64,000 bases of DNA from Flavobacterium sp. MC2016-06 (GTDB lineage Bacteria > Bacteroidota > Bacteroidia > Flavobacteriales > Flavobacteriaceae), in contig NZ_WMID02000005.1 of assembly GCF_009711165.2 (NCBI RefSeq), forward strand, positions 62,001 through 126,000, in the 5' to 3' direction. Shown here one piece after another: positions 1-64,000 of the stretch (the stretch's first letter is position 1; each line of letters begins with the position of its first letter). The translations under genes were made by a program, and so were the position numbers. The notes beneath the pieces were generated by a model. The model searched no databases. It was not told where the DNA came from and saw only the letters and a program-made list of their open reading frames with translations.

Positions 1-1
1 A

Positions 2-256
2 TTTGTTGGAGTTTTATATTTATGGATTTTCCCTGCGGATAAATATCCGGTTTGGCCGCATTTCTTGTTGATTTCATTTTACATTTTTGCGACCTTATTA
101 GTTTCTGCAGTTGTTATTTCATTAACAGATAAAAACCCTGAAACTAATTTTTCTGATGAAGCTGATATTCCTAAAACTAGTAATAGAGTGAAGTTGTTGT
201 TTGGGTTGTTGGGGTTGGTGATTTTGAGTTTGTATTTGGTTTTTAATGGGAATTAG
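2..256 (+). CDS. C-terminal end of a membrane transporter, probably sodium:solute symporter
   Basis: The frame is open to the left edge, so only the last 84 residues are visible. They hold a hydrophobic segment (about residues 19-40), a polar acidic loop with DKNPETNFSDEADIPK, and a final hydrophobic helix ending LYLVFNGN. A long last loop followed by one terminal helix and a short tail resembles the end of sodium:solute symporter (SSS) proteins of Bacteroidota, which carry sugars or organic acids through the inner membrane. That family call is inference from layout only; another multi-helix transporter is possible. An internal TTG at 65 is not the true start because the frame reads upstream without interruption. 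A hairpin with a T-run follows the stop. Confidence 0.5.
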   Translation, partial: FVGVLYLWIFPADKYPVWPHFLLISFYIFATLLVSAVVISLTDKNPETNFSDEADIPKTSNRVKLLFGLLGLVILSLYLVFNGN

Positions 257-281
257 AATTTCATTCTATATATTAACTAAT

Positions 282-312
282 AAAAATGCTTTTTTAAAGG
301 AAGCGTTTTTGT
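282..312 (+). terminator. Rho-independent-like terminator
   Basis: AAAAATGCTT (282-291) pairs with AAGCGTTTTT (301-310) with one G-T wobble and ends in a T-run, 25 bases after the transporter stop codon. It probably ends that transcript. The rest of the 257-428 gap shows nothing else I can name. Confidence 0.5.
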
Positions 313-428
313 GTTTGGTAAAGGAAATATTATTAAAAGATAATTCAACATTCTATTGGTTTGGAAAAATATTGCTAGGTTTGTCAATATTTTAAGAAAA
401 GGATTCAATAATAATTAAATTATTTTAA

Positions 429-1046
429 ATGAATGATCTATACGTTAAATTAGAGAATTATTTTAAGTTTGAAAAAAGTGATTCAATATTTGTCACAATA
501 GTTAAAACTGTAATAATGTTGATTAGTGGAGCTTTTTTTGGACTTTTTTTAAAAGAAATTAACTCGGCTCCATCTGTTACAAATTATTGGCATTTTGCTA
601 TATTTATTGTTGGATTATCGGTCTTTATTTATCTTGAATATAGGAGATTGACAAAAGAAAAAAACTTTCCAATATCAATTTTAAATCATTTAACAGCAAC
701 CGAAGATTTAAAAATATTAACTGAAAAGTATGAGCGTAAATGTAAAATTTATGAATATATAGATCTTTCTATTCAATCTTTAAATTCTAATACTTGTCCA
801 GTTGTGTTTGCTCTTCCAGAAAATTTATTATGTAATCAAGATTTGAATGTTGGTTTAAAAGAGGTTTTAAATGATTTAGTTGAAAGACCAAATTTTTTTT
901 TAGATATAGATAGAACTAAATTTACAATTGGAGTTTTTATTAATAATGTTGAATCTGAAATACCTGTATATTTTCCAGATACAAAGGAAAAGCTTATTGT
1001 TTTAGAGACGATTTATTTATGCGTGATAATTTACCTGAAACTTTAA
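429..1046 (+). CDS. Hypothetical membrane protein, probably truncated by a frameshift
   Basis: I do not recognise the family. The 205-residue product has a charged amphipathic start, two hydrophobic helices (about residues 24-42 and 55-70) and then a long soluble part of mixed helix and strand character. The last residues (CVIIYLKL) look unlike the rest. From 1019 another frame continues with a coding-like stretch (RDNLPETLKNIAAGEFSEF), and a third frame continues from about 1093. The gene therefore probably runs to 1389 in ancestral form, with two frame breaks near 1017 and 1093. It lies in a group of unrecognised small membrane proteins of very low GC content, unlike the PUL genes further right. 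Confidence 0.5.
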   Translation: MNDLYVKLENYFKFEKSDSIFVTIVKTVIMLISGAFFGLFLKEINSAPSVTNYWHFAIFIVGLSVFIYLEYRRLTKEKNFPISILNHLTATEDLKILTEKYERKCKIYEYIDLSIQSLNSNTCPVVFALPENLLCNQDLNVGLKEVLNDLVERPNFFLDIDRTKFTIGVFINNVESEIPVYFPDTKEKLIVLETIYLCVIIYLKL

Positions 1047-1095
1047 AAAATATCGCAGCTGGTGAATTCTCGGAATTTCAAATTCAAACTGCTTT

Positions 1096-1389
1096 TTGGA
1101 ATCATTAAATTTTGAAAAATTTATTTGCAAACAACTAGATATAAATAATAATATTTACTCTATAATTTGTTCTCCAATTCCAAACGTTTGTGAGAGTTGC
1201 CCTCCTGAGGGAGTTATTTTTAGTATCTATGAAGGTAGACAAAATTGTCCAAAAGATATAGATAATATTTTACTGATTTTTGGTAGAATTCTTTCAAATT
1301 GGATGGCTAAATATAATGAATGTATTATTGTTGGAAGAAATCATAAGCAAGATGAAAAAACCGTCCCAGAGATAGTAATCAAACTTTAG
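1096..1389 (+). CDS. Hypothetical protein fragment, probable C-terminal part of the preceding broken gene
   Basis: This 97-codon frame has no ATG start; the first usable start is a TTG at 1096. It encodes a soluble stretch with four cysteines (Cys in KFICKQL, SIICSP, VCESCPP) and a hydrophobic patch (DNILLIFGRILSNWM). A stop at 1063 closes the frame upstream, but a coding-like 29-codon stretch in another frame (1019-1108) bridges it to the preceding gene. The simplest reading is one degenerate gene with two single-base frame changes. A small independent gene is possible but its start would be poor. Confidence 0.35.
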   Translation: MESLNFEKFICKQLDINNNIYSIICSPIPNVCESCPPEGVIFSIYEGRQNCPKDIDNILLIFGRILSNWMAKYNECIIVGRNHKQDEKTVPEIVIKL

Positions 1390-1430
1390 ATAAAAATAAA
1401 ATTATTTGTATCATCCATAAAAAAAACTTT

Positions 1431-2162
1431 ATGAAAAAAACAATTTTAGCACTAATCATTTTTACAATAATTCTATTAGTTCTTTTCTTTTGGCAAGAAA
1501 CTCAAAACTTGAGTTTAGATAGAAAAATTGATGATGAAAAATTAGCTAATTTTTTTACTTCTTTTGGAGGAATTATTGTTTTGATTTCCTTGTATTACTT
1601 ATATAAGCAATTTATAGAAATGAAATCAGGATACTTACCTGACTTATATCTAAGTTCTGTAAAATTTAAAGTTGATATCAAGCCAGGTATGGAATTTATT
1701 GATGACAAGCCAATTTTGAAAATTTCTCAAATGGAAGACAACAAAAGTTTAGATATTAACGCTTATTTTCAATTGCATAATATTGGATTAGGTGCTTGTA
1801 AAAATATATCAATTGATTGGATTTATGATCTAGACAGTGTAAAAGAAATTTTTCAAAATAAGTTTCAGCATTTTCCAATATTTATAGCAGAGAGTCAACA
1901 TTTAGATTTTTTACAAGCAAATGGAAAAATTCAAATAGATATTCCTGAATTTTATTTTTTTTGCTGTGCACCAGAATTTAATATTAACCCTACAAATCAT
2001 CAGGAATTTGCTGAAAAATTAATGAGAGGGATTCCACTAAAACCAAAGCTTGAGTGTGAGATTAAATATTATAATATACAAAATGAATTATATACAAAGA
2101 AGTTTAATGTTGAAATTATGCCAATCGAAGATATACTAAAAATAAAATTTTTGGCTGCATAA
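1431..2162 (+). CDS. Hypothetical two-helix membrane protein
   Basis: I do not recognise this 243-residue product. It starts with a hydrophobic helix (residues 4-21), a short charged loop (QETQNLSLDRKIDDEK), a second helix (about 46-60) and then a large soluble domain rich in beta strands with phrases such as YFQLHNIGLGACKNISIDW. The layout is that of small anchored proteins with one beta-sandwich-like soluble domain. ATG 1431 follows an A-rich stretch without a Shine-Dalgarno sequence, normal in this phylum. It converges with the XRE regulator gene, 37 bases away. Very low GC content compared with the PUL suggests an accessory insertion. Confidence 0.55.
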   Translation: MKKTILALIIFTIILLVLFFWQETQNLSLDRKIDDEKLANFFTSFGGIIVLISLYYLYKQFIEMKSGYLPDLYLSSVKFKVDIKPGMEFIDDKPILKISQMEDNKSLDINAYFQLHNIGLGACKNISIDWIYDLDSVKEIFQNKFQHFPIFIAESQHLDFLQANGKIQIDIPEFYFFCCAPEFNINPTNHQEFAEKLMRGIPLKPKLECEIKYYNIQNELYTKKFNVEIMPIEDILKIKFLAA

Positions 2163-2199
2163 TATTATTTGTTCTACGTCATTTAAGTAAAATTTCTAA

Positions 2200-2409
2200 T
2201 TACTTCCCAGTCGAAATCAACAACTCCCGAATATCAACCTTCAAAAATTTAGAAATTTCATAAAGTGTTTCAATAGAAGGTTGATATTCATTGGTACACC
2301 AACGGGAAACAGTCGATACAGTTTTACCTAAATGTTTGGCTAATTCCTTATTACTTCTATTGTTTTCAACTAAAGCAACCTTTATTCTATTTAACTTAAG
2401 TTTCGACAT
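2200..2409 (-). CDS. XRE-family helix-turn-helix regulator
   Basis: This 69-residue protein is little more than one Cro/C1-type DNA-binding domain. Residues 7-62 contain the five-helix pattern, with NKELAKHLGKTVSTVSRW as helices 2-3 and PSIETLYEISKFLKVDIREL as helices 4-5. It has no extra effector domain. It is transcribed divergently from a SymE-like toxin gene, with 163 bases between the two starts, so it may control that gene, itself, or both. Stand-alone XRE proteins of this size are often autoregulators in toxin-antitoxin or phage-defence modules. The DNA-binding call is firm; its target is inference. Confidence 0.85.
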   Translation of the reverse strand: MSKLKLNRIKVALVENNRSNKELAKHLGKTVSTVSRWCTNEYQPSIETLYEISKFLKVDIRELLISTGK

Positions 2410-2543
2410 AATGTTGATTTATTGCTTTTTTATGCAAATATGATGTATTTTAAATATAATAAAAAGTATAACATTGTTATTCAAAAGTGCTATAAAATTA
2501 TAATTTAATTTAATTTTTTTATTATTTGTAGTAAAAATATTAC

Positions 2544-2551
2544 TATATTTG
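2544..2551 (+). promoter_or_regulatory. -7 promoter box of the symE-like gene
   Basis: TATATTTG matches the Bacteroidota -7 consensus TAnnTTTG and lies 21 bases before the ATG at 2573. A TTTG at 2525-2528 lies upstream but with a spacer shorter than usual (15 bases), so only the -7 box is called. Confidence 0.5.
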
Positions 2552-2572
2552 TTTAGATGAAATAAAAATAAA

Positions 2573-2785
2573 ATGAAACAATTAAAGCAAAGACGATTAA
2601 AAATTCAACCAAAGCATATTGCAAGATCATATAATCGTTATGTTGTATTTCCCGAAATTCGCCTTTGTGGTAAATGGCTTCAAGATATTGGCTTTAATCA
2701 AGGAAATTTCGTAACAATCGAACATCAGGAAAATAAAATCATTATTACAGCCAATAATGAAATTAAAACAAAATCAAGTATATAA
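2573..2785 (+). CDS. SymE-family toxin-like protein
   Basis: The 70-residue product carries the SymE signature: a basic N-terminus (KQLKQRRLKIQPKH) and then a compact AbrB-like fold with FPEIRLCGKWLQDIGF (about residues 26-42), GNFVTIEHQENKIIIT and a short tail. SymE of E. coli is an SOS-induced toxin controlled by the antisense RNA SymR; Bacteroidota carry many short homologues of unknown activity. Here the gene is divergent from a single-domain XRE regulator and is followed directly by a complex hairpin. No antisense RNA gene could be identified by eye. Membership of the family is fairly clear, toxicity is inference. Confidence 0.75.
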   Translation: MKQLKQRRLKIQPKHIARSYNRYVVFPEIRLCGKWLQDIGFNQGNFVTIEHQENKIIITANNEIKTKSSI

Positions 2786-2892
2786 AACATAGCCCAAGGT
2801 TTCAACCTTGGGAAACGAATCCAGATAACACATTGTGATAATGCATTGAGATAATATATTGCGTTCCCAAGGTTAAAACCTCGGGCTATGTT
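2786..2892. repeat. Compound hairpin with three tandem 13-bp units
   Basis: Two outer arms (about 2786-2816 and 2861-2892) are inverted copies of each other, and each also folds on itself (CCCAAGG-loop-CCTTGGG at 2793-2812, CCCAAGG-loop-CCTCGGG at 2866-2885). Between them lie three head-to-tail 13-mers: AGATAACACATTG, TGATAATGCATTG and AGATAATATATTG (2823-2861). Confidence 0.8.
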
Positions 2893-2899
2893 CTGAAAT

Positions 2900-2938
2900 A
2901 AAAAACACATAGTTTCTTATTGAAGCTATGTGTTTTTT
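2900..2938. terminator. Bidirectional terminator between symE-like gene and exporter gene
   Basis: AAAAAACACATAG (2900-2912) and CTATGTGTTTTTT (2926-2938) form a perfect 13-bp stem with A and T runs at the outer ends. It lies between two convergent genes and can serve both. Confidence 0.75.
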
Positions 2939-2998
2939 ATTAAAATGAAATGCCTTTTGTAGACAATCCAAATCCTATGTTTCTATGTGTTTAAAAAA

Positions 2999-4207
2999 TT
3001 AGATAGCTTTTTTCTTCTCCAAATTTGGTAAAAAAGTAGTTATAATTCCAATCAAAGGAAGAAATGCACAAATTTTAAAAACATATTCTATACTCGTTGC
3101 ATCGGCAATTTTTCCTAAAATAGCAGAACCTAAACCGCCCATTCCAAAGGCAAATCCGAAGAAAAGACCAGCGACTAGACCCACTTTTCCAGGCATTAAT
3201 TCTGTAGCATAAACTAAAATGGCTGAGAATGCAGAAGAGAGAATTAACCCAATAATTACAGATAAAATTCCAACCCAAAATAGTGGCACATAAGGTAATA
3301 ACATTGTAAAAGGCGCAACTCCAAGAATAGAAACCCAGATAACATATTTTCTGCCAACGCGATCGCCAATTGGTCCGCCAATTAATGTTCCTGCAGCAAC
3401 GGCGCCCGAGAATAAAAATAAATAGACTTGTGACTGCTGAATCGAGATGTGGAATTTATCAATCAAAAAGAAAGTATAATAACTCGTAATACTCGCCATA
3501 TAGAAGTATTTAGAGAAAATAAGAACCAATAAAATAGCCAATGAAAAATTGACTCTTTTTTTAGATAAATGATGCGTTTCGATTTGGTGCGTTGCTTTAT
3601 TTGCATTTCTTAAAGAAAGATGCGCTGTGTACCAAAGTCCAATTTTGTATAAAGCCAGAATTCCAATCAAAGCAATAAAACAAAAGCAAGCAATATAAGA
3701 CTGTCCGTTTGGAATAACGATAAAAGCCGCCAATAAAGGTCCGATAGCGCTTCCTGCGTTCCCGCCCAATTGAAAGATAGACTGTGCCAATCCTTTTTTT
3801 CCGCCCGAAGCCAAATGTGCTACTCTAGAAGATTCTGGGTGAAAAATAGACGACCCAATCCCTATTAAACTTACAGATAATAATAGATATTCAAAACTAG
3901 AAGCAATCGAAACAAAAAAGAGTCCAATCATGGTAAAACACATTCCGATGATTAGAGAATAGGGTCTTGAATTTTTGTCCGTATACATTCCCACAAAAGG
4001 CTGTAAAATAGAGGCAACGATTTGATAGGTAAAAGTGATAATTCCGATTTGAGAAAAACTTAAACTAAAAGTTTGTTTTAACAGCGGATAAATTGACGGA
4101 ACTACAGCTTGTAATAAATCATTGATTAAATGAGAAAAACTAATAATGAATAGTATAGAATAAGTGGTTTTTTTGATTATTTCTGGATGTGCTTTAACGG
4201 TTTCCAT
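2999..4207 (-). CDS. fsr: MFS exporter, fosmidomycin-resistance (Fsr) type
   Basis: The 402-residue protein has about twelve membrane helices and the length of E. coli Fsr. The family is recognisable from SHLINDLLQAVVPSIYPLLK in helix 1, the loop GMYTDKNSRPYSL, GSSIFHPESSRVAH in helix 4-5, FQLGGNAGSAIGPLLAAF in helix 5, and GPIGDRVGRKYVIW as the second MFS loop motif. Fsr-type proteins export fosmidomycin-like compounds across the inner membrane; the natural substrate is unknown. The gene is divergent from a cupin-AraC regulator with 99 bases between starts, a common exporter-regulator arrangement. It is outside the pectin locus and nothing ties it to sugar uptake. Confidence 0.85.
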   Translation of the reverse strand: METVKAHPEIIKKTTYSILFIISFSHLINDLLQAVVPSIYPLLKQTFSLSFSQIGIITFTYQIVASILQPFVGMYTDKNSRPYSLIIGMCFTMIGLFFVSIASSFEYLLLSVSLIGIGSSIFHPESSRVAHLASGGKKGLAQSIFQLGGNAGSAIGPLLAAFIVIPNGQSYIACFCFIALIGILALYKIGLWYTAHLSLRNANKATHQIETHHLSKKRVNFSLAILLVLIFSKYFYMASITSYYTFFLIDKFHISIQQSQVYLFLFSGAVAAGTLIGGPIGDRVGRKYVIWVSILGVAPFTMLLPYVPLFWVGILSVIIGLILSSAFSAILVYATELMPGKVGLVAGLFFGFAFGMGGLGSAILGKIADATSIEYVFKICAFLPLIGIITTFLPNLEKKKAI

Positions 4208-4294
4208 GTGATATTTTTGATTTTAAATTAGATTAAAAATAACAGCTGTATTATTTTTTACAAAGGTTAAAAGAAATAATTATGTCTTAATTGC

Positions 4295-4302
4295 TATATT
4301 TG
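4295..4302 (+). promoter_or_regulatory. -7 promoter box just before the araC-like start
   Basis: TATATTTG is a perfect TAnnTTTG box and ends only 4 bases before the ATG at 4307. Transcription would begin at or very near the start codon, suggesting a leaderless or almost leaderless mRNA. Confidence 0.45.
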
Positions 4303-4306
4303 GACA

Positions 4307-5125
4307 ATGAATAACCAAATTCGGACATATCGATTAGCGCAAGATTACGGATATCAAGTAGATTCGTCTATACCTGTTATTGGGTATACAGAAATGGTAA
4401 ACAACGAAATGTGTATCTCACATTCGCATCCTAGAGGACAGCTTATTTATGCCACGCGCGGCGTAATGAATGTTGTGGTGGGGAATCAAATTTGGGTTGT
4501 CAATCCGCTGCAAGGCTTGTGGCTTCCGGGCGGTGTAGAGCATGAAGTTACTTTTCAGAAAGACGTTAATTATTACAGCGTTTTTATTGATCCGTCAGCA
4601 ACTGGTGGATTGCCAATGAATAGTTTTTCTTTTGATATTCCGATCTTTTTGAAACAATTGGTTTTTAAAATTATTTCTTTTGGAACTGAAGGAAATTTAA
4701 CACCGTCACAACAAAGAATTAGTGATGTGTTTTTAGATGAATTGGCTTTAATAGAACCAAGCGCTACATTTTTGCCTACAACCAATCACGAAAGATTACA
4801 AAAAGTTGTCGATCTTCTGCTGAATGATGTAGCCAGTAAAAATACGATCGAGTATTATGCTGAGATTTCTTTTATGAGCACCAGAACTTTATCCCGCTTA
4901 TTTATTAAAGAACTCGGAATGAATTTCAGCGACTGGCGAACTCGATTAAAATTATTAGAAGCCATAAAACGTTTGGGCGAAAAACAATCCATAAAAGAAA
5001 TCGCTTTCAATTTAGGATATGAAAACACCAGCGCTTTTATTTTTATGTTCAAAAAACATTTAGGCAAAACACCTTCCAATTATATTTTAGAAGATCCAAA
5101 TGAGGCTGAAAAGTTAACGGCTTAA
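4307..5125 (+). CDS. AraC-family regulator with N-terminal cupin domain
   Basis: The 272-residue protein has an AraC_binding cupin (about residues 35-95, with the metal/ligand-type motif HSHPRGQLIYATRGVM and GLWLPGGVEHEV) and a C-terminal pair of helix-turn-helix motifs (about 165-262; SFMSTRTLSRLF and IKEIAFNLGYENTSAFIFMFKKHLGKTPSNY). This class of regulator, related to those beside MFS exporters in many bacteria, binds a small ligand in the cupin and activates or represses the divergent exporter gene. Here that partner is the Fsr-like gene. It is not the hybrid two-component or SusR type that usually controls a PUL, although it does sit next to one. Confidence 0.9.
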   Translation: MNNQIRTYRLAQDYGYQVDSSIPVIGYTEMVNNEMCISHSHPRGQLIYATRGVMNVVVGNQIWVVNPLQGLWLPGGVEHEVTFQKDVNYYSVFIDPSATGGLPMNSFSFDIPIFLKQLVFKIISFGTEGNLTPSQQRISDVFLDELALIEPSATFLPTTNHERLQKVVDLLLNDVASKNTIEYYAEISFMSTRTLSRLFIKELGMNFSDWRTRLKLLEAIKRLGEKQSIKEIAFNLGYENTSAFIFMFKKHLGKTPSNYILEDPNEAEKLTA

Positions 5126-5280
5126 ACCGTTGCATTATTTTATTTTGATACTTGTGGAGTAATTATTTCAACACATAGAAACATAGAATTTTATTTAAAA
5201 AAGAGTCTTAGAAAAGAAACTCATTTCTTTCACATAAGAAGCTATGTCAATTTGATTAAGTTAAGGATTATTTAAAAAAG

Positions 5281-5348
5281 TTTCACGCAGATTTTAGCAG
5301 AAAAAGAATAAAAAAATCTGCCAAATCTGCAGAATCTGCGTGAAAAAA
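5281..5348. repeat. Inverted repeat, CTGCGTGA family
   Basis: Arms at about 5281-5301 (TTTCACGCAGATTTTAGCAGA) and 5318-5348 (degenerate, with an extra TCTGC unit) are inverted. It belongs to the same family as 14541-14610 and 46101-46147. It is the main structure in the 5126-5491 gap; the rest of the gap is AT-rich with no gene seen. Confidence 0.75.
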
Positions 5349-5491
5349 TATACCTACTCAAATTTTCTCTTAAATAATATGCTTATTATAAAATTACGAT
5401 TCCTTAAATCGTTTTTTTTGGCACTAAAAAAATAAAGACCAATAATTTTTATCCTAAAAAATTATCAATGATTCGTTTTTTTATTAAATAT

Positions 5492-5537
5492 ACAGGATAG
5501 TACAGGGTATCAAATGTAAAAATAACGCTTATTTTAG
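5492..5537 (+). promoter_or_regulatory. Candidate activator site plus -7 box for the first PUL gene
   Basis: Two 10-bp direct units, ACAGGATAGT and ACAGGGTATC (5492-5511), are followed 18 bases later by TATTTTAG (5530-5537), one mismatch from TAnnTTTG. The same units with the same spacing occur before susC (28310). A start near 5544 would leave a leader of only about 11 bases before ATG 5555. Confidence 0.6.
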
Positions 5538-5554
5538 TGCCAAATATATCGTTT

Positions 5555-7741
5555 ATGCAAAGCCGACTTTCAATTGTTAAGAATTTACTTGTTTTTGTTG
5601 CTTTATTTTCGTTTTCTTTCTTGTCAGCACAAGAAAAACCTAAAGAAGCAACATGGATTTGGTATCCTGGAGATTTTGAAGTTTGGTTGAGCAATAAAAT
5701 GCAAGTAAGACGTACAGAACGCGAAGCCGTATTTCCACCGCTTTGGCAATATTATAGTCCTTATGCCTTGGTAACTTTTCAAACAGAAGTAGATATTCCA
5801 AATCCAGACGAGGTTAAAATCTATTCGGAAGGACCTTTTCAATTACTTTTAGATGGAGTTCAAGTTTACGGACAGCCAAAATCAATAAAAATTCCCGCAG
5901 GAAAACATAAAATTTCCTTTAAAGTTTATAATCAAGAAGTGCTGCCAGCTATTTATATTGATGGTCAATATGTTAAATCTGATGCGTCTTGGAAAGTTAC
6001 CAATGAAGATAAACTTTGGATTGATGAAGCTGGAAAAGCACAACAATCTGGTACACCATGGATGCCAGTTGGTTCTTGGAATTTTAATTCACCAGAGAAT
6101 AAACCTTCTGGTTTTAAACTATCAACCAAACCTTTAAGTGCAAAAAAAATAGAAAAAATAGGAGCTGGTGAGTTGGTAGATTTTGGTAAAGAAACTTTTG
6201 GTTATATTAAAATTCACGGATTAAAAGGAAAAGGCAAAGTAGCACTTTATTATGGAGAATCTCGTGAAGAAGCGCTGGATTCTGCCAAATGTGAAACATT
6301 AGATCATTTATCTTTTGATGGAAATCAACCTGAAACCTATACACACAATGCATCCAAAGCATTCCGTTATGTTCAAGTACAAGCAGATGCATCGGTAAAA
6401 TACGATTCTATTTCAATGCTTTATGAATATTTGCCATTAGACTATCGTGGTGCATTTAAATCTTCAGATCAACAATTGAATCAAATTTGGGATGTGGCGG
6501 CGTATACTATGCATTTAACGTCTCGCGAATTTTTTATAGATGGAATAAAACGCGATCGTTGGGTTTGGTCTGGTGATGCTTATCAAAGTTATTTAATGAA
6601 TTATTATTTGTTTTTTGATTCGGCTTCTGTAGAACGAACGCTGTTGGCGCTTCGCGGAAAAGATCCTGTTACGGCTCATGTTAATATCATTATGGATTAT
6701 TCGCTGTATTGGTTTGTAGGTGTTTACGATTACTATTTACACACAGGCGACACGAAATTTATAAAAACTTTTTATCCACGAATGAAATCACTGATGGAAT
6801 TCTGCTTAAAAAGAAGAAACACAAACGGATTCCTAGAACCATTAGAAGGCGATTGGGTTTTTATTGATTGGGCAAACGGATTACCAAAAACGGGTGAAGT
6901 TAGTTTTGAGCAAATGCTTTTAGCGAGAAGTTTAGAAGCTATGGCAGTTAGTGCCGAAATAGCGGGTGAAAAGGAAGACCAAAAACAATATCAAAATTTA
7001 GCCAGTGATTTAAAAACAAAATTATTTGATGTGTTTTGGGATAAAAAAGAAAACGTCATGAAGCACCAGCGTATAGATGGTAAAGTGCAAGACATTGTAA
7101 CCAGATACGCTAATATGTTCGGTATTTTCTTCAATTATTTTAATGAAGAACAAAAACAAAGTATAAAAAATAAAGTGTTGCTCAATAAGAATATTCTTCA
7201 AATTACAACGCCGTACATGCGTTTTTATGAGTTGGAAGCATTGTGTGCTATGGGCGAACAAAATTATGTTTTGAAAGAAATGAAAGACTACTGGGGCGGC
7301 ATGTTAAACGAAGGAGCAACTTCTTTCTGGGAAGAATACAACCCAAATAAAAAAGGTGCAGCGCATTTAGAAATGTATGGACGTCCTTATGGAAAAAGTC
7401 TTTGCCATGCTTGGGGTTCCAGTCCAATTTATTTATTAGGAAAATATTATTTAGGAGTAAAACCAACCGCACCTGGATATTCAGAATACGAAATCAAACC
7501 AAATTTAGGTGGATTGCAATGGATGGAAGGAAAAGTGCCAACGCCAAATGGTGAAGTAGCATTATACTGCAGTACCAAAGAAATCAAAGTAAAAGCAGCA
7601 GAAGGCGAAGGAAAATTGATCATTAATAGCCAGACTAAACCAAAAACAAATTCTGGAACAATTACAGAATTAGCAAAAAATAAATACCAATTAATCGTTG
7701 AACCGAATGTTGAGTATAAAGTGAGTTATAAAGCAATTTAG
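5555..7741 (+). CDS. Alpha-L-rhamnosidase, GH78 family
   Basis: A signal peptide (LLVFVALFSFSFLSAQ) sends this 728-residue enzyme to the periplasm or surface. Beta-sandwich domains occupy roughly residues 25-300 and the (alpha/alpha)6 catalytic barrel follows. The GH78 signature is IDGIKRDRWVWSGD, with Asp329, Asp334 and Asp341 at the positions of the conserved acidic residues; Asp334 stands where many homologues have Glu. A C-terminal beta-sandwich ends the protein. GH78 enzymes release terminal alpha-L-rhamnose from pectic chains. ATG 5555 is preferred over an upstream GTG at 5537, which lies in the putative promoter box. It is the first gene of the long + strand run, behind a site shared with susC. 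Confidence 0.88.
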   Translation: MQSRLSIVKNLLVFVALFSFSFLSAQEKPKEATWIWYPGDFEVWLSNKMQVRRTEREAVFPPLWQYYSPYALVTFQTEVDIPNPDEVKIYSEGPFQLLLDGVQVYGQPKSIKIPAGKHKISFKVYNQEVLPAIYIDGQYVKSDASWKVTNEDKLWIDEAGKAQQSGTPWMPVGSWNFNSPENKPSGFKLSTKPLSAKKIEKIGAGELVDFGKETFGYIKIHGLKGKGKVALYYGESREEALDSAKCETLDHLSFDGNQPETYTHNASKAFRYVQVQADASVKYDSISMLYEYLPLDYRGAFKSSDQQLNQIWDVAAYTMHLTSREFFIDGIKRDRWVWSGDAYQSYLMNYYLFFDSASVERTLLALRGKDPVTAHVNIIMDYSLYWFVGVYDYYLHTGDTKFIKTFYPRMKSLMEFCLKRRNTNGFLEPLEGDWVFIDWANGLPKTGEVSFEQMLLARSLEAMAVSAEIAGEKEDQKQYQNLASDLKTKLFDVFWDKKENVMKHQRIDGKVQDIVTRYANMFGIFFNYFNEEQKQSIKNKVLLNKNILQITTPYMRFYELEALCAMGEQNYVLKEMKDYWGGMLNEGATSFWEEYNPNKKGAAHLEMYGRPYGKSLCHAWGSSPIYLLGKYYLGVKPTAPGYSEYEIKPNLGGLQWMEGKVPTPNGEVALYCSTKEIKVKAAEGEGKLIINSQTKPKTNSGTITELAKNKYQLIVEPNVEYKVSYKAI

Positions 7742-7748
7742 TGTATAT

Positions 7749-7842
7749 TTTTGTCATGAGAGGAAAGAAGCAAGCACATTTGCAAAATCAAGCTTTGTGT
7801 AATTATTAGCGTGATTGCTTCGTTCCTCACAAAGACAAGATT
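7749..7842. repeat. Diverged copy of the TTGTCATTTCGAGGAACGAGA palindrome family
   Basis: Left arm TTGTCATGAGAGGAAAGAAG and right arm CGAAGCAATCAC (read inverted, continuing GAGGAACGAAGC) match imperfectly. It fills the whole spacer between the rhamnosidase and the next gene. Confidence 0.6.
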
Positions 7843-7876
7843 ACCAATGTTTAATAGCTCAACAAAATTTAAATCA

Positions 7877-9580
7877 ATGTTTTTAAAAAAATTAAAATTC
7901 AATTCTAATCCAGTTACAATAGCATTTTTATTGATGTTTTTAGTATGCTTTCAAGTTTCGGCTCAAAAAAAGAATACTGTAAAAAACACGAATTGGGAGC
8001 CGGCTCCTTTTGAAGTTTTAAATAGTTATAAAAAATTTAATACCACATTATACGCACATGTATTTTCTGAAAGCAGACATAATATTATTAGAATTGCACC
8101 AGAATTAAAAGGCTTAACAGGTATAGAACTTCCTTTAGAACCTTATAAAAATTTTACAAACGAACCATTAACCTTAACTTTTAATGAAGCAGTAGAGGTT
8201 TTAGTTGGAGTATTTCAGGAACCAGACAATACAGCATATCTTCCAAACAGGATTGTACGAAATGGTATTTTAGTTCTTGAAAATGGAGTTACAATTACGG
8301 GAATGCCACCTGTAAATGTTTATGCGATTGCTTATCCAAAAGGAACTCATATCATTTTTCCAAATGCCAGAGGTTTGTTTGCCATTTTAGGAGTTATAAA
8401 AATCAAGCAGCAATTAACACCAAGAAATGCAGCATATCCAGATGGAAGACTTTGGAATCCGACTTTTATAGTTGAAGGATTTTCAGATGAACAACCACTT
8501 TTTGATATTATTGGAGGAGAAAATCAGCCCATTATAGAAGATGGAATGTCGGGAACAGAAGGTAATCAAGGCGGATTTGAAGGCGGACGAGTTGTAAAAG
8601 TAGGCGATACTTATCACATGTTTCCAACCGAAAGAGCTGGAGAAAAAGGCGTTGATTATTATTACGATCGTGTAAAAACCAAAATAGGACATTGGACGAG
8701 TAAAGATGCGATTCACTGGCAAAGAGAATCAACTATTTATCAAGCAAGCGGAACATACGCTGTGACAGAAGATGATAATCCGATGAACGATCGCCGCGCG
8801 GCAATTTGGTCGTATATGCCTGTTTTTAATGAAAAAGCAAATAAATGGTATGGCTATTATTTGGCCTATACGGTGAGTAAGGAAATAGAACCAAACCATT
8901 CTTTTGGAAGAATCTGGCGTTGTGAATCAACTGTAGAAGGAATCAACGGAATTGGCGGTCCTTATAAAGATATGGGAATTATTATGGAGCCAGGTTTAGA
9001 TTCACAACCGTGGGAAGGACGTCAAGGCGTGGCTTCCTTTTTTCCGTATCAAGTGGGCGATAAATGGTTAGGGTTTTACAGCGGTGCTTATCCGTTTAAT
9101 TCTAGGGAAGATTATCCGAAGAAATCAGGAAAAGGCTGGTTTGTAGCTTTAGCCGAATCTAATAGTTTAGAAGGTCCTTGGAAAAGAATGAATAAAGGTG
9201 TTGAACCCATAAAATCAATACATCCTTTTTTTGTTGAAAATCCCATCGTGAGCCAGCTTCCAAACGGATTATATATTGCCATTTTTGATGGAGGACCAGA
9301 CGGCTGGGGACATCATTTGCCTAATATGATAGGATATTCTCTATCAAAAGACGGTTACAAATGGTCTGAAGCAAGATACTTGCCAATAGAAACAAAAGTC
9401 AATAGATGGTGGGATATTATGCGTACACCGCTTTGCCTGATTCCAGAAGGAAATGATGTTTACACCATTGTATACGCCGCAATAGATTTAAATAGAAGAT
9501 TTCACCCAATGGGAATGGTAAAAGTAAAACTGAATCCAGAGGTTATGAAATTAAGATTAGAAGAATTGAGTAAAGAATAA
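7877..9580 (+). CDS. Secreted GH43-like five-bladed beta-propeller protein
   Basis: The 567-residue product has a signal peptide (TIAFLLMFLVCFQVSAQ), an N-terminal beta domain (about 35-195) and a propeller of the GH43/GH32/GH117 type, visible as recurring short phrases: GGRVVKVGDTYHMFPTERAG, IGHWTSKDAIHWQRES, NKWYGYYLAYTV, GWFVALAESNSLEGPWKRM and NPIVSQLPNGLYIAIFDGG. The catalytic acids cannot be assigned with confidence, so no reaction is claimed; arabinose- or galactose-releasing activity would suit the locus. Starts at 7811 (GTG) and 7847 also exist, but 7811 lies inside a dispersed repeat and 7877 gives the cleanest signal peptide. Next to it is a second, lipidated propeller. Confidence 0.65.
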   Translation: MFLKKLKFNSNPVTIAFLLMFLVCFQVSAQKKNTVKNTNWEPAPFEVLNSYKKFNTTLYAHVFSESRHNIIRIAPELKGLTGIELPLEPYKNFTNEPLTLTFNEAVEVLVGVFQEPDNTAYLPNRIVRNGILVLENGVTITGMPPVNVYAIAYPKGTHIIFPNARGLFAILGVIKIKQQLTPRNAAYPDGRLWNPTFIVEGFSDEQPLFDIIGGENQPIIEDGMSGTEGNQGGFEGGRVVKVGDTYHMFPTERAGEKGVDYYYDRVKTKIGHWTSKDAIHWQRESTIYQASGTYAVTEDDNPMNDRRAAIWSYMPVFNEKANKWYGYYLAYTVSKEIEPNHSFGRIWRCESTVEGINGIGGPYKDMGIIMEPGLDSQPWEGRQGVASFFPYQVGDKWLGFYSGAYPFNSREDYPKKSGKGWFVALAESNSLEGPWKRMNKGVEPIKSIHPFFVENPIVSQLPNGLYIAIFDGGPDGWGHHLPNMIGYSLSKDGYKWSEARYLPIETKVNRWWDIMRTPLCLIPEGNDVYTIVYAAIDLNRRFHPMGMVKVKLNPEVMKLRLEELSKE

Positions 9581-9606
9581 AGAACAAAGAGAATAGAGTA
9601 TAGAAA

Positions 9607-9682
9607 CTTTGCGACTCTGCGACTTTGCGAGAGCTAAAACAAGGCTTGTAAATTAATCTCGCAAAGTCGCAGAGTCGCAGAG
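9607..9682. repeat. Inverted repeat, GACTCTGCGACTTTGCGAGA family
   Basis: Left arm at 9607-9632 and right arm at 9656-9682 are almost perfect inverted copies (core CTCTGCGACTTTGCGAGA). A related element lies at 35629-35706. Confidence 0.85.
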
Positions 9683-9729
9683 AAAAAAAACTTAGTGTCT
9701 TAGCGCCTTCGTGGCAAAAACAACATAAA

Positions 9730-10854
9730 ATGAAAATTAAATATCTAATCCTAACCATTTCAGCACTTGCAATAACAAGCTGTGCAACCAAATACAAGAA
9801 AAGAGAAATTACCGATACCGTAATGCAGGAGATTTACAACGAAGTAAAAACGCCTTATAAATACGGTTTGGTAATGGTTCCCACAGACAACTCCTATAAA
9901 ATGGATTGTCCGAGTGTATTTAGAAAAGATGGAAAATGGTTTATGACCTATTTAATTTATGACGGAAGAGGTTATGAAACTTGGCTTGCCGAAAGTGACG
10001 ATTTACTGCATTGGAAATATTTAGGAAAAGTAATGTCTTTTTCAGAAAACGAAAAACACTGGGATGTTAATCAAAAAGCAGGATATATTTCGTTACAAGA
10101 TCCAACTTGGGGAGGAAGCTACGAATGGGAAAAATACGATGACAAATATTGGATGAGTTATTTTGGAGGAGACAGCAAAGGCTACGAAGCTGGAGTGTTA
10201 TCAATCGGAATGGCGTATACAAAAGAATCACCGACAAAACCACACGAATTTCAAAGATTAGAAAATCCAGTTTTAACGCCAAAAGACAAAGACGTAAGCT
10301 GGTGGGATAATAGTACGATGTATAAAAACAGCGTTATCCGAGACAAAGATAAACTTACGGGACATAATTTTATTATGTATTACAATGCGCGTGGCGATAG
10401 TTTAAAACCTCAAAAAGGAGCAGAAAGAATTGGAATGGCAGTTTCTGATGATATGAAAACTTGGAAACGTTTTGGTAAAAATCCGGTATTAAATCACCAC
10501 AAAGGAATTACAGGCGATGCTTACATTCAAAGAATTAATGATACTTGGGTAATGTTTTATTTTGGTGCTTTCTGGACAGGTTGGGATCAAGGTGCATTTA
10601 ACCGCTTTGCTGTATCTAACGATTTAATTCATTGGAATGATTGGAAAGGCGAAAATTTAATTCAGTCATCAGAACCTTATGATGATATGTTTGCACACAA
10701 ATCTTTTGTAGTAAAATACAATGGTGTAGTGTATCATTTTTATTGCGCTGTAAATAAAGCAGAACAAAGAGGAATTGCAATTGCAACTTCTAAAGATTTA
10801 GGTAAAAGCGAAATGAATTTTGTTGCTCCGCCAGAGAAAGTGAAAAAGAAATAA
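9730..10854 (+). CDS. Lipoprotein with GH43-like beta-propeller fold
   Basis: A lipobox (ALAITSC, Cys18) makes this 374-residue protein a lipoprotein, likely on the outer membrane. Propeller repeats are clear: CPSVFRKDGKWFMTYLIYDG, TWLAESDDLLHWKYLGKVM, DPTWGGSYEWEKYDDKYWMSYFGG, GMAVSDDMKTWKRFG, GDAYIQRINDTWVMFYFGAFW and RFAVSNDLIHWNDW. The W-x-K/D spacing with a following strand is typical of GH43, GH32 and GH130-like enzymes. Candidate acidic residues are the Asp in KMDCPS and in GITGDAYI, but the catalytic set is not certain. It follows another propeller and precedes the GH2 enzyme, so a role on arabinose- or galactose-containing side chains is plausible. Confidence 0.65.
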   Translation: MKIKYLILTISALAITSCATKYKKREITDTVMQEIYNEVKTPYKYGLVMVPTDNSYKMDCPSVFRKDGKWFMTYLIYDGRGYETWLAESDDLLHWKYLGKVMSFSENEKHWDVNQKAGYISLQDPTWGGSYEWEKYDDKYWMSYFGGDSKGYEAGVLSIGMAYTKESPTKPHEFQRLENPVLTPKDKDVSWWDNSTMYKNSVIRDKDKLTGHNFIMYYNARGDSLKPQKGAERIGMAVSDDMKTWKRFGKNPVLNHHKGITGDAYIQRINDTWVMFYFGAFWTGWDQGAFNRFAVSNDLIHWNDWKGENLIQSSEPYDDMFAHKSFVVKYNGVVYHFYCAVNKAEQRGIAIATSKDLGKSEMNFVAPPEKVKKK

Positions 10855-10867
10855 GAATTACGATTGC

Positions 10868-10900
10868 AGACCTGACAGGTTTTTAAAACCTGTCAGGTCT
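10868..10900. repeat. Perfect 33-bp palindrome (16-1-16)
   Basis: AGACCTGACAGGTTTT, one T, then its exact complement. A near-identical copy lies at 57104-57136, and the unrelated sequence at 26762-26794 has the same 16-1-16 plan. Confidence 0.95.
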
Positions 10901-10905
10901 AATAA

Positions 10906-14220
<3,315 letters not shown>

Positions 14221-14228
14221 GTTATTAT

Positions 14229-14255
14229 CCTAACAGGTTTCCAAAACCTGTTAGG
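14229..14255. repeat. Hairpin CCTAACAGGTTT-CCA-AAACCTGTTAGG
   Basis: Perfect 12-bp stem with a 3-base loop. Copies occur at 38393-38419, 38477-38503 and (variant) 45069-45095. It is 9 bases after the GH2 stop codon. Confidence 0.9.
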
Positions 14256-14276
14256 TATTTTAGTTTAAGATACAGT

Positions 14277-14520
14277 TTGTCATTTCGAGGAACGAGAAAT
14301 CTCCACGAGTAGCTCCGCAATCGAAAGCAGACAAACTCAGCGGAGTTTCTTACGGAGATTTCTCCTCCGTCGAAATGACAAGATTGCGGAGAATAAAGAA
14401 TAAAAGTAAGTACTATTTTGTCATTTCGAGGAACGAGAAATCGCACTAGATATTCGACAAAGATTGAAGATTTAGTTAGCGGAGTTTCGAGTGTGATTTC
14501 TCGTTCCTCGAAATGATAAG
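14277..14520. repeat. Two adjacent copies of the TTGTCATTTCGA palindrome family
   Basis: Copy one spans 14277-14382 and copy two 14417-14520. Outer arms read TTTGTCATTTCGAGGAACGA inward and return inverted at the far end; in copy one the right arm has the variant core ACGGAGG while the left has AGGAACG. Together they fill most of the 14221-14651 gap, which holds no gene. Confidence 0.9.
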
Positions 14521-14540
14521 ATGACGAGATAAAAAAATAA

Positions 14541-14610
14541 TCTCGCAAAATCTGCTAAATCTGCGTGAGTAAATTTTCACGCAGATTTAGCAGATCAAGC
14601 AGATTTTTTA
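14541..14610. repeat. Inverted repeat, ATCTGCTAAATCTGCGTGA family
   Basis: Left arm 14549-14568 and right arm 14577-14595 are exact inverted copies, followed by an extra CAAGCAGAT unit. Same family as 46101-46147. Confidence 0.9.
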
Positions 14611-14651
14611 GAATAATAATAAAATCCAATATAGGATAAATAACAACAATA

Positions 14652-17600
14652 ATGTTAAACAAAAAGTACCTCTTTTTTATACTACTTCTTGCGGGATTTG
14701 TTTCCGCACAGGAAACCCATAAAAAAGAAAATACCTTTTTTCAGCCCACAATAGAATCCTCAAGACCTTGGGTATATTGGTATTGGATGCAGAGTGCTTA
14801 TTCTAAAGAAGGCATCACAGCAGATTTAGAAGCGATGAAACAAGCTGGAATTGGCGGTGCTTATTTAATGACGATTAAAGGACCAGCAAATCCACCGTTG
14901 ATAAATCCTCCTGTTTTACAATTAAGTCCAGAATTTTGGCAGTTGGTGCTTTGGGCATTGACCGAAGCAGATCGTTTGGGTGTGAAAATTGCATTTCATC
15001 CAGCCGATGGTTTTGCTGTTGCGGGCGGGCCTTGGATCACGCCAGAAATTTCCATGCAGAAAGTAGTTTGGCAAGATCTTACATTTAACGGAAAAGAAGC
15101 TAAAAACCTAACTTTACCAGTTCCAAATCATTATAAAGACTATTATAAAGACATTGCAGTTTTTGCAATTCCGCTAAAAGAAGCGAATGTAACTTCATAT
15201 AAAAAGCAGCCCAAAATTACATCAACTTTAGGCGATTTTGATGCTTCATTTTTGAGTGATTCGAAGAAAGACGATCAATTTCGATTAAAAGAAAAAGGGT
15301 GGATTCAATATGAATTTGAGCAACCTTTTTTATGTAAATCAATTCAGATAGAAACCAAAGGAAATAATTACCAAGCACATCGATTAATTGTTGAAGTAAG
15401 TGATGACGGTAAAAACTTTAAAAGTTTAGGAAGATTAACAACGCCGCGACAAGGCTGGCAGGATACTGACGCCTTTTATACACATAGTTTGGTGCCGACA
15501 AAAGCAAAATATTTCAGATTTGTTTACGATCCAGCAGGAACTGAACCTGGCGCAGAAGACTTAGATCCAGCAAAATGGAATCAAGGTTTAAAAGTTTCTA
15601 AAATCATTTTATCAAACGAAACTTTGATTGATAATTACCAAGGAAAATCGGGAGCGATTTGGAGATTGAGTCCACAAGTTACTGATGCAGCAATTGGAAA
15701 AACGGATTGTGTAGAACAATCAAAAATGATTAATATTTCGAAGTTTGTAGATGCTAAAGGCGTTTTAAACTGGAAAGCTCCATCAATTGCAATGTGGCGA
15801 ATTATTCGTTTTGGATATACTTCTACAGGTCATGAAAATGCAACTGCGGGTGCAGGAAGAGGATTAGAAGTTGATAAATTTAGTGCTGATGCCGTTCGCT
15901 TTCAACTCGATCATTGGTTTGGTGAAATGCTCAGAACAGCAGGTCCAGAATTAGCTTCAAAAGTGGTAAAAATTCTGCACATAGACAGCTGGGAATGTGG
16001 CAGTCAGAATTGGTCCCCTGTTTTTAGAGACGAATTCAAAAAACGCAGAGGTTATGATATTGTCGATTTCCTTCCGGTTATGGCTGGAATTCCTGTAAAT
16101 ACTATTGAGAATTCTGAGAAAATTTTATACGATGTTAGAAAGACAATTTCAGAATTAGTTGCCGATAATTTTTTTGCGACTTTGGCCGATGAAGCTAAAA
16201 AAGCAAATGTAAAATTCAGCTCAGAAAATGTTGCACCAACGATGATGAGCGACGGACTTTTACATTTTAAACACATCGATTATCCGAGTGGAGAATTTTG
16301 GCTAAAAAGCCCAACACACGACAAACCAAACGATATGCTCGATGCCATTTCTGGCGGACATATTTATGGAAAAGATATTATTCAGGCAGAAGCTTTTACG
16401 GAGTTAAAAATGGATTGGGACGAACATCCCGGAAATCTTAAAACTTTAGCAGACAGAAATTACGCAATAGGAATTAACCGATTTTTCTATCACGTTTTTG
16501 TACATAATCCGTGGACAGACAGGAAACCCGGAATGACTTTAGACGGCGTTGGTTCTTATTTTCAAAGAGATCAAACGTGGTGGAAACCCGGAAAAGCTTG
16601 GGTCGATTATTGCCAGAGAGTGCAGTTTCAATTGCAAAAAGGAAAACCAGTTATTGATCTGGCTGTTTTTATTGGTGAAGATTTGCCGTCGCGTTCGGTT
16701 CTTCCAGATCGATTAGTGCCTTTTATTCCGAATGTTTTTGGAGCGGCAAGAATAGCAAGCGAGAAAATCAGATTAGAAAATGAAGGACAGCCGAGTTTAA
16801 GAGCTCCAAAAGAAGTAACGTCTTCAAAAAATAGTACCGATTTATCGCAATGGGTAAACGCAATGAACGGTTATCAATATGATTCTTTTAATGCTGATGT
16901 TTTAATCAACCGCGCTAAAGTAGAAAACGGAAAAATTTCTTTTGGAGGCAGAATTGAATACGGAGCTTTATTATTTCCGGGAAGTCATAAAATGGCACCT
17001 AATAAAATGATTTCTTTGGCTTCCGCCGAAAAAATATTGGAGTTGCTAAAAGAGGGAGGAACTATTTTTATTGATGAAAAACCAAATTTACAACCCGGAA
17101 TTCAATCAGAAGCAGATCAAAAGAAATGGCAGATTGTTGTTGATGAAATCTGGAATAATGCAGCAAATGCTTCTTCATGGAAAATAGGAAAAGGAACGGT
17201 TATTAAGCTTCCCTATTTAGGAAATGACTTTGCTTCAATTGGAATTACGCAAGATGTTTATTTTCCGAATTTAAATAGAGCCGAATCTGAAACAATTGCT
17301 TGGACACACCGCAAAACCGACACGGAAGATCTTTATTTTATTTCAAATCAAAAAGAAGAAAAAAGAACTTTCGAAGCTTCGTTTAGAGTTTCTGGAAAAA
17401 TACCAGAATGGTACAATCCTGTAACGGATAAAACGACTGTTTTGCAAAATTGGAAACAAGAAAACGGACGCACGATTGTCACTATTTCATTGGTAGAAAA
17501 TGAATCGGGTTTTGTGATTTTTAAAAATAATACAGAAATGAAATCTGTATCGGGAATAGACTCACAATTTGAAACCATTCAGACATTAGATGAAAAATGG

Positions 17601-18053
17601 GAATTGCAATTTGATCCTGAATTTCACGGACCAAAAGAAGTGATTAAAACCAATGTTCTTTTTGATTGGAGTACTTCGGCAAATGATCAAATTAAATATT
17701 ATTCGGGAACAGTTTCGTATCAAAAAGAATTGATTTGGAAAGGAAATACTAAAGATCAAATCTGGCTGGATTTAGGAACAATTGCTAATATCGCCGAAGT
17801 GAGTATCAATGGAAAAGACTGTGGTACAATTTGGACATTTCCGTACAGAACTAATATTTCGGATGCATTACAAAAAGGGAAAAATACCATCATTATAAAA
17901 GTAACCAATACTTGGGCAAACCGATTAATGGGCGATCAAAAACTTCCAAAAGAAGAACGATTGACTTGGACAACGGCACCTTTTAGATTGGATGGAGAGC
18001 CTTTATTGAAAGCTGGATTATTGGGACCAATTACGATTGTGAAAGAGAAATAA
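14652..18053 (+). CDS. Alpha-L-rhamnosidase, GH106 family
   Basis: The 1133-residue secreted enzyme (signal peptide FILLLAGFVSAQ) opens its barrel with PWVYWYWMQSAYSKEGITAD and GGAYLMTIKGPA, phrases typical of GH106. Further family motifs are IAFHPADGFAVAGGPWITPE, HIDSWECGSQNWSPVF, AEAFTELKMDWDEHPGN and GINRFFYHVFVHNPW. A galactose-binding-like domain lies at about 195-330, and the C-terminal part (DLGTIANIAEVSINGKDCG, FPYRTNISDAL) forms a beta-sandwich. GH106 enzymes cleave alpha-1,2 and similar rhamnosyl bonds; the best-studied Bacteroides thetaiotaomicron member acts on RG-II. Its presence together with three GH78 enzymes implies several distinct rhamnosyl linkages in the substrate. Confidence 0.9.
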   Translation: MLNKKYLFFILLLAGFVSAQETHKKENTFFQPTIESSRPWVYWYWMQSAYSKEGITADLEAMKQAGIGGAYLMTIKGPANPPLINPPVLQLSPEFWQLVLWALTEADRLGVKIAFHPADGFAVAGGPWITPEISMQKVVWQDLTFNGKEAKNLTLPVPNHYKDYYKDIAVFAIPLKEANVTSYKKQPKITSTLGDFDASFLSDSKKDDQFRLKEKGWIQYEFEQPFLCKSIQIETKGNNYQAHRLIVEVSDDGKNFKSLGRLTTPRQGWQDTDAFYTHSLVPTKAKYFRFVYDPAGTEPGAEDLDPAKWNQGLKVSKIILSNETLIDNYQGKSGAIWRLSPQVTDAAIGKTDCVEQSKMINISKFVDAKGVLNWKAPSIAMWRIIRFGYTSTGHENATAGAGRGLEVDKFSADAVRFQLDHWFGEMLRTAGPELASKVVKILHIDSWECGSQNWSPVFRDEFKKRRGYDIVDFLPVMAGIPVNTIENSEKILYDVRKTISELVADNFFATLADEAKKANVKFSSENVAPTMMSDGLLHFKHIDYPSGEFWLKSPTHDKPNDMLDAISGGHIYGKDIIQAEAFTELKMDWDEHPGNLKTLADRNYAIGINRFFYHVFVHNPWTDRKPGMTLDGVGSYFQRDQTWWKPGKAWVDYCQRVQFQLQKGKPVIDLAVFIGEDLPSRSVLPDRLVPFIPNVFGAARIASEKIRLENEGQPSLRAPKEVTSSKNSTDLSQWVNAMNGYQYDSFNADVLINRAKVENGKISFGGRIEYGALLFPGSHKMAPNKMISLASAEKILELLKEGGTIFIDEKPNLQPGIQSEADQKKWQIVVDEIWNNAANASSWKIGKGTVIKLPYLGNDFASIGITQDVYFPNLNRAESETIAWTHRKTDTEDLYFISNQKEEKRTFEASFRVSGKIPEWYNPVTDKTTVLQNWKQENGRTIVTISLVENESGFVIFKNNTEMKSVSGIDSQFETIQTLDEKWELQFDPEFHGPKEVIKTNVLFDWSTSANDQIKYYSGTVSYQKELIWKGNTKDQIWLDLGTIANIAEVSINGKDCGTIWTFPYRTNISDALQKGKNTIIIKVTNTWANRLMGDQKLPKEERLTWTTAPFRLDGEPLLKAGLLGPITIVKEK

Positions 18054-18073
18054 GATGTTTGCTAATAAAATAT

Positions 18074-18217
18074 AGACCGCTCCGATGGAGCTTATTTTGA
18101 TATAATTTTTTTCTAGAAACATATCGTCCCTCTGGAACTAAAAAAAACTCCTTTAGGAGTTAACTGTTTGTAGAAAAAGGATTTTTTTTAGATTGTTAAA
18201 GCTCCAGAGGAGCGACC
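18074..18217. repeat. Inverted repeat, GCTCCGATGGAGC / GCTCCAGAGGAGC family
   Basis: Left arm GACCGCTCCGATGGAGCTT (near 18075) is an imperfect inverted copy of the right arm AAGCTCCAGAGGAGCGACC (near 18199). Each arm folds on itself and a small ACTCCTTTAGGAGT hairpin lies between. Confidence 0.75.
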
Positions 18218-18251
18218 TGTTTTGAATAAAATAATTAAAGAATACATATAA

Positions 18252-19685
18252 ATGACAAATTTTAAACACATTTTTTTCGCCATTATATTGTTTTTAACAA
18301 GCTTACAAATCAATGCAAAAATCAAATTGCCAGCTTTGTTCTCGGACAATATGATGTTGCAGCAAAAGTCGAATGCGCCAATGTGGGGCTGGGCAGAGAT
18401 GAATGCAAATCTTACCATAAAAACGTCATGGAATGCTAAAATCTACAAAGTGAAAGCCGATAATCTAGGTAAATGGAATGTTGCTTTACAAACGCCTGCT
18501 GCTGGCGGTCCGTTTACAATTGAAGTAACAGAAGGAACAGAAAAAGTAATAGTAAAAAATATACTGATCGGCGAAGTTTGGTTGTGTTCAGGACAATCGA
18601 ATATGGAAATGCCGTTGAAAGGATTTCAAGGACAACCTGTTACAAATGGAAATGAAATCATTGTAAGATCAACCAATAAAAACATTCGTTTAATTACGAT
18701 TCCGAGAGCGACAGTTTTAGCACCTTTAGATGATTTTGAAGGAAAATGGGAAGTAGCTTCACCAAAATCTACGGCCAATTTTAGCGCTACAGCCTGGTAT
18801 TTTGGATCGCTTTTACAAGAAGTTTTAGATGTTCCAGTTGGATTAATTCACGTTTCTTATGGCGGTTCTAGCATGGAAGCTTGGATGAATCAGGAAATGT
18901 TGAAAGATTTTACAAGCGCTAAAATTCCAACTACAAAAGAAGAATTAGCAAAAGACCCAAATCGCGTTCCGACAACTTTGTTTAACGGAATGCTTTCGCC
19001 TGTTATTGGTTACGGAATTAAAGGCTGTATTTGGTATCAAGGCGAATCTAATTACGAAAGAGCTTCTGAATACAAAGACTTAATGAAGAAAATGGTAAGC
19101 AGTTGGAGAGGTTTATGGAAACAGGGTGATTTCCCATTTTACTACGCTCAGATTGCACCATTTAATTACGCGCAATTTCACCCAAAAGATTATTTAGAAA
19201 AATACAATTCGGCTTACACGAGAGAAGCGCAGTTGAAAGCTTCTAAAGAAATTCCGAATTCGGCAATGGCAGTTTTAATGGATGTTGGTGAAGAAAATAA
19301 CATTCACCCGATGGATAAAGAAAAAGGTGGAAATCGTTTGGCTTTTCAAGCTCTGGCAAGAACTTACGGAATTGAAGGTTTTGAGTTCGAAAGCCCAAAA
19401 TATAAAAGCATGGAAATAAAAGACGGTTCTGTAACGGTTTCTTTTGATGACGTGGCAAACGGAATTACATCTTACGATAAAGAAGTTACAGGTTTTGAAT
19501 TGGCGGGAGAAGACAAAGTTTTTTATCCAGCGAAGACTGTTGTACGCAGAAAATCAGTGGTTTTAACTTCAGATAAAGTTGCTAAACCAGTTGCAGTTCG
19601 TTATTTATTTAAAGATTTTGCAAAAGCGGAACTTTTTAGTGGGGGAGGTTTGCCAGTTTCTTCTTTTAGAACCGATGAATGGTAG
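18252..19685 (+). CDS. Sialate O-acetylesterase-like (SASA/SGNH) carbohydrate esterase
   Basis: The 477-residue protein has a signal peptide (ILFLTSLQINA), an N-terminal beta domain (about 22-100) and a SASA-type SGNH hydrolase domain. CSGQSNMEMPL contains the candidate nucleophile Ser116; HVSYGGSSMEAWM and IWYQGESNYERASEY are the blocks for the oxyanion Gly/Asn and further active-site residues; DVGEENNIHPMDKEKGGNRLA supplies the C-terminal Asp-His region. Such enzymes remove O-acetyl groups from sugars; within this locus acetylated rhamnogalacturonan is a more likely substrate than sialic acid. A second SGNH partner is not present nearby. Confidence 0.85.
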   Translation: MTNFKHIFFAIILFLTSLQINAKIKLPALFSDNMMLQQKSNAPMWGWAEMNANLTIKTSWNAKIYKVKADNLGKWNVALQTPAAGGPFTIEVTEGTEKVIVKNILIGEVWLCSGQSNMEMPLKGFQGQPVTNGNEIIVRSTNKNIRLITIPRATVLAPLDDFEGKWEVASPKSTANFSATAWYFGSLLQEVLDVPVGLIHVSYGGSSMEAWMNQEMLKDFTSAKIPTTKEELAKDPNRVPTTLFNGMLSPVIGYGIKGCIWYQGESNYERASEYKDLMKKMVSSWRGLWKQGDFPFYYAQIAPFNYAQFHPKDYLEKYNSAYTREAQLKASKEIPNSAMAVLMDVGEENNIHPMDKEKGGNRLAFQALARTYGIEGFEFESPKYKSMEIKDGSVTVSFDDVANGITSYDKEVTGFELAGEDKVFYPAKTVVRRKSVVLTSDKVAKPVAVRYLFKDFAKAELFSGGGLPVSSFRTDEW

Positions 19686-19736
19686 GTTTTGGAGTTATGA
19701 GTTATAAATTATAAATTATAAGTCGGCTTGTCATTC

Positions 19737-19829
19737 CTGCAAGGTTTCCAAAACCTTGTAGGTATGTTGTTGGGATACTTAATGAAATGGTTAATTAAAT
19801 ACCTACAAGGTTTTGGAAACTTTACAGGA
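19737..19829. repeat. Paired hairpins of the CAAGGTTTCCAAAACCTTG type
   Basis: CCTGCAAGGTTTCCAAAACC continuing TTGTAGG (19737-19762) and its inverted copy with loop reversed (19800-19829) flank about 40 bases. The right copy ends 7 bases before the next start codon. Confidence 0.85.
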
Positions 19830-19836
19830 GAGAAAA

Positions 19837-22173
19837 ATGATGAAAAAAATAACGCTTTTTATATTCTTTATTTTTACGCTTTTTGTAAAGGCGCAGGTTC
19901 CTGTGCTTACAGATTACAATCAAGTTTGGAAAACGCAGAGTAATAATTCATCAGAATCGATGCCTTTGGGCGGCGGAGATATTGGGTTGAATGTCTGGGT
20001 AGAAAAAGGCGATTTGCATTTTTATTTTTCGCGAAGCGGTACTTTCGACGAACACAATACTTTATTGAAATTAGGACGTGTAAAAGTTACTTTAACGCCG
20101 AATCCGTTTAAGGATAATGAAGGTTTTCATCAAGAATTGGTACTGAAAGACGGCTATGTTTCGATCCTTCAAAATAAAACAAAAATTAAACTTTGGGTTG
20201 ATGTTTTTAATCCAGTGATTCATTTAGATTTTGAGAGTTCGATACCAATGAAAATGACAGCATCTTACGAAAGCTGGCGTTATAAAAACAGAGATTCAAA
20301 AGGAAAAGCAAACAATGCCAATTCGTATAAATGGGCGCCGCAGGGAGAAATTGTAACCTATAAAGATTCGATTGCTTTTGAAAATAATGGAATCAAATTC
20401 TATCATAAAAACCGAGCTCAAACTGTTTTTGATGTTGCTGTAAAACAGCAGAAAATGGAATCGGTAAAAGGCCAAATGACGAATCCTCTTGCGAATCTGA
20501 CTTTCGGTGGATTTATGAAAGGTGATAATTTAAAACCTGACGGAACATATTTAGGGAAATATCAGGATACCGATTTTAAAGGATTTAATTTATCGAGTAT
20601 AAAACCTTCTAAAAAACAATCTTTAGAACTTCATTTATATACCAATCAACAAGAAGATCAAGCTTTATGGAATAATGCCTTAAAAAGCCAGATTGCGGCT
20701 TATAAAAGCACAGCAAAGCAAGCAGAGAAAAATACCATAAAATGGTGGAATAATTTCTGGGACCGCAGTTTTATTTTTACACAAAAAAATCAATCGATTG
20801 AGAAAGATTCTGTTTATCAAATCGGACAGAATTATCAGCTGTTTCGCTATATGTTAGGCTGTAATGCTTACGGAAAATATCCAACCAAATTCAATGGCGG
20901 ACTTTTTACAGTTGATCCTGTTTTTACCAATAAAGATTTAAATTTTACTCCCGATTTTAGAAATTGGGGAGGCGGAACGATGACGGCTCAAAACCAGCGT
21001 TTGGTTTATTTTCCGATGCTGAAAAGTGGTGATTTTGACATGATGAAATCGCAGCTGGATTATTATTTGAGTCTGCAGAAAAATGCCGAATTACGAAGCA
21101 AAGTGTATTGGAATCATAATGGCGCAGCTTTTACAGAACAATTAGAAAATTTTGGTCTGCCAAATCCTGCTGAATACGAGTGGAAACGCCCCGCAGATTA
21201 TGATCCGGGAATGGAATATAATGCTTGGCTGGAATACGAATGGGACACGGTTTTTGAATTTTGCCAAATGATGTTACAGCAGAAAGAATTTGCGAAAGAA
21301 GACATTCAAAAATACAATTCATTCATTATAAGTTGTCTTCGTTTTTTTGATGAACATTATCAATATTTAGCGAAACAAAGAGGTCGTAAAGCTTTGGATG
21401 GAAACGGACATTTGATTCTTTTTCCGGGTTCTGGAGCCGAAACTTACAAGATGGCTAATAATTCAAATAGTACAATTGCTGCTTTAAAAGTAATTACAGA
21501 AGAGCTTTTAAACCTTTCACAAAAAGAAGTATCAAAAGAAGAGTTAGAATATTTAAAAGGTTTTCAAACCAGAATTCCACCTTTGAATTTTGGTACAATT
21601 GAAAATCATAAAGTATTGGTTCCGGCAAAATCGTGGGAACGTGTTAATAATTCTGAAGTACCGCAATTGTATCCCGTTTATCCGTGGGGAATTTATGGTA
21701 TTGGAAAACTAGATTTAGAAACGGCGCTGAATACTTGGAAATATGATGCAGATGCTATAAAATTTAGAAGTCATATTGGTTGGAAACAAGACAATATATT
21801 CTCGGCAAGATTGGGTTTAACAGAAGAAGCAAAGAAATACAATCTGCTGAAAATGTCTAATTCAGATAGAAGATTTCCAGCGTTTTGGGGACCGGGTTTT
21901 GATTGGGTTCCCGATCATAATTGGGGCGGATCTGGAATGATTGGTATGCAGGAAATGCTTTTGCAGGAAGCAGATGGAAAAATTTATCTTTTTCCGGCTT
22001 GGCCAAAAGAATGGAATGTTCATTTTAAATTACATGCCTCTCAAAACACCATTATTGAAGCAGAAATTGTAAACGGAAAATCGAAAATTATAAAAGTAAT
22101 TCCAGAAGAAAAAACAAAAGATATTGTTGATCTGTTAGGAAAATCTATAGAAGAAAAAACAAAATTAAACTAA
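19837..22173 (+). CDS. GH95-like (alpha/alpha)6 protein, DUF5703 type
   Basis: The 778-residue secreted protein (signal peptide FIFFIFTLFVKAQ) has the GH95-like plan: an N-terminal beta-sandwich (ESMPLGGGDIGLNVWVEKG, SGTFDEHNTLLKLGRV) and a helical barrel with KFNGGLFTVDP, FRNWGGGTMTAQNQRL, YWNHNGAAFTEQ, LILFPGSGAETYKMANNSNS and WDWVPDHNWGG-like blocks. I associate this combination with DUF5703 proteins from memory; no reaction is known to me. An in-frame TTG at 19813 lies inside a hairpin, so ATG 19837 (or 19840) is the likely start. It is 7 bases upstream of a PL1 lyase gene with no repeat between, so the two are probably translated from one message. Confidence 0.65.
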   Translation: MMKKITLFIFFIFTLFVKAQVPVLTDYNQVWKTQSNNSSESMPLGGGDIGLNVWVEKGDLHFYFSRSGTFDEHNTLLKLGRVKVTLTPNPFKDNEGFHQELVLKDGYVSILQNKTKIKLWVDVFNPVIHLDFESSIPMKMTASYESWRYKNRDSKGKANNANSYKWAPQGEIVTYKDSIAFENNGIKFYHKNRAQTVFDVAVKQQKMESVKGQMTNPLANLTFGGFMKGDNLKPDGTYLGKYQDTDFKGFNLSSIKPSKKQSLELHLYTNQQEDQALWNNALKSQIAAYKSTAKQAEKNTIKWWNNFWDRSFIFTQKNQSIEKDSVYQIGQNYQLFRYMLGCNAYGKYPTKFNGGLFTVDPVFTNKDLNFTPDFRNWGGGTMTAQNQRLVYFPMLKSGDFDMMKSQLDYYLSLQKNAELRSKVYWNHNGAAFTEQLENFGLPNPAEYEWKRPADYDPGMEYNAWLEYEWDTVFEFCQMMLQQKEFAKEDIQKYNSFIISCLRFFDEHYQYLAKQRGRKALDGNGHLILFPGSGAETYKMANNSNSTIAALKVITEELLNLSQKEVSKEELEYLKGFQTRIPPLNFGTIENHKVLVPAKSWERVNNSEVPQLYPVYPWGIYGIGKLDLETALNTWKYDADAIKFRSHIGWKQDNIFSARLGLTEEAKKYNLLKMSNSDRRFPAFWGPGFDWVPDHNWGGSGMIGMQEMLLQEADGKIYLFPAWPKEWNVHFKLHASQNTIIEAEIVNGKSKIIKVIPEEKTKDIVDLLGKSIEEKTKLN

Positions 22174-22180
22174 AAAGAAA

Positions 22181-24628
22181 ATGATAAAAAAATTAGTTGG
22201 CTCTTTTGCTATGTCAATACTTTTGGCATTAAACGGGCAGGCGCAGAATACAGAGAAACAAGTTGTAAAAGTCGATTTTGACTTTTTTCAAAGAAGATTA
22301 GAAGAAGTTCACGATACAAGTTATGATTCGTGGGTAATTGAGGATAAAAAAGAAGACTCAAAAACATTTAATAATGTAACTTTTAAATTAAAAGGAAACT
22401 TTACATCAAAATGGTACAAACTCGGAATGAGTGCACCATTTTACAGCAAATTAGGGAGTGACGGTTTGGTTACAAGCCAGAATTTAGAGCTGAAAATTAA
22501 CGGATTAAAGGAAGGGAAACACACATTATTGACCTTTCATAATGCATTTGATATTATTAAAGGAAAAACTTTTTCTCCGATTAAAATCTATGTAAACGAT
22601 AAATTAACCGCAACTGTAAACGCGAGTCAGAGAGCCAATGCTAAAATTGACGCTGCGATGGCTTACATTACTTTTGATGTGATTAAATATCAGGATGTAG
22701 TGATTCGTTTTGAAATTGACGAAACTTCCAATCCCAATATTGTACCCCAAATTGTGATTAACGGATTTGAAGTTGATACACCAAATTTGATGAATCAAGC
22801 TCGTTCTCCCGAACCAAAAAATGGAGATGAACATGTGGCAGATAAAGCTATTATCTTGAAATGGGATGCTTCAAAAAATGCTTCAAAATATCAATTGTAT
22901 TTTGGACTAGATAAAGATGCAGTAGCAAATGCCAATGAATCTTCAAAAGAATACAAAGGAAAATTAAGTAAAAGATCTTTTGCCGTTCCTAATTTGTACA
23001 GCATGACAACGTATTATTGGAGGGTGGATGAAATTGATGCTAAAGGAAATGTAACTCCAGGAAATGTGTGGTCGTTTAAACCAGCACAATTGGCTTTTCC
23101 AGATGCTGAAGGTTACGGACGTTTTGCCGTTGGAGGCAGAGGCGGTAAAGTTGTAGAAGTTACGAACTTAAACGATGACGGACCAGGAAGTTTACGTGAT
23201 GCCATAAACCAAGAAATTGGACCAAAAACAATTGTTTTTAATGTGTCTGGAAATATAAAATTAGCATCAAGATTAGTGGCTAATCAGCCGTATATTACTA
23301 TTGCTGGACAAACTGCTCCGGGAGAAGGAATCACGATTACGCGCGCGCCAATTGGTCTTACGGGAAATGATGGTGTTGTTCGATTTTTGAAAGTGCGTAT
23401 CGGTGGAGGTACTACTTTTGATGGTATGGGACTTACAGGCGCTAACGTGAGTATTATTGACCATTGTTCTATCAGCTGGACAATTGATGAATCTTTTAGT
23501 TCGCGTGGAGCGCATAATATTACTTTGCAGAGAACTTTAATTTCTGAGGCATTAAATGTTGCTGGACACGACAAATATCCAGTGGGAAAAATGCATGGAT
23601 TTGCAGCTACAATTGGCGGTGATATTGGTAGTTTTCATCACAATTTATTGGCACACAATTACGGTCGTAACTGGAGTATTGGCGGTGGTTTAAACGGAGA
23701 CGGTTATTATTCTGGAAGATTGGATATTAGAAATAATGTGGTTTACAATTGGGGACATCGTACAACAGATGGCGGCGCAAATGAAGTAAATTTTGTTAAT
23801 AATTATTACAAACCGGGCGCTTCTACAGATATTTTTGTAGCACTAAATGCACAGCATGAAGGTGTTGGAAAAGGAATGCAGCGTTATTATTTTGACGGTA
23901 ATATTATGCCGGGTTATTTTACCGAAAAAAATCAGGAGAAAGGAAGAATAATGACAATTTCGAATAAAGAGATTGTGAAATATGAAACTTTTGTAAATAA
24001 ACCTTTTTTCGAGTCTTTTGTAACGACTCAAAGTGCCGAAGCGGCTTATAAAAATGTATTGTCAGATGTTGGTGCAAATCAGCCGTTTTTGGATCAACAC
24101 GATATTCGAATGATTGATGAAACGCTTAAAGGAAGTTTTACTTTTAAAGGAAGTAAAAGCGGTTTAGGCGGTTTGATCGATAATGAAGCGGATCAAGGCG
24201 GCTGGCCTGATTTTAAATCTGAAACTCGTTCTGCTGATTGGGATACAGATCATGACGGATTACCAAATTGGTGGGAGAAAGAGCATAACTTAAATGTTAA
24301 CTCAAGTGCTGGAGATTTTTCAGATGCTAATTTAGATGCTGATAAAGATGGATTTACAGAGTTAGACAATTATTTAGATTGGCTGGCGCATCCACATTAT
24401 TTTGTAAAAGCTGGAGAAAATGTTGCACTTTCTGCACCAGATTATTTTAAAGGTTATGAGAACAAACCAGTTTACGCTTTTTCTGAGGCTAAAAACGGAA
24501 GTGTTTCTTTGAATGGAAATGAAATTCAATTTAAACCTTTCCAAAACGGATTTGCTTCTTTTGTAATCACCGTTAAAGATGCAGATGGAGATACAATGAG
24601 TCGTTTGGTTAACTTCTTTGTAAAATAA
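22181..24628 (+). CDS. Multidomain pectate lyase, PL1 family
   Basis: The 815-residue secreted protein has a signal peptide (SILLALNGQAQ), a beta-sandwich that looks carbohydrate-binding (about 28-205), a fibronectin-III-like domain (about 208-300, KWDASKNASKYQLYFGL, YWRVDEIDAKGN), the PL1 right-handed beta-helix (about 305-620) and a calcium-binding thrombospondin-3-like tail (DTDHDGLPNWWE) before an Ig-like end (YKNKPVYAF-type). PL1 hallmarks are FPDAEGYGRFAVGGRGGKV, DDGPGSLRDAIN, ITIAGQTAPGEGITI and IIDHCSISWTIDESFS. PL1 enzymes cut polygalacturonan by beta-elimination. This member has more accessory domains than the two lyases after susD and may bind the polymer at the cell surface. Confidence 0.88.
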   Translation: MIKKLVGSFAMSILLALNGQAQNTEKQVVKVDFDFFQRRLEEVHDTSYDSWVIEDKKEDSKTFNNVTFKLKGNFTSKWYKLGMSAPFYSKLGSDGLVTSQNLELKINGLKEGKHTLLTFHNAFDIIKGKTFSPIKIYVNDKLTATVNASQRANAKIDAAMAYITFDVIKYQDVVIRFEIDETSNPNIVPQIVINGFEVDTPNLMNQARSPEPKNGDEHVADKAIILKWDASKNASKYQLYFGLDKDAVANANESSKEYKGKLSKRSFAVPNLYSMTTYYWRVDEIDAKGNVTPGNVWSFKPAQLAFPDAEGYGRFAVGGRGGKVVEVTNLNDDGPGSLRDAINQEIGPKTIVFNVSGNIKLASRLVANQPYITIAGQTAPGEGITITRAPIGLTGNDGVVRFLKVRIGGGTTFDGMGLTGANVSIIDHCSISWTIDESFSSRGAHNITLQRTLISEALNVAGHDKYPVGKMHGFAATIGGDIGSFHHNLLAHNYGRNWSIGGGLNGDGYYSGRLDIRNNVVYNWGHRTTDGGANEVNFVNNYYKPGASTDIFVALNAQHEGVGKGMQRYYFDGNIMPGYFTEKNQEKGRIMTISNKEIVKYETFVNKPFFESFVTTQSAEAAYKNVLSDVGANQPFLDQHDIRMIDETLKGSFTFKGSKSGLGGLIDNEADQGGWPDFKSETRSADWDTDHDGLPNWWEKEHNLNVNSSAGDFSDANLDADKDGFTELDNYLDWLAHPHYFVKAGENVALSAPDYFKGYENKPVYAFSEAKNGSVSLNGNEIQFKPFQNGFASFVITVKDADGDTMSRLVNFFVK

Positions 24629-24634
24629 AATTAA

Positions 24635-24705
24635 TTAAACCATATAAGTTATATAAGCTCAATTAAGCTAAACTGATATTTTCTTATATAACTTATATGG
24701 TTTAA
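24635..24705. repeat. Inverted repeat with 23-bp perfect arms
   Basis: Arms at 24635-24657 and 24683-24705 (core ACCATATAAGTTATATAAG) pair exactly. It starts 7 bases after the lyase stop and fills the spacer. Confidence 0.95.
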
Positions 24706-24720
24706 ACTATTCTTAATAAA

Positions 24721-26742
24721 ATGAAAAATAATATTATTCTATTCGCAGCGCTATTATTCTCGACTGTTTTTACAGCGCAGAATAAAGGATTGGTGGCTAA
24801 TTCTGAAAGTCCGTATTCTAAATTACAAAGTGTAGGTTTACAAGATGTAAAATGGACAAACGGCTTCTGGAAAGAACAGTTTGATGTAGAAACAAAAAAC
24901 ACTTTGCCATATATGTGGAATTTGTATCATAATGATTCGATTACACATGCGTACAAAAATTTTGAAATTGCTGCTGGTTTAATGAAAGGAAAATTCAGCG
25001 GGCCATCTTTTCACGATGGTGATTTCTATAAAGTTTTTGAAGCTATGGCGGCAACTTATGCAGTTACAAAAGATAAAAAACTAGATACCGAAATGGATCA
25101 GGCAATTGCTCTTTTTGCAAAAGTACAACGCAAGGATGGTTATATTCATACGCCGGTTTTAATAGACGAACGCTGGGGAACTTTAGGGCCAGAGGAAGTA
25201 AAAAAACAATTGGGTTTTGAAAAATACAATATGGGACATTTAATGACTGCGGCCTGCATTCATTATCGTGCAACGGGAAAAACTAACTTTTTGGATATTG
25301 CCAAAGGCGTAGCCGATTATTTGTATGATTTTTATAAAAAAGCGTCACCAGAATTGGCTCGTAATGCCATTTGTCCGTCTCATTATATGGGAATTGTCGA
25401 AATGTATCGCACTACAAAAAATCCAAAATATTTAGAATTGGCCAATAACCTAATTGATATTAGAGGAACTACAGATGATGGAACGGATGATAATCAAGAC
25501 CGCGTTCCGTTTAGACAGCAGACTACAGCAATGGGACATGCTGTAAGAGCAAATTATCTCTATGCAGGTGTTGCCGATTTATACGCAGAAACGGGCGAAA
25601 AGAAATTGTTGAATAATCTTGAATCGATTTGGGATGATGTAACCTACAGAAAAATGTACATTACAGGCGCATGCGGTGCTTTGTACGATGGAGTTTCACC
25701 AGATGGAACTTCTTATGATCCTACAGTAGTTCAAAAAATACATCAAGCTTACGGAAGACCTTTTCAGTTGCCAAATGCTACGGCTCATACAGAGACCTGT
25801 GCCAATATTGGAAATGTTTTATGGAATTGGAGAATGCTTCAAATTACTGGTGATGCAAAATATGCAGATATTGTAGAGTTAGCACTTTATAATAGTGTTT
25901 TGTCTGGAATTAATTTGGAAGGAGAAAAATTCTGCTACAACAATCCGCTGAATGTTTCTAATGATCTGCCTTTTCAGCAAAGGTGGGGAAATGAGCGTGA
26001 AAGTTACATCAAACTTTCAAATTGCTGTGCACCAAACGTAACCAGAACAATTGCCGAAGCGGCCAATTATGCTTACGATCTTTCGAAAGAAGGTTTGTAT
26101 GTTAATTTATACGGAAGCAATTCATTAAAAACTAAAACTTTAAACGGAGAAATTCTAGAAGTAGAACAGCAGACTAATTATCCGTGGGATGGAAAAATTA
26201 CGTTGAAAATTGCAAAAGCTCCAAAAGAGGCGCAGGCTTTTTTCTTAAGAATTCCGGGATGGAGCCAAGACGCAGCAATTTTGGTTAACGATAAAAAAGT
26301 TAATGAAAAAATAACTTCTGGATCTTATTTCAAAATAGAACAAAAATGGAAAAAAGGCGATGTTATTGAGTTAAATCTTCCGATGCCGGTAGAATTAATG
26401 GAAGCAAATCCTTTGGTAGAAGAAGTTAAAAATCAAGTAGCTGTAAAAAGAGGACCTTTGGTTTATTGCTTAGAATCTGATCAGCTTCCGGCAAATGTTA
26501 GTGTAAATGATGTGGTTTTAAATCTTAATTCTAAATTTACTACCAATTTTGTAGATTTAGATAATAGAAAATTACTTAGTATTGAAGCGAGTACAACCGT
26601 TTCTTCAGATAATTCTTGGAATAAAACTTTATACAAACCAATTTCTGCTAAAGAAGGAAAATCTTTTACGGTACAATTACTTCCTTATTTTGCATGGGGA
26701 AATAAAGGAAAAGGAGAAATGACGGTTTGGATGTCGCATTAA
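24721..26742 (+). CDS. Beta-L-arabinofuranosidase-type enzyme, GH127/GH146 (DUF1680)
   Basis: The 673-residue protein has a signal peptide (FAALLFSTVFTAQ), an (alpha/alpha)6 barrel (about 35-440) and C-terminal sandwiches. The zinc and catalytic set of GH127 is complete: Glu358 and Cys360 in AHTETCANIGN and Cys435-Cys436 in LSNCCAPN, where the characterised bifidobacterial enzyme uses Glu338, Cys340, Cys417 and Cys418 with a Cys as nucleophile. The family removes beta-L-arabinofuranose; a GH127 enzyme of the B. thetaiotaomicron RG-II system acts on an unusual RG-II sugar instead, so the exact substrate here is open. It lies between a PL1 lyase and the pectin methylesterase. Confidence 0.9.
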   Translation: MKNNIILFAALLFSTVFTAQNKGLVANSESPYSKLQSVGLQDVKWTNGFWKEQFDVETKNTLPYMWNLYHNDSITHAYKNFEIAAGLMKGKFSGPSFHDGDFYKVFEAMAATYAVTKDKKLDTEMDQAIALFAKVQRKDGYIHTPVLIDERWGTLGPEEVKKQLGFEKYNMGHLMTAACIHYRATGKTNFLDIAKGVADYLYDFYKKASPELARNAICPSHYMGIVEMYRTTKNPKYLELANNLIDIRGTTDDGTDDNQDRVPFRQQTTAMGHAVRANYLYAGVADLYAETGEKKLLNNLESIWDDVTYRKMYITGACGALYDGVSPDGTSYDPTVVQKIHQAYGRPFQLPNATAHTETCANIGNVLWNWRMLQITGDAKYADIVELALYNSVLSGINLEGEKFCYNNPLNVSNDLPFQQRWGNERESYIKLSNCCAPNVTRTIAEAANYAYDLSKEGLYVNLYGSNSLKTKTLNGEILEVEQQTNYPWDGKITLKIAKAPKEAQAFFLRIPGWSQDAAILVNDKKVNEKITSGSYFKIEQKWKKGDVIELNLPMPVELMEANPLVEEVKNQVAVKRGPLVYCLESDQLPANVSVNDVVLNLNSKFTTNFVDLDNRKLLSIEASTTVSSDNSWNKTLYKPISAKEGKSFTVQLLPYFAWGNKGKGEMTVWMSH

Positions 26743-26761
26743 TATTATTTTGAAGACGAGA

Positions 26762-26794
26762 AACTATGTCAAAGTTTTAAACTTTGACATAGTT
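26762..26794. repeat. Perfect 33-bp palindrome (16-1-16)
   Basis: AACTATGTCAAAGTTT, one T, then its exact complement. Same plan as 10868-10900 with different arms. Confidence 0.95.
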
Positions 26795-26819
26795 AATAAC
26801 CACAATAAAATCAAAATTT

Positions 26820-27809
26820 ATGAAACACATTTTAGCCTTATTTCTGAGTATTAGTTCTTTGCTCGTAACAGCACAAACTATAGATAATAAATTTGAATTG
26901 ACTGTTGCTCAAGATGGCTCGGGTGATTTTAAAACGATTCAAGAAGCCGTTGATGCTGTAAAAGATAATGCCGAAAAGCGAGTTGTTATTACTATAAAGG
27001 CAGGTCTTTACAAAGAAAAATTAGAGATTCCGTCTTCTAAAATATTGATTACTTTAAAAGGAGTTGACAGAGAGAAAACCATTATTTCGTTTGATGATTA
27101 TTCTGGAAAGCCTTTAAGAGAAATAGATCCATCTGGTAAAAAAGCATTTGGCACTTCTACTTCCTATTCTTTTTTAATTAAAGGAAATGATTGCACACTA
27201 GAAAATCTTACTATCGAAAATACAGCAGGAAGAGTAGGACAGGCGGTTGCTTTACATATAAAAAGCGATCGAGTGATAGTGAAAAATTGTTCTATCTTAG
27301 GAAATCAGGATACGCTTTTTTTATCAGAACCCAATGTTCGTAATTACTTTGAAAATTGCTTAATCACGGGTACAACCGATTTTATATTTGGTGCGGCAAC
27401 AGCTTATTTCAATAATTGTACTATCGAAAGTTTAAGTAACTCGTATATTACAGCAGCGTCAACACCTCAGGGTCAGGCTTATGGTTTTGTTTTTGCAGAT
27501 TGTAAGCTTAAAGCAAAAGACAATACTGTTGATAAAGTTTTTCTGGGTAGACCTTGGAGACCTTATGCACAAACTGTTTTTATAAATACAGATTTAAGTT
27601 CTCATATTATAGCAGAAGGTTGGAATGCCTGGATCGATACCAGATTTCCAGATAAGGATAAAACAGCTTATTATGCAGAATACGGCAGTAAAGGCAGTAG
27701 TGCAAAAGATTTATCTCAAAGAGTTTCATGGTCGCATCAACTGAATAAATCGGATCTTAAAAAATATAGTTTAGATAAAGTATTGAACGGCTGGGATCCT
27801 AAAAAATAA
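26820..27809 (+). CDS. Pectin methylesterase, CE8 family
   Basis: The 329-residue protein has a signal peptide (FLSISSLLVTAQ) and a right-handed beta-helix esterase domain filling the rest. Active-site residues are in place: Gln163-Asp164 in LGNQDTLF, Asp187 in GTTDFIFGAA, and Arg244-Trp246 in LGRPWRPYAQTVF. CE8 removes methyl esters from homogalacturonan and so prepares it for the PL1 lyases and GH28 hydrolase of this locus. Length is normal for a bacterial single-domain enzyme. It is the last gene before a clear terminator, closing the left arm of the PUL. Confidence 0.95.
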   Translation: MKHILALFLSISSLLVTAQTIDNKFELTVAQDGSGDFKTIQEAVDAVKDNAEKRVVITIKAGLYKEKLEIPSSKILITLKGVDREKTIISFDDYSGKPLREIDPSGKKAFGTSTSYSFLIKGNDCTLENLTIENTAGRVGQAVALHIKSDRVIVKNCSILGNQDTLFLSEPNVRNYFENCLITGTTDFIFGAATAYFNNCTIESLSNSYITAASTPQGQAYGFVFADCKLKAKDNTVDKVFLGRPWRPYAQTVFINTDLSSHIIAEGWNAWIDTRFPDKDKTAYYAEYGSKGSSAKDLSQRVSWSHQLNKSDLKKYSLDKVLNGWDPKK

Positions 27810-27820
27810 GAATAAAACAA

Positions 27821-27852
27821 GGGCTGAAAACATGTATTTTCGGCCTTTTTTT
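27821..27852 (+). terminator. Rho-independent terminator of the left PUL arm
   Basis: GGCTGAAAA (27822-27830) pairs with TTTTCGGCC (27837-27845) with one wobble and is followed by a T-run, 12 bases after the CE8 stop codon. Confidence 0.8.
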
Positions 27853-28309
27853 ATGAACCAAAACTAAAATGGCATAAAGTTATAGATGAGTATCCTGTTT
27901 TAATCGACATAAAGATAAAAATCATCGAAATGTTGGTCAGAAATTACTTTTAAAAAGTATATTTTTTTAATAAAATATTAAGTAATGTTTAGGAACTGTT
28001 ATGGTTTGTATTTGTAAGTTTTTTATCTTTGAAATTGTTTTGTTTTTATAGCGTTTTAGCTTGTTTTTTGCCCTATAATAGGCAAAGTTAACCACTTCTA
28101 TATCAGTTCTTCGCGGGTATTATTTTGCAGAATAAACAACTTATAATTGTTTTTGATGCATTTTTTGCTGCTTTTGTTTGCAAAGCAGTTTCTTTATTTG
28201 ATTATGTTTAGATATTTTCCTTAAATTTTCAGGTACGTATATTTTTTCTTTTGTTTTTTTATTAATATTGTTTTTTTTAAGTGTTATTTTTTGAGATTAT
28301 ACAATTAAA
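27853..28309. other. AT-rich intergenic stretch before the susC promoter
   Basis: No open frame of note. It contains many T-runs and a small hairpin TTTGCC-loop-GGCAAA (28067-28086). It carries none of the dispersed palindrome families that fill other gaps of the PUL. Confidence 0.5.
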
Positions 28310-28355
28310 ACAGGATAGAGCAGGACGGTTCTAATGTATTGTCGTTATATTTTTG
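28310..28355 (+). promoter_or_regulatory. susC promoter with shared direct-repeat operator
   Basis: Two direct 10-bp units, ACAGGATAGA and GCAGGACGGT (28310-28329), then 18 bases, then TATTTTTG (28348-28355), a perfect TAnnTTTG box. Spacing is identical to 5492-5537. The start codon follows at 28490, giving a leader of roughly 130 bases. Confidence 0.7.
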
Positions 28356-28489
28356 GTATACAAATAATAAATGTGTTTTGGACATTTAATGAAATACTTT
28401 AAGATTAATTTAAATCTTGTTTTATTAAAAGAAACACATTTAAAACATGACTAACTAACATTTAATAACCTAACCAAAAAAAAACATTT

Positions 28490-31400
28490 ATGAAACAAGC
28501 ACTTATAAAGAGATGTAGTTTTCTTTTGTTTACACTGATGAGTGTGCTTACTTATGCTCAAACATCTACTATTGAAACTGTAACGGGTACAGTTACCGAT
28601 AATTTCGGAGCTCCTATACCAGGTGTAAACGTAACCGAGAAATCAACTAAAAATGCGGTTACAACAGATTTTAATGGAAAGTATCAAATTAAAGTAAAAA
28701 CTGGAGGAGTTTTGGTTTTTTCTTTCATCGGAATGAAAAAAGTAGAATTGCCTTTAAATGGACGTACTATTATCAATACCAATATGCAGGATGATTCTAA
28801 TCAATTAGAAAACATTGTAGTGGTAGGATATGGTACTCAAAGGAAAAAAGAGCTTACAGGAGCTATTGTTACCATAAATACAGATAATCTTGGAGATTTA
28901 CCAGTTGCAAATTTAGCAGATGCTTTAAAAGGACAGGTTGCTGGGGTTTCTGTTACTAGTGGTTCAGGACGTCCTGGAGATGCTTCAAGTATTCAAATCC
29001 GTCAATCATTTGGTTTTTCAAAAGATGGAAACTCAACAATACCTTTGGTAATCATTGATGATATGATTCAAGTTGATCCAACTACAGGTAAACCTACTAT
29101 GGATACTTTTAACAGATTGGATATTTCTGAGGTTGAAAGTATGACAGTATTAAAAGATGCATCTGCTGCGATTTACGGAGCTCGTGCTTCACAAGGTGCT
29201 ATCGTTGTAAAAACGAAAAGAGGAAAAGCAGGTAAAGCAAAATTTTCTTATAACAGCCAGTTTGCAGTAAATGATGCTGTAAGCCATAGTAAAGTTATGA
29301 ATGCTTATGAGTTTGGAGTATTTAATAATAGATACTTAACATCTTCGGGTAATACTAATGGTGGAGCTTATCTTTTTTCTCAAAACGAATTGGATCAAAT
29401 GAAAACTTTAGATTACAATTGGTTAGATGAAGCTTGGAAACCAGCTATTCAACAAAAACATTCGTTTAACGTAAGCGGTGGTAGTGAAGATGTTACTTAT
29501 TTTGCTGGTGCTACTTACTTTACTCAAGACGCGAATCTAGGATATCAAAAATATGATAAATGGAATTTCCGTACTGGTATTAACGCAAAAATCGCAAACA
29601 ACTTAACGTTATCTGCTTCTGTTTCTGGAAACACAGGAACTATTGATAAATCGTTTACAAAAGCATCTGCAAATATTAGTGATGGTAGTTTCGCATCTGC
29701 TGCTGGTGGAGAACAAGCAGATTACGGATTCTTATTGCACATGCCGCAATACATTCCGTGGGAAACAACAGTTGGAGGAGTAAAATATTATATGTCTCCG
29801 TTTCCTAGAAACGACAGAAACTTAGGTAGTGCAAATTCAAATACTACAATTGCAGGATGGAATTATTTTGCCAACTTAAATAACGGTTCACACCAAATAA
29901 GTGATGATAATTCGTATAACGTAAATGCTTCGTTGAATTATAAATTAGCAGCTGTAAAAGGATTGTCTTTTAAAGCAACTTATTCTAGAACTCAAAGTTC
30001 AAATTATACAGAACAAATTCAATTGCCTTATGATTTAGCAAGAATTAAAAGTTACAATTTAATAGATCGTCACTTAGCGAGTGAAGCTCCAGACAGCGAT
30101 TATGTAATTGAAACTAATAATAAAAACTCTAGAGTTTATTATAACAATAGTGATAGTAAAAGTACACAGGGAGATTTCTTGATTAATTATGAAAGAACTT
30201 TTGGAGATCACCAAATTGGTGCGATGGTAGGAGGTGAAGCTTCTGAAATCTACAATACAAGTACTCGTTTAGCTTATGAACAAACAAGTAAAGATTATTT
30301 AGGAAATTACGCTACAGCAGGAGCATTAAATGCTTCAAACAGTACTGCAACTAAAGTAGAAGGTGGAACTCTTTCTTATTTTGGACGTATCAACTATAGT
30401 TACAAATCAAAATATTTAGCACAATTTCTTTTCCGTAGTGATGCTTCTACAAAGTTTGCACCAGAACATTATTGGGGATATTTTCCATCTCTTCAATTGG
30501 GTTGGGTAGTGTCTAAAGAAGATTGGTTTGAAAAAAATGTATCTTGGGTTGATTTCTTCAAAGTACGTTATTCAATTGGTAAAACAGGAAAAGATAATCT
30601 TCAACCATGGAAATGGGTTCAGTTTTATGATGTTATTGTTGACAAAGGTGCTGGATTTGGATTAACAAACGGAGGAACTAATGGTTCAGGTTTAACGCCA
30701 AGAGTAAATCCAAACAGAGATGCAACATGGGATACTACATTAAAAAATAACGTAGGTATTGATTTAAACGTTTTGAAAAACAGATTACAGTTTACTGCAG
30801 ATTTCTATTATGACAAAACAACAAATATGTTAACCGATATGAGTAGTGCTGCCGGTGTACCAATTTCTGTTGGTGGAGCATTTGCAGAACAAAATTATGC
30901 TGCAGTAGACGCTTGGGGATCTGAGTTCAGTATTAACTGGAGCGATAAAATAAAAAATAATTTCAGCTATGATATAGGTATCAATTTCAGTTATGCAAAT
31001 AACGAAGTGAAAAAGTACCCAACGCAGCCAATAGCAGCTCCGTCTAATAATGCAACTAGAGAAGGACAATCAGTAGGATTTAATCCAGTTTGGGGATTCG
31101 AAACATGGAAAGGTACTTCTACAGGTGATGGTATTTTACGTACAGATGCAGATATTGCTAACTACTGGGCTTATTTATCAGAACATGCAGCAGCAGCTGG
31201 TGTAGCACCAAAATATTTTGACATTAATGCGGCTTCTGGAATTAGAAAAGGATCATTGGCTTACAGAGACGTTGCAGGACAACTTAATCCTGATGGAACT
31301 TTAGGTGCAGCAGATGGTCAAATTGCAAAAGATTTAGATTACGTAAAATTAGCTAATAGCAGCAGAACATACGGATTTACTACAAACTTAGGTTTCAAAA

Positions 31401-31837
31401 CTAATGGTTTCTACTTCAGAACTCAAATCTCTACTTCATGGGGAGGAGCTACTTTCGTAGATTTAGTAAATCAAGGTACTTCTTCTGCAGCAAATATGTG
31501 GGCACACGAAAGCTTCTGGAAAGATATGTATGGAGACGATAATCCAAACGGAAAATATCCTAATCTAGCACAATGGTCTTATATTTCAAGCCCTTCAGAT
31601 TTTTGGCAGCTGAACACTTTCCGTTGTTTTGTTAGAAATTTAAGTGTTGGATATGATATCCCTAAGAAAGTTTTTGCAGATACTAAGATATCAGGTATAA
31701 CATTGGGTGTAACAGGTACTAACCTTTGGGATATATACAATCCTTACCCTGATCATTACCGTAACATGTATGATAATTCTTCTGTAGGTTATCCTACACT
31801 TAGAACATGGTCGCTTAATTTTAACGTATCATTCTAA
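28490..31837 (+). CDS. susC: SusC/RagA-family TonB-dependent outer-membrane transporter
   Basis: The 1115-residue protein has a signal peptide (LMSVLTYAQ, 24 residues), a carboxypeptidase-regulatory-like domain (about 30-110: VTGTVTDNFGAPIPGVNV), the SusC signature IVVVGYGTQRKKELTGAI (about 110-127), a plug domain (VANLADALKGQVAGVSV, LKDASAAIYGARASQGAIVV) and a long 22-strand barrel ending in Phe. With SusD it forms the energy-driven importer for oligosaccharides made at the cell surface. It is the only such pair in the window and so presumably serves the whole enzyme set. The susD start is only 18 bases downstream. The promoter upstream carries the shared direct repeat. Confidence 0.97.
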   Translation: MKQALIKRCSFLLFTLMSVLTYAQTSTIETVTGTVTDNFGAPIPGVNVTEKSTKNAVTTDFNGKYQIKVKTGGVLVFSFIGMKKVELPLNGRTIINTNMQDDSNQLENIVVVGYGTQRKKELTGAIVTINTDNLGDLPVANLADALKGQVAGVSVTSGSGRPGDASSIQIRQSFGFSKDGNSTIPLVIIDDMIQVDPTTGKPTMDTFNRLDISEVESMTVLKDASAAIYGARASQGAIVVKTKRGKAGKAKFSYNSQFAVNDAVSHSKVMNAYEFGVFNNRYLTSSGNTNGGAYLFSQNELDQMKTLDYNWLDEAWKPAIQQKHSFNVSGGSEDVTYFAGATYFTQDANLGYQKYDKWNFRTGINAKIANNLTLSASVSGNTGTIDKSFTKASANISDGSFASAAGGEQADYGFLLHMPQYIPWETTVGGVKYYMSPFPRNDRNLGSANSNTTIAGWNYFANLNNGSHQISDDNSYNVNASLNYKLAAVKGLSFKATYSRTQSSNYTEQIQLPYDLARIKSYNLIDRHLASEAPDSDYVIETNNKNSRVYYNNSDSKSTQGDFLINYERTFGDHQIGAMVGGEASEIYNTSTRLAYEQTSKDYLGNYATAGALNASNSTATKVEGGTLSYFGRINYSYKSKYLAQFLFRSDASTKFAPEHYWGYFPSLQLGWVVSKEDWFEKNVSWVDFFKVRYSIGKTGKDNLQPWKWVQFYDVIVDKGAGFGLTNGGTNGSGLTPRVNPNRDATWDTTLKNNVGIDLNVLKNRLQFTADFYYDKTTNMLTDMSSAAGVPISVGGAFAEQNYAAVDAWGSEFSINWSDKIKNNFSYDIGINFSYANNEVKKYPTQPIAAPSNNATREGQSVGFNPVWGFETWKGTSTGDGILRTDADIANYWAYLSEHAAAAGVAPKYFDINAASGIRKGSLAYRDVAGQLNPDGTLGAADGQIAKDLDYVKLANSSRTYGFTTNLGFKTNGFYFRTQISTSWGGATFVDLVNQGTSSAANMWAHESFWKDMYGDDNPNGKYPNLAQWSYISSPSDFWQLNTFRCFVRNLSVGYDIPKKVFADTKISGITLGVTGTNLWDIYNPYPDHYRNMYDNSSVGYPTLRTWSLNFNVSF

Positions 31838-31855
31838 TTTAAATTTAAAACAATT

Positions 31856-33832
31856 ATGAAAACAAAATTTAGTATATATATAGGTCTATCACTTCTGTTT
31901 GTTTTAGGTACTTCATGTAGTGATGACTTTCTAAAAGACAAGAAAAATTACGGTTCTTATGATGATACTTTCTATCAAAGTCAGGAGCGTACACAAGCAT
32001 ACGTAGACAATCAGTACTATGATTTTTATAACGCTTATAAATCTCCAACATCTAGTGTAGTTGGATTGTATACAGATGCCAATACAAAACTGACGGAAGA
32101 GTTAGGCGGAACTCAAGATCTTATCAATCCTAACAAAACTATTGTAAATGCAGCTGATGCTAATGCTTATTATGGTCTTAAAATAGGAACAGGTATTAAC
32201 AATACTCCATACAATAGAATTAGAGAGTGTAACAACTTACTAGAAGATATTGATGTAAAAGGAGCTAGTCTTGATAAAACATTTCGTGATCAGGCAAAAG
32301 GGCAAATGTATTACATGCGTGCTATGCAGTATTATGATTTAATGCGTACTTACGGCGGAGTTCCTATTGTAACAACTGTTCAAGATGCAGCAGCAGACAA
32401 TCCAGACATTCAATTACCAAGAGCAAAAGTTTCTGAAGTAGTAGATCAAATTGTAAAAGATTTAGACATGGCTGCAAGCTTATTACCTGGAAACTGGAAT
32501 AGTGCAAACTACGGACGTTTTACAAAAGGTGCAGCTTTAGCACAAAAATCTCGTGTATTATTAACGTTTGCAAGTCCTTTATTCAACAAAAACTGGGACG
32601 GTTCAACAGAGCGTTGGGAAGCAGCTTTGAAAGCTGGATTAGCAGCAGAAGCTCAATTATCTCAAGACGGTTACGGATTATTTGGAAACTCAATTAAACA
32701 ATGGGATTCAATGTTCTTAACAGACAATCTTTTTTGTTCAGAAGCAATTACAGTACAGCTTTGCGGTACCGGTATTACAAGTAATGTTGTAAATAACTCT
32801 TGGGAAAAAGGAATTCGTTTAGCAAGTCAAGGTGGTGTTAGCGGTGGTGCAACTGCCCCTAAAGAAATGATTGATTTGTTTCCAATGGCAGATGGTTCAA
32901 GACCTACAGCAGCAAATGGATATAATGATTTTACTTTCTTTGTAAATCGTGATCCAAGATTTTACAGAACATTTGCTTTTTCTGGAGAAAAATGGGGATA
33001 CAAAGAAAATGCAAACGCTGTTCTTTGGACATACCGTTGGGTAGATGCAGCAAATAAAATTGGTTATGCTGATGGGAACAATGCAGTATCAAGCCCAGCA
33101 TTTGTTAGAAAAATGACAAATACAGCAGCTAGTAATGCAACAAACTACCAGTATTCTGGAACAGATATTTTTGAATATCGTTATGCAGAATTGTTATTAA
33201 ATATTGCTGAATGTTATGCAGCATTAGGACAAACAAATAATACTTTAGCATACTTAGGAAGAATTAGAAACCGTGTTGGTATTCCTGCAGCAAACAATTA
33301 CGGAATTGGTACATTGGCAGACAAATATGCAGCTATAGAAGCATGCTTATACGAGCGTAGAGTAGAATTAGCTTACGAAGGAAAACGTTACTGGGATATT
33401 CAACGTTGGAAATTATACAGCGATGATGCATTAGGAACTAACGTTAGCAATAGCTGCCAAAAATTAGGTTTAGCACCAATCAACGGAACACAGCGTACAG
33501 GAAACTATTTACAGTACAAAAATACAGCTGCATCATCAGCGACAGATCCTTTAGCAGCTGCTCGTGCAACTCTTGTAGCAGATCCAGATGCTGCTAACTT
33601 CCAAACGCAATTAGCAACTTTGGCAACTTTTTACAATACTAACTTTACCCGTACAGCTTTAGTAACACCATTGGATAATTTTAATGGCGTAGGAGTTAAA
33701 ATTAAATTCAATCCAAACTATTACATAAGCGGTCTTAACACTACAGCTCTAACTCAAAACCCATGGTTATTGCAAACTATAGGCTGGAATGATGTTTCGG
33801 GAGCACCAGGAACTTATAATTATCAAGAATAA
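31856..33832 (+). CDS. susD: SusD/RagB-family surface glycan-binding lipoprotein
   Basis: The 658-residue lipoprotein has a lipobox ending LGTSC (Cys21) followed by SDDFLKDKK, an acidic stretch of the kind that directs lipoproteins to the cell surface in Flavobacteria. The SusD fold is clear: NNLLEDIDVKG, QMYYMRAMQYYDLMRTYGGVPIV-type TPR helices (about residues 150-180), LPRAKVSEVVDQIVKDL, and the C-terminal EYRYAELLLNIAECYAALG and RRVELAYEGKRYWDIQRW. It captures oligosaccharide above the SusC channel. Length is normal to slightly long. A perfect stem-loop follows 16 bases after the stop. Confidence 0.96.
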   Translation: MKTKFSIYIGLSLLFVLGTSCSDDFLKDKKNYGSYDDTFYQSQERTQAYVDNQYYDFYNAYKSPTSSVVGLYTDANTKLTEELGGTQDLINPNKTIVNAADANAYYGLKIGTGINNTPYNRIRECNNLLEDIDVKGASLDKTFRDQAKGQMYYMRAMQYYDLMRTYGGVPIVTTVQDAAADNPDIQLPRAKVSEVVDQIVKDLDMAASLLPGNWNSANYGRFTKGAALAQKSRVLLTFASPLFNKNWDGSTERWEAALKAGLAAEAQLSQDGYGLFGNSIKQWDSMFLTDNLFCSEAITVQLCGTGITSNVVNNSWEKGIRLASQGGVSGGATAPKEMIDLFPMADGSRPTAANGYNDFTFFVNRDPRFYRTFAFSGEKWGYKENANAVLWTYRWVDAANKIGYADGNNAVSSPAFVRKMTNTAASNATNYQYSGTDIFEYRYAELLLNIAECYAALGQTNNTLAYLGRIRNRVGIPAANNYGIGTLADKYAAIEACLYERRVELAYEGKRYWDIQRWKLYSDDALGTNVSNSCQKLGLAPINGTQRTGNYLQYKNTAASSATDPLAAARATLVADPDAANFQTQLATLATFYNTNFTRTALVTPLDNFNGVGVKIKFNPNYYISGLNTTALTQNPWLLQTIGWNDVSGAPGTYNYQE

Positions 33833-33847
33833 CATAATAACAAAACG

Positions 33848-33878
33848 ATCACCTGTATCCTAAAAAAATACAGGTGAT
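33848..33878 (+). terminator. Stem-loop between susD and the lyase gene
   Basis: ATCACCTGTAT and ATACAGGTGAT form a perfect 11-bp stem with a 9-base loop. There is only a weak T-run, so it may reduce rather than stop read-through, giving more SusCD than enzyme, or protect the susCD mRNA end. Confidence 0.65.
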
Positions 33879-33912
33879 TTGTTTACAATGATTACCACAA
33901 TTAAAAATTAGT

Positions 33913-35616
33913 ATGAAAAATATCACATTACTTAGCGTTAGCCTTCTATTTTTAGGAAGTATTGAGTGTTTTGCACAATATCCTAAAATTAGTCCAGAAG
34001 TTCAAGCACAAGAAAAAGCTATTAAAGAGGAAGCAGCAAAACTTTCTGATGAAGCTTGGGAAAAAGCATTAGTTGTTATTGAAGAAGAAGCAAAACACGG
34101 AAAACCATATATTCCTTGGGCATCTCGACCAAACGATTTACCACAAGCCGAAATTCCTGCATTTCCGGGAGCTGAAGGTGGAGGAATGTTTACTTTTGGA
34201 GGACGCGGCGGAAATGTTTACACCGTAACAAGTCTAGAAGATAGAGGACCGGGAACTTTACGTGAAGCATGTGAAAAAGGTGGTGCAAGAATTATAGTTT
34301 TTAATGTATCAGGAATCATTAGATTAAAAAGTCCATTAAGCATCCGTGCGCCTTATATCACGATTGCAGGACAAACAGCTCCTGGAGATGGAATATGTGT
34401 AGCAGGAGAATCTACTTGGATTGATACACATGATGTTATCATCAGACACATGCGTTTCCGTAGAGGAGAAACTTTTGTAGGTCGTAGAGACGATGCAATT
34501 GGAGGAAATCCAGTTGGAAATATTATGATTGATCACGTTTCTGCAACTTGGGGATTAGATGAAAATATGTCTATGTACAGACACATGTACAGCCCAGGTG
34601 CTGGTTATCCAGACGAAAAAAAACCTACTGTGAATATTACAATCCAAAACAGTTTATTTGGAGAAGCATTAGATACTTACAACCATGCTTTTGGTAGTAC
34701 ATTAGGAGGAGAAAATTGTTCTTTCATGAGAAATATGTGGGCGAGTAATGCAGGTAGAAATCCTTCAATTGGGTGGAACGGAATTTTCAATTTTGTAAAT
34801 AACGTAGTATACAACTGGTACAACAGATCTACAGATGGAGGTGATTATACAGCAAACTACAATATCATTAATAACTTCTACAAACCAGGACCTGTAACCA
34901 ACACAGCAGAGCCGATAAGCTACAGAATCTTAAAACCAGAATCAGGAAGAAGCAAATTACCTTATATGGTTTTTGGTAGAGCGTATGTAAACGGAAACGT
35001 TATAAACAATAACGAAAAAGTTTCTAAAGACAACTGGGATGGCGGTGTTCAAATCGAAAACAAAAAAGGAGAGTTGATGACTTACGATGAATCGAAAGTT
35101 TATTTCGATAAAATGAAAAGTGATAAACCATTCCCAATGCCTTGGTTCAACAAAATTATGACTGCAGAAGAATCGTATGATTTTGTACTTAAAAACGTTG
35201 GGGCAACTTTACCATTTAGAGATAAAGTAGACGAAAGAATTGTAAAAACAGTTAAAACAGGAGTCCCAGAATATGCAAAAGGATTAGAGAAAAAAGAATT
35301 CTACCAATTTGAGCACAGACGTTTACCAATGGATTCATACAAACAAGGAATCATCACAGATATTTCGCAAGTTGGAGGATATCCAGAATACAAAGGGAAA
35401 GCGTATACAGATACAGACAAAGATGGTATGCCAGACAAATGGGAAAAGAAACATGGTTTAAACCCAAATGATGCTTCAGATGCAAAATTAGACACAGATG
35501 GAGACGGTTACTACAACATCGAAGAATATATCAACGGTACAGATCCTAATGTAAAAGTAGACTGGAAAGACCTAAACAATAATCACGAGACTTTAGTGAA
35601 GGCATTACAAGATTAA
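33913..35616 (+). CDS. Pectate lyase, PL1 family (first of a pair after susD)
   Basis: The 567-residue secreted enzyme (signal peptide LLFLGSIECFAQ) has a helical N-terminal extension (about 25-75, EKAIKEEAAKLSDEAWEKAL), a PL1 beta-helix (about 81-480; FPGAEGGGMFTFGGRGGNV, DRGPGTLREACE, ITIAGQTAPGDGICV, MIDHVSATWGLDENMS) and a calcium-binding tail (DTDKDGMPDKWEKKHGLNP and DTDGDGYYNIEEY, about 497-545). It cuts demethylated homogalacturonan by beta-elimination. It closely resembles the lyase at 36650, including the N-terminal extension, so the two arose by duplication around the DUF3826 gene. Confidence 0.92.
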   Translation: MKNITLLSVSLLFLGSIECFAQYPKISPEVQAQEKAIKEEAAKLSDEAWEKALVVIEEEAKHGKPYIPWASRPNDLPQAEIPAFPGAEGGGMFTFGGRGGNVYTVTSLEDRGPGTLREACEKGGARIIVFNVSGIIRLKSPLSIRAPYITIAGQTAPGDGICVAGESTWIDTHDVIIRHMRFRRGETFVGRRDDAIGGNPVGNIMIDHVSATWGLDENMSMYRHMYSPGAGYPDEKKPTVNITIQNSLFGEALDTYNHAFGSTLGGENCSFMRNMWASNAGRNPSIGWNGIFNFVNNVVYNWYNRSTDGGDYTANYNIINNFYKPGPVTNTAEPISYRILKPESGRSKLPYMVFGRAYVNGNVINNNEKVSKDNWDGGVQIENKKGELMTYDESKVYFDKMKSDKPFPMPWFNKIMTAEESYDFVLKNVGATLPFRDKVDERIVKTVKTGVPEYAKGLEKKEFYQFEHRRLPMDSYKQGIITDISQVGGYPEYKGKAYTDTDKDGMPDKWEKKHGLNPNDASDAKLDTDGDGYYNIEEYINGTDPNVKVDWKDLNNNHETLVKALQD

Positions 35617-35628
35617 ATTTTTTAAAAT

Positions 35629-35706
35629 TTCGCAAAGATGCAGATTAGCAAAACTTAAAAAAAAAAGCTATTACAAAAAACTTTGCGCCTCTGCGTCTTT
35701 GCGAGA
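35629..35706. repeat. Inverted repeat, CTTTGCG...CTCTGCGTCTTTGCGAG family
   Basis: Imperfect arms (left starting TTTCGCAAAGATGCAG, right ending CTGCGTCTTTGCGAG) related to the element at 9607-9682. Confidence 0.7.
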
Positions 35707-35785
35707 TTATAAAAACAAACAGTTTAATATTCTTAAATTTTAAAATAAAAAACTGTAAAATCAAAAAATCAAAAAACGAACAATC

Positions 35786-36460
35786 ATGTCAATAAGTAAA
35801 TTAAATATAAGTGTTGTAATGCTGCTATTAGTATTTGCTAATAGTATTGCACAACAGCATTTAGATCCAGAATATATTAAAGTTACCAATGAAAGAGCAG
35901 CAAAAATTGTAGCTAAATTAGAATTGGGAGACAAAAATAAAGAAGAAGCAGTAAGCAATATTGTAGCACAGCAGTTTAGAGATTTAAGCGAAATTCAAGA
36001 CGGAAGAGATGCCGAAATCAAAAAAATAAAAGAAGACACAAGTTTAGCCAAAGAAAAGCAAAACGAGAAAATTGATAAACTAAAAGAAAAAGCAGATAAA
36101 GCAATAGAAAAATTGCATAAAGGCTATTTAAAAAAATTAGGAACCCAATTAAACGAAGCTAAAATCATAGAAGTTAAAGATGGAATGACTTATGGAGTAC
36201 TTCCTATCACGGTTGCTGGTTATAACGACATGCTGCCAAATTTAACAGCAGAACAAAAAGAATATATTTATAATGCTTTAGTTGAAGCCAGAGAACACGC
36301 CATGGACGGAGGTTCATCTAAAGAAAAACACGCTTGGTTTGGTAAATACAAAGGAAGAATCAATAATTATTTATCTAAAGCAGGTTACGATTTAAACAAA
36401 GAAAGTGCAGATTGGCATAAACGTGTTGAAGAAAGAGAAAAAAATAAGTCAGGTCAATAA
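35786..36460 (+). CDS. DUF3826 family secreted protein
   Basis: The 224-residue product has a signal peptide (VMLLLVFANSIAQQ), a long charged helical stretch likely to form a coiled coil (about 75-115, KQNEKIDKLKEKADKAIEKLHK) and a C-terminal part with KDGMTYGVLPITVAGYNDMLPNLTAEQK and HAWFGKYKGRINNYLSKAGYDL. I recognise it as the DUF3826 family, which is often found beside pectin-degrading genes in Bacteroidota and has no established function. It sits between two duplicated PL1 lyases, which argues for a function tied to homogalacturonan. No catalytic motif can be named. Confidence 0.75.
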   Translation: MSISKLNISVVMLLLVFANSIAQQHLDPEYIKVTNERAAKIVAKLELGDKNKEEAVSNIVAQQFRDLSEIQDGRDAEIKKIKEDTSLAKEKQNEKIDKLKEKADKAIEKLHKGYLKKLGTQLNEAKIIEVKDGMTYGVLPITVAGYNDMLPNLTAEQKEYIYNALVEAREHAMDGGSSKEKHAWFGKYKGRINNYLSKAGYDLNKESADWHKRVEEREKNKSGQ

Positions 36461-36477
36461 GTTTAATTGGTCTTTGG

Positions 36478-36633
36478 TGAATAGTTATTAGTTATTAGTA
36501 ATTAGTGAATAGTTATTGGTGACTAAAAAAATAATGTATCGCTAATTTTCAATTGACTAATTAAACAATTACTAAGAATTAAAAGCTAGTTACTAATAAC
36601 TAATTACTAATAACTATTGACTAATTACTAATA
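36478..36633. repeat. Inverted repeat made of TTAGTAATTAGT-like units
   Basis: The left part (36478-36525) and the right part (36590-36633) consist of short TTATTAGT/ACTAATAA units in opposite orientation. Low complexity, but the pairing is clear. Confidence 0.65.
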
Positions 36634-36649
36634 AAGAAGAATTAAACAA

Positions 36650-38350
36650 ATGCAAAATATTTCTCCAAACACGATTTTAAAAAGAACAATAATGCTATTT
36701 TCATTTTGTTCCGTAGTTTCATCAGCATACGCACAATATCCCATAATTCCAAAGCCAGTTCAAGCAAAAGCCGACTCCATTTTAGACAGCGAAGAAAAAA
36801 GACTAGGTGAAATTTGGAAAAACAATTATAGCATTATCCAGCAAGAAGCAAAGCAAGGAAAACCATATTTGCCTTGGGCTTCTTATCCAAAAGATTTTGT
36901 ACAAGCAGACATTCCTGCATTTCCTGGAGCCGAAGGCGGTGGTGCTTTTACACAAGGAGGCAGAGGCGGAAAGATTTTTGTAGTAACAAGTTTAGAAGAC
37001 AGCGGAAAAGGAACCTTTAGAGAAGCCTGTGAAGCAGTTGGAGCCAGAACAATCGTATTTAACGTTTCGGGAATCATTAGATTAAAAAAGAGAATCAGCA
37101 TGCGTGCACCTTATGTAACCATTGCAGGTCAAACTGCTCCGGGTGACGGAATTTGTATTGCAGGCGAAACTTTAGAAATAGACACACACGACGTAATCAT
37201 CAGATACATGCGTTTTAGACGTGGTGCAACTGAAGTTACAAGAAGAGACGATGCATTAGGCGGAAATCCTATGGGAAATATTATTGTAGACCACTGCTCA
37301 GTAAGCTGGGGATTAGACGAAAATATTTCTTTATACAGACATCAATTTCAAGTAAATGATAAATCTAAATTAGAAAAATTACCAGCTTGTAATATCACCA
37401 TTCAAAACACTATTTCATCAGAAGGATTAGATACTTACAATCACGCATTCGGAAGTACGATTGGCGGATTAAACAGTACTTTTATGAGAAATTTATGGGC
37501 AGATAATATTTCAAGAAATGCTTCTATCGGAATGTACGGTGATTTTAATTTTGTGAATAATGTAGTTTTCAATTGGTGGAATCGTACTTTAGACGGAGGA
37601 GATTATCGCTCAATGTTAAACATCATCAATAATTATTTTAAGCCAGGACCAATAACACCGGTAGATCAGCCTATTGCCCACAGAATTGTAAAACCAGAAT
37701 CAGGATACATTCAGCCAAAACAATACGGAAGAGCTTATGTTTCAGGTAATTTTATTGTTGGATCTCCAGAAGTTACAGCAGATAACTGGAACGGTGGCGT
37801 ACAATTAGAAGATCTTTCAGACGAACAGACCAAAGAATTTTTAGAAAGCATCAAAGTACCAAAACCATTCTCAATGCCTCATATTACCATTATGAAAGCA
37901 GAAGAAGCGTATGAATTTGTATTGAATAATGTTGGAGCAACTTTACCAAAAAGAGATGCAGTAGACGAAAGAATAATCAAACAAGTTCGTACCGGAAAAA
38001 TTGAGGTTAAAGACGGATTAGAAAATACAATTGGTAAAGAATTCATTAAAAGAAGATTGCCGGCAGATTCTTATAAAAAAGGAATTATTACCTCTATAGA
38101 ACAAGTTGGCGGTTATCCAGATTATAAAGGAAAAGCCTATAAAGATTCTGATTCTGACGGAATTCCAGACAATTGGGAGAAAAAATACAACTTGAATCCA
38201 AACGATGCATCAGATGCCAATAAAGATTCAAACGGAGACGGATATACCAATATTGAAAAATATTTTAACGAAATTGATCCAGCCAAAAAAATAGACTGGA
38301 CCAAAACAGAAAATAATATTGATACATTGAAAAAAGTTTTATTGCAATAA
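36650..38350 (+). CDS. Pectate lyase, PL1 family (second of the pair)
   Basis: The 566-residue enzyme matches the lyase at 33913 through its length: helical N-terminal extension, FPGAEGGGAFTQGGRGGKI, DSGKGTFREACE, VTIAGQTAPGDGICI, IVDHCSVSWGLDENIS and the calcium-binding tail DSDSDGIPDNWEKKYNLNP. The signal peptide is FSFCSVVSSAYAQ. ATG 36650 gives a slightly long n-region; ATG 36692 (MLFSFCSV) is an alternative start. Sequence differences around the active-site face (for example Cys in DHCSVSW against Val in DHVSATW) suggest different preference for methylation or chain length. Both lyases would act on material prepared by the CE8 esterase. Confidence 0.92.
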   Translation: MQNISPNTILKRTIMLFSFCSVVSSAYAQYPIIPKPVQAKADSILDSEEKRLGEIWKNNYSIIQQEAKQGKPYLPWASYPKDFVQADIPAFPGAEGGGAFTQGGRGGKIFVVTSLEDSGKGTFREACEAVGARTIVFNVSGIIRLKKRISMRAPYVTIAGQTAPGDGICIAGETLEIDTHDVIIRYMRFRRGATEVTRRDDALGGNPMGNIIVDHCSVSWGLDENISLYRHQFQVNDKSKLEKLPACNITIQNTISSEGLDTYNHAFGSTIGGLNSTFMRNLWADNISRNASIGMYGDFNFVNNVVFNWWNRTLDGGDYRSMLNIINNYFKPGPITPVDQPIAHRIVKPESGYIQPKQYGRAYVSGNFIVGSPEVTADNWNGGVQLEDLSDEQTKEFLESIKVPKPFSMPHITIMKAEEAYEFVLNNVGATLPKRDAVDERIIKQVRTGKIEVKDGLENTIGKEFIKRRLPADSYKKGIITSIEQVGGYPDYKGKAYKDSDSDGIPDNWEKKYNLNPNDASDANKDSNGDGYTNIEKYFNEIDPAKKIDWTKTENNIDTLKKVLLQ

Positions 38351-38392
38351 TATCTTAAATTTAATCCTTTAACAATATAATTTTCAACATAT

Positions 38393-38503
38393 CCTAACAG
38401 GTTTCCAAAACCTGTTAGGTATTTAAGGAATATGGGTTAGAATTAATTTCGAAAAAATAAGATCGAAAAATTAATACCTAACAGGTTTCCAAAACCTGTT
38501 AGG
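38393..38503. repeat. Two hairpins arranged as a larger inverted repeat
   Basis: CCTAACAGGTTT-CCA-AAACCTGTTAGG occurs at 38393-38419 and again at 38477-38503. Flanks also mirror each other (GGTATTTAA against TTAATACC), so the 111-base unit is a palindrome of palindromes. It ends 25 bases before the next start. Confidence 0.9.
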
Positions 38504-38527
38504 ATAAATCACAAAAAATATTTTAAA

Positions 38528-41500
38528 GTGAATTTTATCCAATTAAAAAATATAGTTTCTCTTCAAAAAGATAAAATAGTTTTGTCTTGTTTTGCTTTGC
38601 TTCTCAGCATTAATACTGCAATTGGTCAAAATACTTTCCCAGACATTACAAAAACAAAAGAAGGAAAACTTACCTATACCGCAGATAAATTAGGAAACCT
38701 AATACCTGATTTTTCTTTTGCAGGATACATGTCATCAGACAAAGCAATTCCAAACCTTGAGAATAAAATTTTTGTCCCAAAACAAGAACAAGATGCAACT
38801 CAAAAAATACAAGCCGCGATAGATTATGTTGGTAACCTAAAACCAGACAAATCAGGTTTTCGCGGAGCCGTTCTTTTAGACAAAGGAACATTTAAAATAG
38901 CAGGTACATTATACATTAGAAAATCGGGAGTAGTACTTCGCGGAAGCGGGAATACCGAAAACGGCACCATACTTTTAGGAACCGGGTTAGAAAGAGAATC
39001 TCTTATTAGAATTCTGGGTGTAGATGACAGAAAATACAATGAAACATTCGAATTAGCAGTCACTTTTTCTCCATTAGGAACACAAAAAATCCAGCTGAAA
39101 GATGCCTCAAAACTAAAAGTTTCAGACGAAATAATCATTAGTAATCCATTAACCGATAATTGGATTAAGGAATTAAAAATGCAGGATTTTGGTGGTGAAA
39201 CTTCTTGGATTGGATGGAAAAAAGACGATTGGAATATGAACTGGAACAGAGTCATTACCAATATTAAAGGAAATGAAATTACTGTAAATACTCCATTAAC
39301 AATGGCTTTAGATGCAGTTTACGGAACTGCAAAAGTCATTTCGTATTCTTGGGCAGGAAGAATTGAGCAAAACGGAATCGAAAATATTTTAATAAAATCG
39401 ACTTATAATGCTTCAAATCTAAAAGACGAAGAACACAGATGGCAGGCAGTCAGCATAGAAAATGCAAGAAATGCTTGGGTAAAACAAGTCAATTTTAAGC
39501 ATTTTGCAGGCGGAGCCGTTTCATTATTAAAAACAACACAGCAAATTACTGTGGAAGATTGTATTGCAACAGAACCAATTTCAGAAATAGCATCTTTTAG
39601 AAGAAATACTTTTTATACAGAAGGACAACAAACCTTATTTCAGCGTTGTTATTCAGAATACGGATATCATGATTTTGCTGTTGGAGGTTTTGGTACAACA
39701 GGACCAAATGCTTTTGTACAATGCGAATCTCACATGCCATTTGAAAACAGCGGTGCAATTGGAAGCTGGGCAACCGGAGTTTTATTTGATATTGTAAACA
39801 TCGACGGAGCATCATTAAGTTACAACAATAGAGAACAAGGCGGAAGAGGAGCAGGATGGACTGCAGCAAACAGTGTAATCTGGGAATCTACGGCATCAAA
39901 AATAGAATGTTACAGTCCGCCAACAGCACTAAATTGGGCTTTTGGAGTTTGGGGACAATTTGGTGGCAACGGAATCTGGAAAGATGTAAACGCACATATC
40001 AGCCCAAGAAGTTTATTCTACACACAATTAGAAAACCGTTTAGGAACACTTCCCGTAAAACCATATATTTATGATTTAGGTTCAGAACCATCTTCAAGTC
40101 CAACAGTAGAAGTTGCTAAAGAATTAACTCAAAATTCAGTTACAACAGCAAAGAGTTTACAGCAATTAATTGTAGAAGTCTCTCAATTAAATCCAGTAAA
40201 TACATCAAATGTAAAACTTAAAAATGCTGATGATTTAAAACCAGCAGAAAATAAAACAGCTGCAGTTTCAAAAATAAAATCAGAAAATGGTTTATTAACT
40301 TTTGAAGGTAAATTGATTGCTGGAAAACAAATGAATACAGCGTGGTGGAGAGGAAGTTTATTAGACGATGATGTCAATAAAGCATTACCTCACGTTACCC
40401 GTTTTGTTCCCGGAAGAAATGGAACCGGACTTACAGACAAAGTAGAAGATGTAGTTGATTATTTGAAAGCCAAAAATATTATTGCCCTCGAACACAATTA
40501 CGGTTTATGGTACGACAGAAGAATGGACGATCACGAACGTGTTCGCCGTATCGATGCCGATGCTTGGCCTCCATATTACGAACAGCCTTTTGCAAGAAGC
40601 GGACAAGATTTGGCTTGGGATCATTTAAGCAAATATGACTTAACAAAATTTAATGATTGGTATTGGAATCGCCTAGAAACTTTCGCCAATTTAGCCGAAA
40701 CAAACGGGCAGTTGTTAATCAATCAGCAATATTTTCAGCACAATATAATAGAAGCTGGCGCACATTGGGCAAGTTCACCTTGGCGTTCTGCAAACAATAT
40801 CAACAGTACAGGTTTTCCAGAACCGCCGCCGTATGCAGGAGACAAACGTATTTTTATGGCAGAGCAGTTTTATGATATTAACAATCCGCAGAGAAGAAAA
40901 TTACATCAAGGATTTATCCGTAAATCATTAGAAAATTTTCAGGATAATAGTAACGTAATTCAGTTGACAAGTGCAGAATTTACAGGTCCATTACATTTTA
41001 TGGAATTCTGGCTGGATGAAGTACAAAAATGGAAAGACGAAACAGGTAAAAAAGGACTTATTGGTTTAAGTGCAACCAAAGATGTTCAAGATGCTATTTT
41101 AAATGATGCAAAAAGAGTAAAAACAGTTGATGTAATTGATATTCGTTATTGGTATTACAAAGAAGACGGTTCAGCTTATGCACCAGAAGGCGGTGTAAAT
41201 TTAGCGCCGCGCCAGCATGCAAGAAAACTAAAAACAGGAAAAGAAGTAGAAAATCAAGTATATCGCGCCATTAGCGAATACCGAGAAAAATACCCAGAAA
41301 AAGTGATTTTGTATTCAACAGATGCATCTTCAAGATTTGGATGGGCAGTTTTAATGGCAGGAGCTTCATTGCCGGCAATTCCAAAAGTAGAATTACCACA
41401 ATTTTACACTGCACTTTCAGAGATGAAACCAGCAGCAGGAACTACTTTTTCAGACAATCTTTGGACCTTACAAAATAAAGGAAAAAGCTGTCTTTTTTAT

Positions 41501-41680
41501 ATGAAAAACGATCAAGATATTTCGATAGATCTTACCGATTCAAAAGGAACATTCGAAGTATATGCAATAAATACAACAACAGGAAACAGCACAAAAAAAG
41601 CAAACATAAGCGGAGGAAAAATAGTTGTAATTCCTCAATCTGAAATTAAAGAAAAAGTACTTTTTGTAGTAAAAAAGTAA
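38528..41680 (+). CDS. Beta-helix plus TIM-barrel-like fusion, putative pectin-active enzyme
   Basis: The 1050-residue protein begins with a GTG (no ATG nearby) and a signal peptide (VLSCFALLLSINTAIGQ). Residues about 60-520 look like a pectate-lyase-3-type beta-helix: IQAAIDYVGN, GAVLLDKGTFKIAGTLYI, SGVVLRGSGNTENGTILLG, ENARNAWVKQVNFKHFAGGA. A linker (about 520-590) leads to a second domain (about 590-1050) with GSLLDDDVNKALPHVTRFVPG, LEHNYGLWYDRRMDDHE, EAGAHWASSPWRS, IRYWYYKEDGSAYAPEGG and a small C-terminal sandwich. I associate the C-terminal part with the DUF6298 family from memory. Both halves could be catalytic; no reaction is known to me. It directly precedes the apiosidase. Confidence 0.65.
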   Translation: MNFIQLKNIVSLQKDKIVLSCFALLLSINTAIGQNTFPDITKTKEGKLTYTADKLGNLIPDFSFAGYMSSDKAIPNLENKIFVPKQEQDATQKIQAAIDYVGNLKPDKSGFRGAVLLDKGTFKIAGTLYIRKSGVVLRGSGNTENGTILLGTGLERESLIRILGVDDRKYNETFELAVTFSPLGTQKIQLKDASKLKVSDEIIISNPLTDNWIKELKMQDFGGETSWIGWKKDDWNMNWNRVITNIKGNEITVNTPLTMALDAVYGTAKVISYSWAGRIEQNGIENILIKSTYNASNLKDEEHRWQAVSIENARNAWVKQVNFKHFAGGAVSLLKTTQQITVEDCIATEPISEIASFRRNTFYTEGQQTLFQRCYSEYGYHDFAVGGFGTTGPNAFVQCESHMPFENSGAIGSWATGVLFDIVNIDGASLSYNNREQGGRGAGWTAANSVIWESTASKIECYSPPTALNWAFGVWGQFGGNGIWKDVNAHISPRSLFYTQLENRLGTLPVKPYIYDLGSEPSSSPTVEVAKELTQNSVTTAKSLQQLIVEVSQLNPVNTSNVKLKNADDLKPAENKTAAVSKIKSENGLLTFEGKLIAGKQMNTAWWRGSLLDDDVNKALPHVTRFVPGRNGTGLTDKVEDVVDYLKAKNIIALEHNYGLWYDRRMDDHERVRRIDADAWPPYYEQPFARSGQDLAWDHLSKYDLTKFNDWYWNRLETFANLAETNGQLLINQQYFQHNIIEAGAHWASSPWRSANNINSTGFPEPPPYAGDKRIFMAEQFYDINNPQRRKLHQGFIRKSLENFQDNSNVIQLTSAEFTGPLHFMEFWLDEVQKWKDETGKKGLIGLSATKDVQDAILNDAKRVKTVDVIDIRYWYYKEDGSAYAPEGGVNLAPRQHARKLKTGKEVENQVYRAISEYREKYPEKVILYSTDASSRFGWAVLMAGASLPAIPKVELPQFYTALSEMKPAAGTTFSDNLWTLQNKGKSCLFYMKNDQDISIDLTDSKGTFEVYAINTTTGNSTKKANISGGKIVVIPQSEIKEKVLFVVKK

Positions 41681-41688
41681 AAGAATAG

Positions 41689-41807
41689 TTTGCCACGAAT
41701 TACACGAATTAGCACGAATTTAATTAAAGCTAAATCTGCAAAATCTGCGTGAAACAAAAACACAGCCAAAATAAAAATTCGTGCTAATTCGTGTAATTCG
41801 TGGCAAA
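41689..41807. repeat. Inverted repeat TTTGCCACGAATTACACGAA with a nested CTGCGTGA unit
   Basis: Outer arms (41689-41723 and 41774-41807) match almost perfectly. A half copy of the AAATCTGCGTGAAAC family lies inside (41731-41756). Related outer arms occur at 48095, 52538 and 52753. Confidence 0.9.
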
Positions 41808-41843
41808 CAAAACCCAAAAAACATAATTCCAAAATAAACCAAA

Positions 41844-43247
41844 ATGAATCTGAAAATTAAATATCTATACGCCCTTTGTATAAGTTTTTTGTTTACAGCA
41901 CAAAGCGGATTTTCACAATCTGCAAAAACAAAAGCATTACCAAAAATTCAAGTTTCAAAAAACCAGCACTATTTTGTAACCGAAGATCAGAAACCATTTT
42001 TCTGGCTGGGAGACACAGGCTGGCTGACATTTGGGAAATTAGACAGAGAAGGCGTAAATAAATATTTTCAGGATAGAAAATCAAAAGGATTCAATGTAGT
42101 TCAAGTTATGGTTTTGCATAATATAAATGCCGTAAACGTTTACGGTGACGCAGCTTTGATAAATGAAGATGTTTCGAAACCATTAATAACATCAGGCAAT
42201 AATTTTAGCAATGCAGCAGAATATGATTACTGGGATCATGTAGATTATACGTTAGATGTTGCTCAGAAAAACGGAATCTATGTAGCTATGGTCCCAGTTT
42301 GGGGAACAAATGTTTCAAAAGGAAATAAAGTCAGCAAAGAACAAGCAGAAAAATATGCTAAATTTTTAGCAGACCGCTATAAAAACAGAACCAACATAAT
42401 TTGGTTAAACGGAGGTGATACACACGGAAACGAGTTTACAGACATCTGGAACGCGATCGGAAGCACTTTGAAAACCAATAATCCTGATCAGTTAGTGACT
42501 TTTCACCCTTTCGGTCGCACAGATTCCTCAGATAATTATCAAAATTCAAAATGGTTAGATTTTAATATGTTTCAATCAGGTCATAGAAGATACGATCAGG
42601 ATTCAATAAAAACGAATTTTAAAGAAGACAATTACAAATTTGTTTTAAGAGATTTCGAATTAAAACCAACAAAACCAACATTAGACGGAGAACCATCTTA
42701 CGAAGGAATTCCGCACGGTTTACACGATACATTACAGCCAAAATGGACAGCAAGTGATGTTCGTCGTTACGGATATTGGTCTGTATTTTCTGGAGCAGCA
42801 GGTTATACTTACGGACACAGTGCCGTAATGCAGATGTTTAGAAAAGGAGACAAACCAGCATACGGAAACAAAGAATTATGGACATCGGCAATTAATGCGC
42901 CAGGCTCAGGACAAATGATTTTTATTAAAAAGTTAATGGAAAGATATAATTCATTAGATCGTATTCCAGATGGGAGTTTAATTGCAAATCAAGGTGAGAA
43001 GTATGATTATTTAGCTGGAATAAGAGGTGTGAATTTCGCTTTAATTTATACTTATAACGGAAGAAGTATTTCTGTTAATATGGGGAAAATTTTAGGAGAG
43101 AATGTTCACACAAGTTGGTATAATCCAAGAAACGGTGAGAGAAAGCAGATTGGATTTTTTGAAAACAAAGGCGTCAAAGAATTTCAACCTTCAGGGAAAA
43201 AAGAAGATGGCAATGACTGGGTTTTGATTTTAGAGTCTGAAGAATAA
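41844..43247 (+). CDS. Apiosidase, GH140 family (DUF4038)
   Basis: The 467-residue secreted protein has a signal peptide (SFLFTAQSGFSQ), a TIM barrel opening with PFFWLGDTGWLTFGKLDREG and a small C-terminal sandwich. The catalytic pair of GH140 is visible as Asp192 in WLNGGDTHG and Glu283 in LDGEPSYEGIPHG; the founding RG-II enzyme uses Asp187 and Glu284. GH140 releases or cleaves next to D-apiose in RG-II side chains A and B by hydrolysis of the apiose-galacturonate bond. This is the most substrate-diagnostic gene of the window. The C-terminal DUF5060-like end (YNPRNGERKQIGFF) is typical. It lies between the beta-helix fusion and GH28. Confidence 0.9.
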   Translation: MNLKIKYLYALCISFLFTAQSGFSQSAKTKALPKIQVSKNQHYFVTEDQKPFFWLGDTGWLTFGKLDREGVNKYFQDRKSKGFNVVQVMVLHNINAVNVYGDAALINEDVSKPLITSGNNFSNAAEYDYWDHVDYTLDVAQKNGIYVAMVPVWGTNVSKGNKVSKEQAEKYAKFLADRYKNRTNIIWLNGGDTHGNEFTDIWNAIGSTLKTNNPDQLVTFHPFGRTDSSDNYQNSKWLDFNMFQSGHRRYDQDSIKTNFKEDNYKFVLRDFELKPTKPTLDGEPSYEGIPHGLHDTLQPKWTASDVRRYGYWSVFSGAAGYTYGHSAVMQMFRKGDKPAYGNKELWTSAINAPGSGQMIFIKKLMERYNSLDRIPDGSLIANQGEKYDYLAGIRGVNFALIYTYNGRSISVNMGKILGENVHTSWYNPRNGERKQIGFFENKGVKEFQPSGKKEDGNDWVLILESEE

Positions 43248-43279
43248 AAAAATCTTGAATTCGTGCCAATAACCACAAT

Positions 43280-43381
43280 CTTGTCATTTCGACGGAGGAG
43301 AAATCTCCGCAAGAAACTAACATAAAGTTTATCAAGCATGAGGAGTTACTAACGGAGATTTCTCGTTCCTCGAAATGACTA
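43280..43381. repeat. TTGTCATTTCGA palindrome copy with unlike arm cores
   Basis: The left arm has TTTCGACGGAGGAGAAATC and the right arm, read inverted, TTTCGAGGAACGAGAAATC. A single-arm ATCTGCAAAATCTGCGTGAA unit follows at about 43451-43471. Confidence 0.9.
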
Positions 43382-43486
43382 AAATGAGAGTAAAATCTGC
43401 GAGAATCTTTATAATCTGTGGCAAAAATACCAACACAAAGATCTGCTAAAATCTGCAAAATCTGCGTGAAACAAAAAACAAAAACA

Positions 43487-45055
43487 ATGAAAAATATACT
43501 ATTCATTCTCTGCTTCATAACAGGATTTAATACCGCTTTCGCGAATGACGGCTGGTTGAATATCCTAAATGAAGGAGGAAATAACAAAGGAGTAAAATGT
43601 ACAGAAGCCATTCAGAAAGCCATTGAAAAAGCATCACAAAATGGCGGTGGAACAATTTTTTTCCCAGCTGGAGAATATTTAACAGGCGCTTTAAAACTAA
43701 AAAGTAACATTACTATTTATTTAGATTCGGGTGCACTTTTAAAATTTTCAGAGAATTTTGATGATTATCTGCCCTTTGTAGAAATGCGTTACGAAGGAAT
43801 TGTAATGCAGAGTTTTTCGCCTTTATTTTATGCCAAAGATGCCGAGAACATTACCATAAAAGGAAGAGGTGTTATCGACGGACAAGGAAAAGCTTGGTGG
43901 AATGAAGTGTACAGAATTGAAAGTTCAAAAGAACCTTTACCTCTTACCAAATATCAAAAAATGTGGGAAGAACAAAACAAAGGTTTATTTACAGAACCTT
44001 ATTATAAAAGAACAATCGATAAAAAGTTTTTTAGACCCTCATTTTTTCAAACCTACAATTGCAAAAATATTTTAGTAGAAGGCGTTACGTTTCAAAACTC
44101 TCCATTTTGGACTATAAACCCAGAATTTTGCGATAATGTAACCATTACAGGGATAACGATTTTCAATCCGCATTCGCCAAATACAGACGGAATAAACCCA
44201 TCATCTTGTACCAATGTTCATATTTCAAACTGCCACATCAGCGTAGGCGATGATTGTATCACCATAAAATCAGGAAGAGACGGAGACGGCCGTAAATACG
44301 GAAAAGCAACCGAAAATGTAACCATTACCAATTGTACCATGTTAAGCGGTCACGGCGGTGTTGTAATAGGAAGCGAAATGTCGGGCGGGATCAAAAAAGT
44401 AACCATTTCAAACTGTGTTTTTGATGGAACAGACAGAGGAATCCGCATTAAATCGGCTCGCGGAAGAGGCGGCGTTGTAGAAGATATTCGTGTAGACAAT
44501 ATCGTCATGAAAAATATCAAAGAAGAAGCCATTATTTTGGACTTGTTTTATGATAAAGACAATGCAGTTGAGCCGGTTACAGAGCGCACGCCAATCTTCA
44601 GAAACATCCACATTAGTAATGTTACAGGTGTAAATGTAAATAAAGCAGGATTTGTTCGTGGAATTTCTGAAATGCCAATCCAAAACATCACTTTTTCTAA
44701 CATCAATATGGATGGAAAAGAAGGTTTTACAGTAAATACAGCGACAGATATTGAATTTCACGATGTAAAAGTAAATGCAACTGTTGGTTCTTCTTTCAAA
44801 ATTTCAGACTCTAAAAACATGATTTTAGACAATGTAGGTTCATCAACACCAATAAAAGGAATTCCAGTTATCAAAATCGATAATGCTTCAAATATGATGA
44901 TTAATAATAATTTCCCGTTTAATGCAACCGATATTTTTATTGAAGCAGACGGAAAAGAAACAAAAAACATTTTCTTGAAAAATAATGTTTTCAATAATGT
45001 TTCGACTGTTATTAAAAAAGGTGCAGCTCTGGATAAAAAAGCAATTTCAGAATAA
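43487..45055 (+). CDS. Polygalacturonase, GH28 family
   Basis: The 522-residue enzyme has a signal peptide (LFILCFITGFNTAFA) and a right-handed beta-helix. All GH28 motifs are present: Asp234 in SPNTDGINP, Asp255-Asp256 in VGDDCITIKSG, His289 in LSGHGGVVIGSE and Arg320-Ile-Lys322 in RGIRIKSARG. It hydrolyses alpha-1,4 galacturonic acid bonds; extra loops near residues 140-190 (KYQKMWEEQNKGLF) would fit an exo- or oligosaccharide-acting enzyme. An in-frame GTG at 43418 lies in a dispersed repeat; ATG 43487 gives the correct signal peptide. It neighbours the apiosidase and a GH43-like enzyme. Confidence 0.95.
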   Translation: MKNILFILCFITGFNTAFANDGWLNILNEGGNNKGVKCTEAIQKAIEKASQNGGGTIFFPAGEYLTGALKLKSNITIYLDSGALLKFSENFDDYLPFVEMRYEGIVMQSFSPLFYAKDAENITIKGRGVIDGQGKAWWNEVYRIESSKEPLPLTKYQKMWEEQNKGLFTEPYYKRTIDKKFFRPSFFQTYNCKNILVEGVTFQNSPFWTINPEFCDNVTITGITIFNPHSPNTDGINPSSCTNVHISNCHISVGDDCITIKSGRDGDGRKYGKATENVTITNCTMLSGHGGVVIGSEMSGGIKKVTISNCVFDGTDRGIRIKSARGRGGVVEDIRVDNIVMKNIKEEAIILDLFYDKDNAVEPVTERTPIFRNIHISNVTGVNVNKAGFVRGISEMPIQNITFSNINMDGKEGFTVNTATDIEFHDVKVNATVGSSFKISDSKNMILDNVGSSTPIKGIPVIKIDNASNMMINNNFPFNATDIFIEADGKETKNIFLKNNVFNNVSTVIKKGAALDKKAISE

Positions 45056-45068
45056 TTATATACGCGTA

Positions 45069-45146
45069 TCCTAACAGGTTTCAAAAACCTGTTAGGTATT
45101 ACTATAAGCGCAAACTATACCAACAAGGTTTTAGAAACCTTGCAGG
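45069..45146. repeat. Two hairpins of the AACAGG/CAAGG families
   Basis: CCTAACAGGTTTCAAAAACC continuing TGTTAGG at 45069-45095, and a CAACAAGGTTTTAGAAACCTTG hairpin (20-base core) at about 45121-45143. Confidence 0.8.
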
Positions 45147-45162
45147 AAAAGAAAAGTAAGAC

Positions 45163-46080
45163 ATGAAAAAAATATTCATCATCATAGCCCTTTCACTTTT
45201 TGCGATCAGTTATTCGCAGAAAAAGAAAGAAATTTATCTTTTTACGTCGTTTCGGGAACCAGCAACAGAAGGTTTATATCTAGCATACAGCGAAGACGGG
45301 TACCATTGGAAAGGTCTAGAAGGATCATTCTTAAAACCCGAAATCGGAGCCAGTAAAATCATGCGCGATCCGTCAATCGTAAAAGGTGCAGATGATACTT
45401 ATCATTTGGTTTGGACAACAGATTGGAAAGGCGGCAATGGTTTTGGATATGCAAGTTCTAAAGACTTAATACATTGGTCAAAACAAGAATATATTTCAGT
45501 TATGAAAAACGAACCAGATGTAGTAAACGTTTGGGCGCCAGAAATTTTTTATGACGATGTAAAGAAAGAATACATCATTATTTGGGCTTCTACAATTCCG
45601 TTTAGATTTGAAAAAGGACAGGAAGAAGAAAATAACAACCATAGAATGTATTCTGTAACCACTAAGGATTTTAAAACATTTACAGAGGCCAAATTATTTT
45701 ATGATCCTGGTTACAGCGTAATAGATTGTGTGATAGTAAAAAAAGACAAGAAAGAGTATGTGTTAGTCTTAAAAGACAATACAAGACCTATGCGAAATAT
45801 AAAAGTAGCATTCGGAAAATCGGCTTTAGGACCATTTGGAAAAAGCTCAGAACCTTTTACCGCTCATTTATCAGAAGGACCAACCGTAGTCAAAGTAGAT
45901 AAAAAATGGTTGATTTATTACGACAATTACGGAGAGAAAAATTATAAAGCATCAAGTACTTCAGATTTTGTTCATTTTGAAGATGTTTCGTCAAAAATAA
46001 GCCTTCCCGAAGGACACAAACACGGAACGATAACAACAATTTCCGAAGAAACTTTAAAAGGCTTAATTGAAAAGAAATAA
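45163..46080 (+). CDS. GH43-family glycosidase
   Basis: The 305-residue protein has a short signal peptide (FIIIALSLFAISYSQ) and a single five-bladed propeller. The GH43 acidic triad can be placed: Asp69 in MRDPSIVKG (base), Asp188 in SVIDCVIVKK (transition-state Asp) and Glu238 in LSEGPTVVKVD (acid). GLYLAYSEDGYHWKGLE, GFGYASSKDLIHWSKQ and VWAPEIFYDDVKKEYIIIW are typical blade phrases. Arabinofuranosidase or galactosidase activity on pectin side chains would fit; the exact one cannot be read from sequence. It is short for GH43 and has no carbohydrate-binding domain. Confidence 0.85.
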   Translation: MKKIFIIIALSLFAISYSQKKKEIYLFTSFREPATEGLYLAYSEDGYHWKGLEGSFLKPEIGASKIMRDPSIVKGADDTYHLVWTTDWKGGNGFGYASSKDLIHWSKQEYISVMKNEPDVVNVWAPEIFYDDVKKEYIIIWASTIPFRFEKGQEEENNNHRMYSVTTKDFKTFTEAKLFYDPGYSVIDCVIVKKDKKEYVLVLKDNTRPMRNIKVAFGKSALGPFGKSSEPFTAHLSEGPTVVKVDKKWLIYYDNYGEKNYKASSTSDFVHFEDVSSKISLPEGHKHGTITTISEETLKGLIEKK

Positions 46081-46100
46081 CTAAAAAAATAATCAGCCAA

Positions 46101-46147
46101 ATCTGCTAAATCTGCGTGAAAAAAATAAGCACGCAGATTTAGCAGAT
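46101..46147. repeat. Inverted repeat, ATCTGCTAAATCTGCGTG, 18-bp perfect arms
   Basis: Arms 46101-46118 and 46130-46147, with an extra CAAGCAGAT unit behind, as in the copy at 14541-14610. Confidence 0.95.
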
Positions 46148-46214
46148 CAAGCAGATAAAATGAAGATTAAAAAATCATTTAAATCTGTGAAATCTGTGGC
46201 AAAAAAGAAAAATA

Positions 46215-48086
46215 ATGATTGCATTTCAGAACATAAAAAGTAACATCGTAACAGCGGCCATTTTGTTAACTATTGGAGTAGTAAATACTGCAATAGCACA
46301 GAATGATACGGTGCGTTATGTTGGCAAAACACTTTCAAACATAGATTATCATCACGGGCAGTTAAGTCCTGCGGTTGGAGTACACGCTACGCAGATTATG
46401 CGTGCCAGCAGAGAACATAAAGAAAAAGCAGACGGTTTTGGCTGGACATACAACCATCAGCCAATGTTAGCCTATTGGAACAATACTTTTTACCTGCATT
46501 ATTTAAGTGATCCAACAGGAGAACATATTCCGCCCGGACAGACGTTATTAATGACATCTAAAGACGGAACAACTTGGACAAAACCCGAAGTGATTTTCCC
46601 GATTTACCGCATTCCCGACGGATTTAAAAAAGAAGGTGTAGAAGGTGTTGCCAAAAATCTAGATGCCGTAATGCACCAGCGTATGGGATTTTATACGTCA
46701 TCTGATAATCGATTACTTGCCTCAGGGTATTACGGAATTGCAATGGATGAAAAAGACGATCCAAATGACGGAAAAGGAATCGGGCGTGTTGTTAGAGAAA
46801 TTTATAAAGACGGAAGTTTTGGTCCAATTTATTTCATCAGATATAATAAAAGCTGGAATGAATCCTCAACAAAATTTCCATTTTATAAAAAAGCCAAAGA
46901 CAAAAAGTTTATTAAAGCCTGTGACGAATTACTTTCTAAACCTTTGTTAATGCAGCAATGGGTGGAAGAAGCCGACAGAGACGATGAATTAATTCCGTTG
47001 AAGAAACAATTTAAAGCCTTTAGTTCTTATCACTTACCAAACGGAAATGTAGTAGGATTATGGAAATTTGCTTTAACATCTATTAGTAAAGACGAAGGAA
47101 AAACATGGGAATATAACCCAACAAGAGCGCCTGGTTTTGTAAACAGCAATGCTAAAATCTGGGGACAAAAAACCTCAGACAATAAATATGCAACCCTTTA
47201 CAATCCGTCTGAATACCGCTGGCCATTGGCAATTTCGACCAGTAATGACGGTTTAAATTATAATGATTTATTATTAGTTCACGGCGAAGTAAGTCCGATG
47301 CGATATGGTGGAAATTACAAATCTGCAGGCCCACAATACGTTCGAGGAATCTCTGAAGGCGATGGAATACCGCCAGACGGAAAACTTTGGGTAGGTTACA
47401 GCATGAACAAAGAAGATATTTGGGTAGCTTCAATTCCAGTTCCTGTAACTTCTGTGGTAACAGAAAATGTAAATGATGTTTTTAATAATCTTCCAAATGG
47501 AGAAGAATTAAAACTTTGGAATACTTACGATCTTTCTTGGGCTTCGACTAAAATAGAAAAGAAAGCAGACGGCAAAAAATGGTTAACATTAAGAGATCAA
47601 GACTTTTTTGATTATTCGCGTGCCGAACGTGTGATTCCTTTTGCAGAAAAAATGGAAGCCGTTTTTACCGTAATGCCGGAGCAGAATAATCATGGTTTAT
47701 TGCAAATTGAATTTCAAAATAAACAAGGATTACCAGCCGTAAGATTGGTTTTTGATTCTGATGGTTTATTGAAAACTAAAACTGGTGCACGTTTTAATAC
47801 AATTGCAAAATACGAAGCCAACAAAGTATATAAAATCACGGTTAAATTGAATGCAAAAAAGCGTTCATATACCATAAAAGTAAACGACGAAAAAGAATCA
47901 ACCAAGATATTTTATGCACCAGTAGATGGATTTGAAAGAATAATGTTCCGCACAGGTGAGCAGAGACATTCGCCAGACGCAGACACAGAACCAGATATAG
48001 ATGATTTCGTTGATTTACCAGATACAGGAAAATTAATTCCCGAAGCTGTATTCAATATTGAATCTTTGGTTACGAAAAAGTTGTAA
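46215..48086 (+). CDS. Secreted BNR/sialidase-like beta-propeller with C-terminal sandwich
   Basis: The 623-residue product has a signal peptide (TAAILLTIGVVNTAIAQ), a six-bladed-like propeller (about 35-410) and a concanavalin/LamG-like sandwich (about 430-620, FFDYSRAERVIPFAEKMEAVF and VRLVFDSDGLLKTKTG). Blade phrases include QPMLAYWNNTFYLHYLSDPTGEH, LLMTSKDGTTWTKPEVIF, SISKDEGKTWEYNP and WPLAISTSNDGLNY, i.e. Asp-box-like motifs. HHGQLSPAVGVHATQIMR near the start is distinctive. I know similar secreted proteins in pectin loci, but not an established activity; a sialidase role is unlikely here. A polysaccharide lyase with propeller fold is an alternative. Confidence 0.6.
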   Translation: MIAFQNIKSNIVTAAILLTIGVVNTAIAQNDTVRYVGKTLSNIDYHHGQLSPAVGVHATQIMRASREHKEKADGFGWTYNHQPMLAYWNNTFYLHYLSDPTGEHIPPGQTLLMTSKDGTTWTKPEVIFPIYRIPDGFKKEGVEGVAKNLDAVMHQRMGFYTSSDNRLLASGYYGIAMDEKDDPNDGKGIGRVVREIYKDGSFGPIYFIRYNKSWNESSTKFPFYKKAKDKKFIKACDELLSKPLLMQQWVEEADRDDELIPLKKQFKAFSSYHLPNGNVVGLWKFALTSISKDEGKTWEYNPTRAPGFVNSNAKIWGQKTSDNKYATLYNPSEYRWPLAISTSNDGLNYNDLLLVHGEVSPMRYGGNYKSAGPQYVRGISEGDGIPPDGKLWVGYSMNKEDIWVASIPVPVTSVVTENVNDVFNNLPNGEELKLWNTYDLSWASTKIEKKADGKKWLTLRDQDFFDYSRAERVIPFAEKMEAVFTVMPEQNNHGLLQIEFQNKQGLPAVRLVFDSDGLLKTKTGARFNTIAKYEANKVYKITVKLNAKKRSYTIKVNDEKESTKIFYAPVDGFERIMFRTGEQRHSPDADTEPDIDDFVDLPDTGKLIPEAVFNIESLVTKKL

Positions 48087-48094
48087 ATAAAAAT

Positions 48095-48180
48095 ATTGCC
48101 ACGAATTACACGAATTTGCACGAATTTTTTAATTAAGCAAAAAAGAATAATTTGTGTTAATTCGTGTAATTCGTGGCAAA
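48095..48180. repeat. Inverted repeat, TTGCCACGAATTACACGAAT family
   Basis: Near-perfect arms at both ends of an 86-base element. The right end supplies an in-frame GTG (48173) to the following gene. Confidence 0.85.
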
Positions 48181-48193
48181 AAAATATGATAGC

Positions 48194-50974
48194 GTGAAAT
48201 TTTTTAAAAATATATTATTAGCATTTAGTTTCTTAGTAACTTTCATTTCAAATGGACAAGTTTCGGCTGTACATTTGACTTGCGAAATGACTGAAAATCC
48301 ATTGGCTGTTATTCAGAATCAGCCAAGATTAAGCTGGCAATTGGTTTCAAATAAATTAAATGTTTCGCAAACTGCTTTTCAAATTTTAGTTTCATCTTCG
48401 GAAGAAAAATTAAAGAAAAATGAAGCCGATATTTGGGACAGCAAAAAAGTGGTTTCAAATAAAAATCTTCAAATTACTTTTAGTGGAAATTCATTAAAAA
48501 GTGAAACAAAATACTTCTGGAAAGTTAAAATCTGGGATCAGGATAATAAAGAATCAAAATGGAGTAAAATAGCTTCCTTTAGAATTGCACCTTCAGAATC
48601 AGATTTAAATCCAATTTGGATTGGTGCTATTACAAAAGCCGATAGTCATTTGCCAGAAGGCAGAAATTACCACGCAGCAACATTTAAAAAAGAGAAAAAA
48701 GAAGCTATAATTAATGCTTCCGATTCTTTGTCGAGAAGAAGTATTATGCTTCGTAAACCTTTTGAGGTAAAAAAAGAAATCAAAGAAGCCGTTGTTTACA
48801 TTTCGGGTTTAGGTCATTATGAATTAACGATTAACGGCAAGAAAATTGGCAACAGCGAATTTGCTCCTTTATGGACAGATTACGATAAAACGGTCAATTA
48901 TAATACATACGAACTGACTGCAAATGAATTGCAAAACGGTGAAAATGTTATTGGCGTTTTGTTAGGAAACGGAATGTACAATATGCTTGCCGAAAGATAT
49001 GCCAAGTTTTTTGTGAGCTTTGGTCCGCCGACTTTATTTTTTAAAATGAAAGTGGTTTACAAAGACGGTTCAGAGGAAATTATAAAATCAGATGCAAGCT
49101 GGAAATACAGCAAAAGTCCAATAACTTTCAACAGTATTTTTGGAGGCGAAGATTACAATGCCAATTTAGAACAAAAAGGCTGGAACAGTAAAGGTTTTAA
49201 TGATGCAGACTGGAAAAAAGTTGTGGTTCAAGAAGCACCCAAAGGAGGTTTAAAAGCGCAGACAGCGCCACCAATTACGATTCAGAAAAAGTATGACGTA
49301 AAAGAAGTTAAACAGCCAAAACCAGAGCTTTATGTTTTTAATATGGGGCAGAATCTTTCGGGTTTCCCAACCCTAAAAGTTAAAGGAAAAAAAGGACAAA
49401 CCGTTCGTGTTTGGGTTGGTGAAGGATTAAATGACGACGGAACTGTAGGGCAGGGAAGATCTGGAAAACCCTATTATTACGATTATACTTTAAAAGGCGA
49501 AGAAGTAGAAGAATGGACACCAAAATTCTCTTATTATGGTTTTCAATACATTCAAATCGAAAACATTAATTATAAGGAAACCAAGAACGTTAATCTTCCT
49601 ACAATTGTAGCATTACAATCAAATTTCATTTATAATTCAGCAGGAGAAGCAGGAAGTTTTAAGTCTTCAAATGAGATTTTTAATAAAGCGCACGAATTGA
49701 TTAATAACTCGATAAAAAGTAATTTCCAAAGCGTTTTTACCGATTGTCCGCAGCGCGAAAAATTAGGCTGGCTGGAAGAAGTTCACTTAAATGGGCCGGG
49801 ATTAATGTTTAATTATAATTTAGAAAGTTATATCCCTGCCATCATGCAGAACATTTCAGATTCGCAAAGAGAAAATGGTTTAATTCCGACTATTGTGCCT
49901 GAATATGTTGTTTTTGGAGGTGATTTCACCGATTCTCCGGAATGGGGCGTTACCGGTGTGATTCTGCCTTGGATGTATTATGAATATTATGGAGACGCTT
50001 CCTTAATAGAAAAATATTATCCTGTGATGAAAGGTTACGTTGATTACTTAACAACAAAATCAAAAAGTCATATTGTGTCCTACGGATTAGGCGATTGGTA
50101 CGATTACGGAACACACGCAGCAGGATATTCTAAAAATAGTCCGATTGCACTTTCGGCAACTTCTCATTATTTTTATGGTGCAAGTTTGGTAGCAAAAGCA
50201 GCTAAATTATTAAACAAAAAAGAAGATATCGAGAAGTACGAAACGTTGACTTCGGACATTAAAAAAGCGTTCAACGATGAATTTTTCAACAAAGAAACCA
50301 AACAATACGGAACAAGCAGCCAGTTTAGTAATGCCGTTCCTGTTTTTATGGACATTGTAGAACCGCAATATAAAGCCGAAGTAATGCAGAATCTGCTGGC
50401 TGATATCAAAGCAAAAGGAGACAGATTAACTACAGGCGATGTTGGAAATCGTTATTTATTTCAAGCTTTGGCTCGAAATGGAGAAAACGAAACGATGTAC
50501 AAAATGAACAATCATTACGATGCGCCGGGTTATGGTTTTCAGATCAAATTTGGATTAACGACTTTAACAGAACAATGGGATCCGCGCAAAGGAAATTCTT
50601 GGAATCATTTTATGATGGGACAAATTGAAGAATGGTTTTATCAGAGTTTAGCAGGAATTGTTTCAGACGATGCCAATCCAGGATTCAAGCATTTCTTTAT
50701 TCAGCCGGAAGTTGTGGGCGATATGACTTTTGTAAAAGCGTCTTATAACTCGATTTATGGAAAAATAGTTTCGTCTTGGGAGAAAAAAGATGGCAAATTA
50801 ATCTTGAAAGTGGAGATTCCAGCGAATACTTCTGCGACAATAAAATTACCGGTTTCGAAAAATTCAGAAATCAAAGTGAATAAAAAAGCTGCGAATTTAG
50901 GTTTTGATGAAAAAGATAAGAAACCAACATTAGAATTAGGATCAGGAATTTATACAATAGAAAGCAAAATATAG
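48194..50974 (+). CDS. Alpha-L-rhamnosidase, GH78 family (second)
   Basis: The 926-residue protein (GTG 48194; no suitable ATG) has a signal peptide (LLAFSFLVTFISNGQ) and the full Bac_rhamnosid layout: fibronectin-like domain (about 22-130, MTENPLAVIQNQPRLSWQL), N-terminal domain (GHYELTINGKKIGNSEFAPLWTDY region), the CBM67-type sandwich (LYVFNMGQNLSGFPTLKV) and the (alpha/alpha)6 barrel. The active-site block is TDCPQREKLGWLEEVH, where the terminal Gly-Asp of the family signature is replaced by Glu-Glu. GDWYDYG and TLTEQWDPRKGNSWNHFMMG are further barrel motifs. The GTG at 48173 lies in the preceding repeat. It is one of two GH78 genes in the right half. Confidence 0.92.
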   Translation: MKFFKNILLAFSFLVTFISNGQVSAVHLTCEMTENPLAVIQNQPRLSWQLVSNKLNVSQTAFQILVSSSEEKLKKNEADIWDSKKVVSNKNLQITFSGNSLKSETKYFWKVKIWDQDNKESKWSKIASFRIAPSESDLNPIWIGAITKADSHLPEGRNYHAATFKKEKKEAIINASDSLSRRSIMLRKPFEVKKEIKEAVVYISGLGHYELTINGKKIGNSEFAPLWTDYDKTVNYNTYELTANELQNGENVIGVLLGNGMYNMLAERYAKFFVSFGPPTLFFKMKVVYKDGSEEIIKSDASWKYSKSPITFNSIFGGEDYNANLEQKGWNSKGFNDADWKKVVVQEAPKGGLKAQTAPPITIQKKYDVKEVKQPKPELYVFNMGQNLSGFPTLKVKGKKGQTVRVWVGEGLNDDGTVGQGRSGKPYYYDYTLKGEEVEEWTPKFSYYGFQYIQIENINYKETKNVNLPTIVALQSNFIYNSAGEAGSFKSSNEIFNKAHELINNSIKSNFQSVFTDCPQREKLGWLEEVHLNGPGLMFNYNLESYIPAIMQNISDSQRENGLIPTIVPEYVVFGGDFTDSPEWGVTGVILPWMYYEYYGDASLIEKYYPVMKGYVDYLTTKSKSHIVSYGLGDWYDYGTHAAGYSKNSPIALSATSHYFYGASLVAKAAKLLNKKEDIEKYETLTSDIKKAFNDEFFNKETKQYGTSSQFSNAVPVFMDIVEPQYKAEVMQNLLADIKAKGDRLTTGDVGNRYLFQALARNGENETMYKMNNHYDAPGYGFQIKFGLTTLTEQWDPRKGNSWNHFMMGQIEEWFYQSLAGIVSDDANPGFKHFFIQPEVVGDMTFVKASYNSIYGKIVSSWEKKDGKLILKVEIPANTSATIKLPVSKNSEIKVNKKAANLGFDEKDKKPTLELGSGIYTIESKI

Positions 50975-50975
50975 A

Positions 50976-51101
50976 ACGCGGATTAAACGGATTCGCTAAA
51001 GCGAAGACGCGGATTGACACGGATTTTTTAATATAAAAAAGGAAAAGAAAAATCAGTTTTTATCCGCGTCTTTACGAAGTAAATCCGTGTCATCTGCGTA
51101 C
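50976..51101. repeat. Inverted repeat of GCGGATT/AATCCG units
   Basis: Left part (50976-51028; CGCGGATTAAACGGATTCG, GACGCGGATTGACACGGATT) and right part (51060-51101; ATCCGCGTCTTTACGAAG, AATCCGTGTCA) pair in pieces. It fills the spacer. Confidence 0.75.
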
Positions 51102-51114
51102 CAATCTCAACAAT

Positions 51115-52533
51115 ATGAAAAACATAAAATACGCAATCTTAGCCACAATTTGTGCATTGACATTTTCAAATGCACAAAGCACTTCTGATACTAATTTTAG
51201 AAAACCAGTTTCAGAAACGCTTAAGAAAATTGAAACTGTTTTTAGTGTTACGATAAACGACGACAGAGGTTTACTTAAAGGAAAAGAATTAGACTACGCC
51301 GATTGGAGAATTGAACCCGGAAATCTGGCCATTTCTTTGACCAATATTCTGGCTCCGTTTGAATTAATGTACTTCAAACAACCAGACGGAACCTACATTA
51401 TTAGAAAATATGAAAACCATAAAGTTTCAGTAGATAAAGGAAAAGAACGTTTGTTTTATCTAACGAATTTGTATTCCACTCAAGCCGATTGGGAAAAACG
51501 TAAAATGGAGTTAAAAGCTTGTATGATTACGTCATTTGGTTTAGACAAGGCTCCCCCCACGCCAAAATCTAAGCCACTTTTAACTCCAAAGAGAATTTAT
51601 AAAGATTACAGTATTGAAAATATTGGGTTAGAAATTCTGCCGGGAGTTTATGTAACAGGATCGATTTACAAACCATATCCTTTAAACAAAAAAGCGGCAG
51701 TAATTTTAACACCAGACGGTCATTTTGGCGACGGAAGATACAGAAGTGACGAACAATATCGTTGCGCAATATTGGCCAAAATGGGCGCTATTGTAGTAAG
51801 CTATGATTTATTTGCATGGGGAGAATCACTGCTTCAGTTCCCGGAACAAACGCACAGGAATAGTATTGCGTCAACAGTTCAGGTTTTAAGCGGTATCCGA
51901 TTATTAGATTATTTGGCAACCGTAAAAAATGCCGACATGTCGCGTGTTGGAGTTACGGGCGGTTCTGGCGGTGGTTCGCACACCATGTTTTTGGCTGCTT
52001 TAGACGATAGAATTACCGTTTCGGCTCCAGTTGTTATGGTTTCTTCTCATTTTTCGGGTGGATGTCCTTGTGAAAGCGGACGTGGGATTCATTTATGTGG
52101 TAATGGAACTAATAATGCCGAAATCTCGGCTATGATGGCTCCAAAACCACAATTAATTGTTTCTGATGGAAAAGATTGGACGCTTGCTGTTCCAGAATTA
52201 GAGTTTCCATTTATTCAGCGTACGTACGGACTTTACGGCAAGAAAGATTTAGTAGAAAATGCTCATTTTGCTAATGAAGGACACGATTACGGTGTTTCTA
52301 AAAGAATGGCAATGTATCCGTTTATGGCTAAATATTTAGGTTTGGATTTGAAGAAAGTGCAAAATGAAAAAGGCGAAATCGACGAATCGACCTGCGTAAT
52401 TGAACCAAAAGAAAAGATGTTTGTTTTTGGAGATCACGGCGAAAAATTACCGGCAAATGCTTTGAAAGACATTGACAAATTATATGAAATGTTTGGTGAG
52501 AAAAACAATAAAGTATACGAGGTTAAGAAGTAA
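51115..52533 (+). CDS. STN-like domain fused to an alpha/beta-hydrolase esterase (CE19-like)
   Basis: The 472-residue protein has a signal peptide (ATICALTFSNAQ), a domain at about 34-100 that reads like an STN domain (SETLKKIETVFSVTINDD, PGNLAISLTNILAPFELMYF, GTYIIRKYE), and an alpha/beta-hydrolase at about 150-430. The nucleophile is Ser284 in GVTGGSGGGSHTMFLAALDD, the catalytic His is probably His390 in NEGHDYGVSKRM; an acidic partner lies between. CCPCESGRG-like cysteines (SGGCPCESGRGIHLCG) may form disulfides. The enzyme resembles the RG-II pectin methylesterase family CE19 and the related acetyl xylan esterases; I rate CE19 as likely but not certain. The STN fusion is unusual for an esterase. 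Confidence 0.7.
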   Translation: MKNIKYAILATICALTFSNAQSTSDTNFRKPVSETLKKIETVFSVTINDDRGLLKGKELDYADWRIEPGNLAISLTNILAPFELMYFKQPDGTYIIRKYENHKVSVDKGKERLFYLTNLYSTQADWEKRKMELKACMITSFGLDKAPPTPKSKPLLTPKRIYKDYSIENIGLEILPGVYVTGSIYKPYPLNKKAAVILTPDGHFGDGRYRSDEQYRCAILAKMGAIVVSYDLFAWGESLLQFPEQTHRNSIASTVQVLSGIRLLDYLATVKNADMSRVGVTGGSGGGSHTMFLAALDDRITVSAPVVMVSSHFSGGCPCESGRGIHLCGNGTNNAEISAMMAPKPQLIVSDGKDWTLAVPELEFPFIQRTYGLYGKKDLVENAHFANEGHDYGVSKRMAMYPFMAKYLGLDLKKVQNEKGEIDESTCVIEPKEKMFVFGDHGEKLPANALKDIDKLYEMFGEKNNKVYEVKK

Positions 52534-52537
52534 AAAG

Positions 52538-52717
52538 TTTGCCACGAATTTCACGAATTTGCACTAATTTTTTTGCCACAGATTAAAAGGATTAGAATGA
52601 TTTTTTTTTTGAATTAATTTATTTAATAATTAATCTGTGTAAATCTTTTTAATCTGTGGCAAAAATTAAAAATTACAGCCAACTATATTCTTGATAATTA
52701 GTGCAATCCGTGGCAAG
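52538..52717. repeat. Nested inverted repeat, GCCACGAATT outer and GCCACAGATT inner
   Basis: Outer arms start TTTGCCACGAATTTCACGAA and return as GCAATCCGTGGCAA; inner arms start TTTTGCCACAGATTAAAAGG and return as TTTAATCTGTGGCAAAA. With the next element it fills the 52534-52910 gap, which contains no gene. Confidence 0.85.
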
Positions 52718-52752
52718 ATAATAAAGATATGAGGTTGAAAAAATAAAAAGGA

Positions 52753-52895
52753 TGCCACGAATTACACGAATTTACACTAATTTTTTTGCCACAGATTAAA
52801 GGATTATTTGGATTTCTTTTTTAAATAATCTGTGTAAATCTTTTTAATCTGTGGCAAAAAAAAATAATTCGTGTAAATTGGTGTAATTCGTGGCG
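52753..52895. repeat. Second nested copy of the same element
   Basis: Outer arms TGCCACGAATTACACGAATT and its inverted return ending CGTGGCGA, inner arms as in the copy before. The two copies are tandem, 35 bases apart. The right end supplies an in-frame GTG at 52890. Confidence 0.88.
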
Positions 52896-52910
52896 AAAAA
52901 AATAACACAT

Positions 52911-55376
52911 ATGAAGTTGAAAATTAAAATAACAGCGATTTGTTTCGGGATTTTTTCGTTTACTGCAACGGCTCAAACTAATGACGATTTAAAATTATGG
53001 TACGATAAACCTGCCTCAATCTGGAACGAAGCTCTGCCTTTGGGTAACGGACGTTTGGGCGCCATGGTTTTTGGCGATCCTGCTGTGGAACGTTTGCAGT
53101 TGAATGAAGAAACGATTTGGGCGGGTTCTCCAAACAGTAATGCACATTCTAAATCAATAAAAGCTTTACCAATTGTACGCCAATTAATTTTTGACGGCAA
53201 GTTTGATGAAGCTCAAGATTTGGCAACGCAGGATATTATGTCGCAGACGAATGACGGAATGCCGTATCAAACTTTCGGAAGTGTTTATATTTCTTTTCCC
53301 GGACATCAAAAATATACCAATTATTATAGAGATTTAAATATTGGCGATGCTACAGCAAAAGTAAAATACACTGTAAATGGCGTAGAATTTACGAGAGAAA
53401 TCATTACAGCATTTTCAGATCAGGTAATTGCGGTAAAACTTTCGGCAAGCAAACCGGGACAAATTACGTGTAATGTTTTTATGAACAGTCCGATTGATAA
53501 AACGGTAGCTTCGACAGAAGGAAATCAAATTATACTTTCGGGATTGGGAACCAATTTTGAGAATCAGAAAGGAAAAGTAAAATTTCAAGGAAGACTTACG
53601 GCTCAAAATAAAGGAGGAGAGATTAATGCCAGCAACGGCGTTTTAAGCATTGATAAAGCAGACGAAGTTACATTGTACATTTCGATTGCTACAAACTTTA
53701 AAAATTATCAAGATATAACAGGCGATGAAGTTGCCAAAAGCAAAGCCTATTTAGAACAAGCTTTACCTAAAAGCTTTGAAGAAATTAAAAAAGCACATGT
53801 TGCTTATTATCAAAAATTCTTCAATAGAGTTTCGTTCGATTTAGGTAAAAATGAGCAAGCAGCTAAACCAACAAACGAAAGAATTAATAATTTCTCGAAA
53901 CAATTTGATCCGCAATTGGCTTCATTGTATTTTCAATTCGGACGTTATCTTTTAATTTCATGTTCACAGCCAGGCGGACAGCCAGCGAATTTACAAGGAA
54001 TTTGGAACGATATGGTGACGCCGCCTTGGGACAGTAAATACACGACAAATATTAATGCCGAAATGAATTATTGGCCCGCAGAAGTAACCAATCTTTCAGA
54101 AATGCATGAGCCGTTTATTCAAATGGCAAAAGAATTGAGCGTAACAGGTGCAGAAACTGCAAAAATGATGTACAATGCCAGCGGATGGGTTTTGCATCAT
54201 AATACTGATATTTGGCGTGTAACGGCTCCCGTAGATTCGGCAGCTTCTGGAATGTGGCCAACAGGCGGTGCTTGGGTTTCTCAAGATTTATGGGAAAGAT
54301 ATTTGTATACGGGCGATAAAAAATATTTAGCAGAAATTTATCCAATAATGAAAGGCGCAGCGAGCTTTTTTTTAGACTTTATGATTATTGATCTTAATAC
54401 TGGGTATTTGGTTGTTGTTCCGTCGAGTTCTCCAGAAAATACACACGCAGGAGAAACAGGAAAAGCAACAATTGCATCAGGAACTACAATGGACAATCAA
54501 TTGGTTTTTGACTTGTTTACGCATGTAATCGAAGCTTCAAAATTGGTTTCTCCAGATGCTGATTTAACGAAAAGAATAAACGAAGCTTTGGGAAAAATGG
54601 CTCCAATGAAAGTTGGAAAATACAGCCAATTGCAAGAATGGCAAGAGGATTGGGATAATCCAGAAGACAAACACAGACATATTTCGCATTTGTATGGATT
54701 GTTTCCGAGTAATCAAATTTCGCCAATTAAAACTCCAGAATTATTTGAAGCGGCTAAAAATACTTTAAATTACAGAGGTGACGAATCTACAGGCTGGTCA
54801 ATGGGTTGGAAAGTATGCTGGTGGGCACGATTATTAGACGGAAATCATGCTTATAAATTATTACAAGACCAAATGCATTTGGTAACGGCGGAACAGAAAA
54901 AAGGCGGCGGAACGTACCCAAATATGTTAGACGCGCATCAGCCATTCCAAATTGATGGTAATTTTGGATGTACTGCTGGTATTGCCGAAATGCTGATGCA
55001 GAGCCAAGGTGATGCGATTCAATTATTGCCGGCTTTGCCAAGTGTTTGGAAAGACGGAAGCATAAAGGGTTTGGTTTCTAGAGGCGGTTTTGTAATTGAT
55101 ATGACTTGGAAAAATAATAAAGTTTCGACTTTAACGATTTATGCGAAACTAGACGGAAACTGCCGATTGAAAGTAGAGAATACATTGAACGCAGGAAAAG
55201 GAGTTTCGCTTAAAAAAGCAAAAGGTAAAAACACAAACTCATTGTTTTTTGATGTTGAAGTTAAGAAACCGATTATTTCGGATAAAGCCAATCTTAAAAA
55301 AGTACAATTGCCAGTTTACAATGTTTATGATGTAAATATGAAAGCAGGGCAGACGTATACTTTTTATGGGAATTAA
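52911..55376 (+). CDS. GH95-family alpha-L-fucosidase or alpha-L-galactosidase
   Basis: The 821-residue enzyme has a signal peptide ([11 protein letters not shown]), an N-terminal sandwich ([36 protein letters not shown]) and an (alpha/alpha)6 barrel. The catalytic set of GH95 is present: Asn380 and Asn382 in [12 protein letters not shown], Glu509 in [11 protein letters not shown] and Asp682 in [19 protein letters not shown] and [16 protein letters not shown] are also family blocks. GH95 removes alpha-1,2-linked L-fucose, and some plant-polysaccharide members remove L-galactose; RG-II carries both in chain A. ATG 52911 is preferred to GTG 52890 in the repeat. Note that the protein at 19837 is a distant relative with a different active-site region. 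Confidence 0.93.
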
Positions 55377-55401
55377 TAGATTTAACTATTATAGCGCCTA
55401 G

Positions 55402-55494
55402 TTTGTCATTCTGAGGAACGAAGAATCCTCGTAAGTAACTCCGCAATCTTTGTCGATCTTGCAACGAAGATTCTTCGTTCCTCAGAATGACAAA
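55402..55494. repeat. TTTGTCATTCTGAGGAACGA palindrome copy, perfect outer arms
   Basis: The first 26 bases and the last 26 bases are exact inverted copies. Both arms carry the TTCTGAGG variant where other copies have TTTCGAGG. Confidence 0.95.
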
Positions 55495-55523
55495 TTGGTG
55501 TAAAAAAAATAAAATTAATAAAG

Positions 55524-57089
55524 ATGTTACAACATTTCAAATACAAAATAATAGTCCTTACTCTTATAATTGCTTCATTAAGTAGTTGTAAATCGGGTGT
55601 GAATTCTTCCAAAGGAAGTAAAGGCGTTGTTTTAAAATCTAGTGATTATAAACATTACGTTGATTATTTCAACACAATGGAAGATGAAAATCTAAAATTT
55701 GCGATTCCGAATGACAGCGCTTGGGTTTGGATGAAAGCGAATATTCCGTTTTTTGAATGTCCGCAGCAAAACTTTGAAGAAATCTATTATTTCCGTTGGT
55801 GGAGCGCTCGAAAACACATCAAGAAAACACCACAGGGATTTGCGATTACAGAATTTTTGGTAGATCGTTCTTATGCTGATAAATACAATATGATTAGTTG
55901 TGCTTTAGGACATCATATTAATGAATTTAGATGGATTCATAATCCAGTTTATTTAGAACAGGATGTTCATTTATGGTTTAGAGGAAATGACGGAAAGGCG
56001 ATGAAAAAGCTTAGAACTTTTAGCAGTTGGACGGCAGATGCTTTGTACAATCGTTATTTGGTGAATAAAGACGATAAATTTTTATTGGATATGTATCCAG
56101 ATTTGGTTGCAGAATACAACGCTTGGGAAGGTGACAGAAAACGTAAAGATGGTTTGTTTTGGCAGTTTGATGTAAAGGACGGAATGGAAGAATCGTTGAG
56201 CGGTGCCAGAAAATTTAGAAATGCACGTCCGACGATTAACAGCTACATGTACGGAAATGCGGTGGCTTTGTCTAAAATTGCAAAATTGAAAGGGGATGCA
56301 AACGAGGAAAGTTATTTTACTGCAAAAGCGGATACACTTCAGAAATTAGTAGAAAGTAAATTATGGAATCCTAAAAGTGATTTTTTTGAAACTTTCACAG
56401 AAAAAGATACTTTGGCGCAGGTGAGAGAAGCAATCGGATTTATTCCGTGGTATTTTAATCTGCCTGAAAAAGGCAAAGGTTTTGAAAAAGCTTGGGAACA
56501 GGTAAAAGACGAAAAAGGATTTTCTGCTCCGTTTGGGTTGACAACAGCGGAGCGCAGAAGTCCGCGTTTTAGAACTCATGGATCGGGAACCTGCGAATGG
56601 GACGGCGCAATCTGGCCATTTGCTACTACGCAGACTTTGACGGCGATGGCAAATGTTTTGAATAATTACGATCAGAATGTTGTTGGTAAAACCGATTATT
56701 TCAAACAATTAGATTTGTATGTGCAGTCGCAATATTATAGAGGAAAGCCTTATCTTGGTGAATATTTAGACGAAACGACTGGTTATTGGTTAATGGGTGA
56801 TCGCGAAAGAAGCCGTTATTACAATCATTCGACTTTTAATGATTTAATGATTACAGGATTGGTTGGTTTACGCCCAAGAGCGGATGAAAAAATTGAAGTA
56901 AATCCGTTGATTCCACAGGAAAAATGGGATTGGTTTTGTTTGGATAATGTTTTGTATCACGGCAATATTATTACGATTCTTTGGGACAAAACTGGCGAAA
57001 AATATCATAAAGGAAAAGGTTTTAGAGTTTATAAAAATGGAAAAGAAATTGCGTTTTCTGAGAAGTTAGAGAAAGTAGTTTCTCAATAA
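55524..57089 (+). CDS. Lipoprotein glycosidase with (alpha/alpha)6 fold, MGH1-like
   Basis: A lipobox (IASLSSC, Cys22) marks this 521-residue protein as a lipoprotein. The rest is a helical barrel with EIYYFRWWSARKHI, ITEFLVDRSYADKYNMISCA, HHINEFRWI, GDRKRKDGLFWQFDVKDGMEES, YMYGNAVALSKIA, FRTHGSGTCEWDGAIWPFATTQT and a small C-terminal sandwich. WDGA and DGMEES blocks resemble the acid sites of the MGH1-like/GH63-related clan, and the overall look recalls the GH142-type domain seen in RG-II degradation (beta-L-arabinofuranosidase). I cannot decide between these. It lies between GH95 and GH78, which fits a side-chain exo-enzyme. Confidence 0.65.
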   Translation: MLQHFKYKIIVLTLIIASLSSCKSGVNSSKGSKGVVLKSSDYKHYVDYFNTMEDENLKFAIPNDSAWVWMKANIPFFECPQQNFEEIYYFRWWSARKHIKKTPQGFAITEFLVDRSYADKYNMISCALGHHINEFRWIHNPVYLEQDVHLWFRGNDGKAMKKLRTFSSWTADALYNRYLVNKDDKFLLDMYPDLVAEYNAWEGDRKRKDGLFWQFDVKDGMEESLSGARKFRNARPTINSYMYGNAVALSKIAKLKGDANEESYFTAKADTLQKLVESKLWNPKSDFFETFTEKDTLAQVREAIGFIPWYFNLPEKGKGFEKAWEQVKDEKGFSAPFGLTTAERRSPRFRTHGSGTCEWDGAIWPFATTQTLTAMANVLNNYDQNVVGKTDYFKQLDLYVQSQYYRGKPYLGEYLDETTGYWLMGDRERSRYYNHSTFNDLMITGLVGLRPRADEKIEVNPLIPQEKWDWFCLDNVLYHGNIITILWDKTGEKYHKGKGFRVYKNGKEIAFSEKLEKVVSQ

Positions 57090-57103
57090 ATAATAGATAA
57101 TTA

Positions 57104-57136
57104 GATCTGACAGGTTTTTAAAACCTGTCAGGTCTT
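57104..57136. repeat. 33-bp palindrome, copy of the one at 10868
   Basis: AGATCTGACAGGTTTT, one T, AAAACCTGTCAGGTCT; one base (T for C) breaks the perfect match of the 10868 copy. Confidence 0.95.
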
Positions 57137-57165
57137 AGTTTAGAAATAAAAAAGAATCGCCCAAT

Positions 57166-57272
57166 TTGTCATCCTGACGGAGGAAGGATTTTCGTTAGTA
57201 GTTCCACCAGGATTGACGATTTTGATTGTAGAGTTTCTAGTGAAGATCCTTCCTCCGTCAGGATGACAAGAT
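57166..57272. repeat. TTTGTCATCCTGACGGAGGA palindrome copy
   Basis: The outer arms pair almost perfectly over about 29 bases, both with the TCCTGACGGAGGAAGGAT variant. A single-arm TAAATCTGCGTGCAAC unit follows and reaches the next gene's in-frame GTG (57298). Confidence 0.93.
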
Positions 57273-57336
57273 TGAGAATGAAATCAGCTAAATCTGCGTG
57301 CAACAAAAAAATCCTGTAAAAGCATACAATATAATT

Positions 57337-60090
57337 ATGAAAAAGTTTTTTTTACATCTTACATTAATCATCACATTGTTTTCATTTTCGGCGAAAGCCC
57401 AAAATAAAATCATCGTAAACAATTTACAATGCGAAATGCTAAACAATCCAGAAGGAATTGATGTTTTGCAACCAAGATTGAGCTGGCAGTTAAAAACAGA
57501 TGTAAATGATGTAAAACAAACTTCGTATCAAATTATTGTTGCTTCAACTTTAGAAAACCTAAACAACAATACTGCCGATTTATGGGACAGCGGGAAAGTA
57601 GAAAGCAACGAATCTGTGAATATAATTTACAACGGAAAAGTATTAGAAAACAGACAAAATGCTTTCTGGAAGGTAAAAATATGGACGAATAAAGGAGAAA
57701 TTCAATCGACAGAAACGGCTCATTTCAGCATGGGAATTTTGAATTATGTAGATTGGAAATCAACACGCTGGATTGGTTATGAAAAAGCTTCTCTAGGCGA
57801 TAGTATTTCGCAGTATTCTAGATTATCAGCTCGATATTTACGAAAAGAAATCAACTTAAAAAAGCAAGTCAAAAATGCTAAAGTCTATATTATGGGCTTA
57901 GGAATGTATGAATTGTATATTAATGGATATAAAATAGGGAATCAGGTTTTGGCGCCGGTTCCAACAGATTATACCAAAAATATAAAATACAATGTTTTTG
58001 ATGTGACTTCTCAATTGAAAGAAGGAAAAAATACGCTGGGAACTATTTTAGGAAACGGTCGTTTTTTTACGATGCGTCAGGATTTTAAACCTTATAAAAT
58101 TAAAACATTTGGTTATCCTAAAATGGCTTTGCAATTGTTTGTGGAATACACAGATGGAACTAAAGATATTATTAGAACTGATGATTCTTGGAAAGTTACT
58201 ACAAACGGACCAATATTATCGAACAATGAATATGACGGTGAAGATTATGATGCTCGTAAAGAATTAACGGGTTGGAACACTATTAATTATAACGATAAAA
58301 ATTGGTTTAACGCTGAATTTGTGCAAGAACCGGGTGGATTTTACGAGGCACAAATGAATCCGAACATGAAGGTGATGGAGGAAGTAAAACCAATTTCGAT
58401 AAAAGAGACTCCAAAAGGTACCTACATTTTAGATATGGGTCAGAATATGGCTGGCTGGCTGCAACTGAAAGTAAAAGGAAAAAGCGGTGATAAAATCACC
58501 ATGAAATTTGCCGAATCTTTGCAGGCAAATGGTTCATTATACATAGAAAATCTGCGTGATGCGAGAACAACCGATACGTATATTGTAAAAGGAGAAGGTG
58601 AAGAAATTTGGGAACCTAAGTTTGTTTTTCACGGATTTAGATTTGTAGAAATTTCAGGTTTTACTTCAAAACCAAATTTAGATAATTTTGTTGGAAAAGT
58701 GGTTTACGACGACATTAAAACAACGGGAACTTTTGAATCTTCTGATGCGACAATGAATCAGATTTTTAAAAATGCCTATTGGGGAATTAGAAGTAATTAT
58801 AAAGGAATGCCAATAGATTGTCCGCAGCGAAACGAGCGTCAGCCTTGGCTTGGCGATCGTACAACGGGAGCTTATGGTGAAAGTTTTATTTTTGATAATC
58901 AGACTTTGTACGCAAAATGGTTAGACGATATAAAAAATGCACAAACGGCAGATGGAGGTCTTCCAGATGTGGCGCCTGCATTCTGGCGTTATTACGGCGA
59001 TAATGTAACGTGGCCGGGAACCTATATTACGGTTGCCGATATGTTGTACCAGCAATTTGCCGATAAAAAAGTAATCGAAAAACATTATCCATCAATGAAA
59101 AAATGGATGGTGTATATGGAGAAAAATTATTTGGTTAAAGATTTAATGACCAAAGACAAATACGGTGATTGGTGCGTTCCGCCAGAATCATTAGAGTTGA
59201 TTCATTCTAAAGATTCTGCTAGAACTACAAACGGTGAATTGATTGCAAGTGCTTTTTATTATCATTTATTAAAAAAAATGGAAAAGTTTGCCACAATCAG
59301 CGGTGCTGGAAATACAGATGTTCAATATTACGAAGCACTTTCGCAGAAAATAAAAACAGCATTTAACGCTAAGTTTTTCAATTCAAACACAAATAATTAC
59401 GCTAATAATACGGTAACGGCAAATTTACTGCCGTTGACATTCGGGATGGTTCCGAAGAATCTAGAAGAGAAAGTTTTTGAGAATATTATACACGAAGTAG
59501 AAGTTACGTACAAAGGTCATATTAGCACAGGCGTAATTGGAACTCAGTTTTTAATGCGAACTTTATCAGAATACGGAAGACCAGATTTGTCGTATAAATT
59601 AGCTTCAAATAATACCTACCCAAGTTGGGGATATATGGCTAAAAACGGAGCTACAACGATTTGGGAATTATGGAATGGAAATACCGCCGATCCTAAAATG
59701 AATTCGCAAAACCACGTGATGTTATTGGGCGATTTATTGATTTGGTATTATGAAAACATTGCGGGAATAAAAAGTGATCCAGAAGCTCCGGGTTTCAAAC
59801 AGATTATTATGAAACCTGATTTTAACTGCGGACTTTCTTTTGTAAATGCTTCTTACGAATCTATTCACGGATTGATAAAAAGCAATTGGAAGAAAAATAA
59901 AAACACTTTGTTGTGGAATGTAACCATTCCAGCCAATACATCGGCAGTTGTTTATTTACCAGAAGCGAAAGTTGATGCCGTAACGGTAAACAATCAGAAA
60001 TTAGAGAAAACAGGTATATCGTATAAAACAGAAAAAAACAGTATTGTTCTTACGCTTCCATCAGGTTCTTATATTTTGAATGTTAAATAA
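57337..60090 (+). CDS. Alpha-L-rhamnosidase, GH78 family (third)
   Basis: The 917-residue secreted enzyme (signal peptide LTLIITLFSFSAKAQ) shares the layout of the gene at 48194: fibronectin-like domain (MLNNPEGIDVLQPRLSWQL), N-terminal sandwich (GLGMYELYINGYKIGNQVL), CBM67-type domain (YILDMGQNMAGWLQLKV), barrel and C-terminal sandwich. The active-site block IDCPQRNERQPWLGD keeps the terminal Gly-Asp, unlike its neighbour. ATTIWELWNGNTADPKMNSQNHVMLG-type residues include the candidate base Glu in TIWELW. It should release alpha-L-rhamnose from a different linkage than the other two GH78 enzymes. ATG 57337 is chosen over GTG 57298, which is in a repeat. Confidence 0.93.
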   Translation: MKKFFLHLTLIITLFSFSAKAQNKIIVNNLQCEMLNNPEGIDVLQPRLSWQLKTDVNDVKQTSYQIIVASTLENLNNNTADLWDSGKVESNESVNIIYNGKVLENRQNAFWKVKIWTNKGEIQSTETAHFSMGILNYVDWKSTRWIGYEKASLGDSISQYSRLSARYLRKEINLKKQVKNAKVYIMGLGMYELYINGYKIGNQVLAPVPTDYTKNIKYNVFDVTSQLKEGKNTLGTILGNGRFFTMRQDFKPYKIKTFGYPKMALQLFVEYTDGTKDIIRTDDSWKVTTNGPILSNNEYDGEDYDARKELTGWNTINYNDKNWFNAEFVQEPGGFYEAQMNPNMKVMEEVKPISIKETPKGTYILDMGQNMAGWLQLKVKGKSGDKITMKFAESLQANGSLYIENLRDARTTDTYIVKGEGEEIWEPKFVFHGFRFVEISGFTSKPNLDNFVGKVVYDDIKTTGTFESSDATMNQIFKNAYWGIRSNYKGMPIDCPQRNERQPWLGDRTTGAYGESFIFDNQTLYAKWLDDIKNAQTADGGLPDVAPAFWRYYGDNVTWPGTYITVADMLYQQFADKKVIEKHYPSMKKWMVYMEKNYLVKDLMTKDKYGDWCVPPESLELIHSKDSARTTNGELIASAFYYHLLKKMEKFATISGAGNTDVQYYEALSQKIKTAFNAKFFNSNTNNYANNTVTANLLPLTFGMVPKNLEEKVFENIIHEVEVTYKGHISTGVIGTQFLMRTLSEYGRPDLSYKLASNNTYPSWGYMAKNGATTIWELWNGNTADPKMNSQNHVMLLGDLLIWYYENIAGIKSDPEAPGFKQIIMKPDFNCGLSFVNASYESIHGLIKSNWKKNKNTLLWNVTIPANTSAVVYLPEAKVDAVTVNNQKLEKTGISYKTEKNSIVLTLPSGSYILNVK

Positions 60091-60107
60091 GTACTATTTT
60101 AAATAAT

Positions 60108-60172
60108 TCGGGACAGTACAGGATACATCTTTAAAATTTTGGTGTCATTTTTACACTTAATAAATAATTTTG
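60108..60172 (+). promoter_or_regulatory. Candidate shared operator and promoter before the sialidase-like gene
   Basis: Units TCGGGACAGT and ACAGGATACA (60108-60127) match the direct repeats at 5492 and 28310. At the same distance as in those sites lies CATTTTTA (60146-60153), a weak -7 box; a perfect one, TAATTTTG, lies 19 bases further (60165-60172). This is the only PUL gap right of susC without a palindrome family. Confidence 0.55.
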
Positions 60173-60263
60173 CCCAAAAAATTATTAGGTATGCATAAAT
60201 AATCAAAAAATGTAAATCTTTGGGTTTAATTAAATTTAAGACTAATTCAAACCAAAACTAAGA

Positions 60264-61409
60264 ATGAAGATCGTAAAAATAACTTTTGTAGTATCATGTC
60301 TGTTTCTTTTAGGAAGCTGTAAACCTGCTTTACAGAATAAGACTTGGAAAGAAGGAATTTTAGTAGATGAATTTATATACGATAAAGCACCTTATCCGTC
60401 TTGTCATGCAGTAACAATTGTCGAAGCCAAAAACGGTGATTTAGTTGCGTCTTGGTTTGGAGGAACTAAAGAAAGAAATCCAGATGTTTGTATTTATGTA
60501 AGCATTAAACCAAAAGGAAGTGATAAATGGGGTGAAGGTGTAAATGTTGCCAATGGAATTATGAAAGAAGGCCCGAGATTGCCAACTTGGAATCCTGTTT
60601 TGTATCAAATTCCGGGTGGAGATTTAATGCTTTTCTATAAAATTGGCCCAAAACCATCAGAGTGGTGGGGCGTAATCAGAACTTCATCTGATAATGGAAA
60701 AACTTGGTCTGAAGCCAAAAAAATGCCAGACGGTTTCTTAGGACCAATAAAAAACAAACCCGTTTTATTAAGCAACGGAACCTTGTTGTGTCCGTCGAGT
60801 ATAGAAGGCGATGGCTGGAGACTTAGAATGGAATCTACACCAGACTTCGGGAAAACTTGGGTAATGGGAGATACACTTTCAAGAGGAAAACAAAAAATCA
60901 ATGCCATTCAGCCTAGTATTTTATTTCACAAAGACGGAAGTATTCAAGCAATTGGAAGAACAAGAAATAGAGCCATTTACAGCACGTTTTCTAAAGACAA
61001 CGGAAAAACGTGGTCAGATATAGAATTAATCGGTTTACCAAATAATAACTCAGGAACAGATGCCGTAACGCTTAAAGACGGAAGACATTTATTAGTTTAC
61101 AATCACGTTCTTCCTCCGGGAACTGAAGCAAAAGGCCCAAGAACGCCGTTAAACGTTTCAATTTCTAAAGATGGAATTCATTGGAATGCCGCATTGGTTT
61201 TAGAAGATTCAAAAATCAGTCAATATTCTTATCCATCGGTAATTCAGAGTTCAGACGGAATGGTTCACATTGTGTACACTTGGAGAAGAGAAAAATTAAA
61301 ATATGTAAAAATTGATCCGAGTAAACTGGTTGCACTTCCTATTAAAAACGGAATCTGGCCAGGCGACGAAAACAAAACCGTAACAGCAGTTAAAGCGGAA
61401 GAAGAGTAA
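60264..61409 (+). CDS. Lipoprotein of the BNR/sialidase superfamily
   Basis: A lipobox (CLFLLGSC, Cys19) anchors this 381-residue protein. It is a six-bladed propeller with three clear Asp-boxes: SSDNGKTWSEAKK, TPDFGKTWVMG and SKDNGKTWSDIEL. FPSCHAVTIVEAKNGDLVASWFGGTKE-like opening, GPRLPTWNPVLYQ, IQPSILFHKDGSIQAIGRTRN and YSYPSVIQSSDGMVHIVYTWRRE are conserved in bacterial proteins of this group that sit in plant-polysaccharide loci. The classical sialidase arginine triad cannot be assigned with certainty, so sialic acid is not claimed; an RG-II keto-acid sugar is one possible substrate. Its promoter region carries the same direct repeat as susC. Confidence 0.7.
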   Translation: MKIVKITFVVSCLFLLGSCKPALQNKTWKEGILVDEFIYDKAPYPSCHAVTIVEAKNGDLVASWFGGTKERNPDVCIYVSIKPKGSDKWGEGVNVANGIMKEGPRLPTWNPVLYQIPGGDLMLFYKIGPKPSEWWGVIRTSSDNGKTWSEAKKMPDGFLGPIKNKPVLLSNGTLLCPSSIEGDGWRLRMESTPDFGKTWVMGDTLSRGKQKINAIQPSILFHKDGSIQAIGRTRNRAIYSTFSKDNGKTWSDIELIGLPNNNSGTDAVTLKDGRHLLVYNHVLPPGTEAKGPRTPLNVSISKDGIHWNAALVLEDSKISQYSYPSVIQSSDGMVHIVYTWRREKLKYVKIDPSKLVALPIKNGIWPGDENKTVTAVKAEEE

Positions 61410-61420
61410 AATTTAAATTA

Positions 61421-61517
61421 ACCATTAAGATATTAAGTTTCATTAAGCTTAACTTTCTTTTTTCTTCAATTAAGTTTTATTAAGCATTACACTTAATTTT
61501 CTTAATATCTTAATGGT
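61421..61517. repeat. Inverted repeat with 17-bp perfect arms
   Basis: ACCATTAAGATATTAAG (61421-61437) and its exact complement (61501-61517) enclose further TTAAG/CTTAA pairs. The right arm supplies an in-frame ATG (61513). Confidence 0.92.
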
Positions 61518-61530
61518 AAAAACCAAAAAT

Positions 61531-62424
61531 ATGATAGCAGCTTATTTTAAAAGAAACACAATTATCTTAGTTTTTGCTGTTTTGTGTAATACATTCAATA
61601 GTTGTGTATCGGCGCAAGCTTCAAAAAACAAACAACAGTATAAAGTTGCAGTCTGTGATTGGATGATTCTAAAAAGACAAAAACTAGGCTCATTTGGTTT
61701 AGCAGCTGAGATAAAAGCAGACGGAATCGAGCTCGATATGGGCGGTTTAGGAAACAGACCCACTTTTGACAGCAAACTAGGAGATCCTGTAGAAAGACAA
61801 AAGTTTCTAGATAAATCTAAAGAAACCAATGTCGGAATAAGTTCTATTGCTATGTCTGGATTTTATGCACAGTCTTTTGCAACAAGAGAAATTACACCAA
61901 TGCTTGAGGACTGCATTAAAACAATGGCGGCTATGAAAGTAAAAGTGGTGTATCTTCCGTTAGGAACACAAACCGATTTGGTTAAAAATCCAGAATTGCG
62001 TCCAGAAGTAATTAAAAGACTGCAATGGGCAGGAAAAGCAGTTGGTAAAATAGGAGGCGTTATTGCAATAGAAACTTCACTAAACGCCACAGAAGAGAGA
62101 AAACTGTTAGAAGAAATAGGTTCAAAATACATCAAAAGCTCCTTTAACTTTGCCAATGCAGCAGATAACGGAAGAGATATTTCGAGCGAATTAAAGATTT
62201 TAGGTAAAAAATATCTAGCACAAATTCACGCTTCAAATACCGATAAAGTTTGGTTAGAAAATGATGCCGCTATCAATATGCCAGAAATCAAAAAGACGCT
62301 TGACGAAATGAAATGGAGCGGCTGGCTTATTGTAGAACGTTCAAGAGATGTTGCACAAGTGCATGATGTAAAAGCCAATTATGGAGCAAATGTTGCATAC
62401 TTAAAGAAAATTTTTCAGAATTAG
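61531..62424 (+). CDS. Secreted sugar isomerase/epimerase-like TIM barrel (AP endonuclease 2 fold)
   Basis: The 297-residue product has an N-terminal export signal (IILVFAVLCNTFNSCVSAQ) and then a xylose-isomerase-like TIM barrel: GLAAEIKADGIELDMGGLGNR, VGISSIAMSGFYAQSF, KVKVVYLPLGTQTD, GGVIAIETSLNATEE, SSFNFANAADNGRD, LAQIHASNTDKVW and GWLIVERSRD. The metal-binding acid positions Glu (IAIETS), Asp/Asn and His (IHASN) and Glu (VERSR) of the fold look kept. Because the protein is exported, a phosphorylated substrate is unlikely; a free or oligomeric sugar or keto-sugar is more plausible. ATG 61531 is favoured; ATG 61513 is inside the preceding palindrome. SCVSAQ may be a lipobox. Confidence 0.75.
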   Translation: MIAAYFKRNTIILVFAVLCNTFNSCVSAQASKNKQQYKVAVCDWMILKRQKLGSFGLAAEIKADGIELDMGGLGNRPTFDSKLGDPVERQKFLDKSKETNVGISSIAMSGFYAQSFATREITPMLEDCIKTMAAMKVKVVYLPLGTQTDLVKNPELRPEVIKRLQWAGKAVGKIGGVIAIETSLNATEERKLLEEIGSKYIKSSFNFANAADNGRDISSELKILGKKYLAQIHASNTDKVWLENDAAINMPEIKKTLDEMKWSGWLIVERSRDVAQVHDVKANYGANVAYLKKIFQN

Positions 62425-62480
62425 TATGACGAAAAACAGTGTTGAATATGTAAGAGTTAAACCTAAATATTTATCACTTT

Positions 62481-62600
62481 GATCTGCCAAAACCTGCTAA
62501 ATCTACGTGCAATAACCTCACGCTGATAGGCAGATTCGGCAGATTGTTTTAAATTAGTACAGAACATAAGGTCTAACAGATTTTTGAAACCTGTTAAGTC
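62481..62600. repeat. Degenerate CTGCGTGA and AACAGG hairpin copies
   Basis: GATCTGCCAAAACCTGCTAA with an inverted, decayed partner ending CAGATTCGGCAGATT (62481-62546), and GGTCTAACAGATTTTTGAAA with partner CCTGTTAAGTC (62570-62600). Part of the gene-free 62425-62757 gap. Confidence 0.6.
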
Positions 62601-62632
62601 TCAAATAAAAATTAATACATTTTTATCTCATT

Positions 62633-62722
62633 TTTGTCATTTCGAGGAACGAGAAATCTTCGCAAGTAACTCAAGCATTGTGGAGCAACTAACGAAGATT
62701 TCTCGTTCCTCGAAATGACAAA
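62633..62722. repeat. TTTGTCATTTCGAGGAACGA palindrome copy, 30-bp perfect arms
   Basis: The first and last 30 bases are exact inverted copies, the most regular member of the family. It ends 35 bases before the next gene. Confidence 0.97.
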
Positions 62723-62757
62723 CTTTACGGGATTTGTGTCTATAAATTATAATACCA

Positions 62758-64000
62758 ATGAAATATTTAAGTCTACTTTTTTTATGTTTTTATGTCTCTT
62801 TCGCGACAGCGCAAAACGTTACCATTGTTAGTGATGCAAAATCGCCAAGAGCACAATTTGGAGCAGAGAAGTTATCAGAAATTGTTTCAAGCAAAGGATT
62901 CAAAGTAACTTCATCAGAAAATCTTCCCAAAAAATCAAAAGACAAAATAATCGTTATTGGCGAAAAAGGAACAGATTTTTGGCAGCAAACCGCTAAAACA
63001 GCCAAAATAGATGATAGTAAACTACTTAGAAAAGAAGGTTTTCAAATTCGCACACAAAAAAATATCATTTATATAGAAGGAACAGACGCAACTGGTAGTT
63101 TATATGGTGCGATGGAATTAGTAGACCGCATCAAAGCTTCAGGTGAAATTCCGTCAGAAATTAATATCGAAGACAGCCCAGAAATGGTATTGAGAGGCGC
63201 TTGTATCGGAATGCAGAAAACCGTTTATCTTCCCGGAAGAGACGTTTACGAATATCCGTATACACCAGAAACTTTTCCGTGGTTTTACGATAAAAAATTG
63301 TGGACCAAATATTTAGATATGATGGTCGACAACAGAATGAATTCGTTGTATTTATGGAACGGACATCCTTTTGCTTCTTTAGTAAAACTAAAAGAATATC
63401 CGTTTGCTGTAGAAGTAAGCGACGAAGATTTTAAAAAGAACGAAGAAATCTATAAATACCTAACTGTAGAAGCCAACAAAAGAGGAATCTGGGTCATTCA
63501 GATGTTTTATAATATTATTGTTTCAAAACCATTTGCAGAACATTACAACATTAAAACACAAGACCGTTCAAGACCAATTACGCCGTTAATTTCCGATTAT
63601 ACCAGAAAATCAATCGCTGCTTTTATAGAAAAATATCCAAATGTTGGCTTAATGGTTTGTTTAGGAGAAGCCATAAATACCGTTGATGACGACGTGGAAT
63701 GGTTTACCAAAACCATTATTCCGGGAGTTCAAGACGGATTAAAAGCATTAGGAAGAACAGACGAACCGCCAATTATTCTGCGTTCTCACGACACCGACGG
63801 GCCTTTGGTAATGGAAAAATCACTTCCGTTATACAAAAACCTATACACAGAGAGCAAATACACCGGAGAATCTTTAACCACTTATACGCCGGGCGGACCT
63901 TGGGGAGAAACACACAGACAACTAAGTGCCTTAAAGTCAATTCATATTGAAAACGTTCATATTCTTGCAAACTTAGAACCTTTTAGATACGGTTCGCCAG
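62758..64000 (+). CDS. Alpha-glucuronidase-like (GH67/GH20-domain-2 type) enzyme, partial
   Basis: The gene runs off the right edge; 414 codons are visible. A signal peptide (LFLCFYVSFATAQ) is followed by a GH20 domain-2/zincin-like fold (about 20-120: GAEKLSEIVSSKGFKV, EGFQIRTQKNIIYIEGTDATG, SLYGAMELVDRI), typical as the N-terminal domain of GH67, GH84 and GH20 enzymes. The barrel then starts with RGACIGMQKTVYLPG, KYLDMMVDNRMNSLYLWNGHPF, NVGLMVCLGEAINTVDDDVEW (candidate catalytic Glu) and PGGPWGETHRQL. Length and motifs fit the alpha-glucuronidase side of this group. RG-II and RG-I both carry glucuronic acid, so the function suits the locus. Confidence 0.75.
   Translation, partial: MKYLSLLFLCFYVSFATAQNVTIVSDAKSPRAQFGAEKLSEIVSSKGFKVTSSENLPKKSKDKIIVIGEKGTDFWQQTAKTAKIDDSKLLRKEGFQIRTQKNIIYIEGTDATGSLYGAMELVDRIKASGEIPSEINIEDSPEMVLRGACIGMQKTVYLPGRDVYEYPYTPETFPWFYDKKLWTKYLDMMVDNRMNSLYLWNGHPFASLVKLKEYPFAVEVSDEDFKKNEEIYKYLTVEANKRGIWVIQMFYNIIVSKPFAEHYNIKTQDRSRPITPLISDYTRKSIAAFIEKYPNVGLMVCLGEAINTVDDDVEWFTKTIIPGVQDGLKALGRTDEPPIILRSHDTDGPLVMEKSLPLYKNLYTESKYTGESLTTYTPGGPWGETHRQLSALKSIHIENVHILANLEPFRYGSP

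Follow-up and report, generated by a model that had tools for sequence, protein, structure and literature searches.

A one-turn direct-repeat operator before genes of a presumed rhamnogalacturonan-II PUL and a rhamnose operon in Flavobacterium, and a candidate GntR regulator

The window, by which we mean the whole 64,000-nucleotide stretch analysed here, holds a PUL that according to Pfam encodes GH78-type proteins at 5537 (probable start 5555), 48173 and 57298, a GH106 protein at 14652, a BT_1020-like propeller, an apiosidase, GH95, GH127, GH28 and a pectinesterase, as well as GH2, GH130-like, GH43-like, DUF5703, DUF6298, SusC and SusD products. Pfam also identifies a GH141 protein with an L-rhamnose mutarotase (RhaM) domain in the left flank, and GH2 and alpha-L-fucosidase genes in the right flank. 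The enzymes expected for rhamnogalacturonan-II (RG-II) occur here together with SusC/SusD, and we take the enzyme set of the window PUL to be that of a rhamnogalacturonan-II PUL. For its first enzyme gene, ATG 5555 is the most likely start, because the GTG at 5537 where the ORF opens falls within a predicted -7 box (Table 1). About 17 kb to the right of the window there is a pair of genes for a LytTR response regulator and a histidine kinase.

Three promoters of this PUL carry the same kind of site. A preliminary description had reported 10-bp direct repeats in the 20-mers at 5492, 28310 and 60108, with an ATTTT lying 29 bases from the start of the second unit; on direct reading the letters are as claimed, and the ATTTT is at that distance at 3/3 sites. 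The box is better described as TAnnTTTG-like, the third one (60146-60153) having a C in place of the first T. A matrix of the three sites ranks them as the top three of the window at 24-27 bits, with the next at 13.1, a scan that is circular taken alone since the matrix was trained on the same sites. Searching the operator by eye for a hidden palindrome turned up the central GTAC as the only self-complementary part. If the -7 box is numbered as in F. johnsoniae, from T-12 to G-5 (PMC6847099), transcription is predicted to start near 5542, 28360 and 60158, and the repeat would extend from about -50 to -31 with its centre near -40.5.

Table 1. Operators, predicted -7 boxes and genes discussed in the text. 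Positions are those of the window unless a contig is given; scores are those of model R1 (see text), and the six scored sites are its standouts.
Feature	Position	Strand	R1 (bits)	Remarks
Operator 1, ACAGGATAGT + ACAGGGTATC	5492..5511	+	20.3	5' of first enzyme gene; direct reading
-7 box, TATTTTAG	5530..5537	+		operator 1 start + 38 bases
Operator 2, ACAGGATAGA + GCAGGACGGT	28310..28329	+	30.2	5' of susC; direct reading
-7 box, TATTTTTG	28348..28355	+		operator 2 start + 38 bases
Operator 3, TCGGGACAGT + ACAGGATACA	60108..60127	+	22.1	5' of gene 60264; direct reading
-7 box, CATTTTTA	60146..60153	+		operator 3 start + 38 bases; TATTTTTA in most orthologs
AraC-type regulator	4307..5125	+		adjoins the PUL; Pfam
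First enzyme gene, alpha-rhamnosidase-like	5555..7741	+		Pfam Bac_rhamnosid-like_N, Bac_rhamnosid6H (ORF read from 5537)
susC-like TonB-dependent receptor of the PUL	28490..31837	+		Pfam Plug, CarbopepD_reg_2
BNR-repeat protein	60264..61409	+		first gene 3' of operator 3; Pfam BNR_2
rhaT site			34.8
Additional site	G000:C5:225525		20.5
Additional site	G000:C5:56819		19.9
gntR (GntR/PBP regulator)	G000:C10:108807-109859			divergent from rhaT and the rhamnose operon; on another contig than the PUL

In the genome from which the window comes (G000; 6,168,808 bases, 121 contigs), the pattern RGGAYAGTRCRGGRYA is matched perfectly at three places, namely 5492, 60108 and one on contig 10 before rhaT, while the site at 28310 differs from it by 2 mismatches. 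The other matches with 1-2 mismatches are all inside ORFs (15/15). With up to 2 mismatches the pattern gives 19 matches in total against 17 for the reversed control, which is no excess, so from this search we count only the perfect matches and their context. When up to one mismatch was allowed, the pattern MAGGAYAGWRCAGGAYRG gave 123 matches in 37 of 150 genomes of the genus, and the reversed pattern gave 7. Surroundings were taken for 80 of the 123 matches; 70 are intergenic, and the 10 in ORFs were left out of the promoter counts that follow.

At the expected box offset, 68 of the 70 intergenic promoters have TT, 53 have TTT, 45 have TAnnTT and 31 have the strict TAnnTTT, which is found at most 4 times at any other offset in the range 20-59 (40 offsets counted). 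The rhaT promoters of the genus have the box TTATTTTA (11/70, and our own rhaT), with the T run in register and the TA out of it. The genes 3' of the genus sites include rhaT, a RhaD aldolase, susC-like genes (several of them divergent from GH106-like genes), relatives of window proteins 22181, 33913 (TSP3) and 60264, and GH28- and GH2-like genes; among nine downstream proteins that were scanned are a rhamnogalacturonan lyase (RGL11), a GH88-family hydrolase, a GDSL esterase, a GH106 protein, a fasciclin protein and an NrtR/AraR-type regulator. Two promoters, L096 and L105, apparently have three tandem units.

A model of operator and -7 box together, R1, was built with 47 columns from 67 promoters, the three window sites included; 2 of the 70 promoters (duplicates or N) and, by our choice, L234, L237, L241 and L247 were dropped before alignment A2 and R1. 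When 150 of 12587 first-look candidates in the own genome were scored with R1, six sites stood out with E <= 0.007 (Table 1), and the scores below them were 16.0 bits (E 0.12, inside an ORF) and then 13.6. The sites at G000:C5:56819, G000:C5:225525 and the own rhaT site were outside the training set, which does hold close relatives of the rhaT site. The first of these is directly 5' of the GH141-RhaM gene, approximately 5.2 kb beyond the left end of the window, which brings the entry sites of the PUL to four. The second precedes an esterase gene (SASA domain) that is divergent from a susC-like gene (Plug, CarbopepD_reg_2). Many unrelated matches across the genome, which the preliminary description had named as evidence against its own proposal, are not what we found: the model of operator plus -7 box has these six standouts only.

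Orthologs of the three PUL genes were scanned with an independent matrix of 61 promoters, from which the window rows and three PUL-ortholog rows had been excluded, over 400 bases upstream and with a cut-off of 12. Operator plus -7 box were found upstream of 21/23 susC orthologs, 20/24 orthologs of the first enzyme (GH) gene and 21/24 orthologs of the BNR gene 60264. Overall, 62/71 promoters reach the cut-off, and none of 1420 upstream regions shuffled by pairs of bases does (best shuffle 4.7). Two first-enzyme loci of G031 that lie near contig ends were excluded from these counts, and a separate scan found the site in neither. The site is missing from all three PUL promoters in G005 and G051, from two in G138 and from one in G149. 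The original proposal of one operator type, at a fixed distance from the -7 box, that marks several PUL entry points of one regulon is supported. Beyond pectin, the regulon takes in rhamnose uptake and catabolism.

The strongest site in the own genome is flanked by rhaT and, in divergent orientation, by a GntR/PBP gene, gntR. Its product has an N-terminal GntR winged helix-turn-helix (PF00392, 47.4 bits vs. a cut-off of 27) and a periplasmic-binding-protein sugar domain that is a weak pass (PF13377, 27.9 bits vs. 26.5); we take this combination to be the chimeric type that is compared with B. subtilis AraR. GntR proteins are usually repressors. Located 3' of rhaT are genes for a RhaD-type aldolase, a xylose-isomerase-like TIM-barrel protein, an FGGY kinase, and LutB-like and cysteine-rich-domain proteins, and we read the TIM-barrel gene as a putative rhaI, the kinase gene as a putative rhaB and the LutB-like and cysteine-rich genes as putative lactate-utilisation genes. 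The expectation that the regulator is encoded outside the window agrees with this candidate on another contig. That gntR is not adjacent to the PUL counts against its product as the reader of the sites. GntR operators are mostly palindromic, with direct-repeat exceptions, according to PMC4494728; the operator here is a direct repeat and not a palindrome of the FadR/HutC type.

Upstream of the gntR orthologs of the genus, the operator was found on the divergent strand in 25/29 cases and on the gntR strand in 0/29. All 25 orthologs with at least 79% identity have it, and none of the four at ~69% does. Those four, each the closest GntR protein of its genome, belong to G005, G025, G031 and G051; a variant operator is retained at rhaT in G005, G031 and G051, so another paralog may serve there. 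In a wider sample, the best 80 of at least 582 named loci (60-97% identity), the operator with up to 3 mismatches is on the divergent strand in 66/80 and on the gntR strand in 0/80, and shuffling each upstream region once gave 1/80. These best 80 loci come from Flavobacterium, other Flavobacteriaceae, Lewinella, Neolewinella and Saprospiraceae bins; the closest ORF on the divergent side is a RhaT match in 22 of them and a RhaD aldolase match in 44. Of the 66 sites, 65 have TT at the box offset and 20 have the strict TAnnTTT, which occurs at most once at any other offset. For 43 of the 66 sites, whose records are not named Flavobacterium except L332 (F. pokkalii), the column frequencies are 0.98 and 0.98 for T and A at 39-40, 0.98 and 1.00 for T and T at 43-44, and 0.88 for G at 46.

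Gene and operator also occur together. GntR (E <= 1e-130, a cut-off that was fixed after an earlier search and that G117, with 58% identity, comes near) is present in 32/150 genus genomes, and all 32 have pattern matches, while 5 of the 118 genomes without it have matches (6 in total), each inside an ORF. These counts, like those for AraC given below, are inflated by the relatedness of the genomes, and the co-occurrence tracks phylogeny; the same distribution is to be expected of any rhamnose regulator of the clade.

The evidence that best ties the GntR proteins to the repeats comes from a second, galM-linked GntR group, which is 34-40% identical to the rhaT-linked group. Upstream of 17 loci of this group there is a ACTGGTAGGT-ACTGGTATGT repeat with 0-3 mismatches, and TAnnTTT starts at 38 bases in 14/17. 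Since the word was derived from the same loci, with no shuffle control, the independent part of this result is the box offset alone. Neighbours were read in four of the loci (L046, L051, L053 and L252, the last being that of the own genome), and those in L046 are an aldose 1-epimerase and a GH53 protein by Pfam. A third paralog of the own genome, L253, has a weak repeat (7/10) and was excluded from support. Paralog-specific words at a common geometry suggest that these GntR proteins read the repeats.

We consider it likely that rhamnose catabolism and the RG-II PUL are both controlled, through these operators, by a rhamnose regulator of the GntR family, which is probably an activator. From the operators, their spacing and targets, the co-occurrence and the divergent position of gntR, all of which can be read in the sequence, we infer that a GntR-family dimer would bind the two 10-bp units head-to-tail, the units being one helical turn apart and on the same face of the DNA. 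From about -50 to -31 an activator could touch the sigma factor or RNA polymerase, and the fixed distance to the -7 box with a centre near -40.5 suggests an activator that does touch polymerase. Rhamnose or a cytoplasmic rhamnose derivative, released from rhamnogalacturonan, may switch GntR on, the ligand being suggested by the rhamnose operon, and activated GntR would then raise rhamnose catabolism and the rhamnogalacturonan-II PUL together.

Three other readings have to be weighed. The sites began as three, the first matrix was trained on them, and the 19 matches against 17 for the reversed pattern in the own genome would suit chance matches in AT-rich promoters; the ortholog promoters compared with their shuffles, and the genus matches compared with the reversed pattern, already refute this and leave it practically no probability. 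A more serious proposal is that an AraC-type or hybrid two-component (HTCS) regulator binds the repeats, and the preliminary description had expected such a regulator next to the PUL. An AraC-type activator would suit one-turn repeats centred near -40.5, and at least one context locus, L192, among loci whose neighbours were only partly scanned, has, divergent from the operator, an HTCS-type sensor-kinase ORF (Reg_prop, Y_Y_Y, HisKA) that runs off the end of the locus. However, a scan of the proteins encoded in the window and in 20 kb of either flank (a few ORFs below 400 aa aside) revealed no HTCS, and in place of tandem sites about 21 bp apart, as in HTCS regulons, the units are 10 bp. HTCS and Bacteroides RhaR motifs have a ~21-bp periodicity according to PMC3878776 and PMC3870299. 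The AraC gene adjoining the PUL was rejected as the reader: it has an ortholog in 16/26 genomes, and 7/10 genomes without it (G066, G075, G092, G111, G113, G138 and G149) keep at least one PUL site. We hold an AraC-type or HTCS reader to be very improbable.

A classical repressor would leave the regulon and the GntR protein the same, with repression released by rhamnose or a rhamnose intermediate. Many GntR regulators repress, and the operator overlaps the -33 zone. AraR of B. thetaiotaomicron, of the NrtR family, is described as a cytoplasmic monosaccharide sensor that represses (PMC5061871). The missing -33 element is no proof of activation, because F. johnsoniae promoters have a weak -33 element in any case (PMC6847099). 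A repressor site can be flexible in position, though, whereas here the offset is constant over targets, genera and two paralog groups, as it would be for contact with polymerase, and we regard repression as unlikely.

If GntR activation of rhamnose catabolism and the RG-II PUL is correct, the rhamnogalacturonan-II PUL gains a likely regulator and a readable operator, and polysaccharide breakdown would share one promoter signal with the catabolism of a deoxy-sugar that the polysaccharide contains. We also put forward, tentatively and as a possibility that we would not yet call probable, a general code of the Bacteroidota in which GntR/PBP activators bind head-to-tail to one-turn 10-bp direct repeats that begin exactly 38 bases ahead of the -7 box, every paralog having its own word (ACAGGAYAGT for rhamnose, ACTGGTANGT as galactose-linked), so that monosaccharide sensing drives whole PULs. 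The 38-base geometry is common to two GntR groups with different words, and would allow regulons of unstudied Flavobacteriia to be predicted from sequence. If the general code is true, one could tell the sugar from the word at a promoter, and PULs would be driven by more than the surface sensing of HTCS.

Among the papers listed by literature searches, going by titles and abstract openings, none deals with a GntR rhamnose regulon or this operator in Flavobacteriia (further comparison literature: PMC9723704, PMC8056085, PMC5698469, PMC12858550). The HTCS regulons of Bacteroides PULs, in the account of PMC3878776, are similar in having direct-repeat operators 5' of PUL genes and a polysaccharide-specific regulon. 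They differ in that their direct repeats are tandem sites ~21 bp apart with a membrane sensor near the PUL, whereas here there are 10-bp units and a GntR gene among rhamnose genes; according to the same source, no motif could be predicted for BT0981, an HTCS whose locus is induced by rhamnogalacturonan. RhaR of Bacteroides (AraC family, BT3768) controls a rhamnose transporter and catabolic operon (PMC3870299, PMC3878776), as is proposed for the GntR candidate, but belongs to another family, has a 21-bp periodicity and is described for a single operon, whereas the operator of this study is also found 5' of RG-I and RG-II genes. AraR of B. thetaiotaomicron resembles our proposed regulator in that it senses a monosaccharide in the cytoplasm and also influences the PUL for the matching polysaccharide, and is unlike it as a repressor that alters PUL kinetics and as a member of the NrtR protein family (PMC5061871). 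FarR, NagQ, NanR and the MocR group share the GntR winged-helix family and the use of repeats instead of palindromes; what PMC4494728 describes for them does not include a one-turn repeat 38 bases from a Bacteroidota -7 box. FucR (BT1272) and ManR (BT2103) of Bacteroides are, like the candidate described here, GntR sugar regulators of Bacteroidota, the likeness drawn here being one of protein family (PMC3878776).

The operator also lies upstream of genes for NrtR/AraR-type regulators in two genomes, hinting at a regulatory cascade that leads to a different sugar; the regulator at locus L186 was assigned by Pfam, and the one at L200 looks similar on visual inspection. In genomes G005 and G051 of the genus, the three tested PUL genes are kept and the operator is gone from all three of their promoters together, and this joint loss may represent rewiring. 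At one locus of the genome studied here (L341, G000:C6:152307), we noted that the site has an 11-bp spacing, not 10-bp, and is located upstream of a susC-like ORF, close to the galM-type GntR.

The longest ORF of the first enzyme begins with a GTG at 5537, and because this codon falls within the predicted -7 box, we consider the ATG at 5555 most likely to be the start.

Features adjoining the PUL and on the left flank
Feature	Coordinates	Remark
MFS transporter and AraC regulator	2999-5125	divergent pair, adjoins PUL
GH141 enzyme fused to L-rhamnose mutarotase domain	L006:14862-17405	5 kb left of window

The AraC regulator of the divergent pair was found in only some of the genomes searched. 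The GH141 fusion gene has its own copy of the operator. On the same locus, L006:9533-11166 matched the L-fucose dehydrogenase model above the cut-off and the L-fuconolactonase model with a score below the cut-off, so judging from these model matches a non-phosphorylating fucose route is possible.

Four long PUL proteins (7811-9580, 22181-24628, 36650-38350, and 51115-52533) had no Pfam match at E 1e-5. Elsewhere in the genus, the same operator is found immediately upstream of the genes for relatives of the 22181 protein.
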